A stretch of 64,000 nt of DNA, taken from the NCBI GenBank assembly GCA_017551025.1, contig JAFZNG010000001.1, positions 51,745 to 115,744 on the forward strand, given 5' to 3'. The position numbers and the translations under genes are program-made. The notes under the pieces are model-generated. The model was not told where the DNA came from and made no database searches. It saw nothing but the letters and a program-made list of their open reading frames with translations. Source of the stretch: Paludibacteraceae bacterium. GTDB lineage: Bacteria; Bacteroidota; Bacteroidia; Bacteroidales; Paludibacteraceae. Positions 1 through 64,000 of the stretch are shown in pieces. The stretch's first letter is position 1. Every line of letters begins with the position of its first letter.

Positions 1-1336
1 TGAGTCGTGCCTCGGGTTTGAGCAGGGCGTTGAAGTCCTCTACGAAGCTGCCGTAGAGCGAGAGGAAGGTATCGTCGAAGGCGCGGTAGAAATTATCCAT
101 CTCGCGATCCATAAATCCGGCGGGGTCTTTCTCGCCTGCCTTGCGGGCCATGGTGGTGAGTCGGCGGATATAGTCGCTATATACCTCCAGGTAGCGGCAT
201 ATATACTGCTCCTTAACCTGATCGGCCTCCTTGAGTTGGCGGTTGATGGTACGTTGCTCTTCGTTCATGGCTTTCATCTCGCGGTTGAGCGCATGCAGTC
301 GGCGGTTTTGGCGCATGGCGAGGATAACGCCGATAACGATGAGTATGAATAGCACGGCCAGCGTGAGTAGGGCGATGACGAGTTTTACGGACGATTTATG
401 TAGCTCCTGTTCGTAACTGCTGGCGATCTCGTGGCCCAGCACGTAGGTCTGTATAAATCGCGTCGGGGCATTGAAGAACGAGGCGTTGGTGAGCGAGTAG
501 TCGCTGTAGCGATAGGCGCGTTCCAGATCGCCGGCTTCGAAGCGCTCTTTAGCTACGAGCCACGAGGATCCGTTGTCCGTGATGCCCTGCCGCGCATCGG
601 AGATAGCCGAGCGTGTGAGCCACTCCAGGCTCTCGCGCTCTTTGCCCATCTGCTCGTAGAGTATGGCGCGGCTGTAGGCCTCGATGGCGTAGCGGTGGCT
701 CCATTGCACGAGGCGCGAGAGGATCGTATCGTTGACCTGTAGCGCGAGGGGGATGTTGTCGTCGTCCATGGCGCGCAGGAACTCGTAGCGCAGGCGTATA
801 TCGGTGTTGCCGGATGCCTGGCGCTGCATCTCGTGGAGCAGCGAGTCGTAGTACAACTCGGCGGTAGCCAGCAGTTCTTCGCGTAGCGTCGGTATGAGGG
901 CCGAGTTGGCAGCTTCGGTATGCAGACGCCATACGGCTTCGAGCCAGTCGACACGCAGACTGTCGGGCACGTCCTCTACGTAGCTCAGCAGCGACAGTCC
1001 GCCGCCGTACTTACCGATCGACGAGGAGAGTTGTACGAGTCCCATGTAGGCTTGTGAGCGGTAGGGTTCGTCGGCCCGGATGAGTTGTAGGTACCATGTG
1101 CGGGCACTATCGCTCTGGAAATATTGATACTCGCGGGCGATGCGCAGCTGCAGGGCTTTGGTCATCGGGTGGACGCTTTTGAGCGAGTCGATATACTGCT
1201 GATGACGGTCGAGATATTCGGCAGATTGCTTCACGTCCTCATCCAGCATGAGGAATAGCGAGTCGAGCGTAGAGAGTGCCGATGCGCTGAGTGATGCGGC
1301 GATCAGGAGCACGGTGAGAAATGAGCGTTTAAGCAT
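1..1336 (-). CDS. TPR/DUF6377-like membrane regulator, C-terminus beyond window
   Basis: I translated this by hand from the reverse strand. It begins MLKRSFLTVLLIAAS, a signal peptide, followed by about 300 residues of helical repeats resembling TPRs (for example the segments around ALQLRIAREYQYF and ERFEAGDLERAYRY). One hydrophobic helix (VKLVIALLTLAVLFILIVIG) follows, then a coiled-coil-like segment and the start of a domain with YICRYLEVYSDYI. This layout matches Bacteroidetes regulators annotated with DUF6377 that sit beside polysaccharide loci; the DNA-binding part would lie outside the window. The gene is divergent from the aldo/keto reductase operon and has its own promoter. I infer that it senses a periplasmic signal and controls the neighbouring operons. 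The family assignment is from memory of sequence character. Confidence 0.75.
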   Translation of the reverse strand, partial: MLKRSFLTVLLIAASLSASALSTLDSLFLMLDEDVKQSAEYLDRHQQYIDSLKSVHPMTKALQLRIAREYQYFQSDSARTWYLQLIRADEPYRSQAYMGLVQLSSSIGKYGGGLSLLSYVEDVPDSLRVDWLEAVWRLHTEAANSALIPTLREELLATAELYYDSLLHEMQRQASGNTDIRLRYEFLRAMDDDNIPLALQVNDTILSRLVQWSHRYAIEAYSRAILYEQMGKERESLEWLTRSAISDARQGITDNGSSWLVAKERFEAGDLERAYRYSDYSLTNASFFNAPTRFIQTYVLGHEIASSYEQELHKSSVKLVIALLTLAVLFILIVIGVILAMRQNRRLHALNREMKAMNEEQRTINRQLKEADQVKEQYICRYLEVYSDYIRRLTTMARKAGEKDPAGFMDREMDNFYRAFDDTFLSLYGSFVEDFNALLKPEARL

Positions 1337-1357
1337 GGTGTGTTAAAAATTTTGGTG

Positions 1358-1389
1358 CAAAGGTACAACTTTTTTCTGAAATACGCAAA
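1358..1389 (-). promoter_or_regulatory. Bacteroidetes-type promoter of the leftward regulator
   Basis: On the minus strand the -7 box TACCTTTG lies at 1365-1358 and a TTTG -33 box at 1389-1386, separated by 20 bp. This fits the Bacteroidetes primary sigma factor consensus TTTG/TAnnTTTG. The -7 box ends 21 bases before the ATG at 1336. Confidence 0.75.
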
Positions 1390-1434
1390 TATTTTACGTA
1401 CTTTTTTTTACTTTTCTAAAAACTTAAGGTGCTT

Positions 1435-1493
1435 ATTATCAGTCGTGTGGTATATACTCTAATGTACTTTTGTGTTGTATAACATGTGCAGAT
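1435..1493 (+). promoter_or_regulatory. Shared operator-like element, copy A
   Basis: This block, upstream of the aldo/keto reductase promoter, closely resembles 16608-16678 upstream of susC. Conserved parts are ATTATCAG(T/C)CGT, a 22-bp core at 1464-1485 with 20 of 22 bases identical, and GTGCAGAT. The core holds a small inverted repeat (TGTT GTAT AACA). The similarity continues through the -7 box (AGCAGTAATTTTGC). It is a candidate binding site for a common activator, perhaps the adjacent regulator; that link is inference. Confidence 0.7.
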
Positions 1494-1494
1494 G

Positions 1495-1526
1495 TTTGCG
1501 TACGTGAAAAAAAAGCAGTAATTTTG
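1495..1526 (+). promoter_or_regulatory. Promoter of the aldo/keto reductase operon
   Basis: TTTG at 1495-1498, a 20-bp spacer and TAATTTTG at 1519-1526 match the Bacteroidetes consensus. The same -7 box with the same flanks (AAAAGCAGTAATTTTGC) occurs before susC. Confidence 0.8.
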
Positions 1527-1552
1527 CCGAGTAATTTGTGCAAATTAGTATC

Positions 1553-2506
1553 ATGGAGAACCAAGTCTATTTAGCTTCTAATGAACGTTACGCGAAGATG
1601 TCTTCGATCTACAACCGCTGCGGTCGCAGTGGCGTTTTGCTGCCCAAGGTAAGTCTGGGTTTTTGGCACAACTTTGGAGCTGATGCGCCGTATGAGCGTA
1701 GTCGGGCTATTACGCGTTTTGCGTTCGACCATGGTATTACGCATTTCGATTTTGCCAACAACTACGGCGTACCGGCCGGTAGTGCGGAGACGACATTCGG
1801 CCGACTGATGGACGATGACTTTCGTCCGTACCGCGACGAGTTGTTTATCTCCAGCAAGGCGGGCTATCTCATGTGGGACGGTCCTTATGGAGAGTGGGGT
1901 AGTCGCAAATATTTGATGAGCAGTCTGGATCAGTCCTTGAAGCGGATGCATCTGGACTATGTCGACTTGTTCTACTCGCATCGTTATGACCCGAATACCC
2001 CGATAGAAGAGACCTTGCAAGCGCTGGTAGATATCGTCCGGATGGGTAAGGCGCTGTATGTGGGTATCTCCAACTGGCCATTGGAGCAACTGCGTTTGGG
2101 TGCTAAGTACCTCAAGGAGCATGATGTGCCCTTGCTGATTTATCAGGGACGACTGAATATGTTGAATCGCGAACCGATCGAGGAAGGTATCCTGGATTTC
2201 TGTCGCGAGGAGGGAATAGGTTTTATCGCTTATTCGCCGCTGGCGCAGGGACTATTGACAGATCGTTATCTGGACGGCATACCGGCCGACAGCCGCATGG
2301 CGAAGGAGCATTTCCTGACATCCGACCGCCGCACGCCGGAACTGCTCGACTACTTGCATCAACTCGAGGCGCAGGCCAAGGCCTCCGGCCGCACCATCGC
2401 CCAAGAGGCGCTGCAGTGGGTACTCGACCAGCAGGGCGTCACCTCCGTCCTTGTCGGCGCCAGCAGTGTAGAACAACTGAAGAATAATATCGCTATCCTC
2501 GGATAG
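1553..2506 (+). CDS. Aldo/keto reductase, YghZ (L-glyceraldehyde 3-phosphate reductase) type
   Basis: Cytosolic NADPH-dependent reductase of the AKR superfamily. The N-terminus (VYLASNERYAKM, then RCGRSGVLLPKVSLGFWHNFG) closely follows E. coli YghZ, which reduces L-glyceraldehyde 3-phosphate and other aldehydes. The expected AKR catalytic residues are present: Asp66 and Tyr71 in FDFANNYG, Lys102 in SSKAGY, His143 in FYSHRYD. The ATG at 1553 is chosen because it matches the YghZ N-terminus; a GTG at 1538 and an ATG at 1598 are alternatives. At 317 residues it is of normal length. It is the first gene of the operon with the secreted proteins. The substrate here is unknown. Confidence 0.9.
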   Translation: MENQVYLASNERYAKMSSIYNRCGRSGVLLPKVSLGFWHNFGADAPYERSRAITRFAFDHGITHFDFANNYGVPAGSAETTFGRLMDDDFRPYRDELFISSKAGYLMWDGPYGEWGSRKYLMSSLDQSLKRMHLDYVDLFYSHRYDPNTPIEETLQALVDIVRMGKALYVGISNWPLEQLRLGAKYLKEHDVPLLIYQGRLNMLNREPIEEGILDFCREEGIGFIAYSPLAQGLLTDRYLDGIPADSRMAKEHFLTSDRRTPELLDYLHQLEAQAKASGRTIAQEALQWVLDQQGVTSVLVGASSVEQLKNNIAILG

Positions 2507-2549
2507 AGTCCGATAAAACAAGCAAACAAAATTAAAATCCAAATACAAA

Positions 2550-5500
2550 ATGAAAAAACTATTTACAATTTTAGCGCTATTATGCGTATGTTTGATGGGC
2601 TGGGCGGCTACAGAGAAATTTGTGGCAGCGAATGCATCAAAATTGAAGGCAACAGGTCAGTTGGAGAGTGATAATACGCAGTATACTCCCTCCACGGGTG
2701 CGATTACGGGTACAGTAGCAGCTTATGCCGGCTGGCAATGGGGAGCACAATTTCATTTGACGCATGGTGTTACGTTTGTAGAAGGTAAAAAATATACCTT
2801 TTCATGTAGTATTCTGACGTCTGAAGATGTTAATAATATCACTATTAAGGTCTGTGATGCACAAGAGCGTTTGTATAAAACGGATTTTTCAACAACTGCT
2901 AATGTCGCAAAGACCTATTCTGGTGAATTTGTATCTCAAGGTAATGAAACGTCTGCTATCGTCTTTGATTTCGGATTTGCGCCCGCAGGCACGGAGATAA
3001 CGATTTCCAATATTTCTATTCTCGAAAGTGAGCCGGACCCCAAAGTAAGTGTGTGTGAAGATTCTCGTGGCCATTTTGGTAGCAGTACCAAAAGAGTTAG
3101 TTATGAGATTGTGTACGACAATGGTACCGTTACTTATACTTTGCGCCCATACAATAATGGAGATGCAATAGTTTTTGCTGAAGTCCAATTTGTGGAAGGG
3201 GGAAGTTATGCTATGACGATATCTGAAGGTGTCGCTACTTTCCAACAGACAAGTCAAGTTGAAGGCACTGAGAAAAATTTACGTTTCCACTATGAGACAA
3301 GCTCTATTTCTCCGGGACGCGAATTGACATCTAATTTGAGCGCTTCGGATGCAAATATTATCTATTATAAAGTAGGTGATTGTGGGGTCGGCGGTGCCGC
3401 AAACCCGCATCTGGCATTAACAAATCCGACGAAGTCTTCTGTACTTCTACCGAAGGGCGAGTCGGTAACGGTAGCCTATACTTCGGAGAACACGGCTGCG
3501 GCTACGATTGAGTCGAACAATGCATGTGCATCTGTTAGCGGAAATGTTGTTACTGCCGAATCAACCGGAACGGCAACTATTACCGTTAGTCAGGCCGAAG
3601 TGGCCGGTACTTGGAACGAAGCATCCGCATCCTTTACTGTGAATGCCTTTGATTGGGATGACGTATCGTTTATCTCGAGCTCCGACTATAAGATGAAAGC
3701 TTCACATAGTAATGTCAATGTTAATAATATTCAATCTCGTAGCGGGCATAATTGCATATATGTTACATTCCCTAATGCAGTTGGATTGGCTTGTTCTTTA
3801 ACAGACGGAACATATGAGTATGAGGGTGCGGGTTTATTCCTTTATACTGATGCCTTTACGGTTCGCCAAACACCGTTTACTGTATCATGGAACGGAAATG
3901 TGTATGATTGCTATGTGTTCTATAATTTAGATGAAACACCTCCTGCGATTTCCAATGTAGAGGTTACTTCTTATACCCATCAGCAAGCTGTTATAACCAT
4001 TGCGGCGAATGAGGCATTTGTTTCTGCAGAGGTATTCAACAATGGTGTTTCGATGGGAACGTTTACGCCGACGGCGGGTGCTATCACCCTTACCGGTTTA
4101 ACGGCATCTACAGTGTATGATCAACTGACCGTTAAGGTAAAAGATGCTGCGAACAATGTATCCGATGCCGTAGCTGTACCGACTTTCACTTCTTCAGATC
4201 TTCCAGCGCTCACTCCGGTTACATACAATGACTATGGCTCCAATAAGGGCGTTTACGCTTTGTATAGTATTACGCGTGATTGGGATCAGAGTCTGGTGTT
4301 CTCTGTAAAGGTTGATGCTGCGTTTGGATTTAACAAGCGCGTACACTATTACAGAGGAGGCGTGGCTGATGTTTGGGCTGATTTGGTATACAATAATACC
4401 ACCGAAACCTATGACTACACTGCCCCTGCCGGTAACTTTGTAGAAGGAGATACATGGGTGGTAGAATTCTATTTCCCCTTTACGGGCGATGCTGCAAGTA
4501 TCGTTTGCAATTATACCGTCGGTTCGGAGCAAGCAGCTCCTACAACTATTCCTGTTGGTGCGGTAGTGCTCAGCAAGACGGCTACAACCTTGTCGGTAGG
4601 CGAGACAGACAATATTACCGCTACTGTATATCCGTCCTTTGCGACGAGCGCAGGTACCGTTACATGGAACTCTGATGCCACTGCTTATGCTACGGTAGAT
4701 GCCGGTACGGTAACTGCCGTTGCTGCCGGTTCGGCTAATATTACAGCTACATGCGGAACAGTAACAAGTGTTCCGTGTGCTGTGACGGTAGCTCAGTCGT
4801 TGGAGGAGACTAAGTTCTATGGCGTAGGAGCATTTGCAAACAACGCGGGTGTAGTAGTATCGTATGATTATGTATTTACGCGCGCTACAAATCATAAGGT
4901 GACTTTGGATATCGTATTCTCGCGTTCGATGAGCGGTATTGTGGGTGAGAATAATTTTATGATCTATATCAATGGTGTAAATCAGCATATGACCTATGCA
5001 GAGGCAACGCATTCGGCAAGTTATGCGTTTGGCGAGCAGACAGAAGGCGATCATATCAGTTACTACTTCTATTTCCCGCTGGATGGTGGCGGTTTGCATC
5101 AGATCCAGTCAAGAACCTATACGGTAGGTGCTGCTAATGATGAAGTTCATGCATTTGCTGTAGGTGAGAAAGAAAATAACGTTGCTGCTTTGGCTACCGC
5201 CGACGGTCATGCCTTCGATACCGTGTTTGTTATTCGCTCCTTCGCGGCTGATGAACTCTACACTTTAGTTCTCCCGTTTGATGCTGATGCAGCAACGACC
5301 GCAGCAGTCCTGCCGGGTCAGTTGACTAAATTGAACAACACGATTGTAAAGGATAACGGTGATCTGAAAGTGAACTTCGTAGACGTAGATGCTATTGAGG
5401 CAGGTGTGCCTTATCTCTACGTGCCGAGCGCAAATGTTGCTAATCCGGTATTCGCTAATGTAACGATCAGCAAGGACCTCAACCCGACGGAACCTACTGA

Positions 5501-5858
5501 CGGTAAGGCTAAGTATTATGGTATTTACGCGCCTACGACGGGCGAAGCTCTGAAGACCATTACGAATGCTTACGTATTAGGAAGCGATCGATATCTGTAC
5601 GCAGCATCCGGTCTCAACGATGAACAACAGATGAAGGCGCTCCGCGGATACTTCGTGCTGAACTTCCCGAGTGCAGCTCCGGGTGCTCCGAAACGCATCG
5701 CACAGGTGGTATTCAACAGCAACGAGACAGAGACCGCTACCGGTCTGGAGAATGTACAGGGTGCTGCGGCACAATATACCAAGATCCTGGAGAATGGTAC
5801 GTTGTACATCGTTCGTGACGGTAAGCTGTATACTGCACAAGGACAGTTGATCAAATAA
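2550..5858 (+). CDS. Secreted multidomain protein: CBM-like, two Ig-like (Big_2) domains, C-terminal tag
   Basis: A cleavable signal peptide (ending CLMGWA) is followed by a CBM4/9-like beta-sandwich at about residues 22-165 (GKKYTFSCSILTSED, then FDFGFAPAGTEITISNISILE). A bacterial Ig-like domain lies near 285-370 and another near 675-755. Two mutually similar blocks (PVTYNDYGSNKGVYALYS and KFYGVGAFANNAGVVVSYD) bracket the second Ig-like domain. A domain near 890-1070 beginning YTLVLPFD also occurs in the 7715-11845 protein. The last 25 residues carry the shared tag (KILENGTLYIVRDG ... GQLIK). No catalytic domain was recognised. It is probably a secreted or surface glycan-binding protein. 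CBM4-type modules often bind beta-glucans, which would suit the locus, but binding here is inferred. Confidence 0.75.
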   Translation: MKKLFTILALLCVCLMGWAATEKFVAANASKLKATGQLESDNTQYTPSTGAITGTVAAYAGWQWGAQFHLTHGVTFVEGKKYTFSCSILTSEDVNNITIKVCDAQERLYKTDFSTTANVAKTYSGEFVSQGNETSAIVFDFGFAPAGTEITISNISILESEPDPKVSVCEDSRGHFGSSTKRVSYEIVYDNGTVTYTLRPYNNGDAIVFAEVQFVEGGSYAMTISEGVATFQQTSQVEGTEKNLRFHYETSSISPGRELTSNLSASDANIIYYKVGDCGVGGAANPHLALTNPTKSSVLLPKGESVTVAYTSENTAAATIESNNACASVSGNVVTAESTGTATITVSQAEVAGTWNEASASFTVNAFDWDDVSFISSSDYKMKASHSNVNVNNIQSRSGHNCIYVTFPNAVGLACSLTDGTYEYEGAGLFLYTDAFTVRQTPFTVSWNGNVYDCYVFYNLDETPPAISNVEVTSYTHQQAVITIAANEAFVSAEVFNNGVSMGTFTPTAGAITLTGLTASTVYDQLTVKVKDAANNVSDAVAVPTFTSSDLPALTPVTYNDYGSNKGVYALYSITRDWDQSLVFSVKVDAAFGFNKRVHYYRGGVADVWADLVYNNTTETYDYTAPAGNFVEGDTWVVEFYFPFTGDAASIVCNYTVGSEQAAPTTIPVGAVVLSKTATTLSVGETDNITATVYPSFATSAGTVTWNSDATAYATVDAGTVTAVAAGSANITATCGTVTSVPCAVTVAQSLEETKFYGVGAFANNAGVVVSYDYVFTRATNHKVTLDIVFSRSMSGIVGENNFMIYINGVNQHMTYAEATHSASYAFGEQTEGDHISYYFYFPLDGGGLHQIQSRTYTVGAANDEVHAFAVGEKENNVAALATADGHAFDTVFVIRSFAADELYTLVLPFDADAATTAAVLPGQLTKLNNTIVKDNGDLKVNFVDVDAIEAGVPYLYVPSANVANPVFANVTISKDLNPTEPTDGKAKYYGIYAPTTGEALKTITNAYVLGSDRYLYAASGLNDEQQMKALRGYFVLNFPSAAPGAPKRIAQVVFNSNETETATGLENVQGAAAQYTKILENGTLYIVRDGKLYTAQGQLIK

Positions 5859-5886
5859 ATTAGGAACCTATAAATTATTCGCAATT

Positions 5887-6024
5887 ATGAAAGCATACAA
5901 TAAGCCTTTTACGCAAATATCTGACTGCCAAACGCGGTATATGCTCATGTCCGGTAATGTCAGCGCTACGGGTATCTCCGGAGTGAACGAAACCACCGGC
6001 GGACAGAACATCGAGATCAACTAA
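5887..6024 (+). CDS. Small glycine-rich peptide ORF (45 aa)
   Basis: ATG at 5887 lies 28 bases after the preceding stop. The peptide starts MKAYNKPFTQIS, contains MLMSGNVS and ends with a glycine/asparagine-rich tail (TTGGQNIEIN). It resembles the peptide at 11878 in layout: MK..Y..P-T-.I start, a small hydrophobic segment ending SG, then a Gly-rich polar tail. Small ORFs of this style are, from memory, common beside secreted proteins in Bacteroidales, without known function. No modification or export enzyme is adjacent. It could be a secreted peptide, a RiPP-like precursor or a translational leader. Confidence 0.5.
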   Translation: MKAYNKPFTQISDCQTRYMLMSGNVSATGISGVNETTGGQNIEIN

Positions 6025-6093
6025 TTGCAATCTTGCACTCTTTCGGGTGTGTGCCATTGGTTTGGCACACGCTCACTAATGAAATTTCGTAGT

Positions 6094-7704
6094 ATGAAAA
6101 ACAAGGTTATATTCCTTTTTGCGCTACTCTTTGTGAGTGTGATGGGTTGGGCGCAGGAGCAGGCCGTGGTGAAGGTGCTGTCGATCAACAATAGCCTGAT
6201 TGACTATAACGACCAGTATTTGATGTTCAACAATATCGCTACGACGATGGGCAAGAACGCTACGTGGACCAAGCATACCAATCTGGGTAAGACCCTGGCG
6301 TATCATTATAACGAGGATCCGCTGGTGCCGAATGCACAAACGGTAGTGGCCAACGAGGCTTGGACGCATATTATCCTGCAAGAGCAGTCTTCGCTGCCTC
6401 GCACGAATTTTGCTCAGTTCCGAACCAACGTGCAGACCTGGGTGAATTATATCCGTACGAATTGTCCGAATCCAAATGCGGTGATTATCCTGCCAATCAA
6501 CTGGGCATTTAGCAATGATGCTTCGTATCAGGCAAATAATCGTACGCTGATTGCTAATTTCCGCTTGGTGGCGGAGGAGTTTGGTCTGACGCTTTGCCCG
6601 GTAGCGATTGCGTATGGTAATTATCAGGTAGATCATCCGTCCACGATAGCGGCGGACCTCTATACCGACGATCGTCACCCGACGCAGGCGGCTACGTATT
6701 TGGCAGCCTGTCTGGAGTACGCAGTGATCTTCGGCGAGAACCCGAGTACGATTACGTGGAAACCGGCGGCTTTGTCGGAGACGATGGCTGAGACGATGCG
6801 CAGTTATGCGCAGGAGGCATACGAGGGCGTTGAGCGCACCGAGCCGCTGCCCGTAGAACCGACTCCCGCAGTCTCGATCACGGGTAGTACCTATACGGAA
6901 AATTTCGATACGATTGGTGGCGAAGATGTGACAGAAGCACAGATTGCAGCCAGCCAGGACGGTAAGCGTTCGTTTGATCGCGCAACGCAGTTGCCCGTAG
7001 GTTGGCGCGTAGATAATAATACATCTGCAGTGCGTTCAGTTCGTTCGTTTGCTGCGGCTTCGGAGACGACGATGTATATCGGCGGTCAGAACCTGCCGAG
7101 CAATGCCCGTAACGGTACGTGGAACTTTGGATTGACCGGTAGTACGGACCGTGCGGTAGGTGGTATTACGTCGAGTATCGACGGCGGTGCACGTACGGTA
7201 AGCGTGATGGTGCATCTGCATAACGATGCCGGAGCGGCTATCGATACCCTGACGCTCAGTTATGACATCGAGAAATACCGCAACGGAGCCAATACGGCGG
7301 GTTTTACGCACCAACTATACGTGTCTGCGGATGGCGAGAACTGGACGAGTGCCGGTAGTACTTTCTGTCGTCAATTTGCCAAAGACGCTAATACCAACGG
7401 CGCAGAGGTCGTACCTATCTCAGTGACGGCAGTAAGCGGCCAACTGGCATGTACGTTCCCTGAGAACGGAGACCTGTATCTGGCGTGGAGCGTATCACCG
7501 ATCAGCGGGTCCGACTGCGCCAAATCGATGGCGTTCGGAATAGACAATGTGGTGATTGTGCCGATTATGGGTGAGTCAACGGGAGTGGAAGCACTCACCG
7601 ATAACCGCTCACCGCTCACCGTTACCAAAGTACTGCGTGACGGACAGATGGTTATTGTGCGCGGAGAAGAGGAATTCAACGCGCAAGGAACAAGAATAAA
7701 ATAA
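6094..7704 (+). CDS. Secreted SGNH/DUF4886-like hydrolase with C-terminal tag
   Basis: The ATG at 6094 opens a signal peptide ending VSVMGWAQ; the upstream in-frame ATG at 6079 and TTG at 6025 are less likely. Residues about 25-250 look like an SGNH-fold hydrolase of the DUF4886 type: a candidate nucleophile Ser in KVLSINNSL, the segment WTHIILQEQSS, and a C-terminal Asp-x-x-His pair in DDRHPTQAATYLAA. Families with this fold include carbohydrate esterases. A beta-sandwich-like region (about 285-500, with NFDTIGG and PVGWRVDN) follows, then a linker containing a 7-bp repeat array and the shared tag (KVLRDGQMVIVRG ... GTRIK). Its place beside glycan-binding proteins suggests deacetylation of a polysaccharide; this is inference. 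Confidence 0.75.
   Translation: MKNKVIFLFALLFVSVMGWAQEQAVVKVLSINNSLIDYNDQYLMFNNIATTMGKNATWTKHTNLGKTLAYHYNEDPLVPNAQTVVANEAWTHIILQEQSSLPRTNFAQFRTNVQTWVNYIRTNCPNPNAVIILPINWAFSNDASYQANNRTLIANFRLVAEEFGLTLCPVAIAYGNYQVDHPSTIAADLYTDDRHPTQAATYLAACLEYAVIFGENPSTITWKPAALSETMAETMRSYAQEAYEGVERTEPLPVEPTPAVSITGSTYTENFDTIGGEDVTEAQIAASQDGKRSFDRATQLPVGWRVDNNTSAVRSVRSFAAASETTMYIGGQNLPSNARNGTWNFGLTGSTDRAVGGITSSIDGGARTVSVMVHLHNDAGAAIDTLTLSYDIEKYRNGANTAGFTHQLYVSADGENWTSAGSTFCRQFAKDANTNGAEVVPISVTAVSGQLACTFPENGDLYLAWSVSPISGSDCAKSMAFGIDNVVIVPIMGESTGVEALTDNRSPLTVTKVLRDGQMVIVRGEEEFNAQGTRIK
7594..7626 (+). repeat. Heptamer array CTCACCG inside the SGNH gene
   Basis: Four in-phase 7-bp units: CTCACCG, ATAACCG, CTCACCG, CTCACCG, then TTACC. 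It encodes the linker LTDNRSPLTVTK just before the C-terminal tag. A related array lies in the GH3 gene at 38833. Confidence 0.85.
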
Positions 7705-7714
7705 AATCTAAGAT

Positions 7715-10700
7715 ATGAAGAAAAAACTTTTTACACTTATTGCGCTTTTGAGCGTGAGTTCAATGGGATGGGCAGAGTTGAATGTTTGCTCTTTAAGACC
7801 AGCGCATCCTGCAAATGGAGCCGCAGGTGCTATTTCTCTTGCATTTAATACAGCAGAAAATGGTGATATCGTTGTGACACTTACACCGGATGCTGAGGTT
7901 TCGGCTCATTTTAGAAGTAGTGGTTTCGAGGGTACAAGAAATAATATGAAAATATTGAGTGGAACTAACTTTGCTACTGAAGAAAATTTATCCGAGTATT
8001 TTTCAATGAAGAATACAATATCCGGCAATACATGTACCTTTTATCGTACCGGAACAAAAAACCTACCATCTCCATGTAAGTTAAAAATTGATTTTTCGCA
8101 AAATGCATTGGCATGGGTAGAAGGAGCAATTAATGCGTATGACAATAATGGAGCAACCGTAATACAATATAATTACGGTACGTTATGTGGCTCGACATTG
8201 GATGCACCATCTATTTCTGTTAATTCGGATGGAGAAATATCTTTTGATGCTATTGAAGGCGCTGATTCCTATAAGGCTTATGTATATTTTGGATCACAAT
8301 TCATAAAGGAGTGTCCTGTTACATCCGGTCAAAAAGTGTGGAATCCTTATTTAGCAGGAGAGTATGCTATATATGTCCGCGCATTCAATTCATCAACGGA
8401 TGCCTATTCTGATTTCTCAAATGGTGAAATATGGGATGCCGTAGGGGATCCGTCCGGTGATATGCCAAAATCGGATATTTGTGGATATTATCTGAAAGAG
8501 GGAACAAATGAAGAGGCTTTGTTATCGTTCTACACTGATCGTTCAACGGGTAATTTCTATATCACACTTTCTGCAGGAGAGAATGGCGATGATTCAAAAA
8601 CATTCTTCCGCGATGCCGGCGGTTTGTCTTGGAATGGTTTTACATACGATGGAATTGATATGAGAGAATATTTTACTCGTATACCGGAAGATGCAGATGA
8701 TATTAATGGCAAAGTAAATGTCTTAACATTCGTTCCTCGTACAGAGGAGGGACACATTCCTGCTTACAATCATACTATAGCTTTTGCGTCAGGTAATTAT
8801 GTTACATGGAGAACATATAATAATGGAACGAGTAGAGATTCATGGCAAAATAACTTATCTTTTTCTTATGTATATGGCACAAATTGCAATGAAATTGATG
8901 ACCACGTAGCACCGGTGGTTGCTCTTACAAAAGTCAGTACAACCACCACTTCTGCTACATTGCAAATTGATGTAACTGAAAAGGATGATTACAACGAAGA
9001 TCGTGCACTCCGTTCGCTTACCATTCGTGATGCAGCAAATAGTTTTGCAGAACAAAAGGTAACTTTGAATGGATCAAATCAAGTTACATTGAGTGAATTG
9101 AACAAGAATACTATCTATAACTTTACGGTTAAAGCTGTAGATTCAGGCGGAAACGTAACGGAAGAAACAATCAAAGTGCCTCTTACGTTTGATCCTTACG
9201 AGAATCTTGCTTTGAATAAGGATTGTTCAGCAGGAGGTTATGAAAATAATGATCATAAACCGTCTAAGGCGAATGATGGCAATAATACAACCTCTTTTTG
9301 GGGTACGTATGGTTGTGATGGAAAAGTAGGTTTTGTGGATTGGCCTACGGCTAATACTTGGGAAGTAGATTTGGAACAAGCGTATGTTTTAGATAGTGTT
9401 TCCGTATATCGAGCAGAATTAGGAGGGGGTAATAATCGCATAATGACGTTGAAAGGAAAAATGAATGAATCTGATGAGTGGTCTACTATTTTTGATGATT
9501 TATCAACTTCCCTAAATACCTCCTATCGCAATGTACCCGCAGTTGCCTCAGCAAGATATTTGCAATTTAGTTTTGCAGGAACAAGTATGATTGCTGTTAA
9601 TGAGTTTGAAGTTTACGGTCACGATTATGCTGTTCCCGATGCAGTAGCGCCGGTAGTGGCTGTTTCTGAAATTTCCAAAACGTATAATACCGTGACGCTG
9701 CAGATCAATGCAACGGATAAGGATGATGCCGGTAATCCGGGAACGATAAATGCTATCAATATCAGTGGCGATAATGGATTTGTAACACAGAATAATGTAG
9801 AGCTTGAAGAGAACCAAATTACCCTCAGCGGATTGCATTACAACAAGACTTATACATTTGCGGTTCAGGTTATAGATTTAGCGGGTAATGAAACGATTGA
9901 AAATATTGAGGTCATTCTGCCCTTCAATACGAATTACAATATAGCTTTGGACGGAACGGCTTCTGCCGGTTATTGGGAGAATGATTCTCAGACTGCAGAC
10001 AAAGCTAATGACGGCAGTACAAGCACCAAATGGAATACCTATGGTGTGGAAACAGATAAGGCGGAATACACTGGAACGTATGCAAATAACTGGTGGATGA
10101 TTCAATTGGATGCTGCTTATAATCTCTCACGTGTTGTGGCAAATTATCAAGATGTTGGAACCAGAGATTTTATTATTGAAGGTTCTATGGATGGCTCTAA
10201 TTGGTATGTGATGTATAAAGGACAAACGACTGCTGCCGGTGAATTCAGTTATGATGTTGCCGCTCCTGCTCAATATGTCCGTTACACATATGGTGAGCGC
10301 TATTTAGCGGTTTATGAATTCGAGGTATATGCATCAGGATTCTCGACACTGACGGATGATGCTCCTGTGATAACATGGGCTAAATTAGGAGCTGTTGATG
10401 ATGCTACCGCAGAAATAGAGATTGATGCCGCAGATATTACAACCAAACCGATTACGACATATGTTGTCACTGGAATTGGAGAAGATCCGATAGAAGTAAC
10501 TGCCAGCGAAGGAAAGATTACCCTTACTTCTCTTTCGCAAAGTACACATTACACACTCTCTATCCAAGCCAAGGACGGTGACAATAATTTGTCGGAGGCT
10601 AAGCAGATGGAGTTTACGACGGCTGGTAGTGTAAGCGGTTTGTATTTCTTTTCGGATTACTTTAACTGGAACAAGACGGCAGAAGCTGCACGATTCTCTA

Positions 10701-11845
10701 CTACTGCTGAACCGGGCGTACTGAGTGTGACGATTCCGAATATGACTGCAGGTGGACATATCTACAAACTATACAATGCTGGTGCAGATAGATGTACAAG
10801 AGCTGATTGTTCAGGTACAACAGATCATCATTTTGCGAATGCGATGGCAAAGAATGTAACATTCTATGCGACGGACGAGGATCATTTCATCTGTACGGAA
10901 GATGCCTTGTATCTGCGCGGCACATTGGTGGGTGAAGACCAAGCACTTGTATGGAATGATGCACATACAGTTGCTACGTGGACTGGTGCATTGGATTTGA
11001 CGGGAACGAAACAATTTAACGTGGTTAAGAAAAATGTGGTAGGTGAAACAACATACACATATACCCAAGATTTCTATGCTGAGGCTCAAACATTCGATGG
11101 CGATTATACCTATGGAACGTTTACGCTGGATTTGACGAAGATGACCGGTACTTGGGGATATGTTGAGTTGGAGTTCCTGGATAATGGCAATAATACTGAC
11201 TTGATAGCAGAGAATGCTGACCGTGTTGCCAACATTATTATAAATCGCCCCATTCTTGCCAACAATGCATGGTATACGCTTTGCGTGCCGTTTGATATGA
11301 GTGCGGATAAGGTGTCGGAGGTGTTTGGTAGTAGTACAATCGCTGAGTTGACCGGTGCGGAGGATCGCGGTTCGCTCATCCACCTCAACTTCAGTTATGT
11401 GAACGCTATGGTGGCCGGCCACGCATACCTCATCATGCCTGGTCAGGACTTCACAGCAGGCAGTACAATCAGCGGCGTGACGATCAAGAATGTCGATCCC
11501 GAGGCGCTGGCGTCCCAAACCGAGTATATGCACTTCCAAGGTACGTTCAACAAGATTATGCTGGAGGGCGAGAACAAACGGTTCATGGGTGCTAACAATT
11601 ACGTATACTCGCCGCGTGATGGTGGTACGCCTGTAGGTGCCTTCCGCTGCTTCTTTACGATTCCGGATAATGCGCCGGCTAACGTGAAGTCGCGTCCGGC
11701 ACGCATCGTATTCGGTGAGCAGACAGCAACCGGCATGGAGAATATATCCGCGCACCCCGCTCCGGCTAAGTTTATGCTCGATGGTGTGCTCTATATCATC
11801 CGTGACGGCCGTACATACAATGCGCAAGGACAATTGGTAAAATGA
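7715..11845 (+). CDS. Large secreted protein: duplicated novel domain, two F5/8 type C (CBM32-like) domains, C-terminal tag
   Basis: The signal peptide ends SVSSMGWA. Residues about 20-390 repeat the layout of the whole 12047-13285 protein: an all-beta domain with ENGDIVVTLT and FRSSGFEG, an Ig/FnIII-like linker with ADSYKAYVYFG, and a second copy of the domain with FRDAGG. Two F5/8 type C domains follow (about 497-640 starting NLALNKDCSAGG; about 740-875 starting NIALDGTASAG), each preceded by an FnIII-like domain with DKDD. A domain starting WYTLCVPFDM (about 1182-1340) matches one in the 2550 gene. It ends with the shared tag (KFMLDGVLYIIRDG ... GQLVK). No enzyme domain was recognised; multivalent glycan binding is the likely role. 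The first half is AT-richer than neighbouring genes. Confidence 0.75.
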   Translation: MKKKLFTLIALLSVSSMGWAELNVCSLRPAHPANGAAGAISLAFNTAENGDIVVTLTPDAEVSAHFRSSGFEGTRNNMKILSGTNFATEENLSEYFSMKNTISGNTCTFYRTGTKNLPSPCKLKIDFSQNALAWVEGAINAYDNNGATVIQYNYGTLCGSTLDAPSISVNSDGEISFDAIEGADSYKAYVYFGSQFIKECPVTSGQKVWNPYLAGEYAIYVRAFNSSTDAYSDFSNGEIWDAVGDPSGDMPKSDICGYYLKEGTNEEALLSFYTDRSTGNFYITLSAGENGDDSKTFFRDAGGLSWNGFTYDGIDMREYFTRIPEDADDINGKVNVLTFVPRTEEGHIPAYNHTIAFASGNYVTWRTYNNGTSRDSWQNNLSFSYVYGTNCNEIDDHVAPVVALTKVSTTTTSATLQIDVTEKDDYNEDRALRSLTIRDAANSFAEQKVTLNGSNQVTLSELNKNTIYNFTVKAVDSGGNVTEETIKVPLTFDPYENLALNKDCSAGGYENNDHKPSKANDGNNTTSFWGTYGCDGKVGFVDWPTANTWEVDLEQAYVLDSVSVYRAELGGGNNRIMTLKGKMNESDEWSTIFDDLSTSLNTSYRNVPAVASARYLQFSFAGTSMIAVNEFEVYGHDYAVPDAVAPVVAVSEISKTYNTVTLQINATDKDDAGNPGTINAINISGDNGFVTQNNVELEENQITLSGLHYNKTYTFAVQVIDLAGNETIENIEVILPFNTNYNIALDGTASAGYWENDSQTADKANDGSTSTKWNTYGVETDKAEYTGTYANNWWMIQLDAAYNLSRVVANYQDVGTRDFIIEGSMDGSNWYVMYKGQTTAAGEFSYDVAAPAQYVRYTYGERYLAVYEFEVYASGFSTLTDDAPVITWAKLGAVDDATAEIEIDAADITTKPITTYVVTGIGEDPIEVTASEGKITLTSLSQSTHYTLSIQAKDGDNNLSEAKQMEFTTAGSVSGLYFFSDYFNWNKTAEAARFSTTAEPGVLSVTIPNMTAGGHIYKLYNAGADRCTRADCSGTTDHHFANAMAKNVTFYATDEDHFICTEDALYLRGTLVGEDQALVWNDAHTVATWTGALDLTGTKQFNVVKKNVVGETTYTYTQDFYAEAQTFDGDYTYGTFTLDLTKMTGTWGYVELEFLDNGNNTDLIAENADRVANIIINRPILANNAWYTLCVPFDMSADKVSEVFGSSTIAELTGAEDRGSLIHLNFSYVNAMVAGHAYLIMPGQDFTAGSTISGVTIKNVDPEALASQTEYMHFQGTFNKIMLEGENKRFMGANNYVYSPRDGGTPVGAFRCFFTIPDNAPANVKSRPARIVFGEQTATGMENISAHPAPAKFMLDGVLYIIRDGRTYNAQGQLVK

Positions 11846-11875
11846 AAGGTGAAAACTGATAGTTGAAAGGAATAA
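11841..11875 (+). repeat. Heptamer array GGTGAAA between genes
   Basis: Units AATGAAA, GGTGAAA, ACTGATA, GTTGAAA, GGAATAA span the end of the 7715 gene and lead into the small peptide ORF at 11878. The stop codon of the upstream gene (TGA, 11843-11845) lies in the first unit. Confidence 0.6.
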
Positions 11876-11877
11876 TT

Positions 11878-12024
11878 ATGAAAACTATGTATATTATACC
11901 TACTACAGAATTGATTAAGATGCAGGCGGAATCCGTGCTTGTAGCCCTTAGTGGCCCTGGATTCAATGACGGCGGTAAGGACGATGGTAGCCAGTCCGCT
12001 CAGTCGCCCCGTAGACCATTTTAA
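11878..12024 (+). CDS. Small glycine-rich peptide ORF (48 aa)
   Basis: ATG at 11878 lies 32 bases after the previous stop. The peptide starts MKTMYIIPTTELIKMQAES, continues VLVALSGPGFNDGG and ends KDDGSQSAQSPRRPF. The N-terminal pattern (MKxxYIIPTTE, hydrophobic patch, LSG) and the Gly/Asp tail parallel the 5887 ORF, and each sits directly behind a tag-bearing secreted protein. The next gene starts 22 bases after its stop. No function is known to me; see the finding on the peptide pair. Confidence 0.55.
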   Translation: MKTMYIIPTTELIKMQAESVLVALSGPGFNDGGKDDGSQSAQSPRRPF

Positions 12025-12046
12025 ACAACTCAAAATACCTATCTTT

Positions 12047-13285
12047 ATGCGAAAAATCTTTACTATCATGGCGCTGCTATGCGCTGGTGTTATGGCCTGG
12101 GGTCAGGAGACGACGGGTGCACTCTGTAGCTATTACGGATCGGAGACCTATTCCGCAAACGCCTATGTTACCCTCTCGTGGCAGACGGCTGAGAATGGCG
12201 ACGTCGTCATCACGATCGGTCGTGGACCGGGCGCTAACTCCGCCAGTTTCCGCAACGGCGGATTCGAGGGCGGCATCGCAGCTTTTGTGGTTAGTACCGA
12301 TAACTTCGAGACTACTACTCCTGCCAGCGAGTACTTCACCGCGCAGCAAGTCTATAGCGGCAATACCTATACGCTCGTTAAGGTAGCTGACCTGCCGGCC
12401 GGTGCGGTGATCAAACACGTAGGTGCCGGTCATGCCCTCGCATGGAAGGTCAACGGCGTAGATGCCTATAGTTTCCCCGATTTCTTCTATACCTATGGCC
12501 AGAATTGCGACCAGTGGGCTGCGCCTACCGATGTAGCAGTTAGTGCGGATAGCGTGATTACCTTTACCGGTGTAGCCGGCGCAGAGCAGTATACCGCTTA
12601 CGTTTATCTCAACGGTTCGCTCAAGCACGAGCAGGTAGTCCAGTCGGGCGACGTGCTCCATTTCTCACCGCTCGCCAGCGGCACGTATGCCGTCCAGGTC
12701 GTAGCCTTCGGTAACGGCCGTCTGGAGTCGGATCCGTCGGTGGCTGCCAGCTGGGAACTGACCGCACCGGAGATCGTGCTGGGAGCTTCGGAGTACTGCG
12801 GCTATACCGTTCTGCCGGGCGACAACCGCGAGGCACTGTTTACTTGGGAGACCACGGATGCCGGTGATGTACAGATCACTATTTCGGAGCCCGAAGGCGG
12901 CGAAGCGGCCGACTTCCACTTCCGTGGCAACGGTATGGCACTCGGTTCGTTTATGGTAGGTTCGGCGGCTGCATCCGTCTATTTCAATCATGCCTGTCAG
13001 GGTAATACCGTGACCCTCTCGCTGAAAGATGCGGCTAATGCGCCGACCCCGGGCGAAGTGATTACGTTCAATGCCGTAGTAGAGTACGCTACGACGCTCG
13101 ATACCAACGCTTGGCCTACGATCCCGTTCGCTTATACCTATGGTACGGTATGCGGTGGCGAGGACCATACCGGCGTGGAAAACGTAGCCGTTCCTGAGGC
13201 TGCGGAGAAAGTGATGCGCAATGGTGTCATCTATATCCGCATGGGCGACCAGCTCTACAACCTCCTCGGGGAAAGCGTGAAGTAA
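12047..13285 (+). CDS. Secreted protein with duplicated novel beta domain and C-terminal tag
   Basis: The ATG at 12047 opens the signal peptide (IFTIMALLCAGVMAWGQ); the upstream in-frame extension is not signal-like and overlaps the peptide ORF. The mature protein has two copies of one domain (about 24-150 and 245-375). Each has aromatic Y/C-x-Y near the start, a strand with GDVVITI or GDVQITI, then FRNGGFEGG or FRGNGMALG, and ends YTYGxxC. An Ig/FnIII-like segment with AEQYTAYVYLNG joins them. The layout equals residues 20-390 of the preceding large protein. It ends with the shared tag (KVMRNGVIYIRMG ... GESVK). No catalytic motif is visible. It is probably a glycan- or surface-binding protein. 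It is the last gene before a terminator. Confidence 0.7.
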   Translation: MRKIFTIMALLCAGVMAWGQETTGALCSYYGSETYSANAYVTLSWQTAENGDVVITIGRGPGANSASFRNGGFEGGIAAFVVSTDNFETTTPASEYFTAQQVYSGNTYTLVKVADLPAGAVIKHVGAGHALAWKVNGVDAYSFPDFFYTYGQNCDQWAAPTDVAVSADSVITFTGVAGAEQYTAYVYLNGSLKHEQVVQSGDVLHFSPLASGTYAVQVVAFGNGRLESDPSVAASWELTAPEIVLGASEYCGYTVLPGDNREALFTWETTDAGDVQITISEPEGGEAADFHFRGNGMALGSFMVGSAAASVYFNHACQGNTVTLSLKDAANAPTPGEVITFNAVVEYATTLDTNAWPTIPFAYTYGTVCGGEDHTGVENVAVPEAAEKVMRNGVIYIRMGDQLYNLLGESVK

Positions 13286-13308
13286 TCCTCGAAATATACC
13301 TATGTTTC

Positions 13309-13343
13309 AAAAGCCTCTCTGCTTACTGCGGAGGGGCTTTTTT
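13309..13343 (+). terminator. Rho-independent terminator ending operon 1
   Basis: AAAAGCCTCTC (13309-13319) pairs with GAGGGGCTTTT (13331-13341) with one G-T wobble, followed by T residues. It lies 24 bases after the stop of the last secreted-protein gene. Confidence 0.85.
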
Positions 13344-13405
13344 GTGGCGGTTTATGCGTTTTTCCATAAAATGATTTCCAAAAAATGGAAAAATGTTATA
13401 AAATA

Positions 13406-13438
13406 TTTGGTAGATACCAAAAAAAAGTAGTAACTTTG
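13406..13438 (+). promoter_or_regulatory. Promoter of the 13461 gene
   Basis: TTTG at 13406-13409, a 21-bp spacer and TAACTTTG at 13431-13438 fit the Bacteroidetes consensus; the ATG follows at 13461. Confidence 0.7.
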
Positions 13439-13460
13439 CACCGAAAATGTGATTGGCAGT

Positions 13461-14573
13461 ATGAAGCGACTATTAGACGATTATACGTTTTCTCCGGAAT
13501 TGCGGTATGAGGGGCATAGGCTACGCTATACCCAGGAGAATTGCGTAATGCTCGAGTTAGGCGGTATTATGGGGGCTGCCGTGCTTGCGGCTTTGCTAGT
13601 AGATACCGAAGAAGGGGATGCCCGCGGCATCAACGTGGACGGTGAGCAGCCGCGCAACGAATTCTTCCTGCGCTACGAACGTGAGGTGCGGCGCGACAAC
13701 GGCGGCCTCTTCCTCACCGAGGTAGAAGCACTGAGCGAGTCCTATACCGAATTGACCGGTACGGATGACCTGCTCCTATGTATATGCGGCAACGACCGAC
13801 TGCTAGACCTGGCCCTGAGCCTGATGGTAGAGTATATGCATCGACTGGTGCGTGAAGAGGTTCATGCGCATATCTACGAGGCCGTACCCTGGACGACACC
13901 ATTCGCTCAGTGGCTCTATAATGCCGGCTTTGTTGAGACCCGTCGTCAACAACTCTTATCGATCGACTGGACCAAAGCCGATACCGTCTATGCCCTGGCG
14001 CAACGACTCGCAACTAACGATGCCCACGAGGCAGAAGAACCTACATTGGTTTTCGACGGACTTAGTGCGGAGCAGGTAATACGTGGCTACTGGGAGTGGC
14101 TCTGGCAGGGGGCGCAGAATGAGGCGAACCTCTATCCGGACGATAAGGTGCAGTTGGCTCGGATCAAGCAAATCATTCGCGAGAATGAGACAGATTACGA
14201 CTTCCTCAAGCCGGAGATGAAGTGTTTTTCGCCTGCGTCTACCAATCTCTTCCGCAAATGGATGACCCAGTGGCAGGATTTTCTAAACAAGCAGTTGCCA
14301 CCGGAAGTGGCGCCCAAGAAACATATCCAGCAAGAGCTGTTTATGGATAATGTACTGCCGGCTCCCCAAAAAGGAAAATACGATCAGGTTCGCGAATATA
14401 TCCAGGAGCGCCAAAAATACGATAAAAATTTCAAAAAATTTTACCAGACGCGTAAAAGGACAGAATTGTGCCTCCAGCTGTCGGTGATGTTCGGTTGGGC
14501 GGTTAGCGATAACTCCCTGGGAAAGAGCATGAGACGCAAACTTAAGCATCCTAAGAAGAGCGTGCTAAAATAA
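13461..14573 (+). CDS. Conserved-hypothetical-type cytosolic protein
   Basis: The ATG at 13461 (MKRLLDDYTFSPELRYEG) is chosen over the GTG at 13449 for spacing from the promoter. The 370-residue product has no signal peptide or membrane segment. The first two-thirds are acidic and mixed in structure (LRYTQENCVMLELGG, ESYTELTGTDDLLLCICGND); the last third is Lys-rich and probably helical (YDQVREYIQERQKYDKNFKKFYQ). I do not recognise a named domain. It has its own promoter and terminator and precedes a DUF3987 gene, an arrangement seen in Bacteroidales genomes near mobile-element-like hypotheticals. Function is unknown. Confidence 0.7.
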   Translation: MKRLLDDYTFSPELRYEGHRLRYTQENCVMLELGGIMGAAVLAALLVDTEEGDARGINVDGEQPRNEFFLRYEREVRRDNGGLFLTEVEALSESYTELTGTDDLLLCICGNDRLLDLALSLMVEYMHRLVREEVHAHIYEAVPWTTPFAQWLYNAGFVETRRQQLLSIDWTKADTVYALAQRLATNDAHEAEEPTLVFDGLSAEQVIRGYWEWLWQGAQNEANLYPDDKVQLARIKQIIRENETDYDFLKPEMKCFSPASTNLFRKWMTQWQDFLNKQLPPEVAPKKHIQQELFMDNVLPAPQKGKYDQVREYIQERQKYDKNFKKFYQTRKRTELCLQLSVMFGWAVSDNSLGKSMRRKLKHPKKSVLK

Positions 14574-14581
14574 GCATTAAC

Positions 14582-14609
14582 AAAGGGACGTTTCGGGACA
14601 TCCCTTTTT
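14582..14609 (+). terminator. Rho-independent terminator after the 13461 gene
   Basis: AAAGGGA (14582-14588) pairs with TCCCTTT (14601-14607) across a 12-base loop and leads into a T-rich tract. Confidence 0.75.
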
Positions 14610-14618
14610 CTTTGTGTC

Positions 14619-14650
14619 CTTGCGAAAGGACGCTTTTTGCCGTATCTTTG
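14619..14650 (+). promoter_or_regulatory. Promoter of the DUF3987 gene
   Basis: CTTG at 14619-14622, 20 bp, then TATCTTTG at 14643-14650. The -33 box lies in a small GCGA-loop hairpin (GTCCTT/AAGGAC, 14616-14631). The ATG follows at 14711. Confidence 0.6.
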
Positions 14651-14710
14651 CAGTGGATTTTGAAAGAAGTCCGCTGTTTTTTTAATGTTTTACTTAAATT
14701 TTTTTTAACT

Positions 14711-15973
14711 ATGATTGAAAATTTATCCATGTATCCGGAGACTGATCTGCACATCTCCAATCACATCGAGCCGAGCTCGTTGCCGGCTATCATCCAACCC
14801 GTCATGGCGCTCGCGCAGTCGGACGCCGAACGCGACATGCTGCTGCTCTCGCTGCTTACCGCAGCGGGCAGCTGTATGCCTCGTCTCTACTGCCGCTACG
14901 GCCTCACGGGCAAAAAGTACTATCCTAACCTCCAGTGCTTCATCGTCGGTTCTGCCGCCTCGGGAAAAGGTATTGCGAACCTCGCACTCGAGTTCGTGAG
15001 CAAGGTGCACGCCGCCCTGCCGCTCGTCATCCCCGGCGACTCGTCCTATCCCGGCTTCTATCGCCAACTGGCGCGTCAGGACGGCCGCGGCTACATCCAC
15101 GAGTCGGAGGGCTCGGTCATCACCGACGTATGGCGCTCCTCGGTCACTAACTACAACACCGCCCTGCGTAAGGCAGCCGAACACGAACCCATCACCCGCA
15201 ACCGCGCGAACGATAATTCATGTATCGCGTGCCCGCAACTGAGCGTACTGCTGACCGGTACGTTCTCCCAGTATCGTGCCCTCGTGCCGAGTATCGAGAA
15301 CGGCTATTTCTCACGACTGCTGACGCTTATCGTCCAGGATCAGCAGGCGTTCAACCACCGCTATGTAGAACCCGCCGATGGCTCCGCCGGCGTTATGCAG
15401 CAGGCTGCCGCCCGTCTCTACGATATCTGCCAAGCGCTCTACCGTTCGCATCCTACGGAGTTTACGCTCACGCCTGAGCAACGCACCCGCCTCGGCCACC
15501 ACCTCGAGACCGCCTATCCGGCACTCCTCTCGCTGCTCGGCACCAATTTCCACTCCGTCGTCCTCCGCATGGCCGTACATATCGAACGCATCGCGATGAT
15601 CCTCACGGCTCTTCGGCTGACCGAAGAGCAATTAAAAATTAAAAATTACGAATTAAAAATGGCATGTAGCGACACGGATTATCAGATTGCCGAATTGATT
15701 GGCAACAAACTCATCCTCCATATGGCGATGGCCTATCGGATGATCAAGGGTGCCGAACAAGTCGCCGTCCCGAAAGTCCAAGCCCTGGACCAAAAGCAGA
15801 TTTTATTGAATCTATTGCCTGCGGAATTTGAAACGAAACAATTGGTAGATGAAGCTAAACTACAAGGAATCTGTCGTAGAACGGTTTTTGTCTGGAGCGA
15901 GGAGTGGCAACGGAACGGGTTAGTTCAGAAGATTCGTCACGGTGCTTATAAGAAACTCCATGTTTCCGCATAG
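14711..15973 (+). CDS. DUF3987-family P-loop protein
   Basis: The ATG at 14711 (MIENLSMYPETDLHISNHI) is preferred over the in-frame start at 14612, which would lie upstream of the promoter. The protein has 420 residues with a Walker A-like motif GSAASGKG at about 80-87, then segments typical of DUF3987 (IPGDSSYPGFYRQLARQDGRGYIHESEG; LSVLLTGTFSQYRALVPSIENGYFSRL). DUF3987 proteins resemble primase/helicase-type ATPases of mobile elements, but the family function is not established. The C-terminus (LVDEAKLQGICRRTVFVWSEEW) looks like a winged-helix DNA-binding segment. A heptamer array encodes LKIKNYELK near residue 310, apparently an in-frame insertion. Confidence 0.8.
   Translation: MIENLSMYPETDLHISNHIEPSSLPAIIQPVMALAQSDAERDMLLLSLLTAAGSCMPRLYCRYGLTGKKYYPNLQCFIVGSAASGKGIANLALEFVSKVHAALPLVIPGDSSYPGFYRQLARQDGRGYIHESEGSVITDVWRSSVTNYNTALRKAAEHEPITRNRANDNSCIACPQLSVLLTGTFSQYRALVPSIENGYFSRLLTLIVQDQQAFNHRYVEPADGSAGVMQQAAARLYDICQALYRSHPTEFTLTPEQRTRLGHHLETAYPALLSLLGTNFHSVVLRMAVHIERIAMILTALRLTEEQLKIKNYELKMACSDTDYQIAELIGNKLILHMAMAYRMIKGAEQVAVPKVQALDQKQILLNLLPAEFETKQLVDEAKLQGICRRTVFVWSEEWQRNGLVQKIRHGAYKKLHVSA
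15608..15657 (+). repeat. Perfect hairpin abutting AATTAAA heptamer array in the DUF3987 gene
   Basis: GCTCTTCGG (15608-15616) and CCGAAGAGC (15621-15629) form a 9-bp stem with a CTGA loop. Units AATTAAA, AATTAAA, AATTACG, AATTAAA (15630-15657) follow at once. The array is translated as LKIKNYELK. Confidence 0.8.
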
Positions 15974-16032
15974 GGACTACCATCGGTAATCATTAAGTAT
16001 GACTAAGAATATACAAGAACCACTAACGATTT

Positions 16033-16052
16033 CTCGGAGTTTTTACTCCGAG
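16033..16052 (+). other. Perfect 8-bp stem, TTTT-loop hairpin
   Basis: CTCGGAGT and ACTCCGAG flank TTTT in the gap after the DUF3987 gene. No T tract follows, so a terminator role is uncertain; it may be an attenuator or an RNA-stability element. Confidence 0.6.
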
Positions 16053-16080
16053 CAGAGAACGAATTCATTATAAAAATAAC

Positions 16081-16144
16081 ATGCACTATTTGCACTTTTT
16101 GCACTTTGGAGAATGAAAGTGCATAAAGTGCAGAAAGTGCAAAT
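16081..16144 (+). repeat. Inverted pair of nonamer arrays (TTGCACTTT / AAAGTGCAA)
   Basis: Three 9-bp units (ATGCACTAT, TTGCACTTT, TTGCACTTT), an 8-base spacer (GGAGAATG) and three units on the opposite strand (AAAGTGCAT, AAAGTGCAG, AAAGTGCAA), so the whole can fold as a long hairpin. It ends 24 bases before the ATG at 16169. Confidence 0.8.
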
Positions 16145-16168
16145 CAAAAAAATGGAAGGAGAAGAACT

Positions 16169-16549
16169 ATGGCGCATTATAAACCAATAGACGGAATGGT
16201 GAATTATTCCGGCGCATTAAGCAAGAAAAAGAAACAGGGAGTAAATAAGATGACGGTTACCCGAATAAAGTCGGTCAAAGACCCGCTGACCGGTGAGGTA
16301 GTGGGGCATGGACAGAAAGAGATCTATGTGCAGGAACGTCGCGATTACGATACGCATCCGTTAACAGAGAAAGAGCAAGTGCAGCGCGATAGATGGCGAG
16401 AGGCTTGTCGCCAGGCTTCGGCTATTGTTCAGGACAAGTCGCATCCGCGTTATATGGAACTATATCATCGCTGGAAGGATCAACTGGATGTAAGCGGTCC
16501 TTGCAAACAGTTCCCCAATTTTGTCCGGCATATACTCGCTACGGAGTGA
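16169..16549 (+). CDS. Small basic conserved-hypothetical-type protein
   Basis: AAGGAGAAG lies just before the ATG at 16169, one of the few clear Shine-Dalgarno sequences here. The 126-residue protein starts MAHYKPIDGMVNYSGAL, is Lys-rich (KKKKQGVNKM) and has a helical, charged C-terminal half (QVQRDRWREACRQASAIV; RYMELYHRWKDQL). There is no signal peptide. Proteins of this style are found beside DUF3987 genes in Bacteroidales, from memory. The function is unknown; nucleic-acid binding is possible from its charge. Confidence 0.7.
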   Translation: MAHYKPIDGMVNYSGALSKKKKQGVNKMTVTRIKSVKDPLTGEVVGHGQKEIYVQERRDYDTHPLTEKEQVQRDRWREACRQASAIVQDKSHPRYMELYHRWKDQLDVSGPCKQFPNFVRHILATE

Positions 16550-16565
16550 CGAAATCGGAATACTA

Positions 16566-16598
16566 AACACGTACTTTTTTTAAGAGTGCGTGTTTTTT
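16566..16598 (+). terminator. Rho-independent terminator upstream of the glucan locus
   Basis: AACACGTACT (16566-16575) pairs with AGTGCGTGTT (16585-16594) with one wobble, followed by T residues. It isolates the hypothetical gene from the susC promoter. Confidence 0.75.
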
Positions 16599-16607
16599 AT
16601 TTCGTTG

Positions 16608-16678
16608 ATTATCAGCCGTAATACCCGTACTCGAATATTTTAGTGGGTACTTTTATGTTTTATAACATATGTGCAGAT
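16608..16678 (+). promoter_or_regulatory. Shared operator-like element, copy B (before susC)
   Basis: It matches copy A at 1435-1493. ATTATCAGCCGT is at 16608-16619, the 22-bp core at 16647-16668 (inverted repeat ATGTT TTAT AACAT) and GTGCAGAT at 16671-16678. Relative to copy A the distance from ATTATCAG to the -7 box is 94 instead of 84 bp, one helical turn longer. A 10-bp palindrome, GCATATATGC, lies just downstream at 16681-16690. Confidence 0.7.
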
Positions 16679-16709
16679 TTGCATATATGCGCGAAAAGCA
16701 GTAATTTTG
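16678..16709 (+). promoter_or_regulatory. Promoter of the beta-glucan utilisation operon
   Basis: TTTG at 16678-16681, a 20-bp spacer and TAATTTTG at 16702-16709. The susC ATG follows at 16775, leaving a leader of about 60 bases. Confidence 0.85.
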
Positions 16710-16774
16710 CACTCGGTTTTTAGATAAGTATCTAAACAAAAAATCCATATAACAAACAACAACTTTAAAATCAC

Positions 16775-19700
16775 ATGAAAAAGAAATTCTGTTTTCTCGC
16801 CCTGCTGATGATGGCTACGCTGCAGATGATGGCGCAGCAGATGACAGTGACGGGTGTGGTGATGGCCGAAGATGATCCCGATCCGATTATCGGCGCCAAC
16901 ATCATTGTGAAGGGTACAACCAACGGTACCGTTACGGATTATGACGGTAAGTTCAGTATCCAGGCTTCTCAGGGTGCGGTACTGACCGTGACGTACATGG
17001 GTTACAAACCGCAGGACGTCAAGGTGACGGGTGCCGGTCCGATGCGTATCACGCTGAAGGCTGACAACGTACAGTTGCAAGAAGTAGTGGCCGTAGGTTA
17101 CGGTACGATGCGTAAGTCGGACGTGACGGGTGCGGTGACCAGTGTGAGTGCTGACCAACTGCTCAAGGCTCCTGTATCGGGTCTCGACCAGGCGCTGCAA
17201 GGACGCGCTGCCGGTGTAACGGTTACTTCGGGTTCCGGTCAGCCGGGTGAGGCTGCTACCATCCGTATCCGCGGTATCGGTTCGGCTATCGGTGGCAACG
17301 ACCCGCTCTATGTAGTGGACGGTGTGATCACCTCTGACATTAAGTTCCTCTCTCCGAATGATATCCAGTCGATGGAGATCCTGAAAGACGCTTCCGCCAC
17401 CGCTATTTACGGTAGCCGCGGTGCAAACGGTGTGATCCTGATCACCACCAAGTCGGGTGGGGAAGGCAAGATGAACATCTCGTTCGACGCGTACTGGGGA
17501 TTCCAGAACCGCTGGAAGAAGATGGACGTGCTGGGTGCGAAGGACTTCGCCGACACCGAATTGCGTATCCAGGCGATGCGTAACGGTGCGGAGGAAATCG
17601 CCTACTACCAGCAGAACGGTTTCCGCGCATGGCTGAACATGTACAAGCTCGGTAATGCGGATATCACCAAGATCTCGGAGTACTATCCTATCAACTTCGA
17701 CTACTCCAACCAGGAGACCGACTGGCAGGATGCCGTATTCCGTCCGAATGCTTTCATGCACAACTACAACCTCTCGTTTGACGGCGGTGGCGAGAAAGGC
17801 CATTATGCCCTCTCGGCTTCGTACTTCGGACAGGAAGGTACTATCGTAGGTAGCAACTACAACCGCTTCACGCTTCGCTTGAACTCCGACTATAAGGTGC
17901 GCGACTGGCTGAAGATCGGTGAGCACTTCTCGCTCGTTAGCTACTACGGCCGCAACGCGATGAACAACAGTTCGTCGGCCGGTGCGTCGATGATCTCCGC
18001 TGCGCTGGCTATGGCGCCGTGGGATCCTGTATATTATCCCCAGGGTTCGGTTAACAAGAACGGCAAAGATATCTCGGGTTACTACTCGGCCGGTTCGAAC
18101 TTCAAGAACGTGACCAACCCCTATCAGATGACCTACAACAGCGAGCCTATGAATCGCACGGAGCGTGCGCTGGGTGACGTGTACTTTGATATTACGCCCG
18201 TGAAGGGACTGACGATCCACGCTTCGATTTCGGCAGACTATGGCGTCGTACGCAACCGTACGTTCGGTTATCCGAATATCTACACCAGCTACAACGCATC
18301 GGATCTGAACTATATCTCCTCGAGTATGGAGCGTTCGCTCACGCTGCAGGAGGATGCTACGATCCAGTACGCCCGCGAGATCGGTAAGCACAACTTCTCC
18401 GTGATGGTCGGTCAGACCTGGTCGGAGTTTAACAGTTACAGTATCGGTGGTTCGGGTGCAGGCATCCTGAATCCCGTATCGAGCAACTGGTATCTGAGCC
18501 GCGCTACCGAGAAGCAGACCTATGCTTCGGACGGTGTAGCTCGTACGCGTCGTCTCGCCTTCTTGGGTCGTGCGTTCTACAACTACGACAACCGCTATAT
18601 GATTACCGCCAACTTCCGTGCGGACGCTTCGAGCAAGTTCACCAAGAACCCGTGGGGCTTCTTCCCCTCGGTGGCCTTGGCATGGCGTCTGTCGGAGGAG
18701 CCTTTCCTGCGCGACAAAGAGCTCGACTGGCTGGATAATATCAAGATCCGTGCCGGTTGGGGTCAGGTAGGTAACGACGGTATCGGTACCGCTGCGTTCC
18801 AGTACACCATGTTCTCCGCCGAGAACGTATTCGTAAGTTATCCGCTGGGTAACGACCAGAATTCGGGTATCGCTGCCAACGGTGCTGCCGTACTGCGACT
18901 GGTGGACGAGAACGGTAAGTGGGAGACCAACGAACAGTGGGATGCCGGTATCGACTTCAGCTTCTGGAACGGTAAACTCGCCGGTACGATCGACTACTTC
19001 CGTCGTGACACCAAGGATGCACTCCTTTATGTAAACGCACCTGCACAGGTGGGTAACATGCACGCACCGGTTCGCAACGTAGGTAATATCCGCAACGAGG
19101 GTGTCGAGATCTCGCTGAGCCACGACAACCGCGTAGGTAAAGTACGCTACAGCATCGGTGGTAACATCAGTTTCCTCAAGAACACGCTGACCAAGCTCAA
19201 TGGTGGTTCGCCGCTCTGGGGTGACCGCACCAAGACCGACGAGGGATTGGCACTCAACTCCTTCTGGGGCTACAACTACGAGGGTATCTACCAGACCGAC
19301 GAGGAAGCACTCACCCAACTCTATACCTATACCGCCACAACGATCGGCGTACATGCCGGTGACGCTCGCTACACGGACGTAAACGGTGACGGTAAACTGG
19401 ACGAGGACGACAAGATGGTAATCGGTAATCCGTTCCCGAAGTTGACCTACGGTCTGAACTTTGCGATCGACTTCTACGGCGTAGATGTCCAGATGTTCTT
19501 CCAGGGTGTTGCCGGTAACAGCATCTACAACGCACAGCGCCAGATGCTCGAGAGCGACGGTAGTGGTTATGCACTGGCCAGCTACATGAAGGATAATGTA
19601 TGGGTAGGCTATACCACCGCCGTACAAAACGCTATGTTGGCCAAGGGTGTCAACTACTTCGACCTGGAGAACCGCAACGGTACGATTCCTAACCCGCTCG

Positions 19701-19966
19701 GCTCGCCGACCAATACCGAGAACTCGACCCGCTTCATCGAGAGCGGTAGCTATCTGCGACTGAAGAACCTGCAGATCGGTTATACCTTCCCGACCAAGTG
19801 GACCCAGAAGTTCCGCTGCTCGCGTCTGCGCGTCTATGCTACCGCTTCGAACCTGTTCACCATCACCAAGTACTCGGGTTACGATCCGGAAGTAGGTGGC
19901 GGTGTAGATTACGGAAACTATCCGCAGAGCCGTACGTTCACGTTTGGATTGAATGTCAATTTCTAA
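16775..19966 (+). CDS. SusC-like TonB-dependent glycan transporter
   Basis: Outer-membrane channel that imports oligosaccharides delivered by SusD. The 1,063-residue protein has a signal peptide (ends LQMMAQ), a carboxypeptidase D regulatory-like domain at about 25-100 (VTGVVMAEDDPDPIIGANI), and a plug with SusC-family sequence (VAVGYGTMRKSDVTGAVTSV; RIRGIGSAIGGNDPLYVVDG). A 22-strand-type barrel follows, ending in Phe (FGLNVNF), as expected for an outer-membrane protein. It is the first gene of the beta-glucan locus and is directly followed by SusD. Two long reverse-strand ORFs over susC and susD are shadows. Confidence 0.95.
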   Translation: MKKKFCFLALLMMATLQMMAQQMTVTGVVMAEDDPDPIIGANIIVKGTTNGTVTDYDGKFSIQASQGAVLTVTYMGYKPQDVKVTGAGPMRITLKADNVQLQEVVAVGYGTMRKSDVTGAVTSVSADQLLKAPVSGLDQALQGRAAGVTVTSGSGQPGEAATIRIRGIGSAIGGNDPLYVVDGVITSDIKFLSPNDIQSMEILKDASATAIYGSRGANGVILITTKSGGEGKMNISFDAYWGFQNRWKKMDVLGAKDFADTELRIQAMRNGAEEIAYYQQNGFRAWLNMYKLGNADITKISEYYPINFDYSNQETDWQDAVFRPNAFMHNYNLSFDGGGEKGHYALSASYFGQEGTIVGSNYNRFTLRLNSDYKVRDWLKIGEHFSLVSYYGRNAMNNSSSAGASMISAALAMAPWDPVYYPQGSVNKNGKDISGYYSAGSNFKNVTNPYQMTYNSEPMNRTERALGDVYFDITPVKGLTIHASISADYGVVRNRTFGYPNIYTSYNASDLNYISSSMERSLTLQEDATIQYAREIGKHNFSVMVGQTWSEFNSYSIGGSGAGILNPVSSNWYLSRATEKQTYASDGVARTRRLAFLGRAFYNYDNRYMITANFRADASSKFTKNPWGFFPSVALAWRLSEEPFLRDKELDWLDNIKIRAGWGQVGNDGIGTAAFQYTMFSAENVFVSYPLGNDQNSGIAANGAAVLRLVDENGKWETNEQWDAGIDFSFWNGKLAGTIDYFRRDTKDALLYVNAPAQVGNMHAPVRNVGNIRNEGVEISLSHDNRVGKVRYSIGGNISFLKNTLTKLNGGSPLWGDRTKTDEGLALNSFWGYNYEGIYQTDEEALTQLYTYTATTIGVHAGDARYTDVNGDGKLDEDDKMVIGNPFPKLTYGLNFAIDFYGVDVQMFFQGVAGNSIYNAQRQMLESDGSGYALASYMKDNVWVGYTTAVQNAMLAKGVNYFDLENRNGTIPNPLGSPTNTENSTRFIESGSYLRLKNLQIGYTFPTKWTQKFRCSRLRVYATASNLFTITKYSGYDPEVGGGVDYGNYPQSRTFTFGLNVNF

Positions 19967-20017
19967 ATAGTCGAAAGAAAAAAGCCTGATATGTATAACC
20001 TATTAAGGAAAACAATT

Positions 20018-21661
20018 ATGAAAAAGAATATAGTAAATAAGCTTTTATCTTTGAGCGTATGCGGTCTTTTATCTTTGAGCGTAGCGGTCTGCTTCACCGG
20101 TTGCAAGGATTATTTGACAGAGATTGAGCCGGGCACGACGCTGCTCGAGGACTTCTATACCTCGACCGATGCAGCTGTGCAGAACGTGACCGGATGCTAT
20201 ACGCCGCTCATGTGGGAGTACAACCATACCTATCTGAGTGAGTGGTTTATCGGCGATATTGCCAGCGACGACGCAATCAAGGGTGGTGGCTCTACTACCG
20301 ATATGTCGGATGCCTATGATATCGAGAACTGGCGTACCACCGACCAGAACACCCTCTTGCTCGACTTCTACCGTGCCCAGTACCAGGGTATCGGTCGCTG
20401 CAACCTCGCGCTCGAGTATATCGGTAAGACCGAAGTAGGCATAGACGAGAAGTTTACGGAGCAGATGAAGAACCGTCTGCTGGGTGAGGTACATTTCCTG
20501 CGTGCGTACTATTATTTCCGCCTGGTGCGTGTATTCGCAGGCGTACCTATGCCGCTGGAGGTTCTCAGTTCGTCGGATAAGTGGGGCATGCCGCGTGCAT
20601 CGGTAGATGCCGTCTATACCCAGATCCTGGCCGACCTGGCGATCGCTAATCAGTACCTGCCGCTCAAGAGCCAGTACGATGCTGCTGACCTCGGTCGCGC
20701 TACCAAGGGTGCGGCACAGGCTATGCTGATGAAAGTCAACCTCTATATGGCTTCGCCGTTCTGGCAGAAGAAGGGCGTCAGCAAGTCGGCTGCTACCTGC
20801 TACAGCGATGCTAAGGCTTGGGGTGACTCGATCATCACCAGCGGTGAGTATTCGCTCTGCACCAACTACGAGGACAACTTCACCGTAGCCGGTGAGAACG
20901 GTCCGGAGTCGGTATTCGAGATCCAGTACGCCGAAGTAGCCTGGGGCGACTACGGCGAGGGCTTCGGTTATACCGCCGGCAGTTTCAGCCAGATCCTGAT
21001 GCGTAGCCGTAACTCGGAGATCGGTGGCGGTTGGGGATTCGACCACCCGACCCAGAACCTCTACGATGAGTTTGAGGCAGGTGACCCGCGTCGCGATGTA
21101 GCGATCCTGATCCCGAGTACGTCGATCGTATCGAGCTATCAACCACAATCCGACGAGACCTATCTGGGCAATAACATGCTCAACAACAAGTACGGTATGT
21201 ACCGCGATCCGGCCGCTATCGGTGGCGGTTACGGCAAGTGGAGCCTGCATGCTTCGCGTGGTCCGCTCAACAATAAGCAGATCCGCTACGCCGACGTGCT
21301 GCTCATGTACGCAGAGGCTTGTCTTGGTACGGGTGACGCCGGAACGGCTAAGTCGTATATCGACCAAGTGCGCAACCGCGTAGGACTCGGTCCGTGTGCT
21401 GCGGCTGACGATGCTACGCTGCGCCACGAGCGCCGTTGCGAGCTCGCGATGGAAGGTCACCGCTGGTTTGACCTCGTGCGCTGGGAAGGCGTAGCCGGTA
21501 CCGGTCTGAAGGCACACATGGATGCCTATAAACTGACCGAGACCGCCGAGGCACAATCGCATATCCAGGAGTTCGTAGCCGGTAAGCATGAGCTCTTCCC
21601 GATTCCGCAAGAAGAGCGTCAGCTCAACCCGACGGAGATGGAACAAAATCCGGGATACTAA
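20018..21661 (+). CDS. SusD-like glycan-binding lipoprotein
   Basis: The ATG at 20018 (MKKNIVNKLLSLS) gives a lipoprotein signal with Cys29 in FTGCKDY; the in-frame ATG at 19991 would add nine residues. The protein has 547 residues with the RagB/SusD fold: YLTEIEPGT start, helical middle (EVHFLRAYYYFRLVRVFAGVPMP) and C-terminal ERRCELAMEGHRWFDLVRW and NPGY end. It forms the lid of the SusC channel and captures glycan at the surface. The signal peptide is encoded by two tandem copies of a 24-bp repeat, giving LLSLSV twice. Confidence 0.95.
   Translation: MKKNIVNKLLSLSVCGLLSLSVAVCFTGCKDYLTEIEPGTTLLEDFYTSTDAAVQNVTGCYTPLMWEYNHTYLSEWFIGDIASDDAIKGGGSTTDMSDAYDIENWRTTDQNTLLLDFYRAQYQGIGRCNLALEYIGKTEVGIDEKFTEQMKNRLLGEVHFLRAYYYFRLVRVFAGVPMPLEVLSSSDKWGMPRASVDAVYTQILADLAIANQYLPLKSQYDAADLGRATKGAAQAMLMKVNLYMASPFWQKKGVSKSAATCYSDAKAWGDSIITSGEYSLCTNYEDNFTVAGENGPESVFEIQYAEVAWGDYGEGFGYTAGSFSQILMRSRNSEIGGGWGFDHPTQNLYDEFEAGDPRRDVAILIPSTSIVSSYQPQSDETYLGNNMLNNKYGMYRDPAAIGGGYGKWSLHASRGPLNNKQIRYADVLLMYAEACLGTGDAGTAKSYIDQVRNRVGLGPCAAADDATLRHERRCELAMEGHRWFDLVRWEGVAGTGLKAHMDAYKLTETAEAQSHIQEFVAGKHELFPIPQEERQLNPTEMEQNPGY
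20042..20088 (+). repeat. Tandem 24-bp repeat forming the SusD signal peptide core
   Basis: Each copy is CTTTTAT, CTTTGAG, CGTATGC or CGTAGCG, plus GG(T) or GT. Translated as LLSLSVCG and LLSLSVAV. The same word order occurs at 22803, 26480 and 34077, and inverted at 27461. Confidence 0.85.
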
Positions 21662-21666
21662 ACAGA

Positions 21667-21711
21667 CTAGATACTCTAGACGCTCTAGACACTCTAGAAA
21701 TACTAGATATA
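21667..21711 (+). repeat. Nonamer array CTAGAnnnT
   Basis: Five 9-bp units between susD and the binding protein: CTAGATACT, CTAGACGCT, CTAGACACT, CTAGAAATA, CTAGATATA. Confidence 0.85.
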
Positions 21712-21742
21712 TTAACAACCTTTTTTTAAAATTAATTTTATT

Positions 21743-22690
21743 ATGAAAGCAAACAAATTTTTTGCTGTAGCGCTGGCAGCGCTGACACTGGTAAGCTTCA
21801 ATGCTTGCAAGAACAATGACGATCCTGAGACTCCGACCGAGGAGGCTACACTGGCTCTGAATCCTACTTCGCTCACGCTGAGCGCAGGTGAGGAAGGTAC
21901 GATCGAGGCTACCGTAGAGGCAACCTGGGTATCGAGCGATGCAGAAGTAGCTACCGTTGCCGGTAATGGCAAGACCGCTACCGTTAAGGCTATCAAGGAA
22001 GGTAACGCTGTTATTTCGGCTACTACCGCTGGTGGTCAGACCAAGACTTGTGTCGTAGTTGTTAAGAAAGCAGGTGGTGGAGAAACCGGTGCTGCCGTTA
22101 AGGGTACCCAGATTTGGCCGATCATCATGGACGGTACGACCCTGGAGGCTAACGCTTCGAAGGTAGTTGCTTCGTTCCAGCCGAACGATGTAGACCAATT
22201 CCTCTATGTATGGGACGGCACCTACGTAGGCGCTGACGCTACGGGTCTGAACTTCCATGGCAACGGTGACGGCTATACCGCACTGACCGTAACGACCCTT
22301 GGTTGGGCCGGTATGGGTTACTGCTTGACCGCTAGCGGTAACGGCTGGGAGGCAGCTGAGGCTCTGCGCGCAGCTATCGTAGCTAACCCGGATCAGTACT
22401 ATCTGCACCTGGCTATCAAGTCGGCTGACAACTACAGCCACTGCTTCTACTTCATGGGCCTCGAGTCTACCAAGTTCGTCCTTGGTCCGACGGCTGTTTA
22501 TGATGGCCCGATCTATGCTAACTTCGACCGCGACGGTGCATGGCACGAGTTTGACATCCCGATGTCGGCTTACGCAAGTGCATTGGCTGGCGGTACGGTG
22601 GCTGCAGGTGTAAACGTATTCGTTGCATTGACCGAAGGTGTACAGGGTGCAGCTCTGAACCTGGATGCAGTTTATTTCTATAAGAAATAA
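21743..22690 (+). CDS. Surface glycan-binding lipoprotein (SusE/SGBP-like position)
   Basis: The 315-residue lipoprotein has its lipobox at VSFNAC (Cys22). A bacterial Ig-like domain covers about 30-110 (LALNPTSLTLSAGEEGTIEATV ... VVVVKKAG). A C-terminal domain of about 200 residues follows, rich in aromatics and Gly (IWPIIMDG; FHGNGDGYTALTV; WHEFDIPMSAYA) and ending LDAVYFYKK, a jelly-roll-like ending. No catalytic motif was recognised. Genes in this slot after SusD usually encode surface glycan-binding proteins that assist capture; a beta-1,3-glucan ligand is inferred from the locus. A hairpin follows the gene. Confidence 0.8.
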   Translation: MKANKFFAVALAALTLVSFNACKNNDDPETPTEEATLALNPTSLTLSAGEEGTIEATVEATWVSSDAEVATVAGNGKTATVKAIKEGNAVISATTAGGQTKTCVVVVKKAGGGETGAAVKGTQIWPIIMDGTTLEANASKVVASFQPNDVDQFLYVWDGTYVGADATGLNFHGNGDGYTALTVTTLGWAGMGYCLTASGNGWEAAEALRAAIVANPDQYYLHLAIKSADNYSHCFYFMGLESTKFVLGPTAVYDGPIYANFDRDGAWHEFDIPMSAYASALAGGTVAAGVNVFVALTEGVQGAALNLDAVYFYKK

Positions 22691-22692
22691 TG

Positions 22693-22727
22693 GCGAAAGG
22701 CTAAAGGTTATAGGCTAAAGTATATAA
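22693..22727 (+). repeat. Heptamer array GCTAAAG
   Basis: Units GCGAAAG, GCTAAAG, GTTATAG, GCTAAAG, TATATAA directly after the stop at 22690. The reverse complement (CTTTAGC, CTTTCGC) is the word used at 34886 and 50171. Confidence 0.8.
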
Positions 22728-22735
22728 CCCATCAG

Positions 22736-22761
22736 CTATGGGGGATTGGTTTCCCCCATAG
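22736..22761 (+). terminator. Strong hairpin between binding protein and first GH16 gene
   Basis: CTATGGGGG (22736-22744) pairs perfectly with CCCCCATAG (22753-22761) across 8 bases. A short T-rich sequence follows but no long T tract. It may lower readthrough, giving more SusCD and binding protein than enzymes, or stabilise the upstream mRNA. Confidence 0.6.
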
Positions 22762-22784
22762 TTTCTACTAAAAATTGAAACACA

Positions 22785-24068
22785 ATGAAAAAAATCGTTT
22801 ATCTTTTATCTTTGAGCATAGCGGTCTTTTGTCTTGCAGCTTGCGAGACGCCGGAGACACCCCAGAACGTGACACTCAGTCTCTCGCCGGTAACGCTGAC
22901 CTTGAAAGTAGGTGATATCTCTACGATTGAGGCTACGGGTACGGCCACGAATATCGAGTGGACTTCGTCGGACGAGTCGGTGGCCACCGTCTTCCACGGC
23001 GTTGTCACCGCCAAAGCCATCGGTTATGCGGAAGTGACTGCCAAGTCGGGCAACGCGTCCGCAACGTGTGTGGTATACGTGACCGGCACCGACGGATCGA
23101 CGCTGCGTATCACGCCGCCGCAGGTGACCCTGCGTCCGGGCGATACTTACCAGTTCGGCTATGGCAATACCTACAACCTGGACCTCACCTGGTCGGTAAG
23201 CGATGAGAGTGTGGCTACGATTACCCAGACGGGTCTTCTGACCGCCAAGGCTGCCGGTAATACCGTTGTGACGCTCGCAACCAACGTAGGCGCGGTGACC
23301 GCCAACGTAGCCGTAGAGCACAGTTGGGGCGAATATACGATGGTTTGGTCCGACGAGTTCAACGGTACGTCGCTCGATGAGTCGGTATGGAACTACAATA
23401 TCGGCGGCAACGGTTGGGGCAACAACGAGAAGCAGTATTATACCTCGCGCGCGGAGAATATCCGTGTACAGAACGGATGTCTCGAGATCGAAGCCCGCAA
23501 GGAGCAGTACGAGAACAACGAGTACACCTCCGCCCGTATCCACTCGAAGGGAAAGAAAGAATTCAAATACGGTCGTATCGAGGCACGTATTAAGTTCCCA
23601 GGCGGCAAGGGTACCTGGCCGGCATTCTGGACACTGGGCAACAGCGGCAACTGGCCCAACTGCGGCGAGATCGATATCATCGAGCATATCGGTAGTCAAC
23701 CGACTCGTGCATCGTTTGCCCTGCATACGGCAGCCAAGAACGGCACCAAGGGTAACAACTGGTCGAAGACGACCTTCTTCGACTACTCGCTGGCCGACGA
23801 CTTCCATGTATATGCCGTAGAGTGGGCACAGGAGGAGAAAGACGGCAAGGACGTTATCCGCTTCATGGTGGACGGCGTGCAGTATGCCGAGTCGTGGGAA
23901 GCTACGATCGACGATCTGGACAGCTGGCCCTTCAGCCGTCCGCACTATATCATCTTCAATTGCGCCATCGGTGGTAATATGGGTGGCCAGATCGATGATG
24001 CGATATTTAATCAACAACGAATTATGTACGTAGACTGGGTACGCGTATGGCAACGACAAGAACAATAA
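22785..24068 (+). CDS. GH16 endo-beta-1,3-glucanase lipoprotein with two Ig-like domains
   Basis: The lipoprotein signal ends CLAAC (Cys20). Two bacterial Ig-like domains (about 28-105 and 107-180) precede a GH16 catalytic domain (about 183-427) starting YTMVWSDEFNGTSLDE. The GH16 signature is intact: GEIDIIEHIG with Glu295 as nucleophile, Asp297 and Glu300 as acid/base. The domain ends YVDWVRVWQ. Laminarinase is the most likely activity among GH16 functions given SNGIW-like context (TWPAFWTLG). It is probably anchored in the outer membrane. It has no C-terminal tag. The last 22 bases overlap the next gene. Confidence 0.92.
   Translation: MKKIVYLLSLSIAVFCLAACETPETPQNVTLSLSPVTLTLKVGDISTIEATGTATNIEWTSSDESVATVFHGVVTAKAIGYAEVTAKSGNASATCVVYVTGTDGSTLRITPPQVTLRPGDTYQFGYGNTYNLDLTWSVSDESVATITQTGLLTAKAAGNTVVTLATNVGAVTANVAVEHSWGEYTMVWSDEFNGTSLDESVWNYNIGGNGWGNNEKQYYTSRAENIRVQNGCLEIEARKEQYENNEYTSARIHSKGKKEFKYGRIEARIKFPGGKGTWPAFWTLGNSGNWPNCGEIDIIEHIGSQPTRASFALHTAAKNGTKGNNWSKTTFFDYSLADDFHVYAVEWAQEEKDGKDVIRFMVDGVQYAESWEATIDDLDSWPFSRPHYIIFNCAIGGNMGGQIDDAIFNQQRIMYVDWVRVWQRQEQ
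22803..22832 (+). repeat. Heptamer words forming the GH16 signal peptide core
   Basis: CTTTTAT, CTTTGAG, CATAGCG, GT, CTTTTGT. Encodes LLSLSIAVFCL; same word order as in SusD. Confidence 0.8.
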
Positions 24069-25357
24069 TAGCTTTGGCTCTGGCAGTGGCATTGGCTGCT
24101 TGTGATCCGGTAGAGCCGACTCAGAACGACCAAACGGGCGTCGTGGACCAGATGCCTAAGTCCCAGAAGCGCGGTGTGGCCTTTAGTTTCAACCAGGTGA
24201 CCGATCTGCCGATCCTGTCGCCCTATATATCGTGGGACTATAACTGGGGCAATGCGCCCACCGACTTGGCAGCCGAATGGTTTGACGCCAACGAGATGGA
24301 CTTCTGCCCGATGTGCTGGAACGGCAATTACAGTGCGGACCGTATCCGTACGTTCGTAGCGGCGCATCCGAAGACCAAATACCTGCTAGCTTTCAACGAA
24401 CCCAACCTGACGGATCAGGCCAACATGACGCCGGCGCAGGCTGCGGCATTGTGGCAACCCGTAGTAGATTTGGCCAAGGAACTGAACCTCAAGCTCGTCT
24501 CGCCGGCGATGAACTACGGTACATTGGCGGGCTACTCTGACCCGATCAAGTGGCTCGACGAGTTCTTCGCGCAACCCGGCGTATCGCTCGACGACGTATA
24601 TGCTATCTCGGTCCACTGCTATATGGCCTCCGCCTCGTCGGTGCAGGGATATATCGAGCGATTCGAGAAATACGGAAAGCCGATCTGGTTGACCGAGTTC
24701 TGCGCCTGGGATCCCGTACCAGGCAGCGTGAATACCCAGATGGATTATATGTGCTCGGTGCTCAACTACCTGGAGCAAAAGCAGGCCGTAGAGCGCTACG
24801 CATGGTTCATCCCTCGCTCGAGCGGAAAGGTGGACTCGGCACCCTATATGCAACTGCTTACCCACGACTATCCCGCCGACCTTACACCGCTGGGCAAGAT
24901 GTACTGCTATTTCTCGCCGATGGATACGACGGTATGGCTGCGTATGAATCGGTGGATTCATGCGGGCGAATATACGACTGTCTCCAAAAACAGTCAGACG
25001 CTACGTCCGTCAACAGATACTTGGCTCAGTGCACAGGCGAAACGGGATGGACTGATGGTTACCAATTTCGCAGAGGGAACGGAACTGGCGTATCAGATAT
25101 ATACCGAATATCAAAGTACGACGGGTAATGGGCTGACGTTGCGCTACTGCGGATACTCCAATTGTATCTGTGAGGTGCAACTGGATGGTGAAACATTGGT
25201 GCATATCTCCATGCCGCGTACAGGCAATACGGATACGTGGGAAGATGCATTTATGGAGGTGGGGAAAATCCCGGACGGCAAGCATACGATTACGTTCAAG
25301 CTCTTGTCTGGTTCATGCTATTTCTCCGGCTTCACTTTATACGGAACCGATGACTAA
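24047..25357 (+). CDS. GH128-type endo-beta-1,3-glucanase lipoprotein
   Basis: The 436-residue lipoprotein has its lipobox at ALAAC (Cys19). A small TIM-barrel typical of GH128 (glycosyl hydrolase catalytic core, Asl1-like) spans about 40-270: RGVAFSF, WDYNWG, FCPMCWNG, then the two candidate catalytic glutamates Glu118 in LLAFNEPN and Glu217 in PIWLTEFCAWDP. A C-terminal beta-sandwich (about 300-436, with GKHTITFKLLSGSCYFSGFTLYG) resembles a CBM6-type module. GH128 enzymes cleave beta-1,3-glucan. The start overlaps the GH16 stop by 22 bases in another frame, suggesting translational coupling. Confidence 0.85.
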   Translation: MATTRTIIALALAVALAACDPVEPTQNDQTGVVDQMPKSQKRGVAFSFNQVTDLPILSPYISWDYNWGNAPTDLAAEWFDANEMDFCPMCWNGNYSADRIRTFVAAHPKTKYLLAFNEPNLTDQANMTPAQAAALWQPVVDLAKELNLKLVSPAMNYGTLAGYSDPIKWLDEFFAQPGVSLDDVYAISVHCYMASASSVQGYIERFEKYGKPIWLTEFCAWDPVPGSVNTQMDYMCSVLNYLEQKQAVERYAWFIPRSSGKVDSAPYMQLLTHDYPADLTPLGKMYCYFSPMDTTVWLRMNRWIHAGEYTTVSKNSQTLRPSTDTWLSAQAKRDGLMVTNFAEGTELAYQIYTEYQSTTGNGLTLRYCGYSNCICEVQLDGETLVHISMPRTGNTDTWEDAFMEVGKIPDGKHTITFKLLSGSCYFSGFTLYGTDD

Positions 25358-25389
25358 ATAACCGAAACAAACTCTCCAATAGCAGCTAT

Positions 25390-26424
25390 ATGAAAAAGAT
25401 TTTCGCTCTTTTATCTATCATAGGCCTCTCCGCAATGGCGATGGCGCAAGACTATACGCTCGTCTGGAACGAGGACTTCACCGACGCCACGCTGGATCGT
25501 CAGGTATGGAACGTAGAGGTGAACGCTGACGGTGGCGGCAACAACGAACTGCAGTACTACTGCGAGGACGGCGTGTCGCTGGGCGTGGAGCCTACGACGG
25601 GTAAGAAATGTCTGATCCTGACTGCCAAGAAGCAGTCGGCAGGCGGTAGGGATTGCACGTCAGGACGCGTGAATACGAAGGGCAAGATGTACTACACCTA
25701 CGGCAAGATAGAGGCGCGTATTAAGTTTCCGCAGACGGCGAATGGCTTGTGGCCTGCCTTCTGGCAGATGGGTAATAACTTCGACCAGGTAGGATGGCCC
25801 CGCTGCGGCGAGACCGACCTGATCGAGCTGGGCCATCAGAACGCCTTCGGCAACGGCACCCAGGATCGCTATTTTAATGGTGCGATGCACGTAGGTTCGG
25901 CCTGGAACAAGGTCTGGAGCGAAGCCAACTCGGTAACCTGGGACTACTCGGTAGAGGACACCTTCCATATTATCACGATGATCTGGACACCCACTTCGAT
26001 CGATATGTATATGGATAAGGATGCGCATCCTGAAAATAGTGCGTATTTCCATGCCGACCTGGAGCCGAACGATGATGCGGACTATAACCGGCAGCTGGTG
26101 TTCGGAAAGCCGAATTTCCTGATTGCCAACGTGGCGGTGGGCGGTAACTTCCCGGGTATCTTTGCGGTGAACCAGATCACGGCCCTCAATGACGGTCCGC
26201 AATCGATGTATATCGACTGGATCCGTATCTACCAGCGCGGCGACCAGAACCAGTCCTTCCAGTGCCCGACGGCCTCCGATCCGATCGAACCGGAGCGGAC
26301 GCAAGGAATTGAAGAAATTAAAAATGAAGAATTAAAAATTACGAATAAAATCATTCGTGACGGTCAATTGCTCATCCTGCGTGGTGGACACGAGTATACC
26401 GTAGACGGCCGATTGGTAAGATAA
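25390..26424 (+). CDS. Secreted GH16 beta-glucanase with C-terminal tag
   Basis: A type I signal peptide (ends SAMAMAQ) is followed by a GH16 domain (about 21-285; YTLVWNEDFTDATLD). The catalytic signature GETDLIELG places Glu141, Asp143 and Glu146. It ends MYIDWIRIYQRG. A linker containing an AATTAAA heptamer array (encoding EIKNEELKIT) joins the shared C-terminal tag (KIIRDGQLLILRGG ... GRLVR). Unlike the two lipoprotein GH16 paralogues it lacks a lipid anchor, so the tag may direct a different surface or release route. Probably a laminarinase-type endoglucanase. Confidence 0.92.
   Translation: MKKIFALLSIIGLSAMAMAQDYTLVWNEDFTDATLDRQVWNVEVNADGGGNNELQYYCEDGVSLGVEPTTGKKCLILTAKKQSAGGRDCTSGRVNTKGKMYYTYGKIEARIKFPQTANGLWPAFWQMGNNFDQVGWPRCGETDLIELGHQNAFGNGTQDRYFNGAMHVGSAWNKVWSEANSVTWDYSVEDTFHIITMIWTPTSIDMYMDKDAHPENSAYFHADLEPNDDADYNRQLVFGKPNFLIANVAVGGNFPGIFAVNQITALNDGPQSMYIDWIRIYQRGDQNQSFQCPTASDPIEPERTQGIEEIKNEELKITNKIIRDGQLLILRGGHEYTVDGRLVR
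26316..26350 (+). repeat. AATTAAA heptamer array in the GH16 tag linker
   Basis: Units AATTAAA, AATGAAG, AATTAAA, AATTACG, AATAAAA. The second unit falls in the phase where AATTAAA would read AAT TAA; it is AATGAAG instead, keeping the frame open. Confidence 0.8.
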
Positions 26425-26426
26425 AT

Positions 26427-26467
26427 CCGATTACTCTGATTATTCCGATTATTCCGATTATTCCGAT
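26427..26467 (+). repeat. Nonamer array CCGATTATT before a GH16 gene
   Basis: Units CCGATTACT, CTGATTATT, CCGATTATT, CCGATTATT, CCGAT fill the whole 43-base gap and abut the ATG at 26468. Confidence 0.85.
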
Positions 26468-27457
26468 ATGAAAAAAAGTCTTTATTCTTTCAGCGTAGCG
26501 GTCTTTGTTCTTTCAGTGATAACGGTCCCTTTGGCTGCGTGTCAGCCAAAGAATGCGTGGCAACTCGTCTGGAGCGATGAGTTCGATGCGGACACACTGA
26601 ATACGCAGTACTGGAACACCGAGGACAACGCCCGCGGAGGCGGTAATGCCGAACTGCAGTACTATACGCCGAAGAACATCACGATGGAGCGTCATCCCGT
26701 GACAGGCGAATCGTGCCTGGTGCTCAATGCGCAGCGCGAGAACTACAAGAATCGTCCCTGTACCTCGGCGCGACTGAACACCCACGATAAGGTCACCGTG
26801 CATTACGGTAAGGTAGAGGCACGTATTGCCTTTCCTCGTACGGCCGACGGCCTTTGGCCGGCATTCTGGATGCTGGGCAACAACTTGGCCAAGGACTTGG
26901 GCAATAACGATAACGTGGACAAGCAGGCCGAGGAACTGGCTAAGCAGCAGCGCGTCGTTTGGCCTAAGTGCGGCGAGATAGATATCTGCGAGATGGGTCA
27001 TCATTACGGCATCGAGCATGGCATCCAGGACCGTTACTTCAACGGTGCCTGCCATTGGGGCGAGTCGTTCAACAACGGTGCGTACCCGAATTACGGTCAG
27101 TTTAATACGGCCGACTATCCCGTGCAAGGCGATTTCCACCTCTTTACACTCATCTGGTCGGAAGACTCCATCGCGATGTATCTGGATCAGGACAAGTATC
27201 CGGACGTAAAACCGTATTTCGAGCTCTCGCTGCGTGAGAAGGACGTGAATCAACCGGGGCATTATTTCAACCATCCCTTCTACCTGGTGTTGAACCTCTC
27301 GGTGGGTGGTTTCTTCCCCAATATGCCGGCGGCGGAGAAATATCCGGAACTGATTACGGCCGACGACCCATCGTTCCGAAAAGTTACGGCTCTGCCCGCA
27401 GACGGCACGCCGGTGAAGATGTATGTGGACTACATTCGCGTTTATGAGAAACGCTAA
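26468..27457 (+). CDS. GH16 beta-glucanase lipoprotein
   Basis: The lipoprotein signal ends VPLAAC (Cys25); the GH16 domain covers about 30-329 (WQLVWSDEFDADTLN). The catalytic signature GEIDICEMG gives Glu170, Asp172 and Glu175. It is closest in layout to the 25390 paralogue (QDRYFNGA; PAFWMLGNN) but has an insertion near 140-155 (LAKDLGNNDNVDKQAEELAKQQ) and another before the final strand. It ends MYVDYIRVYEKR, without tag. Third GH16 of the locus; probably cell-anchored and acting on beta-1,3-glucan chains. Confidence 0.92.
   Translation: MKKSLYSFSVAVFVLSVITVPLAACQPKNAWQLVWSDEFDADTLNTQYWNTEDNARGGGNAELQYYTPKNITMERHPVTGESCLVLNAQRENYKNRPCTSARLNTHDKVTVHYGKVEARIAFPRTADGLWPAFWMLGNNLAKDLGNNDNVDKQAEELAKQQRVVWPKCGEIDICEMGHHYGIEHGIQDRYFNGACHWGESFNNGAYPNYGQFNTADYPVQGDFHLFTLIWSEDSIAMYLDQDKYPDVKPYFELSLREKDVNQPGHYFNHPFYLVLNLSVGGFFPNMPAAEKYPELITADDPSFRKVTALPADGTPVKMYVDYIRVYEKR
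26480..26516 (+). repeat. Heptamer words forming a GH16 signal peptide core
   Basis: CTTTATT, CTTTCAG, CGTAGCG, GT, CTTTGTT, CTTTCAG. Encodes LYSFSVAVFVLS. Confidence 0.75.
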
Positions 27458-27460
27458 TAT

Positions 27461-27552
27461 AGACCGCTTCGCTAAAAGAAAAAAGACCGCTTCGCTAAAA
27501 GAAAAAAGACCGCTTCGCTAAAAGAAAAAAGACCGCTGCGCTCAAAGAAAAA
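27461..27552 (-). repeat. Four tandem 23-bp repeats, inverse of the signal-peptide repeat
   Basis: Four near-identical 23-bp copies at 27461, 27484, 27507 and 27530. On the minus strand each reads CTTTTTT (or similar), CTTTTAG, CGAAGCG, GT: the same 7+7+7+2 order as the signal-peptide repeats of SusD, GH16 and GH81. No ORF uses it. Confidence 0.9.
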
Positions 27553-27554
27553 AG

Positions 27555-27596
27555 CCTAATTACTAAAGCATAATTATTAAAACCTAATTACTTATG
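27555..27596 (+). repeat. Heptamer array CCTAATT before the four-helix-bundle gene
   Basis: Units CCTAATT, ACTAAAG, CATAATT, ATTAAAA, CCTAATT, ACTTATG, the last containing the ATG at 27594. Confidence 0.75.
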
Positions 27597-27959
27597 GTAA
27601 TACATAATTTCAGAGAATTGGTAGCATGGCAAAAGTCGATGACTTTAGCCAAAGATATCTATGCTATAACAAAGACTTTCCCGCAAAACGAATTATATGC
27701 ATTAACTTCGCAAATACAACGTGCTGTCACATCAATACCATCTAATATTGCAGAAGGAGCCGGTCGCCCGACGACAAAAGAGATGGTTCACTTTTTATCA
27801 TTCTCTTTAGGTTCAGCTTTTGAGTTAGAAACGGAAATAACATTAGCGAAGGAATTTAATTACATCACTAATGAGCAATATAATGAACTCAATGAAAGAA
27901 TAGTTGAAGTACAAAAATTAGTATATTCATTAATGAAAAAATACAACGAAAATAATTAA
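27594..27959 (+). CDS. Four-helix bundle protein (S23/TIGR02436 type)
   Basis: The 121-residue protein has the family pattern FRELVAWQKSMTLAKDIY ... FPQNELYALTSQIQRAVTSIPSNIAEGAGR ... FLSFSLGSAFELETEI. Members are encoded in 23S rRNA intervening sequences and as stray genes; the diversity-generating retroelement protein Avd has the same fold. No reverse transcriptase or template repeat is present here. The gene is clearly AT-richer than its neighbours and is flanked on both sides by heptamer arrays, so it looks inserted into the glucan locus. Its biochemical role is not established. Confidence 0.88.
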   Translation: MVIHNFRELVAWQKSMTLAKDIYAITKTFPQNELYALTSQIQRAVTSIPSNIAEGAGRPTTKEMVHFLSFSLGSAFELETEITLAKEFNYITNEQYNELNERIVEVQKLVYSLMKKYNENN

Positions 27960-27994
27960 CCAGAGATAGATATTGGCCACTAGTTCATACTAGG

Positions 27995-28022
27995 CTTTTA
28001 TCTTTCGACTTTTATCTTTCGA
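27995..28022 (+). repeat. Heptamer array CTTTTAT/CTTTCGA before the GPH symporter
   Basis: Alternating units CTTTTAT, CTTTCGA, CTTTTAT, CTTTCGA, then CTAG, six bases before the ATG at 28028. The inverse words occur inside the phosphorylase gene at 29645. Confidence 0.85.
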
Positions 28023-28027
28023 CTAGA

Positions 28028-29383
28028 ATGAAATTAAGCATTAAAGAAAAATTAGGCTATAGCCTGGGTGATACCGCGTCGCATTTCGTGTGGGACCTGG
28101 TAGGTTTTTGGTTGTTGATTTTCTATACGGACATCTATGGTCTGACGCCGGCCCTGGCAGGTGTGATCATGTTCGTGGGTTCAATCTGGGATGCCGTAAT
28201 GGATCCTATCGTAGGTATTATCTCCGACCGCACCAGTTCGCGCTGGGGTAAGTTCCGTCCGTACCTGTTGTTCGGTTCGGTACCTTATGCTATCCTGGCG
28301 GTGCTGGCGTTTACGACGCCGGAGTTCGGGCTGAACGGTAAGTTTGCCTATGCGCTCATCACCTGCCTGCTCTTGCGTACGGCTTATGCGTTTGTCAACC
28401 TGCCGTATAGCTCGTTGTCAGCTGTCATGACCGACGACTCGAACGAGCGTGCGGGACTGAATACCTACCGCTTCATCGCCGCGTATATCGGTCAGTTCGT
28501 CGTAACCGGTGCGGCCTTGTATCTGGTGAAGTGGCTCGGTGCAATAGGTAATGCCGGTGTGGTCAACCAGGCCCAAGGTTATCAGTATACCGTAGGTCTG
28601 TTCGGCATACTGAGTATCGCGTTCTTCCTCATCGCGTTCGGTACGACCAAGGAGCGTGTGCCGCAACCCGAGAAGCAGGACAATAACGTGCTTAAGGACT
28701 TCAAGTACCTGTTTATGAACAAGGCGTGGATCGTGCTGACCTGCGTGGGTATCGTATCGTTCATCATGTTCGCGATGCAGAATGCAGCGATTGCTTATTA
28801 CTTCAAGTATTATATCCAGGATGCCGAGAATGTGCAGCTCTTCAACGTGCTGGGTACCGTGGCGCTGATCGTCGCCCTCCCGGCCTCGAAACCCTTGGCA
28901 AAGAAGTTTGGCAACAAGATGGTATATATCCTATCCTCCATCGTATCGGGTATATTCTTTGCGTTGATATACGTTGCCGGCGACAACCTGCCGCTCGTAT
29001 ATACCTTCAATATATTGGCTAAGATGGCATACGCACCGGCCGTGCCGCTGCTATGGACCATGTTGGCCGACGTAGCCGACTACGGCGAATGGAAGTTCAA
29101 TCGTCGCACGACGGGTCTGTGTTTCTCAGCTTCGGTGCTGGCGCAGAAACTCGGTTGGGCGATTGGTGCAGCCGCAGCGGGTGCGATACTGAGTGCCACG
29201 AGTTTCGTGGCGAATGCTGCGGTGCAGACCGAGACGGCCATGCAGGGTATTCGTCTGCTGGTAAGCGTCATCCCGGGCGTACTGTACGCATCGTGTGCTA
29301 TCGTGATGGCCTTCTATAGTCTGGATAATGCTACGATGGAGCAGATGAAAAACGAACTCGATGCTCGCAGAATTAAAAATTAA
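28028..29383 (+). CDS. GPH-family sugar:cation symporter
   Basis: Inner-membrane carrier of the glycoside-pentoside-hexuronide (MelB-like) family. The start KEKLGYSLGDTASHFVWDLVGFWLLIFYTDIYGL and the loop WDAVMDPIVGIISDRTSSRWGKFRPYLL are characteristic, including the Asp-rich helix II region. About 12 membrane helices fit in 451 residues. It probably imports beta-gluco-oligosaccharides freed in the periplasm for the cytosolic phosphorylase next door. The last codons (RIKN, stop) lie in a heptamer array shared with the start of the next gene. Confidence 0.9.
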   Translation: MKLSIKEKLGYSLGDTASHFVWDLVGFWLLIFYTDIYGLTPALAGVIMFVGSIWDAVMDPIVGIISDRTSSRWGKFRPYLLFGSVPYAILAVLAFTTPEFGLNGKFAYALITCLLLRTAYAFVNLPYSSLSAVMTDDSNERAGLNTYRFIAAYIGQFVVTGAALYLVKWLGAIGNAGVVNQAQGYQYTVGLFGILSIAFFLIAFGTTKERVPQPEKQDNNVLKDFKYLFMNKAWIVLTCVGIVSFIMFAMQNAAIAYYFKYYIQDAENVQLFNVLGTVALIVALPASKPLAKKFGNKMVYILSSIVSGIFFALIYVAGDNLPLVYTFNILAKMAYAPAVPLLWTMLADVADYGEWKFNRRTTGLCFSASVLAQKLGWAIGAAAAGAILSATSFVANAAVQTETAMQGIRLLVSVIPGVLYASCAIVMAFYSLDNATMEQMKNELDARRIKN

Positions 29384-29405
29384 AAATTACGAATTAAAAA
29401 TGAAA
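29371..29405 (+). repeat. AATTAAA heptamer array spanning a stop and a start codon
   Basis: Units AATTAAA, AATTAAA, AATTACG, AATTAAA, AATGAAA. The second unit supplies the TAA of the symporter (29381-29383) and the last supplies the ATG of the phosphorylase (29400). Confidence 0.85.
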
Positions 29406-32400
29406 AAGGTTCAGGGACAATTTGTGACGATCAACGGGGAGCGGTTCTACGAAATCGCCAACTATGATCAGATGCAGCCGTTCTTTATCTCGCTGGCATC
29501 GGATACCGATTTATGGATGTACCTGGCTTCGACGGGAGGTCTGACGGCCGGTCGTCGCAGTCCGGGTGAGGCCCTCTTCCCCTACTATACCGACGATAAG
29601 ATCACCGAGAACTACGAGACCACCGGTCCGAGAACAGTGCTGAGAGTCGAAAGTCGAAAGACAAAAGACAAAAGACTCTGGCGGCCGTTCTCTCAGATGC
29701 AGCAGGACGTGTTTGATATCTCGCGCAAGATCGCTAAATCGACGGTAGGCAATCAGATCGTCTTCTGCGAGGAGAACCATACCCTCGGTCTGCGTTTCTC
29801 CTACCTCTGGGCACCGGCCGGTAAGCACGGCTGGGTGCGTCGGGCTACGCTGGAGAACCTGTCTGCCGAACTGCTGCATATCGACCTCAATGACAGCCTG
29901 AAGAATATCCTGCCCGCTGGTGTAGAGCGTAAGACTCAGAATGAGTTCTCGACCCTGGTGGACGGTTATAAGAAGACGGAACTGGTGCCCGGCACCTCGC
30001 TGGCGCTGTTCCGCATGGAGGCTATATTGGTGGACCGTGCCGAACCGAGCGAGTCGCTCACTTGCAATACCGTCTATAGCCTCGGCCTGCCCCGTGCTAG
30101 CTACAGTCGCACCGAGTCGAAAGGTGTGCGTGGCGAATACGTGGCCGAGTCCCGTTTTAGCCTGCGTGCCGGTAAGTCCAAGACCTGGTACGACGTACTG
30201 GACGTCAGCAAAGACGCTGTAGCTGTTCACGAGTTGATGCATTTCCTGGAGCAACCCAACGCCGAGCGCCAACTGGAGGCCGCGATGCGCGAGTCCACGG
30301 AGACCTTGCGTCGTATCGTTGCCCAGAACGATGGTATCCAGCAGACCGGTGACGAAGCGAATGATGCGCGTCATTTTGCGAACGTACTGTTCAACACCAT
30401 GCGCGGCGGCTACTATCTCAATTATCCGCCTAAGTCCGACACGGAAGATCTGCCGCTGACCTTCGGCCGTCGTCATGGCGACCCATCGCGTCCGTGGAAC
30501 CTGTTCTCGATACGCGTACAGGACGAGGAGGGTAAGCCTGTGGTGGCCTACCAGGGCAACTGGCGCGATATATTCCAGAACTGGGAAGCCCTATCTGTCT
30601 CCTACCCGCTCTATATCAATCATATCATCGCGAAGTTCCTCAACGCTACGACGGCCGACGGCTACAACCCGTATCGTATCTCCAACGAGGGAATAGAATG
30701 GGAGGTGATTGAACCGGAGAACCCGTGGTCGAATATCGGTTACTGGGGCGACCATCAGATTATCTATCTGCTTAAGTTGCTCGAACTGAGTTATGACCAT
30801 GATCCCGAGGCGCTTACCTCGCTGCTCAACGAGCGCCGGTATGCGTTTGCAAATATCCCGTACCGATTGAAGTCGTATGCGGAGATCGTGCGTGACCCGA
30901 AGAACAGTATATGGTTTGACGATGCGCTCCATCAGCATATCATGGCGCTGGTGCCTAAGATGGGTGCGGATGCCAAACTGGTGCTCGACGGTGAGAACCA
31001 CGTGCGTCGTACCACTATGGCCGACAAACTGCTCATCACCCTGCTCACCAAACTCTCGAACTTCATCCCCGGAGCAGGTATATGGATGAATACCTTGCGT
31101 CCGGAGTGGAACGACGCGAATAACGCCCTGGTGGGATACGGTGCGTCGATGGTGACGCTCTGTTACATGCGTCGCTACGTGAGCTTCCTGCAGCGTCTGT
31201 TCCGCGAGGATATTACGATCGGCGAAGAGACCGCCGAATTCCTGCAGGCTATCCACGAGGCGCTGCGGCTCTACGAAACGAGCCGTCAGTATATCGATGC
31301 CGCAGGCGTGGCGGGCGAAGCGTACCGCACCCGTGTCTATGCCGGTATCAGCGGTCGCGAGACCCGCGTCAGCCTGGAGCAGGTACGTGCGTTCCTCGCC
31401 GATGCCTTGACGCGTATCGATGAGTCGATACGTGCCAATAAACGCGAGGACGGACTCTATGAGGCCTACAACCTCATCAAGTTTACCGAGACCGACCACG
31501 ACCTGGAGATCAGTCATCTGTATCAGATGCTCGAGGGACAGGTAGCGGTGCTCTCGTCGGGACTGCTGTCGCTCCAAGAGGTGGTAGAATTGCTCGATGC
31601 CTTGCGTCAGTCGGATCTCTACCGCGAGGATCAGCGCAGCTATATGCTATACCCGAATCGCAGACGCAAGAGTTTTCTGGAGCTCAACAACCTGCCCGAT
31701 GAGGCTAAACACCTGCCCGAAGTACAGAAATACCTGGGAACCGTTCTGCGTCAGGACTGCGACGGCGGCATCCATTTCGATGCCCGTTATCGCAATGCCA
31801 ATGACCTGCCCGACGAATTGAAAGACCTCTACGAGCAGATTTTCAACCATCATGCCTTCACCGGCCGAAGCGGCACGTTCTATAAGTACGAAGGACTCGG
31901 TTGTATCTATTGGCACATGGTCAGCAAGTTGCTACTCGCCGTCGGCGAAAACCTGCAGAAAGTGCTGCTCGACCGCTACCTGACAAAGCAGCCTGAACCG
32001 CTGAGCGAAGAGCAGACCCAACTCCTCTTGCGTCTGGATGCCCAGTATCGCGAGATTCGCGAAGGTATCGGTGCGCATAAGAACCCCGCCGAGTACGGTG
32101 CCTTCCCCTTCGACCCGTATTCCCATACGCCGTCGATGGCGGGTGTACAGCAACCCGGCATGACCGGTCAGGTCAAGGAAGATATCCTCTCGCGTTTCTT
32201 TGAGATGGGTGTCTTTGTGCATGAAGGTCAGATCGTAATCCTCCCCTTCATGGTGCGTGAGGGCGATTTGAAGAACAACGAACTTCGCTTCACCTACTGC
32301 GGCACGACATTCATCTACCGTTACTATCAGTGCAAACCTACCGAGATAACCATCCCGAAGGATGCCACGGTAGTGGATCGCAGTACCCTCAGTAAAGAAC

Positions 32401-32468
32401 TCAGTCAACAAATTTTTGCACGCCAGTGCCAATCTGAAATAGTCGTAAACGTATGCGTAAATCAATGA
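29400..32468 (+). CDS. GH94/GH149/GH161-type glucan phosphorylase
   Basis: Start at 29400 (MKKVQGQFVTINGERFYEIANYDQM); an in-frame ATG at 29361 would translate the repeat array. The 1,022-residue cytosolic protein begins with an N-terminal beta-sandwich (SLASDTDLWMYLASTGGLTAGRRSPGEALFPYYTDD) and has an (alpha/alpha)6 barrel with GYWGDHQIIYLLKLLELS and PEWNDANNALVGYG. Asp572 in that WND motif corresponds to the catalytic acid of GH94 phosphorylases. Length and N-terminal style suggest the beta-1,3-glucan phosphorylase relatives GH149 or GH161 rather than GH94 cellobiose phosphorylase, which are about 800 residues. Predicted product is glucose 1-phosphate from imported beta-1,3-oligosaccharides. 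The stop overlaps the GH30 start by 16 bases. Confidence 0.8.
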   Translation: MKKVQGQFVTINGERFYEIANYDQMQPFFISLASDTDLWMYLASTGGLTAGRRSPGEALFPYYTDDKITENYETTGPRTVLRVESRKTKDKRLWRPFSQMQQDVFDISRKIAKSTVGNQIVFCEENHTLGLRFSYLWAPAGKHGWVRRATLENLSAELLHIDLNDSLKNILPAGVERKTQNEFSTLVDGYKKTELVPGTSLALFRMEAILVDRAEPSESLTCNTVYSLGLPRASYSRTESKGVRGEYVAESRFSLRAGKSKTWYDVLDVSKDAVAVHELMHFLEQPNAERQLEAAMRESTETLRRIVAQNDGIQQTGDEANDARHFANVLFNTMRGGYYLNYPPKSDTEDLPLTFGRRHGDPSRPWNLFSIRVQDEEGKPVVAYQGNWRDIFQNWEALSVSYPLYINHIIAKFLNATTADGYNPYRISNEGIEWEVIEPENPWSNIGYWGDHQIIYLLKLLELSYDHDPEALTSLLNERRYAFANIPYRLKSYAEIVRDPKNSIWFDDALHQHIMALVPKMGADAKLVLDGENHVRRTTMADKLLITLLTKLSNFIPGAGIWMNTLRPEWNDANNALVGYGASMVTLCYMRRYVSFLQRLFREDITIGEETAEFLQAIHEALRLYETSRQYIDAAGVAGEAYRTRVYAGISGRETRVSLEQVRAFLADALTRIDESIRANKREDGLYEAYNLIKFTETDHDLEISHLYQMLEGQVAVLSSGLLSLQEVVELLDALRQSDLYREDQRSYMLYPNRRRKSFLELNNLPDEAKHLPEVQKYLGTVLRQDCDGGIHFDARYRNANDLPDELKDLYEQIFNHHAFTGRSGTFYKYEGLGCIYWHMVSKLLLAVGENLQKVLLDRYLTKQPEPLSEEQTQLLLRLDAQYREIREGIGAHKNPAEYGAFPFDPYSHTPSMAGVQQPGMTGQVKEDILSRFFEMGVFVHEGQIVILPFMVREGDLKNNELRFTYCGTTFIYRYYQCKPTEITIPKDATVVDRSTLSKELSQQIFARQCQSEIVVNVCVNQ
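29645..29679 (+). repeat. Heptamer array AGTCGAA/AGACAAA inside the phosphorylase gene
   Basis: Units AGTCGAA, AGTCGAA, AGACAAA, AGACAAA, AGACTCT. Encodes VESRKTKDKRL in the N-terminal domain, apparently a surface loop. Confidence 0.85.
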
Positions 32469-34066
32469 TTTGTCTGGGGCTGATTGCCCTGACCGCTTGT
32501 ACGGCCAAGGTGCCGTCCAGCCAAGTATGGCTCACCTCCGAAGCCGGAGATAAATGTACCGAGAAAGAAGCCGTAGTGTTTCAAAAGGGCACTGTGGACG
32601 GTGCTGTGGTTGTTAATATAGACGAACCGCGTCAGACCATCGACGGTTTTGGCGGATCGTTGACCGAGTCGTCGGCTTTCGTACTGGCCTGTCTGCCGAA
32701 GGAGCAACGCGACGCTATTCTCCGTGAACTGTATGGTGAGGAGGGTGCTAACTTCAGTGCTACGCGTACCCAGATCGGTGCGTCGGACTTCTCCGTGGAG
32801 GGTAAGTATTCGTTGGCGGAACTGGACGGCGATACGGCGATGACTTCTTTCTCGCTCGACCGCGACAAAGAAGGCTTCCCTAAAGCCCAGTACCCGCAAG
32901 TCAAGGACGAACACTACGACCTGTACCACCTCATGCTCGATGTATGGAACCTAAAGCAGGCGCAGGACGACAAGACCTATCGTATCATGGCCAACACCTG
33001 GACCGCACCCGCATGGATGAAGGAGAATAAGAAATACTACGAGCGCGAGAACGGTTTCCACCGCGGTGGTGCCCTGCTGCCGGAGTATTACCAGGCCTAT
33101 GCCGACTATCTGGCACGCTATGTAGAGGCATGGCGTGAGCAAGGCGTGGATATCTGGGCCGTGACACCCGTGAACGAACCGATGGGTAACGACGGCGGAT
33201 GGGAGTCGATGGACTTCTGGCCGGCTGTAGAGGCCGAGTTTATCGCCAAGTATCTGGGTCCGACGTTTGAGAAACGTGGTCTGGGCAACGTAGCTATCTA
33301 CGGTTTTGACCAGAATATCTTTGAGATGGGTCCCTATACCGCTGCGATCTACGGCGATGAGGCTGCGCGCAATTATACCACCGGTATGGCCGTGCACTGG
33401 TACGGCAGTACCGTCAACTGTTTCCCCGAGACGCTCGACTCGATTCATGCCCTCTATCCCGATAAGACGATCTTCCACTCCGAGGGCTGTATCGACAACC
33501 TCGGTTGCGAACCTTGGGACGGCGTGACCGATCCCGTAGGCTTCAAGGAGTCGGGTTGGTTTGAGAACGACAGTTTCTGGTGGCAACCAATCGCTACCGA
33601 TTGGGCCTATTCTACGCGTTGGGCAGGTAATACCCATCCGAAATATGCCCCCGTCCACCGCTATGCTCGGTATATTATCGAGGGTATGAACCACTGGTTG
33701 ACCGGTTTTATCGACTGGAATATCGTGCTGGACTCGATCGGAGGACCGAACCATGTGAACAATTTCGCTGCGGCCCCCGTCATAGTGGATTATCAGAACG
33801 ACCGTATCTACTATACGCCGTATTACTACGTGCTCAAGCAGTTCTCGCGTTCGATGCGTCCGGGCGATACGGTGCTGGGTGTCCAGAACCCCAACCTGCC
33901 GGAAAAAGACCTGCACGTCTGCGCTACGCGTAATGCGAAGGGCGAGATTGCCATCAATATACTGAATACCGGAGAGGCTGTTTCGCTCCCGCTCCAAATT
34001 GGCGAGTATGCCGCTACGGTGGATCTGCCGGCCAATTGCGTAGAGACGATCATCGTAAAATTATGA
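32453..34066 (+). CDS. GH30 glucanase lipoprotein (probable beta-1,6-glucanase)
   Basis: The lipoprotein signal is short with Cys16 (IALTAC). The GH30 (alpha/beta)8 domain starts near VVVNIDEPRQTIDGFGGSLTESSAF. Acid/base Glu242 lies in VTPVNEPMGNDG and nucleophile Glu344 in TIFHSEGCIDN, followed by a C-terminal beta domain ending CVETIIVKL. At 537 residues it is full length. Among GH30 activities, subfamilies with this N-terminus include beta-glucosidases and endo-beta-1,6-glucanases; the locus makes cleavage of beta-1,6 branches plausible. Its start overlaps the phosphorylase gene by 16 bases and its stop overlaps GH81 by 4 (ATGA). Confidence 0.88.
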   Translation: MRKSMICLGLIALTACTAKVPSSQVWLTSEAGDKCTEKEAVVFQKGTVDGAVVVNIDEPRQTIDGFGGSLTESSAFVLACLPKEQRDAILRELYGEEGANFSATRTQIGASDFSVEGKYSLAELDGDTAMTSFSLDRDKEGFPKAQYPQVKDEHYDLYHLMLDVWNLKQAQDDKTYRIMANTWTAPAWMKENKKYYERENGFHRGGALLPEYYQAYADYLARYVEAWREQGVDIWAVTPVNEPMGNDGGWESMDFWPAVEAEFIAKYLGPTFEKRGLGNVAIYGFDQNIFEMGPYTAAIYGDEAARNYTTGMAVHWYGSTVNCFPETLDSIHALYPDKTIFHSEGCIDNLGCEPWDGVTDPVGFKESGWFENDSFWWQPIATDWAYSTRWAGNTHPKYAPVHRYARYIIEGMNHWLTGFIDWNIVLDSIGGPNHVNNFAAAPVIVDYQNDRIYYTPYYYVLKQFSRSMRPGDTVLGVQNPNLPEKDLHVCATRNAKGEIAINILNTGEAVSLPLQIGEYAATVDLPANCVETIIVKL

Positions 34067-37000
34067 TGCGAAAGGTCTTTAGTCTTTTGTCGTTGAGCGT
34101 AGCGATCTTTTGTCTGACGGCGCAGGCTCAATCACCGGTGCCGATAGGCGGCGGTTCGTATGCCTCGTATGTGCCGCTATCGAAGAGTCGTACGTCTGCA
34201 CACGACGGCTGTCAGGCCTACCAGATGGAGCACCGTCGGCTCTACTTGCCCGACTCGCTGCTTTCGCGTCTGGGGACTCCGGACGGAAGCCGACAGGGCT
34301 CGCTGGCGTTGCCCACCAACGACTGGTGGACCTATGCCTTGGTCAATACCTGGACCGGTAAGATCTGGATGTACCCGGGATGGGTGGAGGCCAAAGACGG
34401 AGAGGTGCAGATCGGTTATCCTACCTACTGGGAACCGACGGGCTGCGAGATGAAATGGGATACGCCGCTGTCGATTCGTTTTACGAATTCACTCACAGGA
34501 AAGAAAGCAGCTTTTAAAGAAGCTCTGGTAGATAGTTGGTCCGACTTCATGATGTCCTTTATCATGCAAGACGGCGAGGCATGGGTGCGCGTGACTTGTA
34601 TGCACGGTTCGCCGCTGGTATGGTTGGAATCGCAAGGCATCACCATGACGGCTACCAATCCCGATGCCGCCAAGTATGCCGTGTTGACCCGGGCGAATCA
34701 GTTGACCGTCGCCTTGCTGACCGACGGACTGACGACGGAAACCATCATGCCTTACGCGTTCCGTATTCCGCGTCGTACGCGCATGGACTATCACTACGAC
34801 GCCAATACCTCCTCGCTCACCACAACTTTTCATGTTGATCACCCGGTGCTGATGGGCTTCCTGCCGCATCATTACTACGGCACCACTTTCGCCTTTAACC
34901 TTTCGCCTTTCGCCTTTCAGACTCCTCGCGGTCAGATGCGGCTGGCGGAGGGTAATGATTTTCAATTTACCTATACCGTCCATCCCTTCCTTCCGTATTT
35001 CCCTGCACCGCTGGCATGGGACGAGGATTTCTCGCCCGAGCGGATGGCGGAACTCAATGCCGATTATGCCAAGCGAGGCACGTTTGGTGGTGATACGTAT
35101 TGGGGCGGTAAGGGCTTGACGCAGATGGCGCATTATATGACGTTTGCGCTGCAGATGGGCGATACGGCTACCTTCCGTATGGCCAAGCAGCGACTCCGAG
35201 ACGTACTCATCGACTGGTATACCTTCACGCCCGGCGAAGAACGCTTCTATTTTGCGCATTATCCGCGTTGGGGGGCACTGATCGGTATGGATCCGTCCTA
35301 CGACTCCGACACCTTCAACGACCATCATTTCCATTACGGCTACTTCGTCTATGCCTCGGCGATACTGTGTATGCTCGACGATGAGTTCCGCACGCAGTAC
35401 GGACCCATGGCGCGCGAGGTGGCACGCGACTATGCCAACTGGCAACGTTCGGCGGACGAACCTTGGTTTAGAACGCTTGACCCTTATTGCGGTCACTCGT
35501 TTGCGGGTGGCTTGGGTAACCAGGGTAACGGCAACGGACAGGAATCTACCTCCGAAGCCATCCAGGGTTGGGGTGGTGTGTACCTGCTGGGTGCCGCCCT
35601 TCAGGATGAGGACATGCTCGAGGCGGGCATCATGGGCTATACGCTCGAGACGCGTGCTACGGCCGAATACTGGTTTGACAAGCAGCGTCGGAATATCGAC
35701 TATACTAAGTACCAGCATCCCTACTGCTGCAACCTGACGATGCAAGGTGTAGGGTGGTGGACCTGGTTCTCGGGTGACCCCGTTTGGATGCATTCTATCC
35801 AGTGGTTGCCTATCTCGCCGATACTGAGCAATTGTTTCAGCGAGGACCTCGACTTCGCGCGTTGGGATTATACCCGGATGTATGCCGCCAAAGAGGTGGG
35901 CAACTACGAGGCTGCGCAAGGAGGTCTGGGCGATGAGTCGGGACTGGGCAATGTGTGCCTATCGTACCTATCGCTCTTCGATGCCGACTCGGCTATTCGG
36001 GTATGGAACCGTATGGATCGCATGGGCAAAGCCCTGGCTAAGAATCCCGATACGGGAGGTATTACCTACTGGCTGGCACATGCCCATAAGTCGCTCGGCG
36101 AGAAGCGCTATGATATCTACGCAAATCATCCGATGGCTTGCGCTTATACCGATACCGTAAGCGGTCGCACGACCTATGCGGTCTATAACGTGGCTGCTAC
36201 GCCGCTGAGTGTGCATTTCTTCGGCGCGGTAGATACAACGCTCAGCGTACCCCAAGGCCTGACGCTGGTGTGCGGTACGGAGACGCAGACGGTCACGACA
36301 ATCCCGGACGAAGAGGTGACCGTCTCTCCCGACCCGCTGGCATGGGACTTGCCGTATCCGAACCTGGCACTCCATAAACCCGTGACCGTCTCGTCGTACG
36401 AGAATGCCGGTTGCGTGGCTGCCAACCTCACAGACGGCGATCAGACAACCCGCTGGGGATCGCAGCACAGGGATAATGAGTATGCTATCGTCGATCTCGG
36501 TCAGCAGTGCTACATCGATCATCTGATACTGCGTTGGGAGACGGCCTATGCATCCGAATACGAACTCGCGCTCTCGGATGACGGACAGACCTGGCGCACG
36601 GTGACGCTCTCCTCTGCCGGTGGGGTGGAGAGAATCCAAATGACCAATTACCAAAGCCAAATCACCCGTAGTCGCGCAAGGTACTTGCGCCTGACGGGCC
36701 TTCAGCGTGCTACGCAGTATGGTACCTCGCTCTACGAACTCGAGGCTTATGGTCGTCCGCTGACGGGTGACCCGACGCAGGTGTTCGCTATTGCCCTCTC
36801 GGCCAGCGATACGGTGCTGTATCAAGGTCAGACTACGACACTCACGACGACTGCCTATAGTTATACCGGAGAGGTGCTCTCCGTGAACCACGAGCAACGG
36901 ACATACCCGGATTACGGGCTCTTCACCGAGACGCGCACCGTAGGCGACTATTCGGCATCGCTGACAATCGTGGTACTCGAGACCGAACAACCGGTCGGCG

Positions 37001-37740
37001 TGCAGGTGCAGCCCGCAGAGGTAACGATGCCGCTGGGTACGGAGCAAAAGTTTGTGGTCTATCTAATCAACCAGTTTGGTACGGCTACCGATTCGTGCGT
37101 GAATAGCTATCGGGCTACGCAGGTGGGCGACTACCAGGTGGTATATCCATGCTTCGGCATGACGGATACGGCGCTGGTACATGTACTGGCCTTCGACCAG
37201 GTCAACCTGGCGCTTGGCAAACCCGCTACGGCTTCCGGTGCGGAGGGCGATGGTACGTCGGCGGCAAAAGCTGTGGACGGCAACCTTGAGACCCGCTGGT
37301 CCAGTCGCTTCCAGGACAACGAGTGGATTGCCGTAGACCTGGGTAACTGCTACCGACTCAAGAGCGTGCGCCTCATCTGGGAGGCTGCGTATGCTACCTC
37401 GTATGATATCCAGCTGAGCGACGACGGCGAACAGTACACTACCGTGAAATCCGTGACGGGTGCGGAAGGTGGTACGCAGACAGTAGATATCCGTCGCAAC
37501 GGTCAGCCTGTGGAGGCACGTTATGTGCGTGTGCTATGCAAGACGCGCAATACGGGCTACGGCAGTTCGCTCTGGGAACTGGAGGTGTACGGAGAATCGC
37601 AATGCGAATCGGAGGGAACAGGTATCAGCCAAACTCCCTCGTCAGTAGGAACCTATAAATTTATCAAAGATGGCAAGATATTTATTTCGCGCAACGGTAT
37701 TGTCTATTCTGCTGATGGCCGTGTGCTCATGCAACCATAA
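34063..37740 (+). CDS. Secreted GH81 endo-beta-1,3-glucanase with two CBM32-like domains and C-terminal tag
   Basis: The ATG at 34063 (ATGA overlap with the GH30 stop) opens a type I signal peptide ending CLTAQAQ. The GH81 domain spans about 25-755: NDWWTYALVNTWTG, NDHHFHYGYFVYASAIL and GQESTSEAIQGWGG, with candidate catalytic Glu494 and Glu498. F5/8 type C domains follow at about 766-905 (NLALHKPVTVSSYEN) and 1047-1190 (NLALGKPATASGAEG) around an Ig-like region. It ends with the shared tag (KFIKDGKIFISRNG ... GRVLMQP). Three heptamer arrays lie inside. The last 71 bases overlap the GH3 gene in another frame. GH81 enzymes attack insoluble beta-1,3-glucan. Confidence 0.9.
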   Translation: MMRKVFSLLSLSVAIFCLTAQAQSPVPIGGGSYASYVPLSKSRTSAHDGCQAYQMEHRRLYLPDSLLSRLGTPDGSRQGSLALPTNDWWTYALVNTWTGKIWMYPGWVEAKDGEVQIGYPTYWEPTGCEMKWDTPLSIRFTNSLTGKKAAFKEALVDSWSDFMMSFIMQDGEAWVRVTCMHGSPLVWLESQGITMTATNPDAAKYAVLTRANQLTVALLTDGLTTETIMPYAFRIPRRTRMDYHYDANTSSLTTTFHVDHPVLMGFLPHHYYGTTFAFNLSPFAFQTPRGQMRLAEGNDFQFTYTVHPFLPYFPAPLAWDEDFSPERMAELNADYAKRGTFGGDTYWGGKGLTQMAHYMTFALQMGDTATFRMAKQRLRDVLIDWYTFTPGEERFYFAHYPRWGALIGMDPSYDSDTFNDHHFHYGYFVYASAILCMLDDEFRTQYGPMAREVARDYANWQRSADEPWFRTLDPYCGHSFAGGLGNQGNGNGQESTSEAIQGWGGVYLLGAALQDEDMLEAGIMGYTLETRATAEYWFDKQRRNIDYTKYQHPYCCNLTMQGVGWWTWFSGDPVWMHSIQWLPISPILSNCFSEDLDFARWDYTRMYAAKEVGNYEAAQGGLGDESGLGNVCLSYLSLFDADSAIRVWNRMDRMGKALAKNPDTGGITYWLAHAHKSLGEKRYDIYANHPMACAYTDTVSGRTTYAVYNVAATPLSVHFFGAVDTTLSVPQGLTLVCGTETQTVTTIPDEEVTVSPDPLAWDLPYPNLALHKPVTVSSYENAGCVAANLTDGDQTTRWGSQHRDNEYAIVDLGQQCYIDHLILRWETAYASEYELALSDDGQTWRTVTLSSAGGVERIQMTNYQSQITRSRARYLRLTGLQRATQYGTSLYELEAYGRPLTGDPTQVFAIALSASDTVLYQGQTTTLTTTAYSYTGEVLSVNHEQRTYPDYGLFTETRTVGDYSASLTIVVLETEQPVGVQVQPAEVTMPLGTEQKFVVYLINQFGTATDSCVNSYRATQVGDYQVVYPCFGMTDTALVHVLAFDQVNLALGKPATASGAEGDGTSAAKAVDGNLETRWSSRFQDNEWIAVDLGNCYRLKSVRLIWEAAYATSYDIQLSDDGEQYTTVKSVTGAEGGTQTVDIRRNGQPVEARYVRVLCKTRNTGYGSSLWELEVYGESQCESEGTGISQTPSSVGTYKFIKDGKIFISRNGIVYSADGRVLMQP
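34077..34113 (+). repeat. Heptamer words forming the GH81 signal peptide core
   Basis: CTTTAGT, CTTTTGT, CGTTGAG, CGTAGCG, AT, CTTTTGT. Encodes FSLLSLSVAIFCL, parallel to SusD and the first GH16. Confidence 0.8.
34886..34920 (+). repeat. Heptamer array CTTTCGC inside GH81
   Basis: Units CTTTCGC, CTTTAAC, CTTTCGC, CTTTCGC, CTTTCAG. Encodes TFAFNLSPFAFQ between two beta strands. Confidence 0.85.
36633..36667 (+). repeat. Degenerate heptamer array (ATTACCA-like) inside GH81
   Basis: Units AATCCAA, ATGACCA, ATTACCA, AAGCCAA, ATCACCC. Encodes IQMTNYQSQITRS within the first F5/8 type C domain. Confidence 0.6.
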
Positions 37741-39919
37741 GAGTGCGGAAGATCAGTTTATCGATAACCTGCTCGCGCAGATGACGCTCGAGGAGAAGAT
37801 CGGTCAGATGAACCAGCTCGACCCTTCGTATGAATCGGAAGCCAAAGAGGCACTGATCCGCGAGGGTAAGGTAGGATCGATATTCAATATCGTGGGTGCT
37901 AAGGAGGTGAATCGCCTCCAGCGCATGGCGGTAGAGGAGACCCGTCTGGGTATCCCGTTGGTGGTAGCGCGTGACGTCATTCACGGCTTTCGTACGATCT
38001 ATCCTATCCCCCTCGGACAGGGTGCAACATGGAATCCGGAGATGGTAGAGAAAGCTGCTGTTTATACAAGCGAAGAGGCATACTCGGCCGGTATACGATG
38101 GGCATTCTCGCCTATGGTAGATGTAGCGCACGACCCGCGTTGGGGTCGCGTAGCAGAAGGCTATGGTGAAGACCCCGTATTGACCTCCACGATGGGTGCC
38201 GCTACCGTCCGTGGTTACCAACAGCCAATAGCTAATAGCCAATGGCCAATGATGGCTGCCTGCGTGAAGCACTTTGCCGGTTATTCGGTTTCGGAAGGTG
38301 GACGTGATTATAATACGACTTGGATTCCCGAGACCCAGTTGCGCGATATCTACCTGCCGCCGTTCAAGGCTGCACTGGATGCCGGAGCGATGTCGCTCAT
38401 GTGTTCGTTCAATGCCCTGAACGGACTGCCCTCGTCGGCTAACCCGCACCTGAATATAGATATCTTACGCAATGAGTGGCAATCGGATGCGCTGTTGCTT
38501 AGCGATTGGGGTAGCGGTAGCGATCTGGTGCCGCACGGACTGTGTGCGGACAAGAAGGACGCGGCGCTGCGGTGTATCAATGCCCGCATGGAGATGGATA
38601 TGCAGGGAAATATCTATACCGATTACCTCGCCGAACTGGTGGCGGAGGGCAAGGTGAAGGAGAGCCGGATTGATGAGTGCGTACGCTCTATTTTGCGACT
38701 CAAATACCGTCTCGGTCTATTCGATAATCCCTACGTGCCGGAGGATGAACCGATCGCCTATACAGATAGTGCCCTCAACTTAGCCACCCAACTGGTAGAG
38801 CAATCCGCTATCCTGCTCAAGAACGACGGTGTGCTACCGCTCACCGCTAACCAATCACCGCTCACCATTCTTATCACCGGTCCGCTAGCCGACCAGAAGA
38901 AGGAGCAACTCGGTACGTGGATCTTCGACGGCGAACCCGAGCACTCCGTAACGCCGCTCGAAGCGTTTGAAGAATTAAAAATTAAAAATGAAAAATTAAA
39001 AATTATTTTTGAGCCGGGATTGATCTATAGTCGCGACAAGAATGCGGCGGGCATCCGAAAAGCCGTAGAGGCAGCTAGTCAGGCCGACGTGATTATCTTC
39101 TTTGCCGGCGAGGAAGCCATTCTATCGGGCGAGGCACGTTGCCGTGCGGATATTACCTTGCCGGGCGCACAAAGCGAGATGATGGAGGCGCTGGCCGAGA
39201 CAGGTAAACCCGTCGTGCTGATTGTGATGGCGGGTCGTCCGCTGACGATCGGTCGCGAGGTAGAGCAGGCGGCTGCCGTGCTCTATTCCTTCCACGGTGG
39301 CACGATGGCAGGTCCCGGACTGGCGAATGTACTGACCGGTCGGGCAGTACCCTCCGGCAAGACACCGATCACCTTCCCCAAGATGGTGGGCCAGATACCG
39401 CTCTACTATAATCGCCATAATACCGGTCGTCCTACGTACGACGAGCCGGTGCTCATCGATGATATACCGGTCGGTGCACCGCAGTTCAGCGTGGGCTATT
39501 CGTCCTGCTGGCTGGAGACGGCTACCGAACCGCTCTTCCCCTTCGGCTACGGACTGAGTTATACGACGTTTGCGTATGGGGAACCACAATTAGACGGAAT
39601 GACGGTTTCGTGTACCGTCAAGAACACCGGCACATATGATGCCTACGAAGTAGCGCAACTCTATACCCATCAGCACGCCGGCGCACTGGTGCGTCCGCTG
39701 AAGGAACTCAAGGATTTCCAGAAGATCTTCATCCCGGCGGGTGAGTCGCGCGAGGTGAGCTTCACGCTAACCCGCGAACAGCTCGGCTACTGGCACCAAG
39801 CATACGAGGGCCAGACCAGCCGCGTATGGTTCGCTACCGACGATGCCGACTTCGATATCTGGATTGCGCCCGACTCGCGCTGCCAGACCAAACCTGTTTC
39901 AATACAACTAAAAAACTAA
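37670..39919 (+). CDS. GH3 beta-glucosidase lipoprotein
   Basis: The ATG at 37670 lies inside the GH81 gene and opens a lipoprotein signal (MARYLFRATVLSILLMAVCSC, Cys21). The GH3 N-terminal barrel contains the nucleophile Asp279 in LLLSDWGSGSD, the middle domain has IIFFAGEEAILSGEARCRADITLPGAQ, and an FnIII-like C-terminal domain follows (YEVAQLYTHQHAGALVRPLKELKDFQK). At 749 residues it is complete. It probably removes terminal glucose from beta-gluco-oligosaccharides in the periplasm. Three heptamer arrays lie inside the gene. The 71-base overlap with GH81 encodes both a secretion signal and a C-terminal tag. Confidence 0.92.
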   Translation: MARYLFRATVLSILLMAVCSCNHKSAEDQFIDNLLAQMTLEEKIGQMNQLDPSYESEAKEALIREGKVGSIFNIVGAKEVNRLQRMAVEETRLGIPLVVARDVIHGFRTIYPIPLGQGATWNPEMVEKAAVYTSEEAYSAGIRWAFSPMVDVAHDPRWGRVAEGYGEDPVLTSTMGAATVRGYQQPIANSQWPMMAACVKHFAGYSVSEGGRDYNTTWIPETQLRDIYLPPFKAALDAGAMSLMCSFNALNGLPSSANPHLNIDILRNEWQSDALLLSDWGSGSDLVPHGLCADKKDAALRCINARMEMDMQGNIYTDYLAELVAEGKVKESRIDECVRSILRLKYRLGLFDNPYVPEDEPIAYTDSALNLATQLVEQSAILLKNDGVLPLTANQSPLTILITGPLADQKKEQLGTWIFDGEPEHSVTPLEAFEELKIKNEKLKIIFEPGLIYSRDKNAAGIRKAVEAASQADVIIFFAGEEAILSGEARCRADITLPGAQSEMMEALAETGKPVVLIVMAGRPLTIGREVEQAAAVLYSFHGGTMAGPGLANVLTGRAVPSGKTPITFPKMVGQIPLYYNRHNTGRPTYDEPVLIDDIPVGAPQFSVGYSSCWLETATEPLFPFGYGLSYTTFAYGEPQLDGMTVSCTVKNTGTYDAYEVAQLYTHQHAGALVRPLKELKDFQKIFIPAGESREVSFTLTREQLGYWHQAYEGQTSRVWFATDDADFDIWIAPDSRCQTKPVSIQLKN
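38223..38250 (+). repeat. Heptamer array AGCCAAT inside GH3
   Basis: Units AGCCAAT, AGCTAAT, AGCCAAT, GGCCAAT. Encodes PIANSQWPM before the conserved KHFAGY segment. Confidence 0.85.
38833..38867 (+). repeat. Heptamer array CTCACCG inside GH3
   Basis: Units GCTACCG, CTCACCG, CTAACCA, ATCACCG, CTCACCA. Encodes LPLTANQSPLTIL; same word family as the SGNH linker at 7594. Confidence 0.8.
38973..39007 (+). repeat. AATTAAA heptamer array inside GH3
   Basis: Units AATTAAA, AATTAAA, AATGAAA, AATTAAA, AATTATT. Encodes ELKIKNEKLKII; the third unit, in the stop phase, is AATGAAA. Confidence 0.85.
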
Positions 39920-39925
39920 AATACT

Positions 39926-41185
39926 ATGCGTACAAATCAATCTTCTTCTCTTCGTATTATCACCATCATCGCGATGATGTTTCTCTATGCGATGATTGCG
40001 TTTGTCACCAATCTCGCAGCTCCGGTCGGCAAGATCTGGGGCGAGTCGTTCACCGATCCTGCCCAGGCCGAGCGAATGGGTATGTTGGGCAACCTGTTCA
40101 ACTTCCTGGCCTATCTCGTCATGGGTATTCCGGCGGGCAATTTCTTGTCAAAGTTTGGTTACAAGAAGACGGCTCTCACGGCTATCTCGCTGGGCTTTAT
40201 CGGTATCGGCATTCAATGGTTGAGCGGCGAAGTCAGCAGTTTTGCCGTGTATCTGTTCGGCGCTCTTTTGAGTGGCTTCTGCGTATGTATGCTCAATACC
40301 GTCACCAACCCGATGCTCAACCTGCTGGGCGGAGGAGGTAACCGCGGTAACCAACTCAATATGATAGGCGGTACGCTCAACTCTCTATCCGGTTCGTTGA
40401 CGCCTATGCTCGTAGGTGCGATCATCGGCGAGAGCCTGGTAGGCAAGAGTATCGCTGATGTGAATATCGTGCTGTATATCGCCATGGCGGTATTTGCGCT
40501 GATCTTCTTGATCCTGTTCGTGACACCTCTGGCAGAACCCGAAGGAGCAGGCCAACAGGTGACCTACGAGCGCAGTGCATGGTCGTTCCGTCACTTTGTG
40601 CTGGGTGCGGTGGCTATCTTCTTCTACGTAGGTGTAGAGGTGGGTATCCCGGCTACGCTGATTTCCTACCTGACTCCGACGGCCGGTTTTGCTGCGGCTG
40701 GTTTTGTCGCCGGTCTGTACTGGTTGCTGATGCTGGTCGGTCGTACGATAGGTTCGTTTATCGGAGGCAAGGTAAGCAGCAAAGTGATGGTTACTTGCGT
40801 GGCTATGGTAGCTATCGCACTCATGGTGGCTGCCATGCTGCTGGGTGACAGTCTGACCGTTTCGCTGCCTACCAGTTGGGCATTCGAGATGCAGGCTATG
40901 CCGGTGGCTGCCTTGCTGATCATGCTTTGCGGTCTGTGCACCTCCGTAATGTGGACCTGTATCTTCAATATGGCTACGGAGGGACTCGGTAAATATACCG
41001 CCAAGGCTTCGGGTATCTTCATGATGATGGTTGTCGGTGGTGGTGTGCTGCCGTATATCCAGAGCCTGGTAGCCGCGCACAATTGTCTGATCAGTTATAT
41101 CGTGCCGATCATCGGCGTAGCGTATATCCTCTTCTACGCCCTCATGGGTAGCAAGAACGTGAATAAGGATATCAAGATCGACTGA
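39926..41185 (+). CDS. FHS/FucP-like sugar permease (MFS)
   Basis: The 419-residue inner-membrane protein has about 12 helices. The segments VCMLNTVTNPMLNLLGG and NRGNQLNMIGGTLNSLSG resemble the fucose-glucose/galactose (FHS) branch of MFS, where NxxxNP and an asparagine-rich helix are characteristic. It starts six bases after the GH3 stop and probably imports glucose released in the periplasm by GH3 and GH30, complementing the GPH oligosaccharide symporter. The sugar is inferred. Confidence 0.85.
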   Translation: MRTNQSSSLRIITIIAMMFLYAMIAFVTNLAAPVGKIWGESFTDPAQAERMGMLGNLFNFLAYLVMGIPAGNFLSKFGYKKTALTAISLGFIGIGIQWLSGEVSSFAVYLFGALLSGFCVCMLNTVTNPMLNLLGGGGNRGNQLNMIGGTLNSLSGSLTPMLVGAIIGESLVGKSIADVNIVLYIAMAVFALIFLILFVTPLAEPEGAGQQVTYERSAWSFRHFVLGAVAIFFYVGVEVGIPATLISYLTPTAGFAAAGFVAGLYWLLMLVGRTIGSFIGGKVSSKVMVTCVAMVAIALMVAAMLLGDSLTVSLPTSWAFEMQAMPVAALLIMLCGLCTSVMWTCIFNMATEGLGKYTAKASGIFMMMVVGGGVLPYIQSLVAAHNCLISYIVPIIGVAYILFYALMGSKNVNKDIKID

Positions 41186-41196
41186 TCGGATCGCGG

Positions 41197-41892
41197 ATGA
41201 AACAGTATAAGGCGATATTTCTAGACTGGGACGATACGATAGGTGACTGGGTAGGTGCCGAACATCAGGCACTCCGGGACATCTATCGTACCTACCGTCT
41301 GGATGCGCTGTATCCTACCTATGAGGATTATCTGAATGCGTATCGTCCGTACAACTACGAGTTGTGGGATCTGTACGGCCGTGGCAATATTAGCAAGGAA
41401 GACTTGCAGTTCCGTCGCTTCTTTCGTCCGATAGAGGGATTGGCTGTATCGGCGGAGCGCCGACAAGAACTCGCCCGCGAGATGGGGGTGGAGTTTCTAC
41501 GACTGACCAATACATATTTCACGCTCCTGCCCGGGGCAGAGGAGGTGGTGCGTGCGCTGGCGAACAAATACCCGCTCACCATTATCAGCAACGGCTTCCG
41601 GGAGGTGCAGCACTATAAGTTCGCCCACTCGGGACTGGCAGACTGTTTTGCGCATACGATCATTAGCGAAGAAGTGGGCGTCAATAAACCCCAACCCGAA
41701 ATCTTTCGCATCGCCCTCGCGATGAACGGCATACAGGCCGATGAGGCAGTCATGATCGGTGACCGCTATTCCTCGGATATCCTGGGGGCTAAGAATGCCG
41801 GTATCGACCAAATATGGCTCCATACCGGTGCGGCCGAAGAGACCGCTACCTATATCGTTTCTGATCTACAAGAGGTACTCTCTATCCTATAA
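41197..41892 (+). CDS. YjjG-type HAD nucleotidase
   Basis: HAD-superfamily phosphatase of 231 residues. Motif I is FLDWDDTIGDW (Asp nucleophile, second Asp two residues on), motif II is TIISNGF, and motifs III/IV are GVNKPQPEIF and MIGDRYSSDILGAKNAGI. The helical cap and the DWDDT motif match YjjG, a house-cleaning nucleotidase for non-canonical pyrimidine monophosphates. It sits 11 bases after the permease and before umuD. A nucleotide-sanitising role beside SOS genes is an inference; a sugar-phosphatase function would fit the locus too. Confidence 0.85.
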   Translation: MKQYKAIFLDWDDTIGDWVGAEHQALRDIYRTYRLDALYPTYEDYLNAYRPYNYELWDLYGRGNISKEDLQFRRFFRPIEGLAVSAERRQELAREMGVEFLRLTNTYFTLLPGAEEVVRALANKYPLTIISNGFREVQHYKFAHSGLADCFAHTIISEEVGVNKPQPEIFRIALAMNGIQADEAVMIGDRYSSDILGAKNAGIDQIWLHTGAAEETATYIVSDLQEVLSIL

Positions 41893-41897
41893 GTATC

Positions 41898-42332
41898 ATG
41901 GCTAAACTGACAGACATAACGGATTCCGAACAAAGCGAGTTGGCACTGGAATTCGCCGAATCTATTCATGCCGGATTTCCTTCGCCTGCGGCGGACCATA
42001 CCGGTGAACGTATCAACCTTACCCGCGAACTGACACCGCATCCTGAGACAACCTTCTATGCCCACGTAGAGGGCGACTCGATGCGCGATGCCGGCATCCT
42101 GGATGGCGACATCGTCGTGGTAGATCGTAGTCTCGATCCCAAGAACGGGGATTATATCATCGCGTATATCGACAATGAATATACGCTCAAAGAGTTCCGC
42201 ATGGACGAGAGCGGCCAATGCGCCTGGCTCATCCCTCATAATCCCGACTTCCAACCCATCCGCGTTTCTGCCGAGTCGAATTTCCAAGTCTGGGGCGTCG
42301 TCACCTACGCCATCCACAAAACCCGCCCCTAA
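41898..42332 (+). CDS. umuD: UmuD-like SOS mutagenesis protein (S24 peptidase)
   Basis: The 144-residue protein has a self-cleavage site Ala25-Gly26 (SIHAGFPSPA), nucleophile Ser61 in VEGDSMRDAGI and general base Lys98 in YTLKEF. RecA-stimulated cleavage would yield the active UmuD' partner of the Y-family polymerase encoded next. There is no N-terminal DNA-binding domain, which separates it from LexA. It follows the HAD gene by five bases; no SOS box or separate promoter was recognised in that gap, so it may be co-transcribed with the glucan operon. Confidence 0.9.
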   Translation: MAKLTDITDSEQSELALEFAESIHAGFPSPAADHTGERINLTRELTPHPETTFYAHVEGDSMRDAGILDGDIVVVDRSLDPKNGDYIIAYIDNEYTLKEFRMDESGQCAWLIPHNPDFQPIRVSAESNFQVWGVVTYAIHKTRP

Positions 42333-42362
42333 CTCTACACTCTACACCCTACACCCTACACC
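42333..42362 (+). repeat. Heptamer array CTCTACA/CCCTACA between umuD and umuC
   Basis: Units CTCTACA, CTCTACA, CCCTACA, CCCTACA, CC fill the entire 30-base gap between the umuD stop and the umuC ATG. Confidence 0.9.
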
Positions 42363-43625
42363 ATGTACGCTTTAGCGGACTGCAATAACTTCTTCGTTTC
42401 ATGCGAACGCGTCTTCCGTCCCGATCTGGAGGGACGGCCGGTCGTGGTGCTGAGTGGCAACGACGGTTGTGTGGTCTCACGCAGCAACGAAGCTAAAGCA
42501 CTCGGCATCAAGATGGGCGTACCGCTCTACCAGATCAAGTCGCTCGTCGAGGCAAAGGGTGTCGTCTGCTTCTCCTCCAATTTCTCGCTCTATGGCGATC
42601 TGTCCGACCGTGTGATGAGCATCATCCGTCGCCACACATCCCGTTTCGAGCAGTACTCCATCGACGAGTGTTTCTTCAATATCGACCATATTCCTGCCGA
42701 CCGCCAGAAGGCCTATTGCGAAGCCTTGGTTCGCGACATCCGGCGAGGGGTAGGTATCCCTATTTCAATCGGTATCGCCAGTTCGAAGACCCTGGCTAAG
42801 GTGGCCAGTAAGTATGCTAAGAAATATCCCGGTTATCACGGAGTATGCGAGATCCGCACCGAAGAGCAACGGCTCAAGGCGCTGTCTTCGTTCGAGATAG
42901 GCGATGTCTGGGGCATCGGTCGCAAGGCTAAGGCCAAACTCACCGCGGCCGGCATTACCACCGCTCTCCAGTTCGCTGAGCGCTCCGCTACCTTTGCCCG
43001 CGGACTGCTCCGTAAACCCGGACTGCTCACCTGGCAGGAACTCCGTGGTCAGGACGTGATCGATATTACCGAACTGCCCATGAAGCAGTCCATCACCACC
43101 TCACGCACCTTCGCCACAGCCATCACCGATCAGTCGCTCCTGGAAGAACAACTGGCTAACTTCTGTGCCCACTGTGCCCGACAACTGCGCACTCAGCATT
43201 CCGCGGCGCAGCAACTCTACGTCTATGCCCATACCTCTTCGTTTCGTACCGACATAGCACAGCACTACCTGAGCGAACTGGTCACGCTGCCTGTCGCTAC
43301 GTCCAACACCCAGGAACTCATCTCCTATGCCTTAGCGGCCTTTCGTCGGGCATACCGTCCGGGTGCTCTCTATAAGAAAGCCGGTGTCGTCCTACTCAAG
43401 ATTATCCCCGAAACGGCCGTCGTGCCCGATCTGTTTGACCCTACCGACCGCAACAAAGCCGACCGTCTCCAGCGTGTATTGGATCATATCGACGACCGCC
43501 ACGGCAAACGCGCCATCATACTCGGCTCGCAGATGAGATCAGATGCACCGGTCTACAAGACGGAGCACAAGAGTCCGCTCTATACCACCGACATGCGGGA
43601 TATTCTTACCGTCAAGGCGAAATAA
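42363..43625 (+). CDS. umuC: UmuC-like Y-family DNA polymerase subunit
   Basis: The 420-residue translesion polymerase has metal ligands Asp6 ([18 protein letters not shown]) and Asp101/Glu102 ([11 protein letters not shown]), fingers and thumb segments ([32 protein letters not shown]), and the UmuC C-terminal region with a little-finger domain. It pairs with the preceding UmuD. The gap between the two genes is wholly a heptamer array. It is the last gene before a new promoter; no clear terminator was found after it. Confidence 0.93.
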
Positions 43626-43660
43626 GTTCGCATCTTTTTTTTCGAAAAATCTCGTGCATA

Positions 43661-43692
43661 CTTGCGTATGTGCGTTTTTTTTTGTACCTTTG
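43661..43692 (+). promoter_or_regulatory. Promoter of the redox/metabolic gene run
   Basis: CTTG at 43661-43664, 20 bp, then TACCTTTG at 43685-43692; the ATG is at 43711. It starts the long same-strand run up to 63851. Confidence 0.7.
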
Positions 43693-43710
43693 CACGCAGA
43701 TTTTGTAAAT

Positions 43711-44325
43711 ATGAAAGTACTATTGATAAACGGTAGTCCGCGCAAGGCGGGGAATACCTACTTGGCGCTGCATGAGGCGGCTCAAGAATTGGAGAAAAAC
43801 GGCATAGAGACTGAGATACTATCGCTCGGTACCCATCCGGTGCGCAGTTGTATTGCGTGCAACAGTTGCAAGACCAAGTGCGAGAACAAGTGCGTGTTCG
43901 AGGACGACCTCTGCAACCAAGTGACGGCTAAGATGAAGGACTCAGATGCCCTCATCATCGGTTCGCCCGTCTATTACGGCCAACCGAACGGCGGTCTCCT
44001 ATCGCTCGTTCAGCGTGCGCTCTATTCCGCCGGTTCGTATTTTACCGGCAAACCGGCCGCTGCGGTAGCGGTATGTCGACGAGGCGGCGCAACAGCCTCG
44101 TTGCAAACGATGCTCATGCCGTTCCAGATGATGCATATGCCGGTTGTGACGAGTCAGTACTGGAACGTTGTATACGGTCGCGATGCAGGCGAAGCTGCAC
44201 TCGATGCAGAAGGCATGCAGACGATGCGCTCGCTGGCCAAGAATATGGCGGCCATGCTGTGCGCAATGGAAGGCCAACCCCGTCCGCAGTACGAACCCCG
44301 CGAAGCGATGAATTTTATTCGATAA
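43711..44325 (+). CDS. Flavodoxin-fold NADPH-dependent FMN reductase with Cys cluster
   Basis: Start at 43711 just after the promoter. The FMN-binding loop is INGSPRKAGNTY; a CIACNSCKTKCENKCVFEDD segment gives a cysteine cluster like that of iron-sulfur flavoproteins, though without a proven cluster. SPVYYGQPNGGLLSLVQRA completes the FMN site. The 204-residue cytosolic protein probably transfers electrons from NAD(P)H to small acceptors. Two paralogues lie at 56300 and 63312. Confidence 0.85.
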   Translation: MKVLLINGSPRKAGNTYLALHEAAQELEKNGIETEILSLGTHPVRSCIACNSCKTKCENKCVFEDDLCNQVTAKMKDSDALIIGSPVYYGQPNGGLLSLVQRALYSAGSYFTGKPAAAVAVCRRGGATASLQTMLMPFQMMHMPVVTSQYWNVVYGRDAGEAALDAEGMQTMRSLAKNMAAMLCAMEGQPRPQYEPREAMNFIR

Positions 44326-44346
44326 TCATACCTATATCCTACTACT

Positions 44347-45537
44347 ATGCAACGACGTTTTGTGCGATTTATCCTTTGCCTGGTATGCTTCGGTATGTGG
44401 TCGCTGGGCTCGATGGCTTGCAACAAGCAGAATAAGTACTTGCAGTTAGCTCAGGCCGTGGCGCAATCCGAGATGGTGCACCATCCTCAGATGTGGACCT
44501 GCGACGGTGCTGCCAAACCTAAGTGGGAATATACGCCAACACTCATGGCGCGTGCGTTCGTCGAACTATACACCGCCACCGATGATACCGCTTATCTGGC
44601 GCATGCGCAGCGTTTTGCAGATGATTTTATCCTGCCGGACGGCACGATTCGCACCTATAAGATGAGCCTGTATAACATGGATCGCATCCAGGGTGGTAAC
44701 TTCCTTATCTTGCTCAACGCAATCAATCCGCAACCTCAGTATGCAACGGCTATCGAGACCCTGCGTGACCAGTTGCGCGAGCAACCCCGCACGACGGAAG
44801 GCGGGTTTTGGCACAAGCAGGTCTATCCCCACCAGATGTGGCTCGATGGTCTGTTTACCGGTACTACGTTCTATGCCCGTTACGCAGCCTACAAGCCCGA
44901 ACCCGAAGCATGGTCGGATATAGCGCGCCAGTTTCTTATCGTCGATGCACACACGCGCAAGACCAACGGCCTGAACCACCATGGTTGGGATGAGAGTCGT
45001 CAGATGGCATGGTCCAACTCCGAGACAGGATGTAGTGCCGAGACTTGGGGACGTGCTGAAGGATGGTACGTCATGGCGCTGTGTGATGTACTCGAACTCA
45101 TGCCGGTTGACCAACCCGAACGGTCGCAGTTAGAGGCGATTCTTCGCCGTGTGATGAACGCTCTTTTGACGGTACAAGACCCCAAAACCCACCTTTGGTA
45201 TCAAGTACCCGATCGGGCGAATGACGAGGGAAATTATCTCGAGTCTACCTGTTCCGCCATGTACGCCTATGCCATGGCAAAAGGGGTACGTATCGGGGTG
45301 CTGCCTACGAAATACAAACGAGAAGCGCAACGCGTGGTGGATGGTCTGAAGAGGTATAAGTTACGCACGAATACAGACGGAACCCTCTCGCTTATCGACT
45401 GCTGTGCCGTGGCGGGACTGGGAGGCAATCCCTTCCGCGATGGAACGTACGACTATTATATCCACGAACGTATCTGCCAGGATGACCCCAAAGGGGTCGC
45501 ACCGCTTATTCTCGCATGTCTGGAACTGTCATTATGA
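44347..45537 (+). CDS. GH105/GH88-type unsaturated glycuronyl hydrolase lipoprotein
   Basis: The lipoprotein signal ends GSMAC (Cys25). The (alpha/alpha)6 barrel shows segments typical of GH105: YTPTLMARAFVELY, MSLYNMDRIQGGNF, VYPHQMWLDGLFTGTTF and ETWGRAEGWYVMALCDVLEL, with Asp in QMWLDGL as a candidate catalytic residue. Family members remove unsaturated uronic acids left by polysaccharide lyases, so this acts on a different glycan from the beta-glucan locus. No lyase is nearby. It overlaps the TonB receptor gene by ATGA. Confidence 0.85.
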   Translation: MQRRFVRFILCLVCFGMWSLGSMACNKQNKYLQLAQAVAQSEMVHHPQMWTCDGAAKPKWEYTPTLMARAFVELYTATDDTAYLAHAQRFADDFILPDGTIRTYKMSLYNMDRIQGGNFLILLNAINPQPQYATAIETLRDQLREQPRTTEGGFWHKQVYPHQMWLDGLFTGTTFYARYAAYKPEPEAWSDIARQFLIVDAHTRKTNGLNHHGWDESRQMAWSNSETGCSAETWGRAEGWYVMALCDVLELMPVDQPERSQLEAILRRVMNALLTVQDPKTHLWYQVPDRANDEGNYLESTCSAMYAYAMAKGVRIGVLPTKYKREAQRVVDGLKRYKLRTNTDGTLSLIDCCAVAGLGGNPFRDGTYDYYIHERICQDDPKGVAPLILACLELSL

Positions 45538-47528
45538 TGAAACGATTATCTTCACCGGTACGTAAGCGTTGGGTGGCTGTCTTGGCCGCCATGCTCTTCG
45601 TCGGAGTAGTGGGAGTAGATGCGGAAGAGGGAGCGCCATCGGATTCTGCGCAGACCAACCGGAGACGGAATCTGCAGGAGGTGCTGGTGGTTTCTCAAAA
45701 AGCGGAAGTTTATTCCCAGGCCTACCGCCTCGTTACGTCGCTCTCGCACGAAGAGATTAGCGCCTGGCCTATTCAGTCGATAGCGGATATTATGCAGTAT
45801 CTGCCGGGTGTGGATCTGCGTACGCGTGGCGCCGGAGGTACGCAAACTGACCTCTCTATGCGTGGCGGCACATTCGACCAGGTGCTTGTGCTGCTCAACG
45901 GTGTCTCGCTCAATGATGCGCAGACCGGCCACTACACGCTTAACCTGCCTCTGTCTGTCGATCTGATCGAGCGCATAGAAGTGCTCCAAGGTGCCTCTGC
46001 CAACCTCCTTGGTGCATTCTCCGGAGCCATCAATATCATCACCAAATCACCAATCACCAATCACCAATCGGAAGTCTCCCTGGGCCTCTCCGCCGGTATG
46101 AACGGACTTGCCAATCCCTCGCTGGCTGCCACCATTCAGGCCGGAGAAGCGCAATTCCATGTTTCTGCCGACTATAGTCGCGCCGATGGCTACTACGCTC
46201 CCGCTCCTTCGTTGAAAGAGACGGTTGCTATGCGTAATTCGGATTTCCAGCAGGCGAATATCTACTTCCAAACACGTTGGCGAGACTTGGATGTGCAAGC
46301 CGGTGCACAATGGAAAGATGCCGGCTTGGGCATGGGATACGGATTTGGTTCGCAAGACCAGTTTGATGCTACGCGTACGGCCTTCGCTTCGGCGCGTTAT
46401 CAGCATCGTTTGGGGGCTTGGCGCTTGGATGCCCAAGCGGCTTATCGTGTCAACTACGACCGCTATGAGTGGCATCGTGGCACGCCGAGTAATCAGCACT
46501 GGAACCATACAGCCTCAGCCGTCCTCGCGGCACACTATGCATCGCGTCTGGGTACCACTTCGTTCGGTCTTGGAGCACGCGATGAGATTATTCGCTCTAC
46601 CAATCTCGGTGATCATAACCGACTGCATGTCCATTACTTTGCCGAACAGACCTTCTATTATGCGGGGCTGTCAGCCTCGCTGGGTATCAACGGCACCTAC
46701 AATACGCAGTTCGGTTACCATATGGGAGGAAGCGCCAATATCGGCTATGAATTCGTGCGCAACCACCATATCTATCTCAATGCCAACCGTTCACTCCGAA
46801 TGCCCACCTTCACCGACCTCTACTACGATGCCGGCAACCAATTGGGTAATAGCAACCTGCAGCCCGAACAGGCCTGGCTGCTCTCGCTTGGCTACAAAGG
46901 ACAATGGCAACTGGGGTCTAACAGTCCGAAGGACGGTCTAACAGCGAAGCGGTCTAACAGCGAAAGCGGTCTTACAGGCGAAGCCGGTCTTATCTCCGTC
47001 GCCTTCGACGGATATTACCGCTGGGGTAAGAACGTCATCGATTGGGTTTATGTGCCTGCCGATACCAAGCGTCCGTATCACGCCGCCAACCAGCAACAGG
47101 TAAATGCCGCAGGTCTGGAACTGTCCGTGGCCTATCGCCTTAATGATTGGCTGCGTTGTGTCTCGGTGGATTATGCCTATACCCATTTGGATCTCGATCT
47201 CAAGGAGAGCGGCTCGCGCTACCTGGACTATCTCAGCCATAAGCTCGTTCTCCATCTCGAACATGGTATATACGTAGGTAAGCATAGTACCCTCGGTGCT
47301 TCGTGGACGATGCGTTTTCAGAAGCGCGAGGGACAATATAACGATGCTGATGGCGCGGTACAAGACTACGCGCCCGTCTGGTTGCTGGATGGTTCGCTCT
47401 TCTGGCAAAACGCCCACTTGCGCGTGAGTGCAGACTGCACGAATATGACCAACCGCCACTATTACGATTACGGAGGCGTCCTCATGCCCGGCGCATGGGC
47501 TAAGTTAACCGTTAAAGCACTATTATAA
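45534..47528 (+). CDS. TonB-dependent outer-membrane receptor (BtuB/CirA-like)
   Basis: Start at 45534 within the ATGA overlap with the GH105 stop; an ATG at 45516 is also in frame. After a signal peptide (ends GVVGVDAEE) the plug begins LQEVLVVSQKAEVYSQA and has ADIMQYLPGVDLRTRG and RGGTFDQVLVLLNGVSLNDAQTGH. There is no carboxypeptidase-like N-terminal domain and no SusD partner, so it is not SusC-type; cobalamin, siderophore or another small ligand is possible. Two short-repeat arrays lie in frame (46038 and 46915), the second coding for an extracellular-loop-like insertion. Confidence 0.88.
   Translation: MMKRLSSPVRKRWVAVLAAMLFVGVVGVDAEEGAPSDSAQTNRRRNLQEVLVVSQKAEVYSQAYRLVTSLSHEEISAWPIQSIADIMQYLPGVDLRTRGAGGTQTDLSMRGGTFDQVLVLLNGVSLNDAQTGHYTLNLPLSVDLIERIEVLQGASANLLGAFSGAINIITKSPITNHQSEVSLGLSAGMNGLANPSLAATIQAGEAQFHVSADYSRADGYYAPAPSLKETVAMRNSDFQQANIYFQTRWRDLDVQAGAQWKDAGLGMGYGFGSQDQFDATRTAFASARYQHRLGAWRLDAQAAYRVNYDRYEWHRGTPSNQHWNHTASAVLAAHYASRLGTTSFGLGARDEIIRSTNLGDHNRLHVHYFAEQTFYYAGLSASLGINGTYNTQFGYHMGGSANIGYEFVRNHHIYLNANRSLRMPTFTDLYYDAGNQLGNSNLQPEQAWLLSLGYKGQWQLGSNSPKDGLTAKRSNSESGLTGEAGLISVAFDGYYRWGKNVIDWVYVPADTKRPYHAANQQQVNAAGLELSVAYRLNDWLRCVSVDYAYTHLDLDLKESGSRYLDYLSHKLVLHLEHGIYVGKHSTLGASWTMRFQKREGQYNDADGAVQDYAPVWLLDGSLFWQNAHLRVSADCTNMTNRHYYDYGGVLMPGAWAKLTVKALL
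46038..46070 (+). repeat. Heptamer array AATCACC inside the TonB receptor gene
   Basis: ATCACCA, then AATCACC three times and AATCGG. Encodes ITKSPITNHQSE at the end of the plug domain. Confidence 0.85.
46915..46990 (+). repeat. 16-20 bp tandem repeat GGTCTAACAG(CGAAGC) inside the TonB receptor gene
   Basis: Four copies beginning GGTCTAACAG or GGTCTTACAG, spaced 16 to 20 bases, with the CGAAGCG-GT word also seen in the 27461 array. Encodes NSPKDGLTAKRSNSESGLTG, a hydrophilic loop. Confidence 0.8.
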
Positions 47529-47539
47529 CTTTAAGATAT

Positions 47540-48133
47540 ATGAAACAATTCATTCTCTGTGCACTCGCCGTCATCACCCTGGCTGCCTGCACACAACAAC
47601 CACAAGTTATGGAAAATCAAGCAATCAACAACATTCTGACCCGCGTCTCGGTACGCGAGTTTACCGGTGAGAAAATCAGCGAAGCACAGATCGATACGCT
47701 TCTTCGCGCAGCCATGGCGGCTCCCTCTGCGCTCAACAAACAACCCTGGGCATTTATCGTAGTCACCGACGACAATGTCATCGCCAAACTCGGCGAGGCG
47801 TTGCCCTATTCGCGCTGTAGCAATCACCCGGCCGTGGCTTTCATCCCTTGCGGCGATCTCAGTAAAGCGATCGAGGGAGAGATGGCCAATTTCTGGATCA
47901 ACGATGTGTCGGCCGCTACGGAGAACCTCTTGCTGGCCGCCCATGCGATGGGGCTCGGTGCTGTATGGACAGGCCTGCATCCTGATAGGACGCGCGTGAA
48001 AATGGTGCAGGATCTGATGGGCCTTCCCGAACATATCATTCCGCTCTGCGTAGTGCCCGTCGGCGTGCCCGCTGAGCAACCGGAAATAAAAGATAAATAC
48101 CAACCGGAGAATATCCACTATAACGCGTGGTAA
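47540..48133 (+). CDS. Exported nitroreductase-family lipoprotein
   Basis: The nitroreductase domain (from MENQAINNILTRVSVREFTGEK; AMAAPSALNKQPWAFIVVTD; LLAAHAMGLGAVWTGLHPD) is preceded by a lipoprotein signal MKQFILCALAVITLAAC (Cys17). FMN-binding positions (RVSVREF, PSALNKQPW) are conserved. Without the signal the protein would begin at 47610 with the normal cytosolic start. An extracytoplasmic FMN enzyme is unusual; the signal is clear enough to prefer export. The substrate is unknown. Confidence 0.88.
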   Translation: MKQFILCALAVITLAACTQQPQVMENQAINNILTRVSVREFTGEKISEAQIDTLLRAAMAAPSALNKQPWAFIVVTDDNVIAKLGEALPYSRCSNHPAVAFIPCGDLSKAIEGEMANFWINDVSAATENLLLAAHAMGLGAVWTGLHPDRTRVKMVQDLMGLPEHIIPLCVVPVGVPAEQPEIKDKYQPENIHYNAW

Positions 48134-48139
48134 CAGCTT

Positions 48140-48802
48140 ATGCGAGCAAGGGCGTTGTTTTTTATACTATTATTGCTTTTCCCGGCATGGCTGGTAGCAC
48201 GTGATAAGACGGAAACCGATTCGCTCAAAACGAAGGTGTTTCAGGGCTTCTCGGGTGGTATGATGTTTCATACCGGTTATCTGTTCGGTCATGACAAGCA
48301 GGCACCCATCACCCCGGCCGGCCGTTCCGTAAGTCCGCAAGGAGCTGCGTTCGGTCTCGGTGGTGCATTGCGCGTGCATCTGTGGAAACATCTGCGTACG
48401 GGTTTCGAGGGCTATGTATCTACGATGCCCAACGGTGTCATGGACAACCGCGATATGCTGAAAGCGGGTAGCTTCGTACGCGTAGGCTGCGGTGGTGTGT
48501 TGGCTGACGCGTGTTGGCGACTGGAGAAAGCCTGGCCGTATATAGGTGCAACGATGGGAGGAGGCGCGATGCGTTCGCTCTATATGTTAGACGGCGATGA
48601 ACGCACATGGGATAAGCAAACCGACACGTATTTTCATCGGCAGAGTTTCTTCTATGTCACGCCGTACGTGGGTTGCGATTACTGCCTTACGCCAAAGGTG
48701 CATATCACGTTCCGCTTCGATTGGATGCTGGCTATCCACAATAGCGAGTTAGTCCTGCCTACCGGCCCACGACTCTATTTCGGATTTATGTTTTGTCACT
48801 AA
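48140..48802 (+). CDS. Probable small outer-membrane beta-barrel protein
   Basis: The 220-residue protein has a signal peptide (ALFFILLLLFPAWLVARD). The mature part alternates glycine-rich and aromatic strands (GFSGGMMFHTGYLFG; AAFGLGGALRVHLWKHLRTGFEGYV; LYFGFMFCH), as in OmpW/opacity-type barrels. No named family was recognised. It is six bases downstream of the nitroreductase gene. Function is unknown. Confidence 0.7.
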   Translation: MRARALFFILLLLFPAWLVARDKTETDSLKTKVFQGFSGGMMFHTGYLFGHDKQAPITPAGRSVSPQGAAFGLGGALRVHLWKHLRTGFEGYVSTMPNGVMDNRDMLKAGSFVRVGCGGVLADACWRLEKAWPYIGATMGGGAMRSLYMLDGDERTWDKQTDTYFHRQSFFYVTPYVGCDYCLTPKVHITFRFDWMLAIHNSELVLPTGPRLYFGFMFCH

Positions 48803-48826
48803 TCATTTATAGCAATTGATAAGATC

Positions 48827-49375
48827 ATGCCATACGAAATAATTTCTGAACGACAAGAGCGAGTACTGCGGTATCTGGAGGAACACGGTATCCCGTTTAC
48901 GACCTACAATCATCCCGAAAGCAAGACCATCGAGGAGGCAAAGCGTTGGTGGAAGGACGACGGAAGCGTGCATTGTAAGAATATCTTCATGCGCAATCAT
49001 AAGGGGAACCAGCATTATTTGATTTGCTTCCCCTGCGATGATGACTTGGCGATTCATGATATCGAACACTGGCTCAAAGAAGTGCTCCTCGCTCAGGGTA
49101 AAAACTCGCCCGGTAAACTCTCGTTTGCTTCCCCGGAACGAATGATGCGATACTTGGGGCTGGAGCCGGGTAGCGTGAGCCCGTTCGGACTGATCAACGA
49201 TGCGGAACATCATGTCATCCTCTTCCTCGACAGTCGCCTGAAAGATGCCGAATCGCTTAGTTTCCATCCGAATGATTGCCGCGGTACCGTAGTCATAAGT
49301 CAGGATGCTTTTCAGCAGTACTTGGCTAGTGTGGGCAATCAAGTGGAATATATCAAGACAACCGATACGGAATGA
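48827..49375 (+). CDS. Prolyl-tRNA editing protein ProX/PrdX (YbaK-like deacylase)
   Basis: Free-standing trans-editing domain that hydrolyses mischarged Ala-tRNA(Pro) or Cys-tRNA(Pro). The family sequence is recognisable: LEEHGIPFTTYNHPESKTIEEA, HCKNIFMRNHKGNQHYLICF with the conserved Lys, LSFASPERMMRYLGLEPGSVSPFGLIND, and LFLDSRLKDAE. The length of 182 residues is slightly longer than usual (about 165). The stop overlaps the HD gene by ATGA. Confidence 0.9.
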   Translation: MPYEIISERQERVLRYLEEHGIPFTTYNHPESKTIEEAKRWWKDDGSVHCKNIFMRNHKGNQHYLICFPCDDDLAIHDIEHWLKEVLLAQGKNSPGKLSFASPERMMRYLGLEPGSVSPFGLINDAEHHVILFLDSRLKDAESLSFHPNDCRGTVVISQDAFQQYLASVGNQVEYIKTTDTE

Positions 49376-50007
49376 TGACCTTGAAGCAATACATAGAGCA
49401 GGATATCTTGCCGCAGTACGAGGCTTTTGACGGTGGGCACCGGCGCGACCATGCTGAGGCAGTGATCAACGAGAGTCTCAAACTGGCACGCGAGCATGGA
49501 GCCGATACACAGATGGCTTATGTGATTGCTGCGTATCATGATTTAGGTTTGCGTTTCGACCGCGAGAAGCACCATATCCACTCGGGCGAGATCCTTATGG
49601 CCGATCAGACACTGCGGCAGTGGTTTACGGAGGAGCAGTTGCTCATCATGCGTGATGCCGTCGAGGATCATCGCGCCAGCGGCAAGAATCCGCCCCGCAC
49701 GATCTATGGCGCGATTGTGGCCGAGGCGGACCGACAGATAGACCCGGTTACCGTGGTGCATCGCACGATGGCCTATAGCGCGAAGATGTACCCTGATGGA
49801 GATTTCCCGCAACTATATCGGCGAAGCAAGGAACATCTGCTAGAGAAATACGCCGAAGGAGGATACATGCGTCTGTGGTTGAATTCCGAACGCAATGTGC
49901 GCAATCTGGAGATCCTGCGTGCCATCATTCGCGATGAGCAGCGGCTTCGCCGCTTATGCCAAGAATGGTATGCTGATTTTATACAACCAACTAACAATAC
50001 ATTATGA
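49372..50007 (+). CDS. HD-domain phosphohydrolase
   Basis: The 211-residue protein has HD-superfamily metal ligands: His in HRRDHAEAVINESLKLA, the HD doublet in YVIAAYHDLGL, and Asp in VAEADRQIDP. The C-terminal half is helical and specific to the subgroup. Typical activities are phosphomonoester or phosphodiester hydrolysis; the substrate is unknown. It overlaps both neighbours by 4 bases, so it is translationally coupled with ProX and the BASS transporter. Confidence 0.85.
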   Translation: MMTLKQYIEQDILPQYEAFDGGHRRDHAEAVINESLKLAREHGADTQMAYVIAAYHDLGLRFDREKHHIHSGEILMADQTLRQWFTEEQLLIMRDAVEDHRASGKNPPRTIYGAIVAEADRQIDPVTVVHRTMAYSAKMYPDGDFPQLYRRSKEHLLEKYAEGGYMRLWLNSERNVRNLEILRAIIRDEQRLRRLCQEWYADFIQPTNNTL

Positions 50008-50858
50008 ATACTATCTATATTGTCCTGCCGATTCTGACGCTTCTGATGTTCGACTTGGGTTTGGCGCTCAAGCCGGCAGACTTTCGCCTGATTGCAGAGC
50101 GCCCGAAACCCGTCCTCATTGGTCTGTTCGGACAGATTATCCTGTTGCCGCTCATCGCGTGGGCTATCACCCTTTCGCCTCTAGCCTCTAGCCTTTCGCC
50201 TTTATTCATCATCGGAATAATGCTCATCGCCTGCAGTCCGGGTGGTAGTTCCAGCAATGTGTTCTCCATGCTGGCGAAAGGGGATGTGGCGCTATCCGTT
50301 ACGCTGACGGCATGCAGCAGTATCATCACGCTCTTTACCTTGCCGCTTATCATGGCGTGGGTGACGCAGAGTGTCGGCGAAGCGGTGGATATCCATCTGC
50401 CTATAGGCAAACTGCTCGTCCAGAACATCGTGCTGATGGTCGTGCCGATATCTATTGGTTTTGTGGTCAATCTCTTCAAGCCTCAAGCGGCAGAGAAGAT
50501 ACATAACATCCTTAAACGTATCGCCATGCCGGCGTTGGTGCTGTTGGTAACTGTTTTCTTCTTTCAGCACAAACAAACGATCGTGACGGAGTTTGGTAGC
50601 CTCGGACTTACTATGTCCGTACTTATCCTCGCTACCACTTCTTGCGGGGCCTTGATGGCATGGCTGTTCCGCTTGACCACCAAAGAGCGCCGCACCCTGG
50701 TCATCGAAATCGGCATGCAGAATGCCGCACAGGCCATCACGATTGCCTGCAGTCCGTTGATCTTCAACAATGAGATCATCGCCATCCCGGCCATCATCTA
50801 TGCACTGATGATGAACCTAATCCTACTCGCATACGTAGGAATAACTAAAATTAAATAA
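50004..50858 (+). CDS. Bile acid:sodium symporter (BASS) family transporter
   Basis: The 284-residue membrane protein with about 9 helices has family segments LMFDLGLALKPADFRLIAERPKPVLIGLFGQ, IIGIMLIACSPGGSSSNVFSMLAKGDVALSVTLTACSS, and IEIGMQNAAQAITIACSPLIF. BASS members carry organic anions such as bile acids, pantoate or keto acids; the substrate here is unknown. A heptamer array in frame encodes LSPLASSLSPL between helices 2 and 3. It overlaps the HD gene by ATGA. Confidence 0.9.
   Translation: MNTIYIVLPILTLLMFDLGLALKPADFRLIAERPKPVLIGLFGQIILLPLIAWAITLSPLASSLSPLFIIGIMLIACSPGGSSSNVFSMLAKGDVALSVTLTACSSIITLFTLPLIMAWVTQSVGEAVDIHLPIGKLLVQNIVLMVVPISIGFVVNLFKPQAAEKIHNILKRIAMPALVLLVTVFFFQHKQTIVTEFGSLGLTMSVLILATTSCGALMAWLFRLTTKERRTLVIEIGMQNAAQAITIACSPLIFNNEIIAIPAIIYALMMNLILLAYVGITKIK
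50171..50205 (+). repeat. Heptamer array CCTTTCG/CCTCTAG inside the BASS gene
   Basis: Units CCTTTCG, CCTCTAG, CCTCTAG, CCTTTCG, CCTTTAT. Encodes LSPLASSLSPLF between two helices; same word family as 34886, opposite strand to 22693. Confidence 0.88.
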
Positions 50859-50885
50859 AGTAATTTGAAACGAATTCAAATAAGT

Positions 50886-51440
50886 ATGAGAACGGAAAAA
50901 GAGAAAATGCTGGCAGGCGAGATCTATGATGCCTGCGATGCGGAACTGTTGATTGAACTGAATGCCGTCAAGGTGAAATGTCAGCAGTACAATAATCTGC
51001 TTCCGACGGATTTTGAGACACGTAATCAGATGCTTATCGAGATGCTTGGACAGGCGGATAAAGACACGTTCATCAATCAGCCTTTCTACTGCGATTACGG
51101 AAAGCATATACGTGTCGGAAAACGGTTCTTTGCCAATTTCGGATTGACCATCTTAGATGAAGCCATAGTGACGATAGGCGATGATTGTTTTATTGGTCCC
51201 GGCGTGCATATCTACACCGCTTGTCATAGCACGAATCCCATCGAACGTGCCACCCGCCGCGAATGGGCAGAACCGGTCACTATTGGCCATAACGTGTGGA
51301 TAGGAGGTAATGTGACCATCCTTCCGGGGGTGACGATAGACGACAACTGTACCATCGGCGCCGGAAGTGTCGTGACGCACGACATCCCTGCTAACTCAAT
51401 CGCCGCAGGCAACCCCGCTAAAATTATTAAAATGATATGA
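50886..51440 (+). CDS. Maltose/galactoside O-acetyltransferase-like hexapeptide protein
   Basis: The ATG at 50886 (MRTEKEKMLAGEIYDACDAEL) fits the Maa/LacA N-terminus; the TTG at 50865 is unlikely. The 184-residue protein has left-handed beta-helix repeats (IGDDCFIGPGVHIYTACHSTNP; IGHNVWIGGNVTILPGVTIDDNCTIGAGSVVTHDIPANSIAAGNPAKII) with the catalytic His in YTACHS. It transfers acetyl from acetyl-CoA to a sugar hydroxyl. The stop overlaps the flavodoxin fragment by ATGA. Confidence 0.92.
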   Translation: MRTEKEKMLAGEIYDACDAELLIELNAVKVKCQQYNNLLPTDFETRNQMLIEMLGQADKDTFINQPFYCDYGKHIRVGKRFFANFGLTILDEAIVTIGDDCFIGPGVHIYTACHSTNPIERATRREWAEPVTIGHNVWIGGNVTILPGVTIDDNCTIGAGSVVTHDIPANSIAAGNPAKIIKMI

Positions 51441-51541
51441 TACTCTATTTTTCCGGAACAGGCAACAGCCTCGCCATCGCACGCAAGATTGCCGAGGCAA
51501 TAAACGACCAAGTACTGCCGCTGACCGAAGCGGTACGATAA
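51437..51541 (+). pseudogene. Remnant of a flavodoxin (EFR1-type) gene, first 34 residues
   Basis: It reads MILYFSGTGNSLAIARKIAEA then INDQVLPLTEAVR and stops. The YFSGTGNS loop is the FMN-binding start of EFR1-type flavodoxins fused to ferredoxin domains, which are about 250 residues. The rest is missing and an SDR gene starts 10 bases later. It is translationally coupled to the acetyltransferase, so the upstream junction is preserved and the loss is 3'. Confidence 0.8.
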
Positions 51542-51551
51542 TAATAGAAAA

Positions 51552-52373
51552 ATGAACATGCGAATTATTTTAATTACCGGCGCAAGTAGCGGAATAGGTT
51601 ACGAGGCGGCCGTATTACTTGCCAAACAAGGTCATAAGGTCTATGGCGCTGCGCGTCGTGTAGAGTTAATGGAACCGCTACGCGAAATAGGCATCGTGCC
51701 GGTTCGTTTGGATGTAACGGACGAGGCATCTATCGAGGCATGCGTCCAAACTATCTTGGATGCCGAAGGACGCATCGACGTTCTGGTGAATAATGCCGGT
51801 TACGGTTATTTAGGGGCAATAGAGAATGTCTCGATGTCGGAAGCGCGCCGCCAACTGGAAGTGAACCTATTCGGTCTGGCTCGTCTGACGCAACTGGTGT
51901 TGCCGTCGATGCGCGAACATCATTTCGGACGTATCATCAACACCTCGTCCATCGCGGGCAAAGGCGTGATTCTCTTTGGCGGTTGGTACAACGTGTCGAA
52001 GTTCTCCGTCGAGGCATTCAGCGATGCGCTGCGCATGGAAACGAAGCCATTCGGTATTGATGTGTGCATCATCGAACCCAGCGGCATCAAGACCGCCTGG
52101 GGCATCATTGCCGCAGATAACTTAGAGGCCAGTTCGCGTGGCACGGCTTATGAACAATCCGGTTTGAAGATGGCTTCGTTCTTACGCAAGATGTACACCG
52201 GCAACCTGCTTTCCGGTCCGCAAGTCGTTGCCAAAGCTATTGTTCGTGTGGTCAATGCCCATTGTCCGAAGACGCGCTACCGTGCAGGCTTTGGCGCTCG
52301 CGCTTTCCTCACGCTCCATGCCCTTCTACCGGCTCGCTGCTGGGACTTTTTTGCAAAAAAGACAGGCAAATAA
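51552..52373 (+). CDS. Short-chain dehydrogenase/reductase
   Basis: Classical SDR of 273 residues: TGASSGIG nucleotide-binding loop, LDVTDEAS, NNAGYGYLGAIENV, catalytic Ser in INTSSIAGKG, and YNVSKFSVEAF with the Tyr-x-x-x-Lys pair. The sequence DALRMETKPFGIDVCIIEPSGIKTAWG is typical of the oxidoreductase subgroup acting on small alcohols or ketones. The substrate is unknown. It lies directly after the flavodoxin remnant. Confidence 0.92.
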   Translation: MNMRIILITGASSGIGYEAAVLLAKQGHKVYGAARRVELMEPLREIGIVPVRLDVTDEASIEACVQTILDAEGRIDVLVNNAGYGYLGAIENVSMSEARRQLEVNLFGLARLTQLVLPSMREHHFGRIINTSSIAGKGVILFGGWYNVSKFSVEAFSDALRMETKPFGIDVCIIEPSGIKTAWGIIAADNLEASSRGTAYEQSGLKMASFLRKMYTGNLLSGPQVVAKAIVRVVNAHCPKTRYRAGFGARAFLTLHALLPARCWDFFAKKTGK

Positions 52374-52385
52374 CCCGAACGAAGT

Positions 52386-52697
52386 ATGAGTAACCCTGAT
52401 TTAGTTCAATATATCGTTGAGCAGGCATCTAAGACCGGTGAGGTAAGCGCCAAGAAGATGTTCGGCGACTACTGTCTTTATTGCGATAGCAAGCCGGTTG
52501 GACTCATTTGTGATAACTATCTGTATCTCAAGCCGCTCAAACAGTTAGAACCGTTTTTGCACGATTGCGACCGACAGATGCAACCTCCTTACGAAGGTGC
52601 CAAACTGCATTATGTGATCACCGATGTGGATGACCGAGACTATGTGTCGCTATTAGTTAAAACTGCAGCAGATAATATACCAATAAAACGCAAATAA
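52386..52697 (+). CDS. TfoX/Sxy N-terminal-domain protein
   Basis: The 103-residue protein has the TfoX N-domain pattern: GEVSAKKMFGDYCLYCDSKPVGLICDNYLYLK and YEGAKLHYVI. It has no C-terminal TfoX domain. Full-length TfoX regulates competence in Gammaproteobacteria, but short stand-alone versions are widespread and uncharacterised. It is 12 bases after the SDR and 2 bases before the alcohol dehydrogenase. Confidence 0.88.
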   Translation: MSNPDLVQYIVEQASKTGEVSAKKMFGDYCLYCDSKPVGLICDNYLYLKPLKQLEPFLHDCDRQMQPPYEGAKLHYVITDVDDRDYVSLLVKTAADNIPIKRK

Positions 52698-52699
52698 TT

Positions 52700-53890
52700 A
52701 TGCAAGGCAATTTTACGTATTACAACCCCACCAAGCTTTATTTTGGTGAAGAGTCCCTGAACAAACTCAAGGACGAGTTAGCGAACTTCGGTCAGACCGT
52801 ACTGCTCAATTACGGCAGCGGCAGCGTCAAGCGCAACGGCATCTACGACCAAGTGGTGGCTATCCTGCGCGAAGGAGGCAAGACTATCGTCGAGAACCCC
52901 GGCGTGATGAGTAACCCGACGTTGGAGAAACTGAACGAAGGTATCCGCATCGCCCGTGAGAACAAAGTGGACTGGATACTGTCGCTTGGCGGCGGCAGCG
53001 TGTGCGACTACTCCAAAGGAGTAGCGGCATCTGTGTTCTTTGAAGGCGATTACTGGCAAAACTTCTGGGTGGAAGGTAACCAACCGCCGAAGGACCAGCG
53101 GATTTTGCCTATCGGTTGTATCCTGACGATGGCGGGAACAGGAAGCGAGATGAACGGCGGTTCGGTCATTACCGATGCTGAGCATTGCAACAAACTCGGT
53201 CATGTGTTCGACAGCCGGCTGATGCCTAAGTTCGCCATCCTCAACCCGCGGTTCACGATGACCGTGCCGGTGGAGCAGATGAAAGCCGGTATCTACGACA
53301 TCATGAATCATATCATGGAGCAGTATTTCTCCGATTTCGACGACAACACCAGCGATTACTTGTCCGAAGGACTGATGCGTAGTCTCATCGTTGCTTCGCG
53401 TGCGGCGGTCAAGAACCCGCAAGATTACGAGGCGCGTTCGAACATCATGTGGACAGCCACGTGGGCACTCAATACGCTACTTAAATGCGGCAAAACCGAA
53501 GACTGGATGGTACACATGATAGGTCACTCGTTAGGCGCTTGGACGCACGCACCGCATGGTTATACCCTAGCTTCCGTGTCGATGGCCTACTACCGCCGTG
53601 CGATGGAGAAAGGACTGCCTAAGTTTGTGCGCTTTGCCCAGAACGTCTGGGCGGTCAGTGACCGAGACGAAAAGACCATGCGGGTAAAATCCGACCGCGA
53701 GATAGCCGAAGCAGGTCTCGAAGCCTTGCGTAACTGGATGCTGGAGATAGGTCTGCCGCTGACCATCAGCGAGATAGGTGCCACACCGGACATGATTGAT
53801 AACATCGTTTCGACTACCGTCCTCTTCCCCGCCGGTTACCTTGACCTAACGGCAGAAGATATCAAGGATATACTCAAAGAGAGTTTGTAA
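52700..53890 (+). CDS. Iron-containing alcohol dehydrogenase (YqhD/butanol dehydrogenase type)
   Basis: The 396-residue group III dehydrogenase starts NFTYYNPTKLYFGEESLNKL. It has the dinucleotide site SLGGGSVCDYSKG, AGTGSEMNGGSVITD, and metal ligands in MNHIMEQYFSD and HMIGHSLGAWTHAPHGYTLA. Related enzymes use NADPH to reduce aldehydes such as butanal and methylglyoxal. It is complete and probably works with the neighbouring SDR and aldo/keto-type enzymes in aldehyde disposal. Confidence 0.92.
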   Translation: MQGNFTYYNPTKLYFGEESLNKLKDELANFGQTVLLNYGSGSVKRNGIYDQVVAILREGGKTIVENPGVMSNPTLEKLNEGIRIARENKVDWILSLGGGSVCDYSKGVAASVFFEGDYWQNFWVEGNQPPKDQRILPIGCILTMAGTGSEMNGGSVITDAEHCNKLGHVFDSRLMPKFAILNPRFTMTVPVEQMKAGIYDIMNHIMEQYFSDFDDNTSDYLSEGLMRSLIVASRAAVKNPQDYEARSNIMWTATWALNTLLKCGKTEDWMVHMIGHSLGAWTHAPHGYTLASVSMAYYRRAMEKGLPKFVRFAQNVWAVSDRDEKTMRVKSDREIAEAGLEALRNWMLEIGLPLTISEIGATPDMIDNIVSTTVLFPAGYLDLTAEDIKDILKESL

Positions 53891-53894
53891 TACA

Positions 53895-54965
53895 ATGCGG
53901 ATGAAAACGGCGATAATCATTTTGAGCATACTGGCGCTACTGGTCGTAGTGGTGGTGGCTGTGCTGCAGCATCCGGCTTTCGGTCGGCGCGTGTCGGCGG
54001 AGCGCAAAGCGCGTATAGAAGCATCGCCTAATTACCGAGATGGGATGTTCCAAAACCAACAGCCGACGCCGCAGTTCACGGGCGACCATAATACGCTCAA
54101 AGCGATGTGGACAATGCTGATGCGGCGGGACAGTAACCGTGTACCCATCGAACCAATACCGGCTGTCAAGACCGACCTAAAAAGCATGCCGAAAGACCGA
54201 GACTGGTTGGTGTGGTTCGGTCATTCGTCGTACTTGTTCTGTCTCAACGGCAAACGCTATCTGGTGGACCCTCTGCTGAAGATGGAGTTTCCCGCATCGC
54301 TGATGTTGAAACCCTTTAAGGGTACAGACATCTATACACCGGATGACATGCCCGAAATTGACGTGCTCATCATCACGCACGAACACTGGGATCATCTGGA
54401 CTACGCCACCTTGCGCGACCTGCGCCCCAAAGTGAAGCAAGTGGTTTGTCCGCTTGGAGTAGGCGAATATCTGGAGTATTGGAAATACGACCCCTCCATC
54501 ATCCATGAGATGGATTGGATGGAGGAATTAAAAATTAAAAATTACGAATTAAGAATTACCTGCCTGCCATCTCGCCATTTCTCCAATCGTTTGCTACGTG
54601 GTCGCAATCAAACACTATGGGCGGCGTTTATGGTTGAAGCAGTCGACCGCAAGGTATATATAGGTGGTGACGGAGGCTATGACGACCGGTTCCGACAGGC
54701 GCGTGAACAGTTCGGTAAGATTGACTTGGCTATCATGGAGAACGGCCAGTATAATCCCAACTGGGCGTATATCCACATGCTGCCGCAGGACTTGGAACAA
54801 GCCATCTTGGACATGCAACCCGAGCAGGTGTTTACCGTGCATCACGACAAGTTCTCGCTCTCCACGCACGCATGGTCTGAACCCGACAGCGTGGCTCGCT
54901 CCATCGCCGAACGGAATGCCATCCACCTATTAGACCAACCCATCGGAACAGTAATATATTTTTGA
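53895..54965 (+). CDS. Membrane-anchored metallo-beta-lactamase-fold hydrolase (NAPE-PLD/UlaG-like)
   Basis: An N-terminal hydrophobic helix (TAIIILSILALLVVVVVAVL) anchors a 356-residue protein. The metal-binding motif is THEHWDHLDY; GHSSYLFCLNGKRYLVDPLL, PSRHFSNR, VYIGGDGGYDDRF and FTVHHDKFSLS complete the fold, resembling NAPE-PLD-like hydrolases. A heptamer array encodes ELKIKNYELRIT before the PSRHFSN segment. The ATG at 53901 is an alternative start. The substrate is unknown. Confidence 0.87.
   Translation: MRMKTAIIILSILALLVVVVVAVLQHPAFGRRVSAERKARIEASPNYRDGMFQNQQPTPQFTGDHNTLKAMWTMLMRRDSNRVPIEPIPAVKTDLKSMPKDRDWLVWFGHSSYLFCLNGKRYLVDPLLKMEFPASLMLKPFKGTDIYTPDDMPEIDVLIITHEHWDHLDYATLRDLRPKVKQVVCPLGVGEYLEYWKYDPSIIHEMDWMEELKIKNYELRITCLPSRHFSNRLLRGRNQTLWAAFMVEAVDRKVYIGGDGGYDDRFRQAREQFGKIDLAIMENGQYNPNWAYIHMLPQDLEQAILDMQPEQVFTVHHDKFSLSTHAWSEPDSVARSIAERNAIHLLDQPIGTVIYF
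54526..54560 (+). repeat. AATTAAA heptamer array inside the MBL hydrolase gene
   Basis: Units AATTAAA, AATTAAA, AATTACG, AATTAAG, AATTACC. Encodes ELKIKNYELRIT; the third unit, in the stop phase, is AATTACG. Confidence 0.88.
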
Positions 54966-54971
54966 TACGTC

Positions 54972-55712
54972 ATGGACTTTCACATTTACGGAACACAAGG
55001 CCAACCAACGTTGCTACTCCTGCCCGGTTTGGGCGTGTCGCATGAGATCTTCCTACCGCTCATAGAACGGTTGCAGGATAAGTTCTATATCGTTGCTGCA
55101 GGCGTGGATGGTTTTCTCATAGGCAAGCCGTCACGCTTTACGTCCGTAGATGACCAAGCGGTACAAACCATCCGCTATGTACAAAACGAGTTAGGAGGAC
55201 ATCTGAATGTAGCCTATGGTTTGTCGCTTGGCGGAAAGATCCTCTCGCGCATGATGGAGCGCAACGAGATAGTGATTGACCATGCCATCATGGACGCGGC
55301 GCCTTTGTTGTCACTACCGAAATGGCTGGTTGACCCGCTGCGGTACTATCAGGCATTTAACGTCTGGACGTGCTATCATTGGACTGGTTTCTGGAAATGG
55401 GTGTTCCGTTCGCACTATTTTGATGTGCTGCTGGATGAATGCAAGAAAGTCTTTCCTTACGGTGGCACACAAGCGGTAAGAGACGGCTATAAGTCTGTTT
55501 ATACCAATAAGTTGGAATCCATCCACGGCGCAGACATCCACTTCTGGTATGGCACGAAAGAGGCTTTTGTCGCCAAGCCGCAAGTGAAGCATTTGCTCAA
55601 ACTCTGCCCGTCCGTGCATGTAGAAGTCTTTGACGGCATGAACCATGGTCAACTACTCATCGACCACCCTGATGAGGTGGCAAAACGAATAACAGAATAC
55701 TATGGCAATTGA
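54972..55712 (+). CDS. Alpha/beta hydrolase
   Basis: The 246-residue protein has the oxyanion segment LLLPGLGVSHEIF, nucleophile elbow YGLSLGGKIL (Ser) and catalytic His in FDGMNHGQLLIDHPDE. No signal peptide is present. It follows the MBL hydrolase by six bases and overlaps the next ORF by 11. The substrate cannot be told from sequence. Confidence 0.88.
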   Translation: MDFHIYGTQGQPTLLLLPGLGVSHEIFLPLIERLQDKFYIVAAGVDGFLIGKPSRFTSVDDQAVQTIRYVQNELGGHLNVAYGLSLGGKILSRMMERNEIVIDHAIMDAAPLLSLPKWLVDPLRYYQAFNVWTCYHWTGFWKWVFRSHYFDVLLDECKKVFPYGGTQAVRDGYKSVYTNKLESIHGADIHFWYGTKEAFVAKPQVKHLLKLCPSVHVEVFDGMNHGQLLIDHPDEVAKRITEYYGN

Positions 55713-55971
55713 CACCACAAATATGTGCAGCCATTTGCAACGGAAGTTGTTTGACGCAGATGGTGAGTATCGAATGATACGCGAGCAGATAGAACGCGAC
55801 CCGGAACTCACAGCAGTGGTTCGTTCACGGCAGTTGCATGTCTATCGAAACGGAAAGAAAATTCTGGTGTTGGCAGGTAAGTCTGCTCCGAAGATTATTA
55901 GAGATGATGAATTGAGTAAATTATTAGAATTAGATGGAAATAACGCTTCTATTAGAATTTTCCAACCGTAG
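55702..55971 (+). CDS. Small hypothetical protein
   Basis: The 89-residue ORF starts MAIDTTNMCSHLQRKLFDADGEY, overlaps the hydrolase stop by 11 bases and runs 38 bases into the YdeI-like gene. It has a mixed charged middle (IREQIERDPELTAVVRSRQLHVYRNGKKILVLAGK) and no signal or membrane segment. No family was recognised. Coding is supported only by packing and plausible composition. Confidence 0.5.
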   Translation: MAIDTTNMCSHLQRKLFDADGEYRMIREQIERDPELTAVVRSRQLHVYRNGKKILVLAGKSAPKIIRDDELSKLLELDGNNASIRIFQP

Positions 55972-56278
55972 CCAACTACGTGAATGGCTGATGGCGAACC
56001 ATGCGACAGCGAAGGAATGTTGGGTGACGATGTATCGCACGAAAATTCCTCGCACCGACTGCATCTCATATCTGGACGTGGTGGAAGAAGCGCTCTGTTT
56101 TGGATGGATAGACAGCACCGTCAAACGGTTGCCGGACGGACGCTGTGCACAACGTCTCTCGCCTCGACGCAAAGGTAGCCACTGGACAGAACTGAATAAA
56201 CAACGCTGTGCGGATTTGGAGCAACGTGGACTCATGACCGATGCCGGACGGGAAGCAATGCCAACTAACGGAAAATGA
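55934..56278 (+). CDS. YdeI/OmdA-like protein, apparently C-terminally truncated
   Basis: The 114-residue protein has the YdeI family N-terminal half: SQLREWLMANHATAKECWVTMYRT, SYLDVVEEALCFGWIDSTVKRL, RRKGSHWTELNKQRCADLEQRGLMTDAGREAM. Complete members are about 190 residues and continue after this point; here it stops at NGK. It may still fold as a domain or be decaying. Overlap with the upstream ORF is 38 bases. Family members have been linked to bacteriocin or osmotic stress resistance. Confidence 0.75.
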   Translation: MEITLLLEFSNRSQLREWLMANHATAKECWVTMYRTKIPRTDCISYLDVVEEALCFGWIDSTVKRLPDGRCAQRLSPRRKGSHWTELNKQRCADLEQRGLMTDAGREAMPTNGK

Positions 56279-56299
56279 CTGAACAGAAAGAATAAAACT

Positions 56300-56815
56300 A
56301 TGCAAATCCTTATTTTACAAGGCTCACCGAGAGCCAAAGGCAACACCGCTTGGATGGCGGAAGAGTTTAAGAACGCAGCCGAAGCAGCAGGTCATCAGGT
56401 GACGCTCGTCAACGTGGCGCACAAACATATCGCAGGCTGTCTGGCGTGCGAGTACTGTCACGGCAAGGGCAACGGTGCGTGCATTCAGAAAGACGACATG
56501 CAGGAACTTTATCCGCTGATGGCGGAGGCTGAGGTGCTTGTGCTGGCAGCACCTATCTATTATTTCACTCTCAGCGCACAGATTCAGGCTCCTATCCAAC
56601 GCATGTACTGCGTCAACGCACCTGCTAAGGTGAAGAAGATGGCGCTTCTAATGTCCTCGTACTCTCCCGGCGTTTATGATGGCGCACTCGCCGAGTTCCG
56701 CGATATCTGCAACTATTGGCAGGTGGAGAACATCGGTCATGTATCCGCGAAGATCGATGAGCAGAAGACCGAAGCGACTAAACAGAAGATAGTGGACATA
56801 GTAGCTAAGTTGTAA
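56300..56815 (+). CDS. Flavodoxin-fold NAD(P)H-dependent oxidoreductase
   Basis: The 171-residue paralogue of the 43711 and 63312 proteins has FMN loop LQGSPRAKGNTAWMAEEF, a Cys motif CLACEYCHGKGNGACIQKDDM, and APIYYFTLSAQIQAPIQRMY. Cytosolic, probably reducing quinones, azo or nitro compounds or flavin. It follows the truncated YdeI-like gene. Confidence 0.87.
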   Translation: MQILILQGSPRAKGNTAWMAEEFKNAAEAAGHQVTLVNVAHKHIAGCLACEYCHGKGNGACIQKDDMQELYPLMAEAEVLVLAAPIYYFTLSAQIQAPIQRMYCVNAPAKVKKMALLMSSYSPGVYDGALAEFRDICNYWQVENIGHVSAKIDEQKTEATKQKIVDIVAKL

Positions 56816-56850
56816 TTCAGCCAAACTGATTAAAATGATTGAACTGAAAG

Positions 56851-57180
56851 ATGAATAATATGATAGTTACCACAACACCGACCATTGAGGGTCACACGAT
56901 TAAGGAGTACAAAGGTCTTGTATCCGGAGAGGTTATCTTCGGTATGAACTTTCTCAAGGACATTGGCGCTTCGTTGCGCGATTTCTTTGGAGGACGCACC
57001 GAGAGTTATGAGAGCGCTATGCTCGAAGGCCGCGAAACAGCGCAAAAAGAAATGCTGCAACGCGCTCGTGAGATGGGCGCCAATGCCATCGTGGGCGTTA
57101 GCTTTGGCTACGAGACGATGGGCCAAGGAAACAGCATGATCATGATTTCCATCTCCGGCACAGCCGTTGTTATTGAGTAA
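56851..57180 (+). CDS. YbjQ/UPF0145 family protein
   Basis: The 109-residue protein matches the YbjQ family along its length: MIVTTTPTIEGHTIKEYKGLVSGEVIFGMNFLKDIGASLRDFFGGRTESYE, then ALQRAREMGANAIVG-like RAREMGANAIVGVSFGYE. An ATG at 56860 would give the usual family start. Members form pentamers; a heavy-metal-binding role has been suggested but is not firm. Confidence 0.9.
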   Translation: MNNMIVTTTPTIEGHTIKEYKGLVSGEVIFGMNFLKDIGASLRDFFGGRTESYESAMLEGRETAQKEMLQRAREMGANAIVGVSFGYETMGQGNSMIMISISGTAVVIE

Positions 57181-57181
57181 T

Positions 57182-57589
57182 ATGAAAAAGATAGTATTAT
57201 TAGGAGTAGTTGCTTGGAGCACATGCTTGCTTGCGCAATCTAAAACAGTTTCCATCACCGTTACTTCTCCCACGTGGAAAAACATGTACGCGTGGATATG
57301 GAATTGCCCGAAGCAATATAGCGAGCGTTTTGTTCCCTTGACTCAACTGAACGATAGTACGTGGACTTTGTCGCTTGATATGGACACCGATGCATATAAG
57401 AAAGCAGGGCTATTGTTTGTGGACACCGATTCATGGAATACTGATCTTCAAAAAACCACGGACATGCGTCTCAAAAGTGGATGCTATGTAATACCGAAAG
57501 TCCACAAACAAGGACAGATAGTAAAACGCCCTAATGGTCTTGTTTGTAGGGAGTTAATCTTTGAATGTAAAAAGGAGGCTTGTCAATGA
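57182..57589 (+). CDS. Small secreted protein of unknown function
   Basis: Start at 57182 one base after the YbjQ stop. A signal peptide (IVLLGVVAWSTCLLAQ) precedes about 118 residues with aromatic-rich strands (TSPTWKNMYAWIWNCPKQYSERFVPLTQL; STWTLSLDMDTDAYKKAG). The pattern loosely recalls small carbohydrate-binding modules but I cannot assign one. Its stop overlaps the next ORF (ATGA). Confidence 0.6.
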   Translation: MKKIVLLGVVAWSTCLLAQSKTVSITVTSPTWKNMYAWIWNCPKQYSERFVPLTQLNDSTWTLSLDMDTDAYKKAGLLFVDTDSWNTDLQKTTDMRLKSGCYVIPKVHKQGQIVKRPNGLVCRELIFECKKEACQ

Positions 57590-57786
57590 AATACGTTCTT
57601 TGGTCTGCCAAACTGTTGCTGGTATTGGTATTCTCTTTCTCGTACTTGTGTATGATGAAAATATTGTATTGCGGTTGTTGGGCGTGCAAGGCAGGAGTTG
57701 CTATTGGTATCTTGGGCTTGTTGCTCGGCTTATGGGATAGAGGAAAAGAATTGTATCATTTGATCAAAGGGCACTCAAAGCAATGA
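57586..57786 (+). CDS. Small membrane protein
   Basis: AAAGGAGG at 57570-57577 is a strong Shine-Dalgarno sequence for the ATG at 57586. The 66-residue product has two hydrophobic helices (WSAKLLLVLVFSFSYLCMM; GVAIGILGLLLGLW) separated by a Cys-rich turn (YCGCWAC). Function unknown. Adjacent ORFs overlap or abut. Confidence 0.6.
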   Translation: MKYVLWSAKLLLVLVFSFSYLCMMKILYCGCWACKAGVAIGILGLLLGLWDRGKELYHLIKGHSKQ

Positions 57787-57827
57787 CCTACGACGATTAT
57801 GTAGCGCAGAAGCAAAACAAGATAAAC

Positions 57828-58340
57828 ATGAGGAAACTTATTTACATATTCATCGCATTGCTGGTACTTTGTGCATGCAAGGTGCAGCAACCGACAGCTT
57901 CGGCACAGTTTACTGCGGACGTGCAGAAAGATATTCCCTTTAAGGTAAACGGACTGAAGAATGTCAAGGACAATACATATTCTTTCCGATGCGATAATTA
58001 TGTGGCATTGCTTCCAGACTACGAGGTAAATGCCGACGGCGCATGTATGGTATATCGGACGACCTTTATGTCCACGCACGACAAGCAACCGGCGAATGTC
58101 ATTTGGCGTAATATCGTCATCAATCATAAGGCGAAACGTGTGCTGTGTATCGACCGATTTGTCAAGGACGGAAGGACATATGGCTATGTCTATTTTATGC
58201 AGGCAGAGACAAAACAATACAGCGATGAGCAGACATGTCATTGGGATGTGAGCGACCATCGCCTGATGCTCAATGTAGCCGGCGCAATCGAAGATATGAC
58301 GTCCCTTTCGATTACACAACTACAATTAATGACGAAATAA
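57828..58340 (+). CDS. Small lipoprotein of unknown function
   Basis: The ATG at 57828 opens a lipoprotein signal (LIYIFIALLVLCAC, Cys17); an upstream ATG at 57783 would bury the signal. The 170-residue protein has a beta-rich mature part (DVQKDIPFKVNGLKNVKDNTYSFRCDNYVALLPDYEVNADG) with no recognised family. It probably sits in the periplasm or outer membrane. Confidence 0.65.
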   Translation: MRKLIYIFIALLVLCACKVQQPTASAQFTADVQKDIPFKVNGLKNVKDNTYSFRCDNYVALLPDYEVNADGACMVYRTTFMSTHDKQPANVIWRNIVINHKAKRVLCIDRFVKDGRTYGYVYFMQAETKQYSDEQTCHWDVSDHRLMLNVAGAIEDMTSLSITQLQLMTK

Positions 58341-58344
58341 AATA

Positions 58345-58806
58345 ATGATACGATTAGCTACAACGAATGACATTCCGCGGTTGCTGGAACTGCTGCACCA
58401 AGTGAATATGGTGCATTACGAGCGTCGTCCGGACATCTTCAAACCACATACGACGAAGTACAATGCTGAGCAACTACAAGACCTGCTGACGCAGCCTGAT
58501 AAAGCCATCTTCGTCTATGAGGACGAGGGCGTGCAGGGCTATGCGTTTGTGCAGATGGAGGATGTGCATGATGATATCCTGCTGCAAGACATGCGGACAC
58601 TCTACATCGACGACATCTGTGTGGACGAACAGACACGCGGGAAGCATGTTGGTAAGCAGTTGTTTGACCATGTGCGGGCTTATGCGGAGAAACTCGGTTG
58701 CAGAGCTATCACACTCAACGTGTGGGAAGGTAATGACGCTGCGATGGCTTTCTACCGCAAGTTAGGCATGTCCGTCCGCAAGACATGTATGGAAATGATG
58801 ATATAA
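58345..58806 (+). CDS. GNAT-family N-acetyltransferase
   Basis: The 153-residue protein has the GNAT fold: MIRLATTNDIPRLLELLHQVN, motif A DICVDEQTRGKHVGKQLFDHVRAYAEKLGC with the acetyl-CoA loop, and LNVWEGNDAAMAFYRKLGM. The substrate amine is unknown. Confidence 0.92.
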   Translation: MIRLATTNDIPRLLELLHQVNMVHYERRPDIFKPHTTKYNAEQLQDLLTQPDKAIFVYEDEGVQGYAFVQMEDVHDDILLQDMRTLYIDDICVDEQTRGKHVGKQLFDHVRAYAEKLGCRAITLNVWEGNDAAMAFYRKLGMSVRKTCMEMMI

Positions 58807-58847
58807 TTGCACAACAGATAGTATAAATTTTCAAACAATATATAGTT

Positions 58848-59093
58848 ATGGAAGAACGTAATGGCAAAGGAATCCTTAAATGGATTTTGATTATTTTAGC
58901 AGTAGTACTGGTATTGCTCATTTGCTGGAAAGCCGGCTGGATTCTCAACGGTAACAAGAACCAAGTTTCCGAGCAAGAGAAACAAGAGGCAATTCAAGAA
59001 GCAGTAGGTGAAATCAATTCTGAGTTGCAGGAGGCACAATCCGACTGGCAGGAAATGAAGGACGAACTAAAGGACGAGTTGAAGGCAGAGTGA
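58848..59093 (+). CDS. Small single-pass membrane protein with coiled coil
   Basis: The 81-residue protein has a short basic cytosolic start, one helix (WILIILAVVLVLLICWKAGWIL) and an acidic, Gln-rich coiled-coil-like tail (VSEQEKQEAIQEAVGEINSELQEAQSDWQEMKDELKDELK). No family assigned. Confidence 0.6.
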   Translation: MEERNGKGILKWILIILAVVLVLLICWKAGWILNGNKNQVSEQEKQEAIQEAVGEINSELQEAQSDWQEMKDELKDELKAE

Positions 59094-59105
59094 TTTGATT
59101 TAGAT

Positions 59106-60065
59106 ATGGCAAAACAGAAACCTATCGTAGCGATGATCTACGATTTTGACGGGACATTGGCGCCCGGAAACATGCAAGAGTACGATTTTCTTAAAGAGAT
59201 CGGTGTGAACGACAAAGCTGAGTTCTGGCGCGAGAACGATGCGCTGGGCAAGGCGCAGAACGCCACCGAAGTGCTCAGTTACATGAAACTGATGATTGAC
59301 AAATCCAACAACCCTAATCATCCGCGGCCTATCACCCGTCAGACCTTTGCACAATATGGAGCAAGCATTCCGCTGTTCAAAGGCGTGAAGGAGTGGTTCG
59401 CGTTGACACGCAAATTAGGCAAAGAGATGGGGCTGCAGATCGAGCACTACATCAATTCGTCCGGTCTGCAAGAGATGGTGGAAGGTTCGCCTATTGCCAA
59501 GGAGTTCAAGCATATCTATGCCAGCCATTTCATGTACGACGAACAAGGACGTGCAGTTTGGCCTGCTGCTGCGATTGACTTCACAGCGAAGATGCAGATA
59601 CTCTACATGATTAACAAAGGTGTGGAGCACATCAGCGACAACAAAGAAATCAACAACTACATGGCTGCCGAAGACAGGCGTATCCCGTTCAATCACATGA
59701 TCTATTTCGGCGATGGGCTAACGGATATTCCGAGCATGAAACTGCTGCGTTCGCAAGGCGGTTTTGCGATTGCTATCTACACGCCGGAACACGAGGCGCA
59801 GACGGTTGATCTGGTGGAGCGTAACATCATCAACTTCGCCTGCAAAGCAGATTATAGCAAAGACGAGGCGCTGTACAAGACCGTAAAGGCTATCTTCGAG
59901 CACATCAAAGCGCTGGACAACTTCAACGCGCTGGAGATCACCAACATCACCGAAGCCAAAGATGGCACGCTCACCGGTAGTCATGGCGAACCGAAGACAG
60001 AAGAACCTGCCACCGAGCAACCCAAGCACCACCGCAGGATACGATTCAATTTCTTGGCAAAATAA
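59106..60065 (+). CDS. HAD-superfamily phosphatase
   Basis: Motif I is MIYDFDGTLAPGN; a later MIYFGDGLTDIPSM gives motif IV. A long cap (about 30-150, QEYDFLKEIGVNDKAEFWREND) and HYINSSGLQEMVEGSPIAKEF mark a Bacteroidetes subgroup of HAD hydrolases. The C-terminal 25 residues are charged and low-complexity (EEPATEQPKHHRRIRF). Substrate unknown. Confidence 0.87.
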   Translation: MAKQKPIVAMIYDFDGTLAPGNMQEYDFLKEIGVNDKAEFWRENDALGKAQNATEVLSYMKLMIDKSNNPNHPRPITRQTFAQYGASIPLFKGVKEWFALTRKLGKEMGLQIEHYINSSGLQEMVEGSPIAKEFKHIYASHFMYDEQGRAVWPAAAIDFTAKMQILYMINKGVEHISDNKEINNYMAAEDRRIPFNHMIYFGDGLTDIPSMKLLRSQGGFAIAIYTPEHEAQTVDLVERNIINFACKADYSKDEALYKTVKAIFEHIKALDNFNALEITNITEAKDGTLTGSHGEPKTEEPATEQPKHHRRIRFNFLAK

Positions 60066-60071
60066 GAAGAT

Positions 60072-60563
60072 ATGAGACGCAAAGAAACTATCATAGCAAC
60101 CTGTTTGCTGATTGTATTTGGGACGAGTATGCACTTTGTGCATCATGTGCCGTTCTTTAACCATTTTCTGGGTTATATCTTTCCTGTGACGGAGAGTGTG
60201 GCTGCGCACATGAAGATGGTGTTTTACCCGATGCTGTTACTGAGTCTGTACCTGACCATCAGCCGTCGCGACATCCGTGAGTTCGGCGCACCTATCTTAG
60301 GCGGATTGGCAGTCATGCCGCTCATCGTGGCTACATTCTTCAGTTATTGGGTGTTTGTGCGGCACGAACTGATGCTACTGGATATTGCCATTTATATCGC
60401 TTCTATGGTTGGAGCGGTCCAGATAGCTAATCGCTGGCGCAAATCGGACTTCGTACGTCGCTACTGGCCACTATGGATAGTGGTATCTATCCTTGGCATT
60501 ATCGCCATTGGTGTGCTGACGTACCATGCGCCAAATTGGATTATATTTGCAGATTTAGGATAG
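60072..60563 (+). CDS. DUF6512-like membrane protein
   Basis: The 163-residue protein has about five helices. The segment FLGYIFPVTESVAAHMKMVFYPMLL resembles the conserved NESTWEHMKLLFFPM region of the family annotated DUF6512. Function unknown. It lies six bases after the HAD gene. Confidence 0.7.
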   Translation: MRRKETIIATCLLIVFGTSMHFVHHVPFFNHFLGYIFPVTESVAAHMKMVFYPMLLLSLYLTISRRDIREFGAPILGGLAVMPLIVATFFSYWVFVRHELMLLDIAIYIASMVGAVQIANRWRKSDFVRRYWPLWIVVSILGIIAIGVLTYHAPNWIIFADLG

Positions 60564-60576
60564 TAAGTGATTCGAT

Positions 60577-61833
60577 ATGAAAAAGATTATTTTTGCAATA
60601 GCATCGCTGCTGATGTTAGTAGGATGCACGACGAAGAACCAACAAACAGGTGAATGGACCTATCCGCAAGCGGAGTGGGATAAGGCTGGAGTCATCCTGA
60701 TGCATACGCCCGGGCAGGAGCTGTTCGACGGCGTCATTCATCCGTCGGCTGGGCTGTTCGAGCACTATTTTGATGTGGATAAGGCTGCCGAAGAGCATCG
60801 CGGTTATATCCGCCGGTTGGAAGCTAACGGTATTCAGGTGTTCACTGTTACGGATATTCTCAATGAGGTGTCATTGGACACTTTGCGGATGTTAGCTGGC
60901 AAGGAAATGATATACGACGTCAGCGCCATGCATGATGCCGACCGCTTCGCTACGGAAGCCTATCGGCAGGAAGTGTTAAAGCAGATGAGCCGTGCGGACT
61001 TGATACGCTGTATATTGCTCCGGCCTATCGTACGGTTGTTCCCGACCAGTAACAACACCGGCGTGGCGGCGGAGTATATCCATGACCCGTTGATGAACCT
61101 CTATTTCACGCGTGACCAGAGTATCACTACGCCTTGCGGACATATCATCTGCCGCATGAACTCACCCCAACGCGCCGCGGAAACCGATATTATCGAGCTC
61201 TGTTACCGTCACATGGGCGTGGAACCGATCCTGCGTATTGAAGGTGAAGGAAGACTGGAAGGCGGCGATTATATCCCTGCGGGTTCAGTGGCGTTTATTG
61301 GTTGCGGTATGCGTACCAACGAAGAGGGTATTCGACAGATTATGGAGGCAGATGCGTTCGGACATGATACCATCGTGGTGGTCAAAGATCATAAAAGATG
61401 GCAGATGCAGATGCACCTCGATACGCATTTCAATATCATCGACCACGACCTGTGTACTATGGTTAGCAGTCGTCTGAATGCCCAATCCGGCGAACCGGAA
61501 TTTGGTACATGCGACATCTATGTACGTGCACCGGGCACCAAACCGTACAATCTGATGCAAAAAGATATGCCGTTTGTGGAATACCTGCAGGCCAGAGGGT
61601 TTGAGATTATCCCTATTGACGAGGAGGATGAACTGCACTATGCGAATAACTATCTTACCATCGCGCCGCGGCATATCATGGCGGTGGCAGGGCAAAGCGA
61701 AGCGTATCAGCAGCGTCTAAAAGCCGCCGGTGTGACCGTTGAGTGGATTGAACTGGAAAGCCTGATTGACGGTTACGGCGCCGCGCATTGTATGACGCAG
61801 GTACTCAAGCGCGCATCAGTAGGAAGATATTAA
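60577..61833 (+). CDS. Arginine deiminase-family lipoprotein
   Basis: The guanidino-group-modifying fold is recognisable: ILMHTPGQELFDG start, LYFTRDQSITTPCGHIICRM, the Asp-bearing RIEGEGRLEGGDYIPAG, DHDLCTMVSSRLN with the His region, and catalytic Cys405 in GAAHCMTQVLKR. It matches arginine deiminase in motif order and length (about 410). Uniquely it has a lipoprotein signal (IIFAIASLLMLVGC, Cys17), so the enzyme would act outside the cytoplasm. Arginine to citrulline plus ammonia is the expected reaction. No carbamate kinase or ornithine carbamoyltransferase gene is nearby. Confidence 0.88.
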   Translation: MKKIIFAIASLLMLVGCTTKNQQTGEWTYPQAEWDKAGVILMHTPGQELFDGVIHPSAGLFEHYFDVDKAAEEHRGYIRRLEANGIQVFTVTDILNEVSLDTLRMLAGKEMIYDVSAMHDADRFATEAYRQEVLKQMSRADLIRCILLRPIVRLFPTSNNTGVAAEYIHDPLMNLYFTRDQSITTPCGHIICRMNSPQRAAETDIIELCYRHMGVEPILRIEGEGRLEGGDYIPAGSVAFIGCGMRTNEEGIRQIMEADAFGHDTIVVVKDHKRWQMQMHLDTHFNIIDHDLCTMVSSRLNAQSGEPEFGTCDIYVRAPGTKPYNLMQKDMPFVEYLQARGFEIIPIDEEDELHYANNYLTIAPRHIMAVAGQSEAYQQRLKAAGVTVEWIELESLIDGYGAAHCMTQVLKRASVGRY

Positions 61834-61836
61834 GAT

Positions 61837-61932
61837 ATGAACGTTGAAGAATATAGGGATTATTGTCTGTCGTTAGGTGCAGATGTAGAGGAGAAACTGC
61901 CCAACACCTCATTCGCAATTCGTACGAGATAG
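61837..61932 (+). pseudogene. Remnant of a YjbR/MmcQ-family gene
   Basis: It encodes MNVEEYRDYCLSLGADVEEKLP then NTSFAIRTR and stops after 31 residues. The start matches the N-terminus of MmcQ/YjbR proteins (usually 110-120 residues); the frame is lost after ...EKLP. The gene decayed by deletion; flanks share AAATATAGTAAGA with the end of msrA. Confidence 0.65.
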
Positions 61933-61976
61933 TAAAAGCTAAATATAGTAAGAAAACAATACGATAGACCAGATAT

Positions 61977-62762
61977 ATGAAATTTGACTTGATGAATAAA
62001 ATAGCAGCTCGATGGCAAGCGTTTCGGGCTTGGCAGGAAAATCCTATTTCATACCATATGGATTCGAGTGAGCACGTCTGCAATAATTGCGGACATACTT
62101 TTCGGGGTAATTATTGTCCGGTGTGCTCGCAATCCGCACGCCACGGCCGCGTCTCATGGCTTGCTATTTGGCAGGGGATAGGACAATTATGGGGCATCGA
62201 ATCGCGTTCCGCTATCTATACATTGTGGCAATTGTTTCTGCGTCCGGGGTATCTGGTGCGTGATTACATCAGCGGCAAGCGGCAAGTTAGTTATCCACCG
62301 GTAAAACTACTCTTCATTTTGGCAGCGGTAGTAGCGCTGGCTCGGTATTTCTTTCCTATTCCGGTTCCTGAACATTCCCCTATCGGATATAAGTATGTGG
62401 ACTGGGCTTTCACATGGATTGATAATCATCAGAATATCGCAGAATTACTAATTGGCTGTGTGGCCATTTTGCCAACATGGATTTTCTTCCGCAAAGCACC
62501 GCGCTATCCAAACCACACTATCCCGGAGGGATTTTACTTACAAGTGTACTTAGCAATACTGTCGTATATCTTTTATTCCGTCTTCGCTGAGTTAGACAGC
62601 ATCGCGTCGGCACTTACTGCAGTTTATAGTTTCATGGCGTATAAACAACTTTTCGGCTATGGTTATTGGGGTACGCTGTGGAGGTTGATAATATGTGCTG
62701 TGTTAGGTATCACAACTTTGGTGTTAATTGCGCTCATGGGCGCTTTGATTTCGACAATTTAA
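61977..62762 (+). CDS. DUF3667-family membrane protein
   Basis: An N-terminal zinc ribbon with Cys35, Cys38, Cys47 and Cys50 (HVCNNCGHTFRGNYCPVCSQ) precedes several membrane helices (LLFILAAVVALARYFF; LLIGCVAILPTWIFF; ILSYIFYSVF). WQLFLRPGYLVRDYISGKRQVSYPPVKLLF is the family core. The 261-residue length is typical. Function unknown. Confidence 0.88.
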   Translation: MKFDLMNKIAARWQAFRAWQENPISYHMDSSEHVCNNCGHTFRGNYCPVCSQSARHGRVSWLAIWQGIGQLWGIESRSAIYTLWQLFLRPGYLVRDYISGKRQVSYPPVKLLFILAAVVALARYFFPIPVPEHSPIGYKYVDWAFTWIDNHQNIAELLIGCVAILPTWIFFRKAPRYPNHTIPEGFYLQVYLAILSYIFYSVFAELDSIASALTAVYSFMAYKQLFGYGYWGTLWRLIICAVLGITTLVLIALMGALISTI

Positions 62763-62778
62763 TCCCCTCTCTTGAGGC

Positions 62779-63294
62779 ATGATTACGAAAGAGATATATT
62801 TGGCAGGAGGATGCTTCTGGGGAACAGAGCATTTCTTCAAGCAGATTGCCGGTGTGATTGAGACACAAGTGGGCTTTGCTAACGGACTTATCGACAGCCC
62901 GACTTACGAGCAGGTCTATACGGACACGACAGGCTATGCAGAGACCGTCAAAGTGGTCTATGACCCGATGCAAGTAAGCCTGGAGTTTCTGTTACGTATG
63001 TTCTTCGTGGCGATTGATCCAACGAGCCTAAATAAACAAGGCCACGACGAAGGAACGCGCTACCGTACTGGCATCTATTATACGTATGCAGCAGACCGCG
63101 TAGTGATAGATAAAGTCTTTGCCGAAGAGCAAACCAAGTACGCACAGCCGTTAGTGGTGGAGCGTGAACCCTTGGCGAACTTCTATCCCGCTGATGAGTA
63201 TCACCAAGACTATCTCGACAAGCATCCTGATGGCTACTGCCATCTACCAAAAGCGCTATTTGAATTCGCACGAAATCGTGAAAACGAAATATAG
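62779..63294 (+). CDS. msrA: Peptide methionine (S)-S-oxide reductase
   Basis: Reduces methionine-S-sulfoxide in proteins. The active site is LAGGCFWGTEHFF with Cys12; VGFANGLIDSPTYEQVYTDTTGYAETVKVVYDP and FVAIDPTSLNKQGHDEGTRYRTGIYYT are conserved MsrA segments. It has no MsrB domain and no signal peptide, so it is cytosolic. At 171 residues it is complete. It joins other redox genes in this run. Confidence 0.95.
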   Translation: MITKEIYLAGGCFWGTEHFFKQIAGVIETQVGFANGLIDSPTYEQVYTDTTGYAETVKVVYDPMQVSLEFLLRMFFVAIDPTSLNKQGHDEGTRYRTGIYYTYAADRVVIDKVFAEEQTKYAQPLVVEREPLANFYPADEYHQDYLDKHPDGYCHLPKALFEFARNRENEI

Positions 63295-63311
63295 TAAGAA
63301 GAAATATTATT

Positions 63312-63851
63312 ATGAGCAAAGTAGTAGTTATCTCAACCTCTCTGCGTGCGGGCTCGAATAGCCACGCATTGGCGGAGCAGTTCGCCGCAGGCGCAAAAGC
63401 AGCCGGACATGAAGTGGAACTGATCTCGCTTCGCGGCAAGGAAATCAAGTTTTGTATCGGTTGTTTCAGCTGTCAGACGAAGGGCAAATGTGTCTTCAAG
63501 GACGATGTGCCGGCAATCATGGAATCCGTGCTGAACGCGGACGTAGTATGCTGGGCAACGCCTATCTATTATTACGAGATGGCTGGTCAGATGAAGACGC
63601 TCATCGACCGTCTCAATCCCATGTATCCGATGGATTATAAGTTCCGCGACATCTACCTGCTGACTACGGCGACCGAAGATGAAGCGTTTGTTCCCGAACG
63701 TGCCGAGAGCGGTCTGCAAGGCTGGATAGACTGCTTCGAAAAAGCAACGCTCAAGGCACATCTCTTCTGCGGCGGTGTGACCGAGACGCACGACATCGAA
63801 GGCAATCCGAAGTTACAAGAAGCGTACGAATTAGGAAAGAGTATAAAATGA
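63312..63851 (+). CDS. Flavodoxin-fold NAD(P)H-dependent oxidoreductase
   Basis: The 179-residue protein has FMN loop STSLRAGSNSHALAEQF, Cys motif FCIGCFSCQTKGKCVFKDDV and ATPIYYYEMAGQMKTLIDRLNPMY. It is the third paralogue of the run (with 43711 and 56300) and the last gene before the convergent terminator. Confidence 0.88.
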   Translation: MSKVVVISTSLRAGSNSHALAEQFAAGAKAAGHEVELISLRGKEIKFCIGCFSCQTKGKCVFKDDVPAIMESVLNADVVCWATPIYYYEMAGQMKTLIDRLNPMYPMDYKFRDIYLLTTATEDEAFVPERAESGLQGWIDCFEKATLKAHLFCGGVTETHDIEGNPKLQEAYELGKSIK

Positions 63852-63870
63852 TTGATCCGAAAGAATAAAC

Positions 63871-63900
63871 CAACCGCCAGGCATTGCTGCTTGGCGGTTG
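63871..63900. terminator. Bidirectional terminator between convergent genes
   Basis: CAACCGCCA (63871-63879) pairs perfectly with TGGCGGTTG (63892-63900). It separates the last plus-strand gene from the minus-strand gene at the window edge; the minus side enters TTTATTC. Confidence 0.75.
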
Positions 63901-63903
63901 ATG

Positions 63904-64000
63904 TTACTTGGCGAAGCGTTCGCCTACAAACCCATTGCCTGTCTCTCCGGTCATCAGGTCGAAGTGCTTGAAGATTGGTGGCGTCGGACCGAGGTCGTAA
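63904..64000 (-). CDS. C-terminal end of an unidentified minus-strand gene
   Basis: The reverse strand reads in frame to a TAA at 63906-63904, ending YDLGPTPPIFKHFDLMTGET then GNGFVGERFAK. It runs off the window. Too little is present to assign a family; coding is supported by the open frame and the convergent terminator. Confidence 0.55.
   Translation of the reverse strand, partial: YDLGPTPPIFKHFDLMTGETGNGFVGERFAK

Follow-up and report, generated by a model that had tools for sequence, protein, structure and literature searches.

Short heptanucleotide arrays at gene junctions and inside genes of a Paludibacteraceae genome, and their possible copying between sites

The window analysed here, a 64,000-nucleotide stretch of DNA from a rumen bacterium of the Paludibacteraceae, carries short head-to-tail arrays whose repeated unit, or word, is most often a heptamer. 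The patches mostly measure about 30–35 bp, some reaching 50–60 bp. They sit at junctions between genes or, in frame, within genes, and different species carry them at corresponding places. From one species to the next the word at a given place has usually changed, tending to come from the vocabulary of its own genome, and certain multi-unit composites are found at many unrelated sites of one species but are nearly missing from others. The reading that we favour, with a probability of roughly 0.55, is that the arrays are short heptamer-periodic patches that are copied between sites and overwrite older ones, a form of genome-wide concerted evolution.

An earlier note on this DNA had listed 27 array places, all of which were re-read, and its repeat observation was confirmed. 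Tandem Repeats Finder rows with a score of at least 40 overlap 22 of the 27; among the other five, those at 11841 and 36633 are degenerate heptamers, and those at 22803, 26480 and 34077 were rejected as tandem arrays, each being a single copy of a dispersed 23–24-mer. The five AATTAAA arrays reported for the window were all recovered (at 15630, 26316, 29371, 38973 and 54526), and the recurrence of words in both orientations is supported. A scan of the window at periods 3–30 (score at least 16) found nine segments at period 7, two each at periods 9 and 14, one each at periods 18, 23 and 24, and none at the remaining periods in that range, compared with a mean of 0 in five shuffles. A 400-kb sample of the window's own genome (G000), drawn as 20 stretches and scanned at a score of at least 14, held 81 arrays at period 7, against 0, 0, 0, 1 and 1 at periods 2–6 and 9, 8, 4, 9, 3 and 0 at periods 8–13; periods 14 and 21, multiples of 7, gave 45 and 18, and one first-order Markov shuffle gave 0 at each period from 2 to 40. 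The genome-wide excess of period 7 over periods 6, 8 and 10 that had been anticipated is thus present and strong. The suggestion that unit number is nearly constant holds as a narrow range, not as constancy: AATTAAA-word arrays span 25–44 bp, with 24 of 36 (in 464 kb) measuring 32–35 bp. The starts of all 36 fall within three adjacent phases; array units are often imperfect, and arrays start and finish on the same few letters.

Several arrays of the window lie between genes or at gene ends. Directly 3′ of stop codons stand a 9-mer array of CTAGACACT (21667..21714, stop at 21661), a GGCTAAA-type array (22693..22726, stop at 22690) and an inverted run of four tandem 23-mer copies on the minus strand (27461..27554, stop at 27457). 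The 9-mer array TCCGATTAT (26420..26467) extends from the stop at 26424 up to the next start at 26468, and a CTCTACA/CCCTACA array (42327..42362) fills the spacer that separates the stop at 42332 from the start at 42363. An array of the 14-mer (2 × 7) CCTAATTACTAAAG (27551..27592) ends just 5′ of the start at 27594, a CTTTTAT/CTTTCGA array (27995..28024) lies just 5′ of the start at 28028, and two 9-mer arrays, TGCACTTTT and the inverse GAAAGTGCA, lie between ORFs (16082..16141). Where ORFs 28028-29383 and 29361-32468 meet, an AATTAAA array with AATTACG as its third unit (29371..29407) provides the stop of the upstream ORF, and a weak, degenerate TTGAAAG-like stretch (11841..11875) coincides with the stop of ORF 7715-11845.

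Others lie inside genes. Arrays of CTCACCG (7594..7621) and AATTAAA/AATGAAG (26310..26350) are found close to the 3′ ends of ORFs 6025-7704 and 25390-26424. Arrays read in frame comprise AATTAAA with AATTACG as third unit at 15630..15660 (QLKIKNYELK, ORF 14612-15973) and at 54526..54558 (ELKIKNYELRIT, ORF 53895-54965), AATCACC at 46038..46069 (KSPITNHQS, ORF 45516-47528), AGTCGAA/AGACAAA at 29642..29676 (RVESRKTKDKR), where orthologues have GGTGAAA words in G006 and G015 and no array in G011, and CTTTCGC at 34886..34918 (FAFNLSPFAF), where the G015 orthologue has CAGTTTT words. ORF 45516-47528 also holds the 16–17-mer array GGTCTAACAGCGAAGC (46915..46990), and ORF 34036-37740 a degenerate AATNACC-type array (36633..36665). 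The 23–24-mer lies on the plus strand at the starts of four ORFs, with two copies at 20042..20090 (ORF 19991-21661) and single copies at 22803..22826 (ORF 22785-24068), 26480..26503 (ORF 26468-27457) and 34077..34104 (ORF 34036-37740). Of the genus-like orthologue loci, 17 of 39 have period-7 arrays, of 10 word classes, in the segment corresponding to the CTTTCGC/CTCTAGC array of ORF 50004-50858 (50171..50203); none of 41 other loci does. Three arrays fall in a GH3-type gene (37670-39919): AGCCAAT (38218..38251) and AATTAAA with AATGAAA as third unit (38970..39005), both 7 residues longer than in orthologue L052, and CTCACCG/CTAACCA (38836..38867), for which L052 and L058 have other words, L061 an 8-mer, and L054–L056 a shorter segment without an array. 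Judging from length variation and low alignment conservation, the arrays of this protein probably lie in surface loops.

The arrays are dispersed and enriched in non-coding DNA: 61 of 91 lie outside genes and 30 inside, against 17% and 83% of random places, and 49 of the 91 lie at stop codons, against 3.7%. They adjoin stop codons and often finish shortly 5′ of the next start, gene starts having been taken from a simple hexamer gene finder and distances to them being approximate. In the G000 sample, 54 of 270 co-directional junctions carry an array.

Orthologous places reveal both re-use and turnover. Across 142 array–orthologue comparisons, in which reciprocal pairs are counted twice and numbers are not independent, 77 orthologues have no array, 8 have the word changed by at most one letter, 19 are two letters and 28 three or more letters off, and 10 have period 8 or 11, another heptamer word being present in 47. 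Homologues do not keep the arrays as conserved protein sequence, an alternative that the earlier note had raised. Period-7 arrays occupy 22 of 63 in-gene orthologous places, compared with 34 of 2408 random in-gene controls, and 33 of 79 junction places, compared with 25 of 137 controls; this control is generous because the stretch it examined, at least 80 bp, was longer than in the orthologue comparison. Among 42 comparisons in which the word has changed, 34 show it to be commoner in its own genome. Identical words account for 5.8% of within-genome pairs and 2.0% of those between genomes, and the within/between ratio at a word distance of at most 1 was reached by 0 of 200 label shuffles, reciprocal pairs again entering twice. 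The samples contain 35 (G000), 54 (G006) and 48 (G015) distinct word classes; many words have few arrays per genome and could be local births. The variant AATTACG recurs in G000, G015, G021 and G006, and part of the vocabulary may, as such recurring variants suggest, be constrained or inherited, not copied. At one locus, 13 of 14 Prevotella-type records keep the array at the same place and in the same phase, and its word shifts among AATTGGG, AATTAGG, AGTTAGG, AATTAAG, AACTAAA and AAGTAAA.

Composite arrays appear to disperse as units. With up to two mismatches, TTTTGGCTATTGGCTATTAGCTAA has 20 matches in G015 and 0 in G000, G006, G003 and G021, its reversed control giving 0. Eighteen distinct copies of this family in G015 align over about 54–58 bp between unrelated flanks, some differing by one unit, and all 17 copies with a gene call keep one orientation to the stop-side gene; the sharp ends, ACTTTAGC and GCTAATGT, match each other as imperfect inverted repeats, and folding of six copies as RNA gave a hairpin of −15 to −16 kcal/mol. 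For nine of its sites, 12 orthologous spacers could be compared, of which 2 are empty, 8 hold other 7- or 8-mer arrays and 2 hold other sequence. AATCATAAATTTGCAATCATAAATC has 44 matches (31 places) in G006, 9 in G022 and 0–4 in 29 other genomes (control 0), and AATTAAAAATTAAAAATT has 152 overlapping matches in G000, 35 in G015, 34 in G021 and 0–7 in the other 38 genomes searched, 21 of them from the same genus; for AATTAAA patterns the reversed control is weak (152 against 62 in the own genome) and unfit, since reversing the pattern yields a sequence of the same array. Array pairs sharing a non-periodic 25-mer number 60 in G000 against unit-order shuffles with a mean of 30 and a maximum of 37, and 46 in G015 against a mean of 17.5 and a maximum of 24, with no excess in G006 (10 against 8.6) or G003 (1 against 0.95). 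The composites, the vocabulary and the sharing of non-periodic 25-mers support the copying of multi-unit arrays between unrelated sites.

From these patterns we infer that short pieces of existing arrays are copied into other sites, possibly through ectopic gene conversion or through microhomology-guided template switching at replication. Copied patches would overwrite older arrays and now and then reach a new place. Periodic sequence would be both a good donor and a good acceptor because each unit gives another annealing register, and stop codons could be annealing sites for words containing TAA, TGA or TAG. Selection would purge patches from essential sequence, so that survivors would be left just 3′ of stops or in frame in tolerant protein segments. 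The patch copying proposed here from array patterns resembles short-patch double illegitimate recombination, which would transfer ectopic patches through microhomology and alter local length. The one near-identical record pair compared (L081/L082, 99.1%), with a single comparable array, has no gained unit and records no recent copying event. The earlier proposal of an active process making 7-mer arrays is partly supported, for the copying of arrays between sites, and not for a classical mobile element or a binding-site array.

Local replication slippage with a 7-nt preference, in which a short direct repeat spaced 7 nt is amplified in place and each array arises from its own flank, is a possible but clearly less probable origin. 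Heptamers are described as the most abundant class of long simple repeats in most surveyed bacterial genomes in PMC4679880 and PMC4692102, and a polymerase-footprint proposal for the 7-nt step is quoted from earlier work in PMC4679880; slippage would also suit the shared first and last letters of arrays, the copies one unit apart, and the two GH3 sites exactly 21 bp (3 × 7) longer than L052. However, net lengths relative to array-free orthologues do not peak at 7 residues: of 73 comparisons, 42 are longer, 8 equal and 23 shorter, and only 3 gain exactly 7. Such widely spread net gains in genes fit overwriting and also multi-step drift. Complex composites, moreover, recur at unrelated places in one species only, and AATTAAAAATTAAAAATT is concentrated in G000 despite a G+C content of 46–52% in all sampled genomes of the genus. 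As the whole story, slippage is weakened by the in-gene net lengths and the species-specific composites.

A non-autonomous mini-element moved by a cell-encoded transposase or reverse transcriptase is quite unlikely. The G015 family, with its sharp ends, unrelated flanks, single orientation, imperfect inverted repeats and hairpin, is what such an element would resemble, but a transposon family would be far more uniform in words, lengths and ends. Fixed terminal inverted repeats, as in MITEs or IS-derived elements, are absent, only the G015 family having imperfect ones and the remaining words ending in direct repeats of their own letters. Relative to shuffles, RNA structure differs by a mean of −0.5 kcal/mol in G000, −0.8 in G006 and −2.1 in G015; arrays other than the G015 family are barely more structured than shuffles, and a general role for RNA structure was rejected. 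Two enzyme families were searched. RVT_1 (PF00078) has no match in the own genome (95% complete) and matches in 3 of 14 control genomes, and writing by a reverse transcriptase was set aside. Y1_Tnp, the sole transposase family covered, has one match in the own genome and none in G006 or G015, which hold the clearest families; a Y1/RAYT transposase was rejected for lack of association with the arrays, and a classical mobile element with a dedicated transposase is disfavoured. REP/BIME elements with RAYT transposases are likewise short, dispersed, intergenic repeats, but the arrays require no hairpin and have no tie to Y1 transposases. Rickettsia palindromic elements, small palindromic families tolerated in frame inside genes, share that tolerance, whereas hairpins are the exception among the arrays here.

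Selection of the arrays as binding sites or as translation-spacing elements between genes, the proposal made for TAACTGA repeats in Beggiatoaceae, is very unlikely. The position of arrays between stops and starts would suit it, and most TAACTGA repeats are reported in PMC4679880 to lie close upstream of start codons. Against it, words are diverse within one genome and differ between sites and species, AATTAAA occurs in both orientations (15 and 10) in co-directional spacers, and arrays are found inside genes and at only a fifth of co-directional junctions. An assembly or binning artefact is highly improbable: the relatives are metagenome-assembled genomes, but a single read can span an array, reading frames are kept, and the arrays turn up again in many records assembled independently.

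Heptamer repeats in bacteria are already known, and it is the behaviour of the arrays here that looks new. The heptanucleotide long simple sequence repeats, or STRRs, of Nostoc/Calothrix and Xanthomonas (GGGAATC) are likewise head-to-tail, dispersed and enriched between genes, and the 7-nt excess that defines them is found here (81 against 0–9); precedents in Nostoc and Xanthomonas are covered in PMC4692102, which reports that repeat places are only partly kept between two Xanthomonas. Unlike them, the arrays described here use dozens of words per genome, lie in frame inside genes in a third of cases, and have the word at a place swapped between species for one of the local vocabulary. TAACTGA repeats, reported from Beggiatoaceae, cyanobacteria and five Bacteroidetes, likewise come in two to six copies near gene ends with a patchy distribution, but they consist of one word, related heptamers being rarely repeated, according to PMC4679880; here words are many and species-specific, and no single word is conserved per genome. 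For phase-variation (contingency) repeats, defined by perfect units and frequent copy-number change, the comparison covers the often imperfect units seen here and the single array of the L081/L082 pair. We found no description of such heptamer arrays for Bacteroidales in the openly licensed literature searched.

Four other families gave 0 arrays in 320 kb, and 41 rumen Bacteroidaceae/Prevotellaceae-type loci gave 46 in 374 kb; the idea that the arrays are confined to one genus is therefore wrong. Single words were found in 4 of 395 Bacteroidota and 18 of 295 Bacteroidales genomes.

It is unlikely that a dedicated, undescribed machinery draws on template sets particular to each species to write periodic patches of about 30–60 bp into gene junctions and the interiors of genes. 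Under that reading each lineage would re-paper its operon spacers and some protein segments. Should the favoured reading hold, with short periodic DNA spreading through copying and overwriting itself in each genome, bacteria would have a form of concerted evolution that works on patches of 30–60 bp and extends into coding DNA. The low-complexity peptides ELKIKNYELKI and SPITNHQSPIT, for example, which interrupt proteins that are conserved elsewhere, would then have an explanation. The old question of the 7-nt preference of bacterial repeats also becomes testable, since many species allow comparison at one and the same junction.

The window lies on contig C8 (51745-115744) of a draft genome of 1.94 Mb, and the nearest orthologues of one of its proteins (93% identity) are recorded as ruminant Paludibacteraceae or Bacteroidales. 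The arrays (short tandem runs, mostly of 7-bp words) listed in an earlier note are present, with a Tandem Repeats Finder row at 22 of 27 places; the remaining five comprise two degenerate arrays and three places where a longer repeat stands as a single copy. Period 7 is dominant in the window, and 400 kb of the same genome (G000) contain 81 arrays of this period, compared with at most 9 for any other period from 2 to 13. Heptamer repeats are known from Beggiatoaceae, cyanobacteria, five Bacteroidetes, Xanthomonas, and Nostoc, and a survey cited in the same papers ranks heptamers as the most abundant class (PMC4679880, PMC4692102). Among the open-licence literature searched, no paper was found that describes conserved places where heptamer words are exchanged in a species-specific way.

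Other repeats accompany the heptamers. Two mutually inverse 9-mer arrays (16082-16141) could form a hairpin upstream of ORF 16169-16549. A 23-24-mer (core GCGWAGCGGTCTTTTNTCTTT) occurs at the starts of four ORFs (20042, 22803, 26480, 34077), where it apparently falls in signal-peptide regions. The spacer 27461-27554 holds four more copies, in tandem and inverted. The repeat has 14 matches in the own genome and matches in 10 of 31 genus genomes. GGTCTAACAGCGAAGC-type repeats lie within an ORF at 46915-46990, and a spacer of another genus genome (G014, L197) carries similar GGTCTAACAG repeats.

Array density (score at least 14) varies among genus genomes, reaching 20 per 100 kb in G000 and G003, 15 in G015, 10 in G004, 7.5 in G022, 5 each in G016, G007, and G014, and 20 in G006 (from 20 kb only); no such arrays were detected in G011 or G008 (20 kb each), nor in four genomes of other families of the order (80 kb each). 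In larger samples, G006 had 99 arrays (820 kb) and G015 had 125 (480 kb). Bacteroidaceae/Prevotellaceae-type loci from rumen had 46 in 374 kb, and of 295 Bacteroidales genomes, 18 carry AGTTGAG arrays (12 of 183 genera).

A 464-kb sample of the own genome holds 91 arrays, of which 49 are located at stop codons, 30 inside genes, 3 at starts, and 9 elsewhere, whereas random places fall at stop codons in 3.7% and inside genes in 83% of cases. G006 is similarly partitioned (62 arrays in 420 kb: 30, 25, 1, and 6, respectively). Arrays often start a few bases from a stop codon and stop just short of the next start, at a distance of a few bases. In-gene arrays are in frame, encoding peptides such as ELKIKNYELKI, SPITNHQSPIT, and KVKGERLMVKG, and all three in the GH3-type gene (37670-39919; arrays at 38218, 38836, and 38970) occupy length-variable, poorly conserved alignment segments. 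In the in-frame AATTAAA arrays at 15630, 29371, 54526, and 38973, the third unit is a variant (AATTACG or AATGAAA), exactly where the plain word would create a stop codon.

Shared array places mostly carry different words in different species. The array at 50171 lies in a segment of the symporter gene (50004-50858) that bears period-7 arrays in 17 of 39 genus-like loci, with 10 word classes among them, and in none of 41 other loci. Two array sites of the GH3-type gene are 7 residues longer than in the orthologous L052, which has a different word at the third site (38836). Across all samples, 375 arrays yielded 142 comparisons (from 111 arrays): 77 orthologues lacked an array, 8 had an identical or nearly identical word, 19 a word that differed by two letters, 28 one that differed by at least three, and 10 a period of 8 or 11. 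A period-7 array was found at the orthologous junction in 33 of 79 cases, versus 25 of 137 array-free control junctions, and at the orthologous in-gene place in 22 of 63, versus 34 of 2408 random in-gene controls. At one locus of Prevotella-type records, 13 of 14 have an array with unchanged position and phase while the word changes stepwise. In one such record (L134), word class AGTTAGG/AACTCCT recurs at three neighbouring sites (near 3493, 3567, and 4950). Several orthologous places (G006 spacers) have period-8 arrays, such as ATCACGAG/ATCACGTG, in place of heptamer arrays, and in-frame palindromic CTCCC..GGGAG mini-repeats (L112, L058, and G015 and G006 orthologues) occupy gene segments where other species carry heptamer arrays. 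A 37-bp array is identical between G003 and G006 (L163:12620, L212:10678), within flanks about 81% identical.

Word vocabularies are genome-specific. In first samples, G000 favoured AAAAATT (32 of 81 arrays) and G003 AATCACC (6 of 16). In a set of 349 arrays from G000, G006, and G015, words are identical in 5.8% of within-genome versus 2.0% of between-genome pairs, and the ratio observed at a word distance of at most 1 was not attained in any of 200 label shuffles. Where orthologous arrays differ in word, 34 of 42 comparisons show the word to be more frequent in the genome that carries it, counting both directions of reciprocal pairs.

Patches are, moreover, common to unrelated places. A composite of about 54-58 bp, a multi-unit block, has 20 core matches in G015, whereas four further genomes of the genus gave none; its 18 distinct aligned copies have unrelated flanks, and in the 17 copies for which a gene was called on the stop side, that gene always points the same way. 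At nine of its sites, 12 orthologous spacers comprise 2 empty, 8 with other 7- or 8-mer arrays, and 2 with other sequence. A second composite has 44 matches (31 places) in G006 and 9 in G022, against 0-4 in each of 29 other genomes. Arrays share non-periodic 25-mers more often than under unit-order shuffling in G000 and G015, with no excess in G006 or G003.

Slippage certainly causes gains and losses of units and may give rise to some arrays. Genes with an array were compared with array-free orthologues 73 times (flank identity at least 50%): they were longer in 42 cases, of equal length in 8, and shorter in 23, with a gain of exactly 7 residues in only 3. These net lengths fit local sequence replacement better than pure 7-nt duplication. 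The presence of Y1_Tnp does not track array load (one hit in the own genome, none in G006 or G015), and a search of the own genome yielded no RVT_1 gene. We favour the copying of short patches from array to array, by a route that we infer to be ectopic gene conversion or microhomology-guided template switching, with selection acting on the copied patches afterwards.
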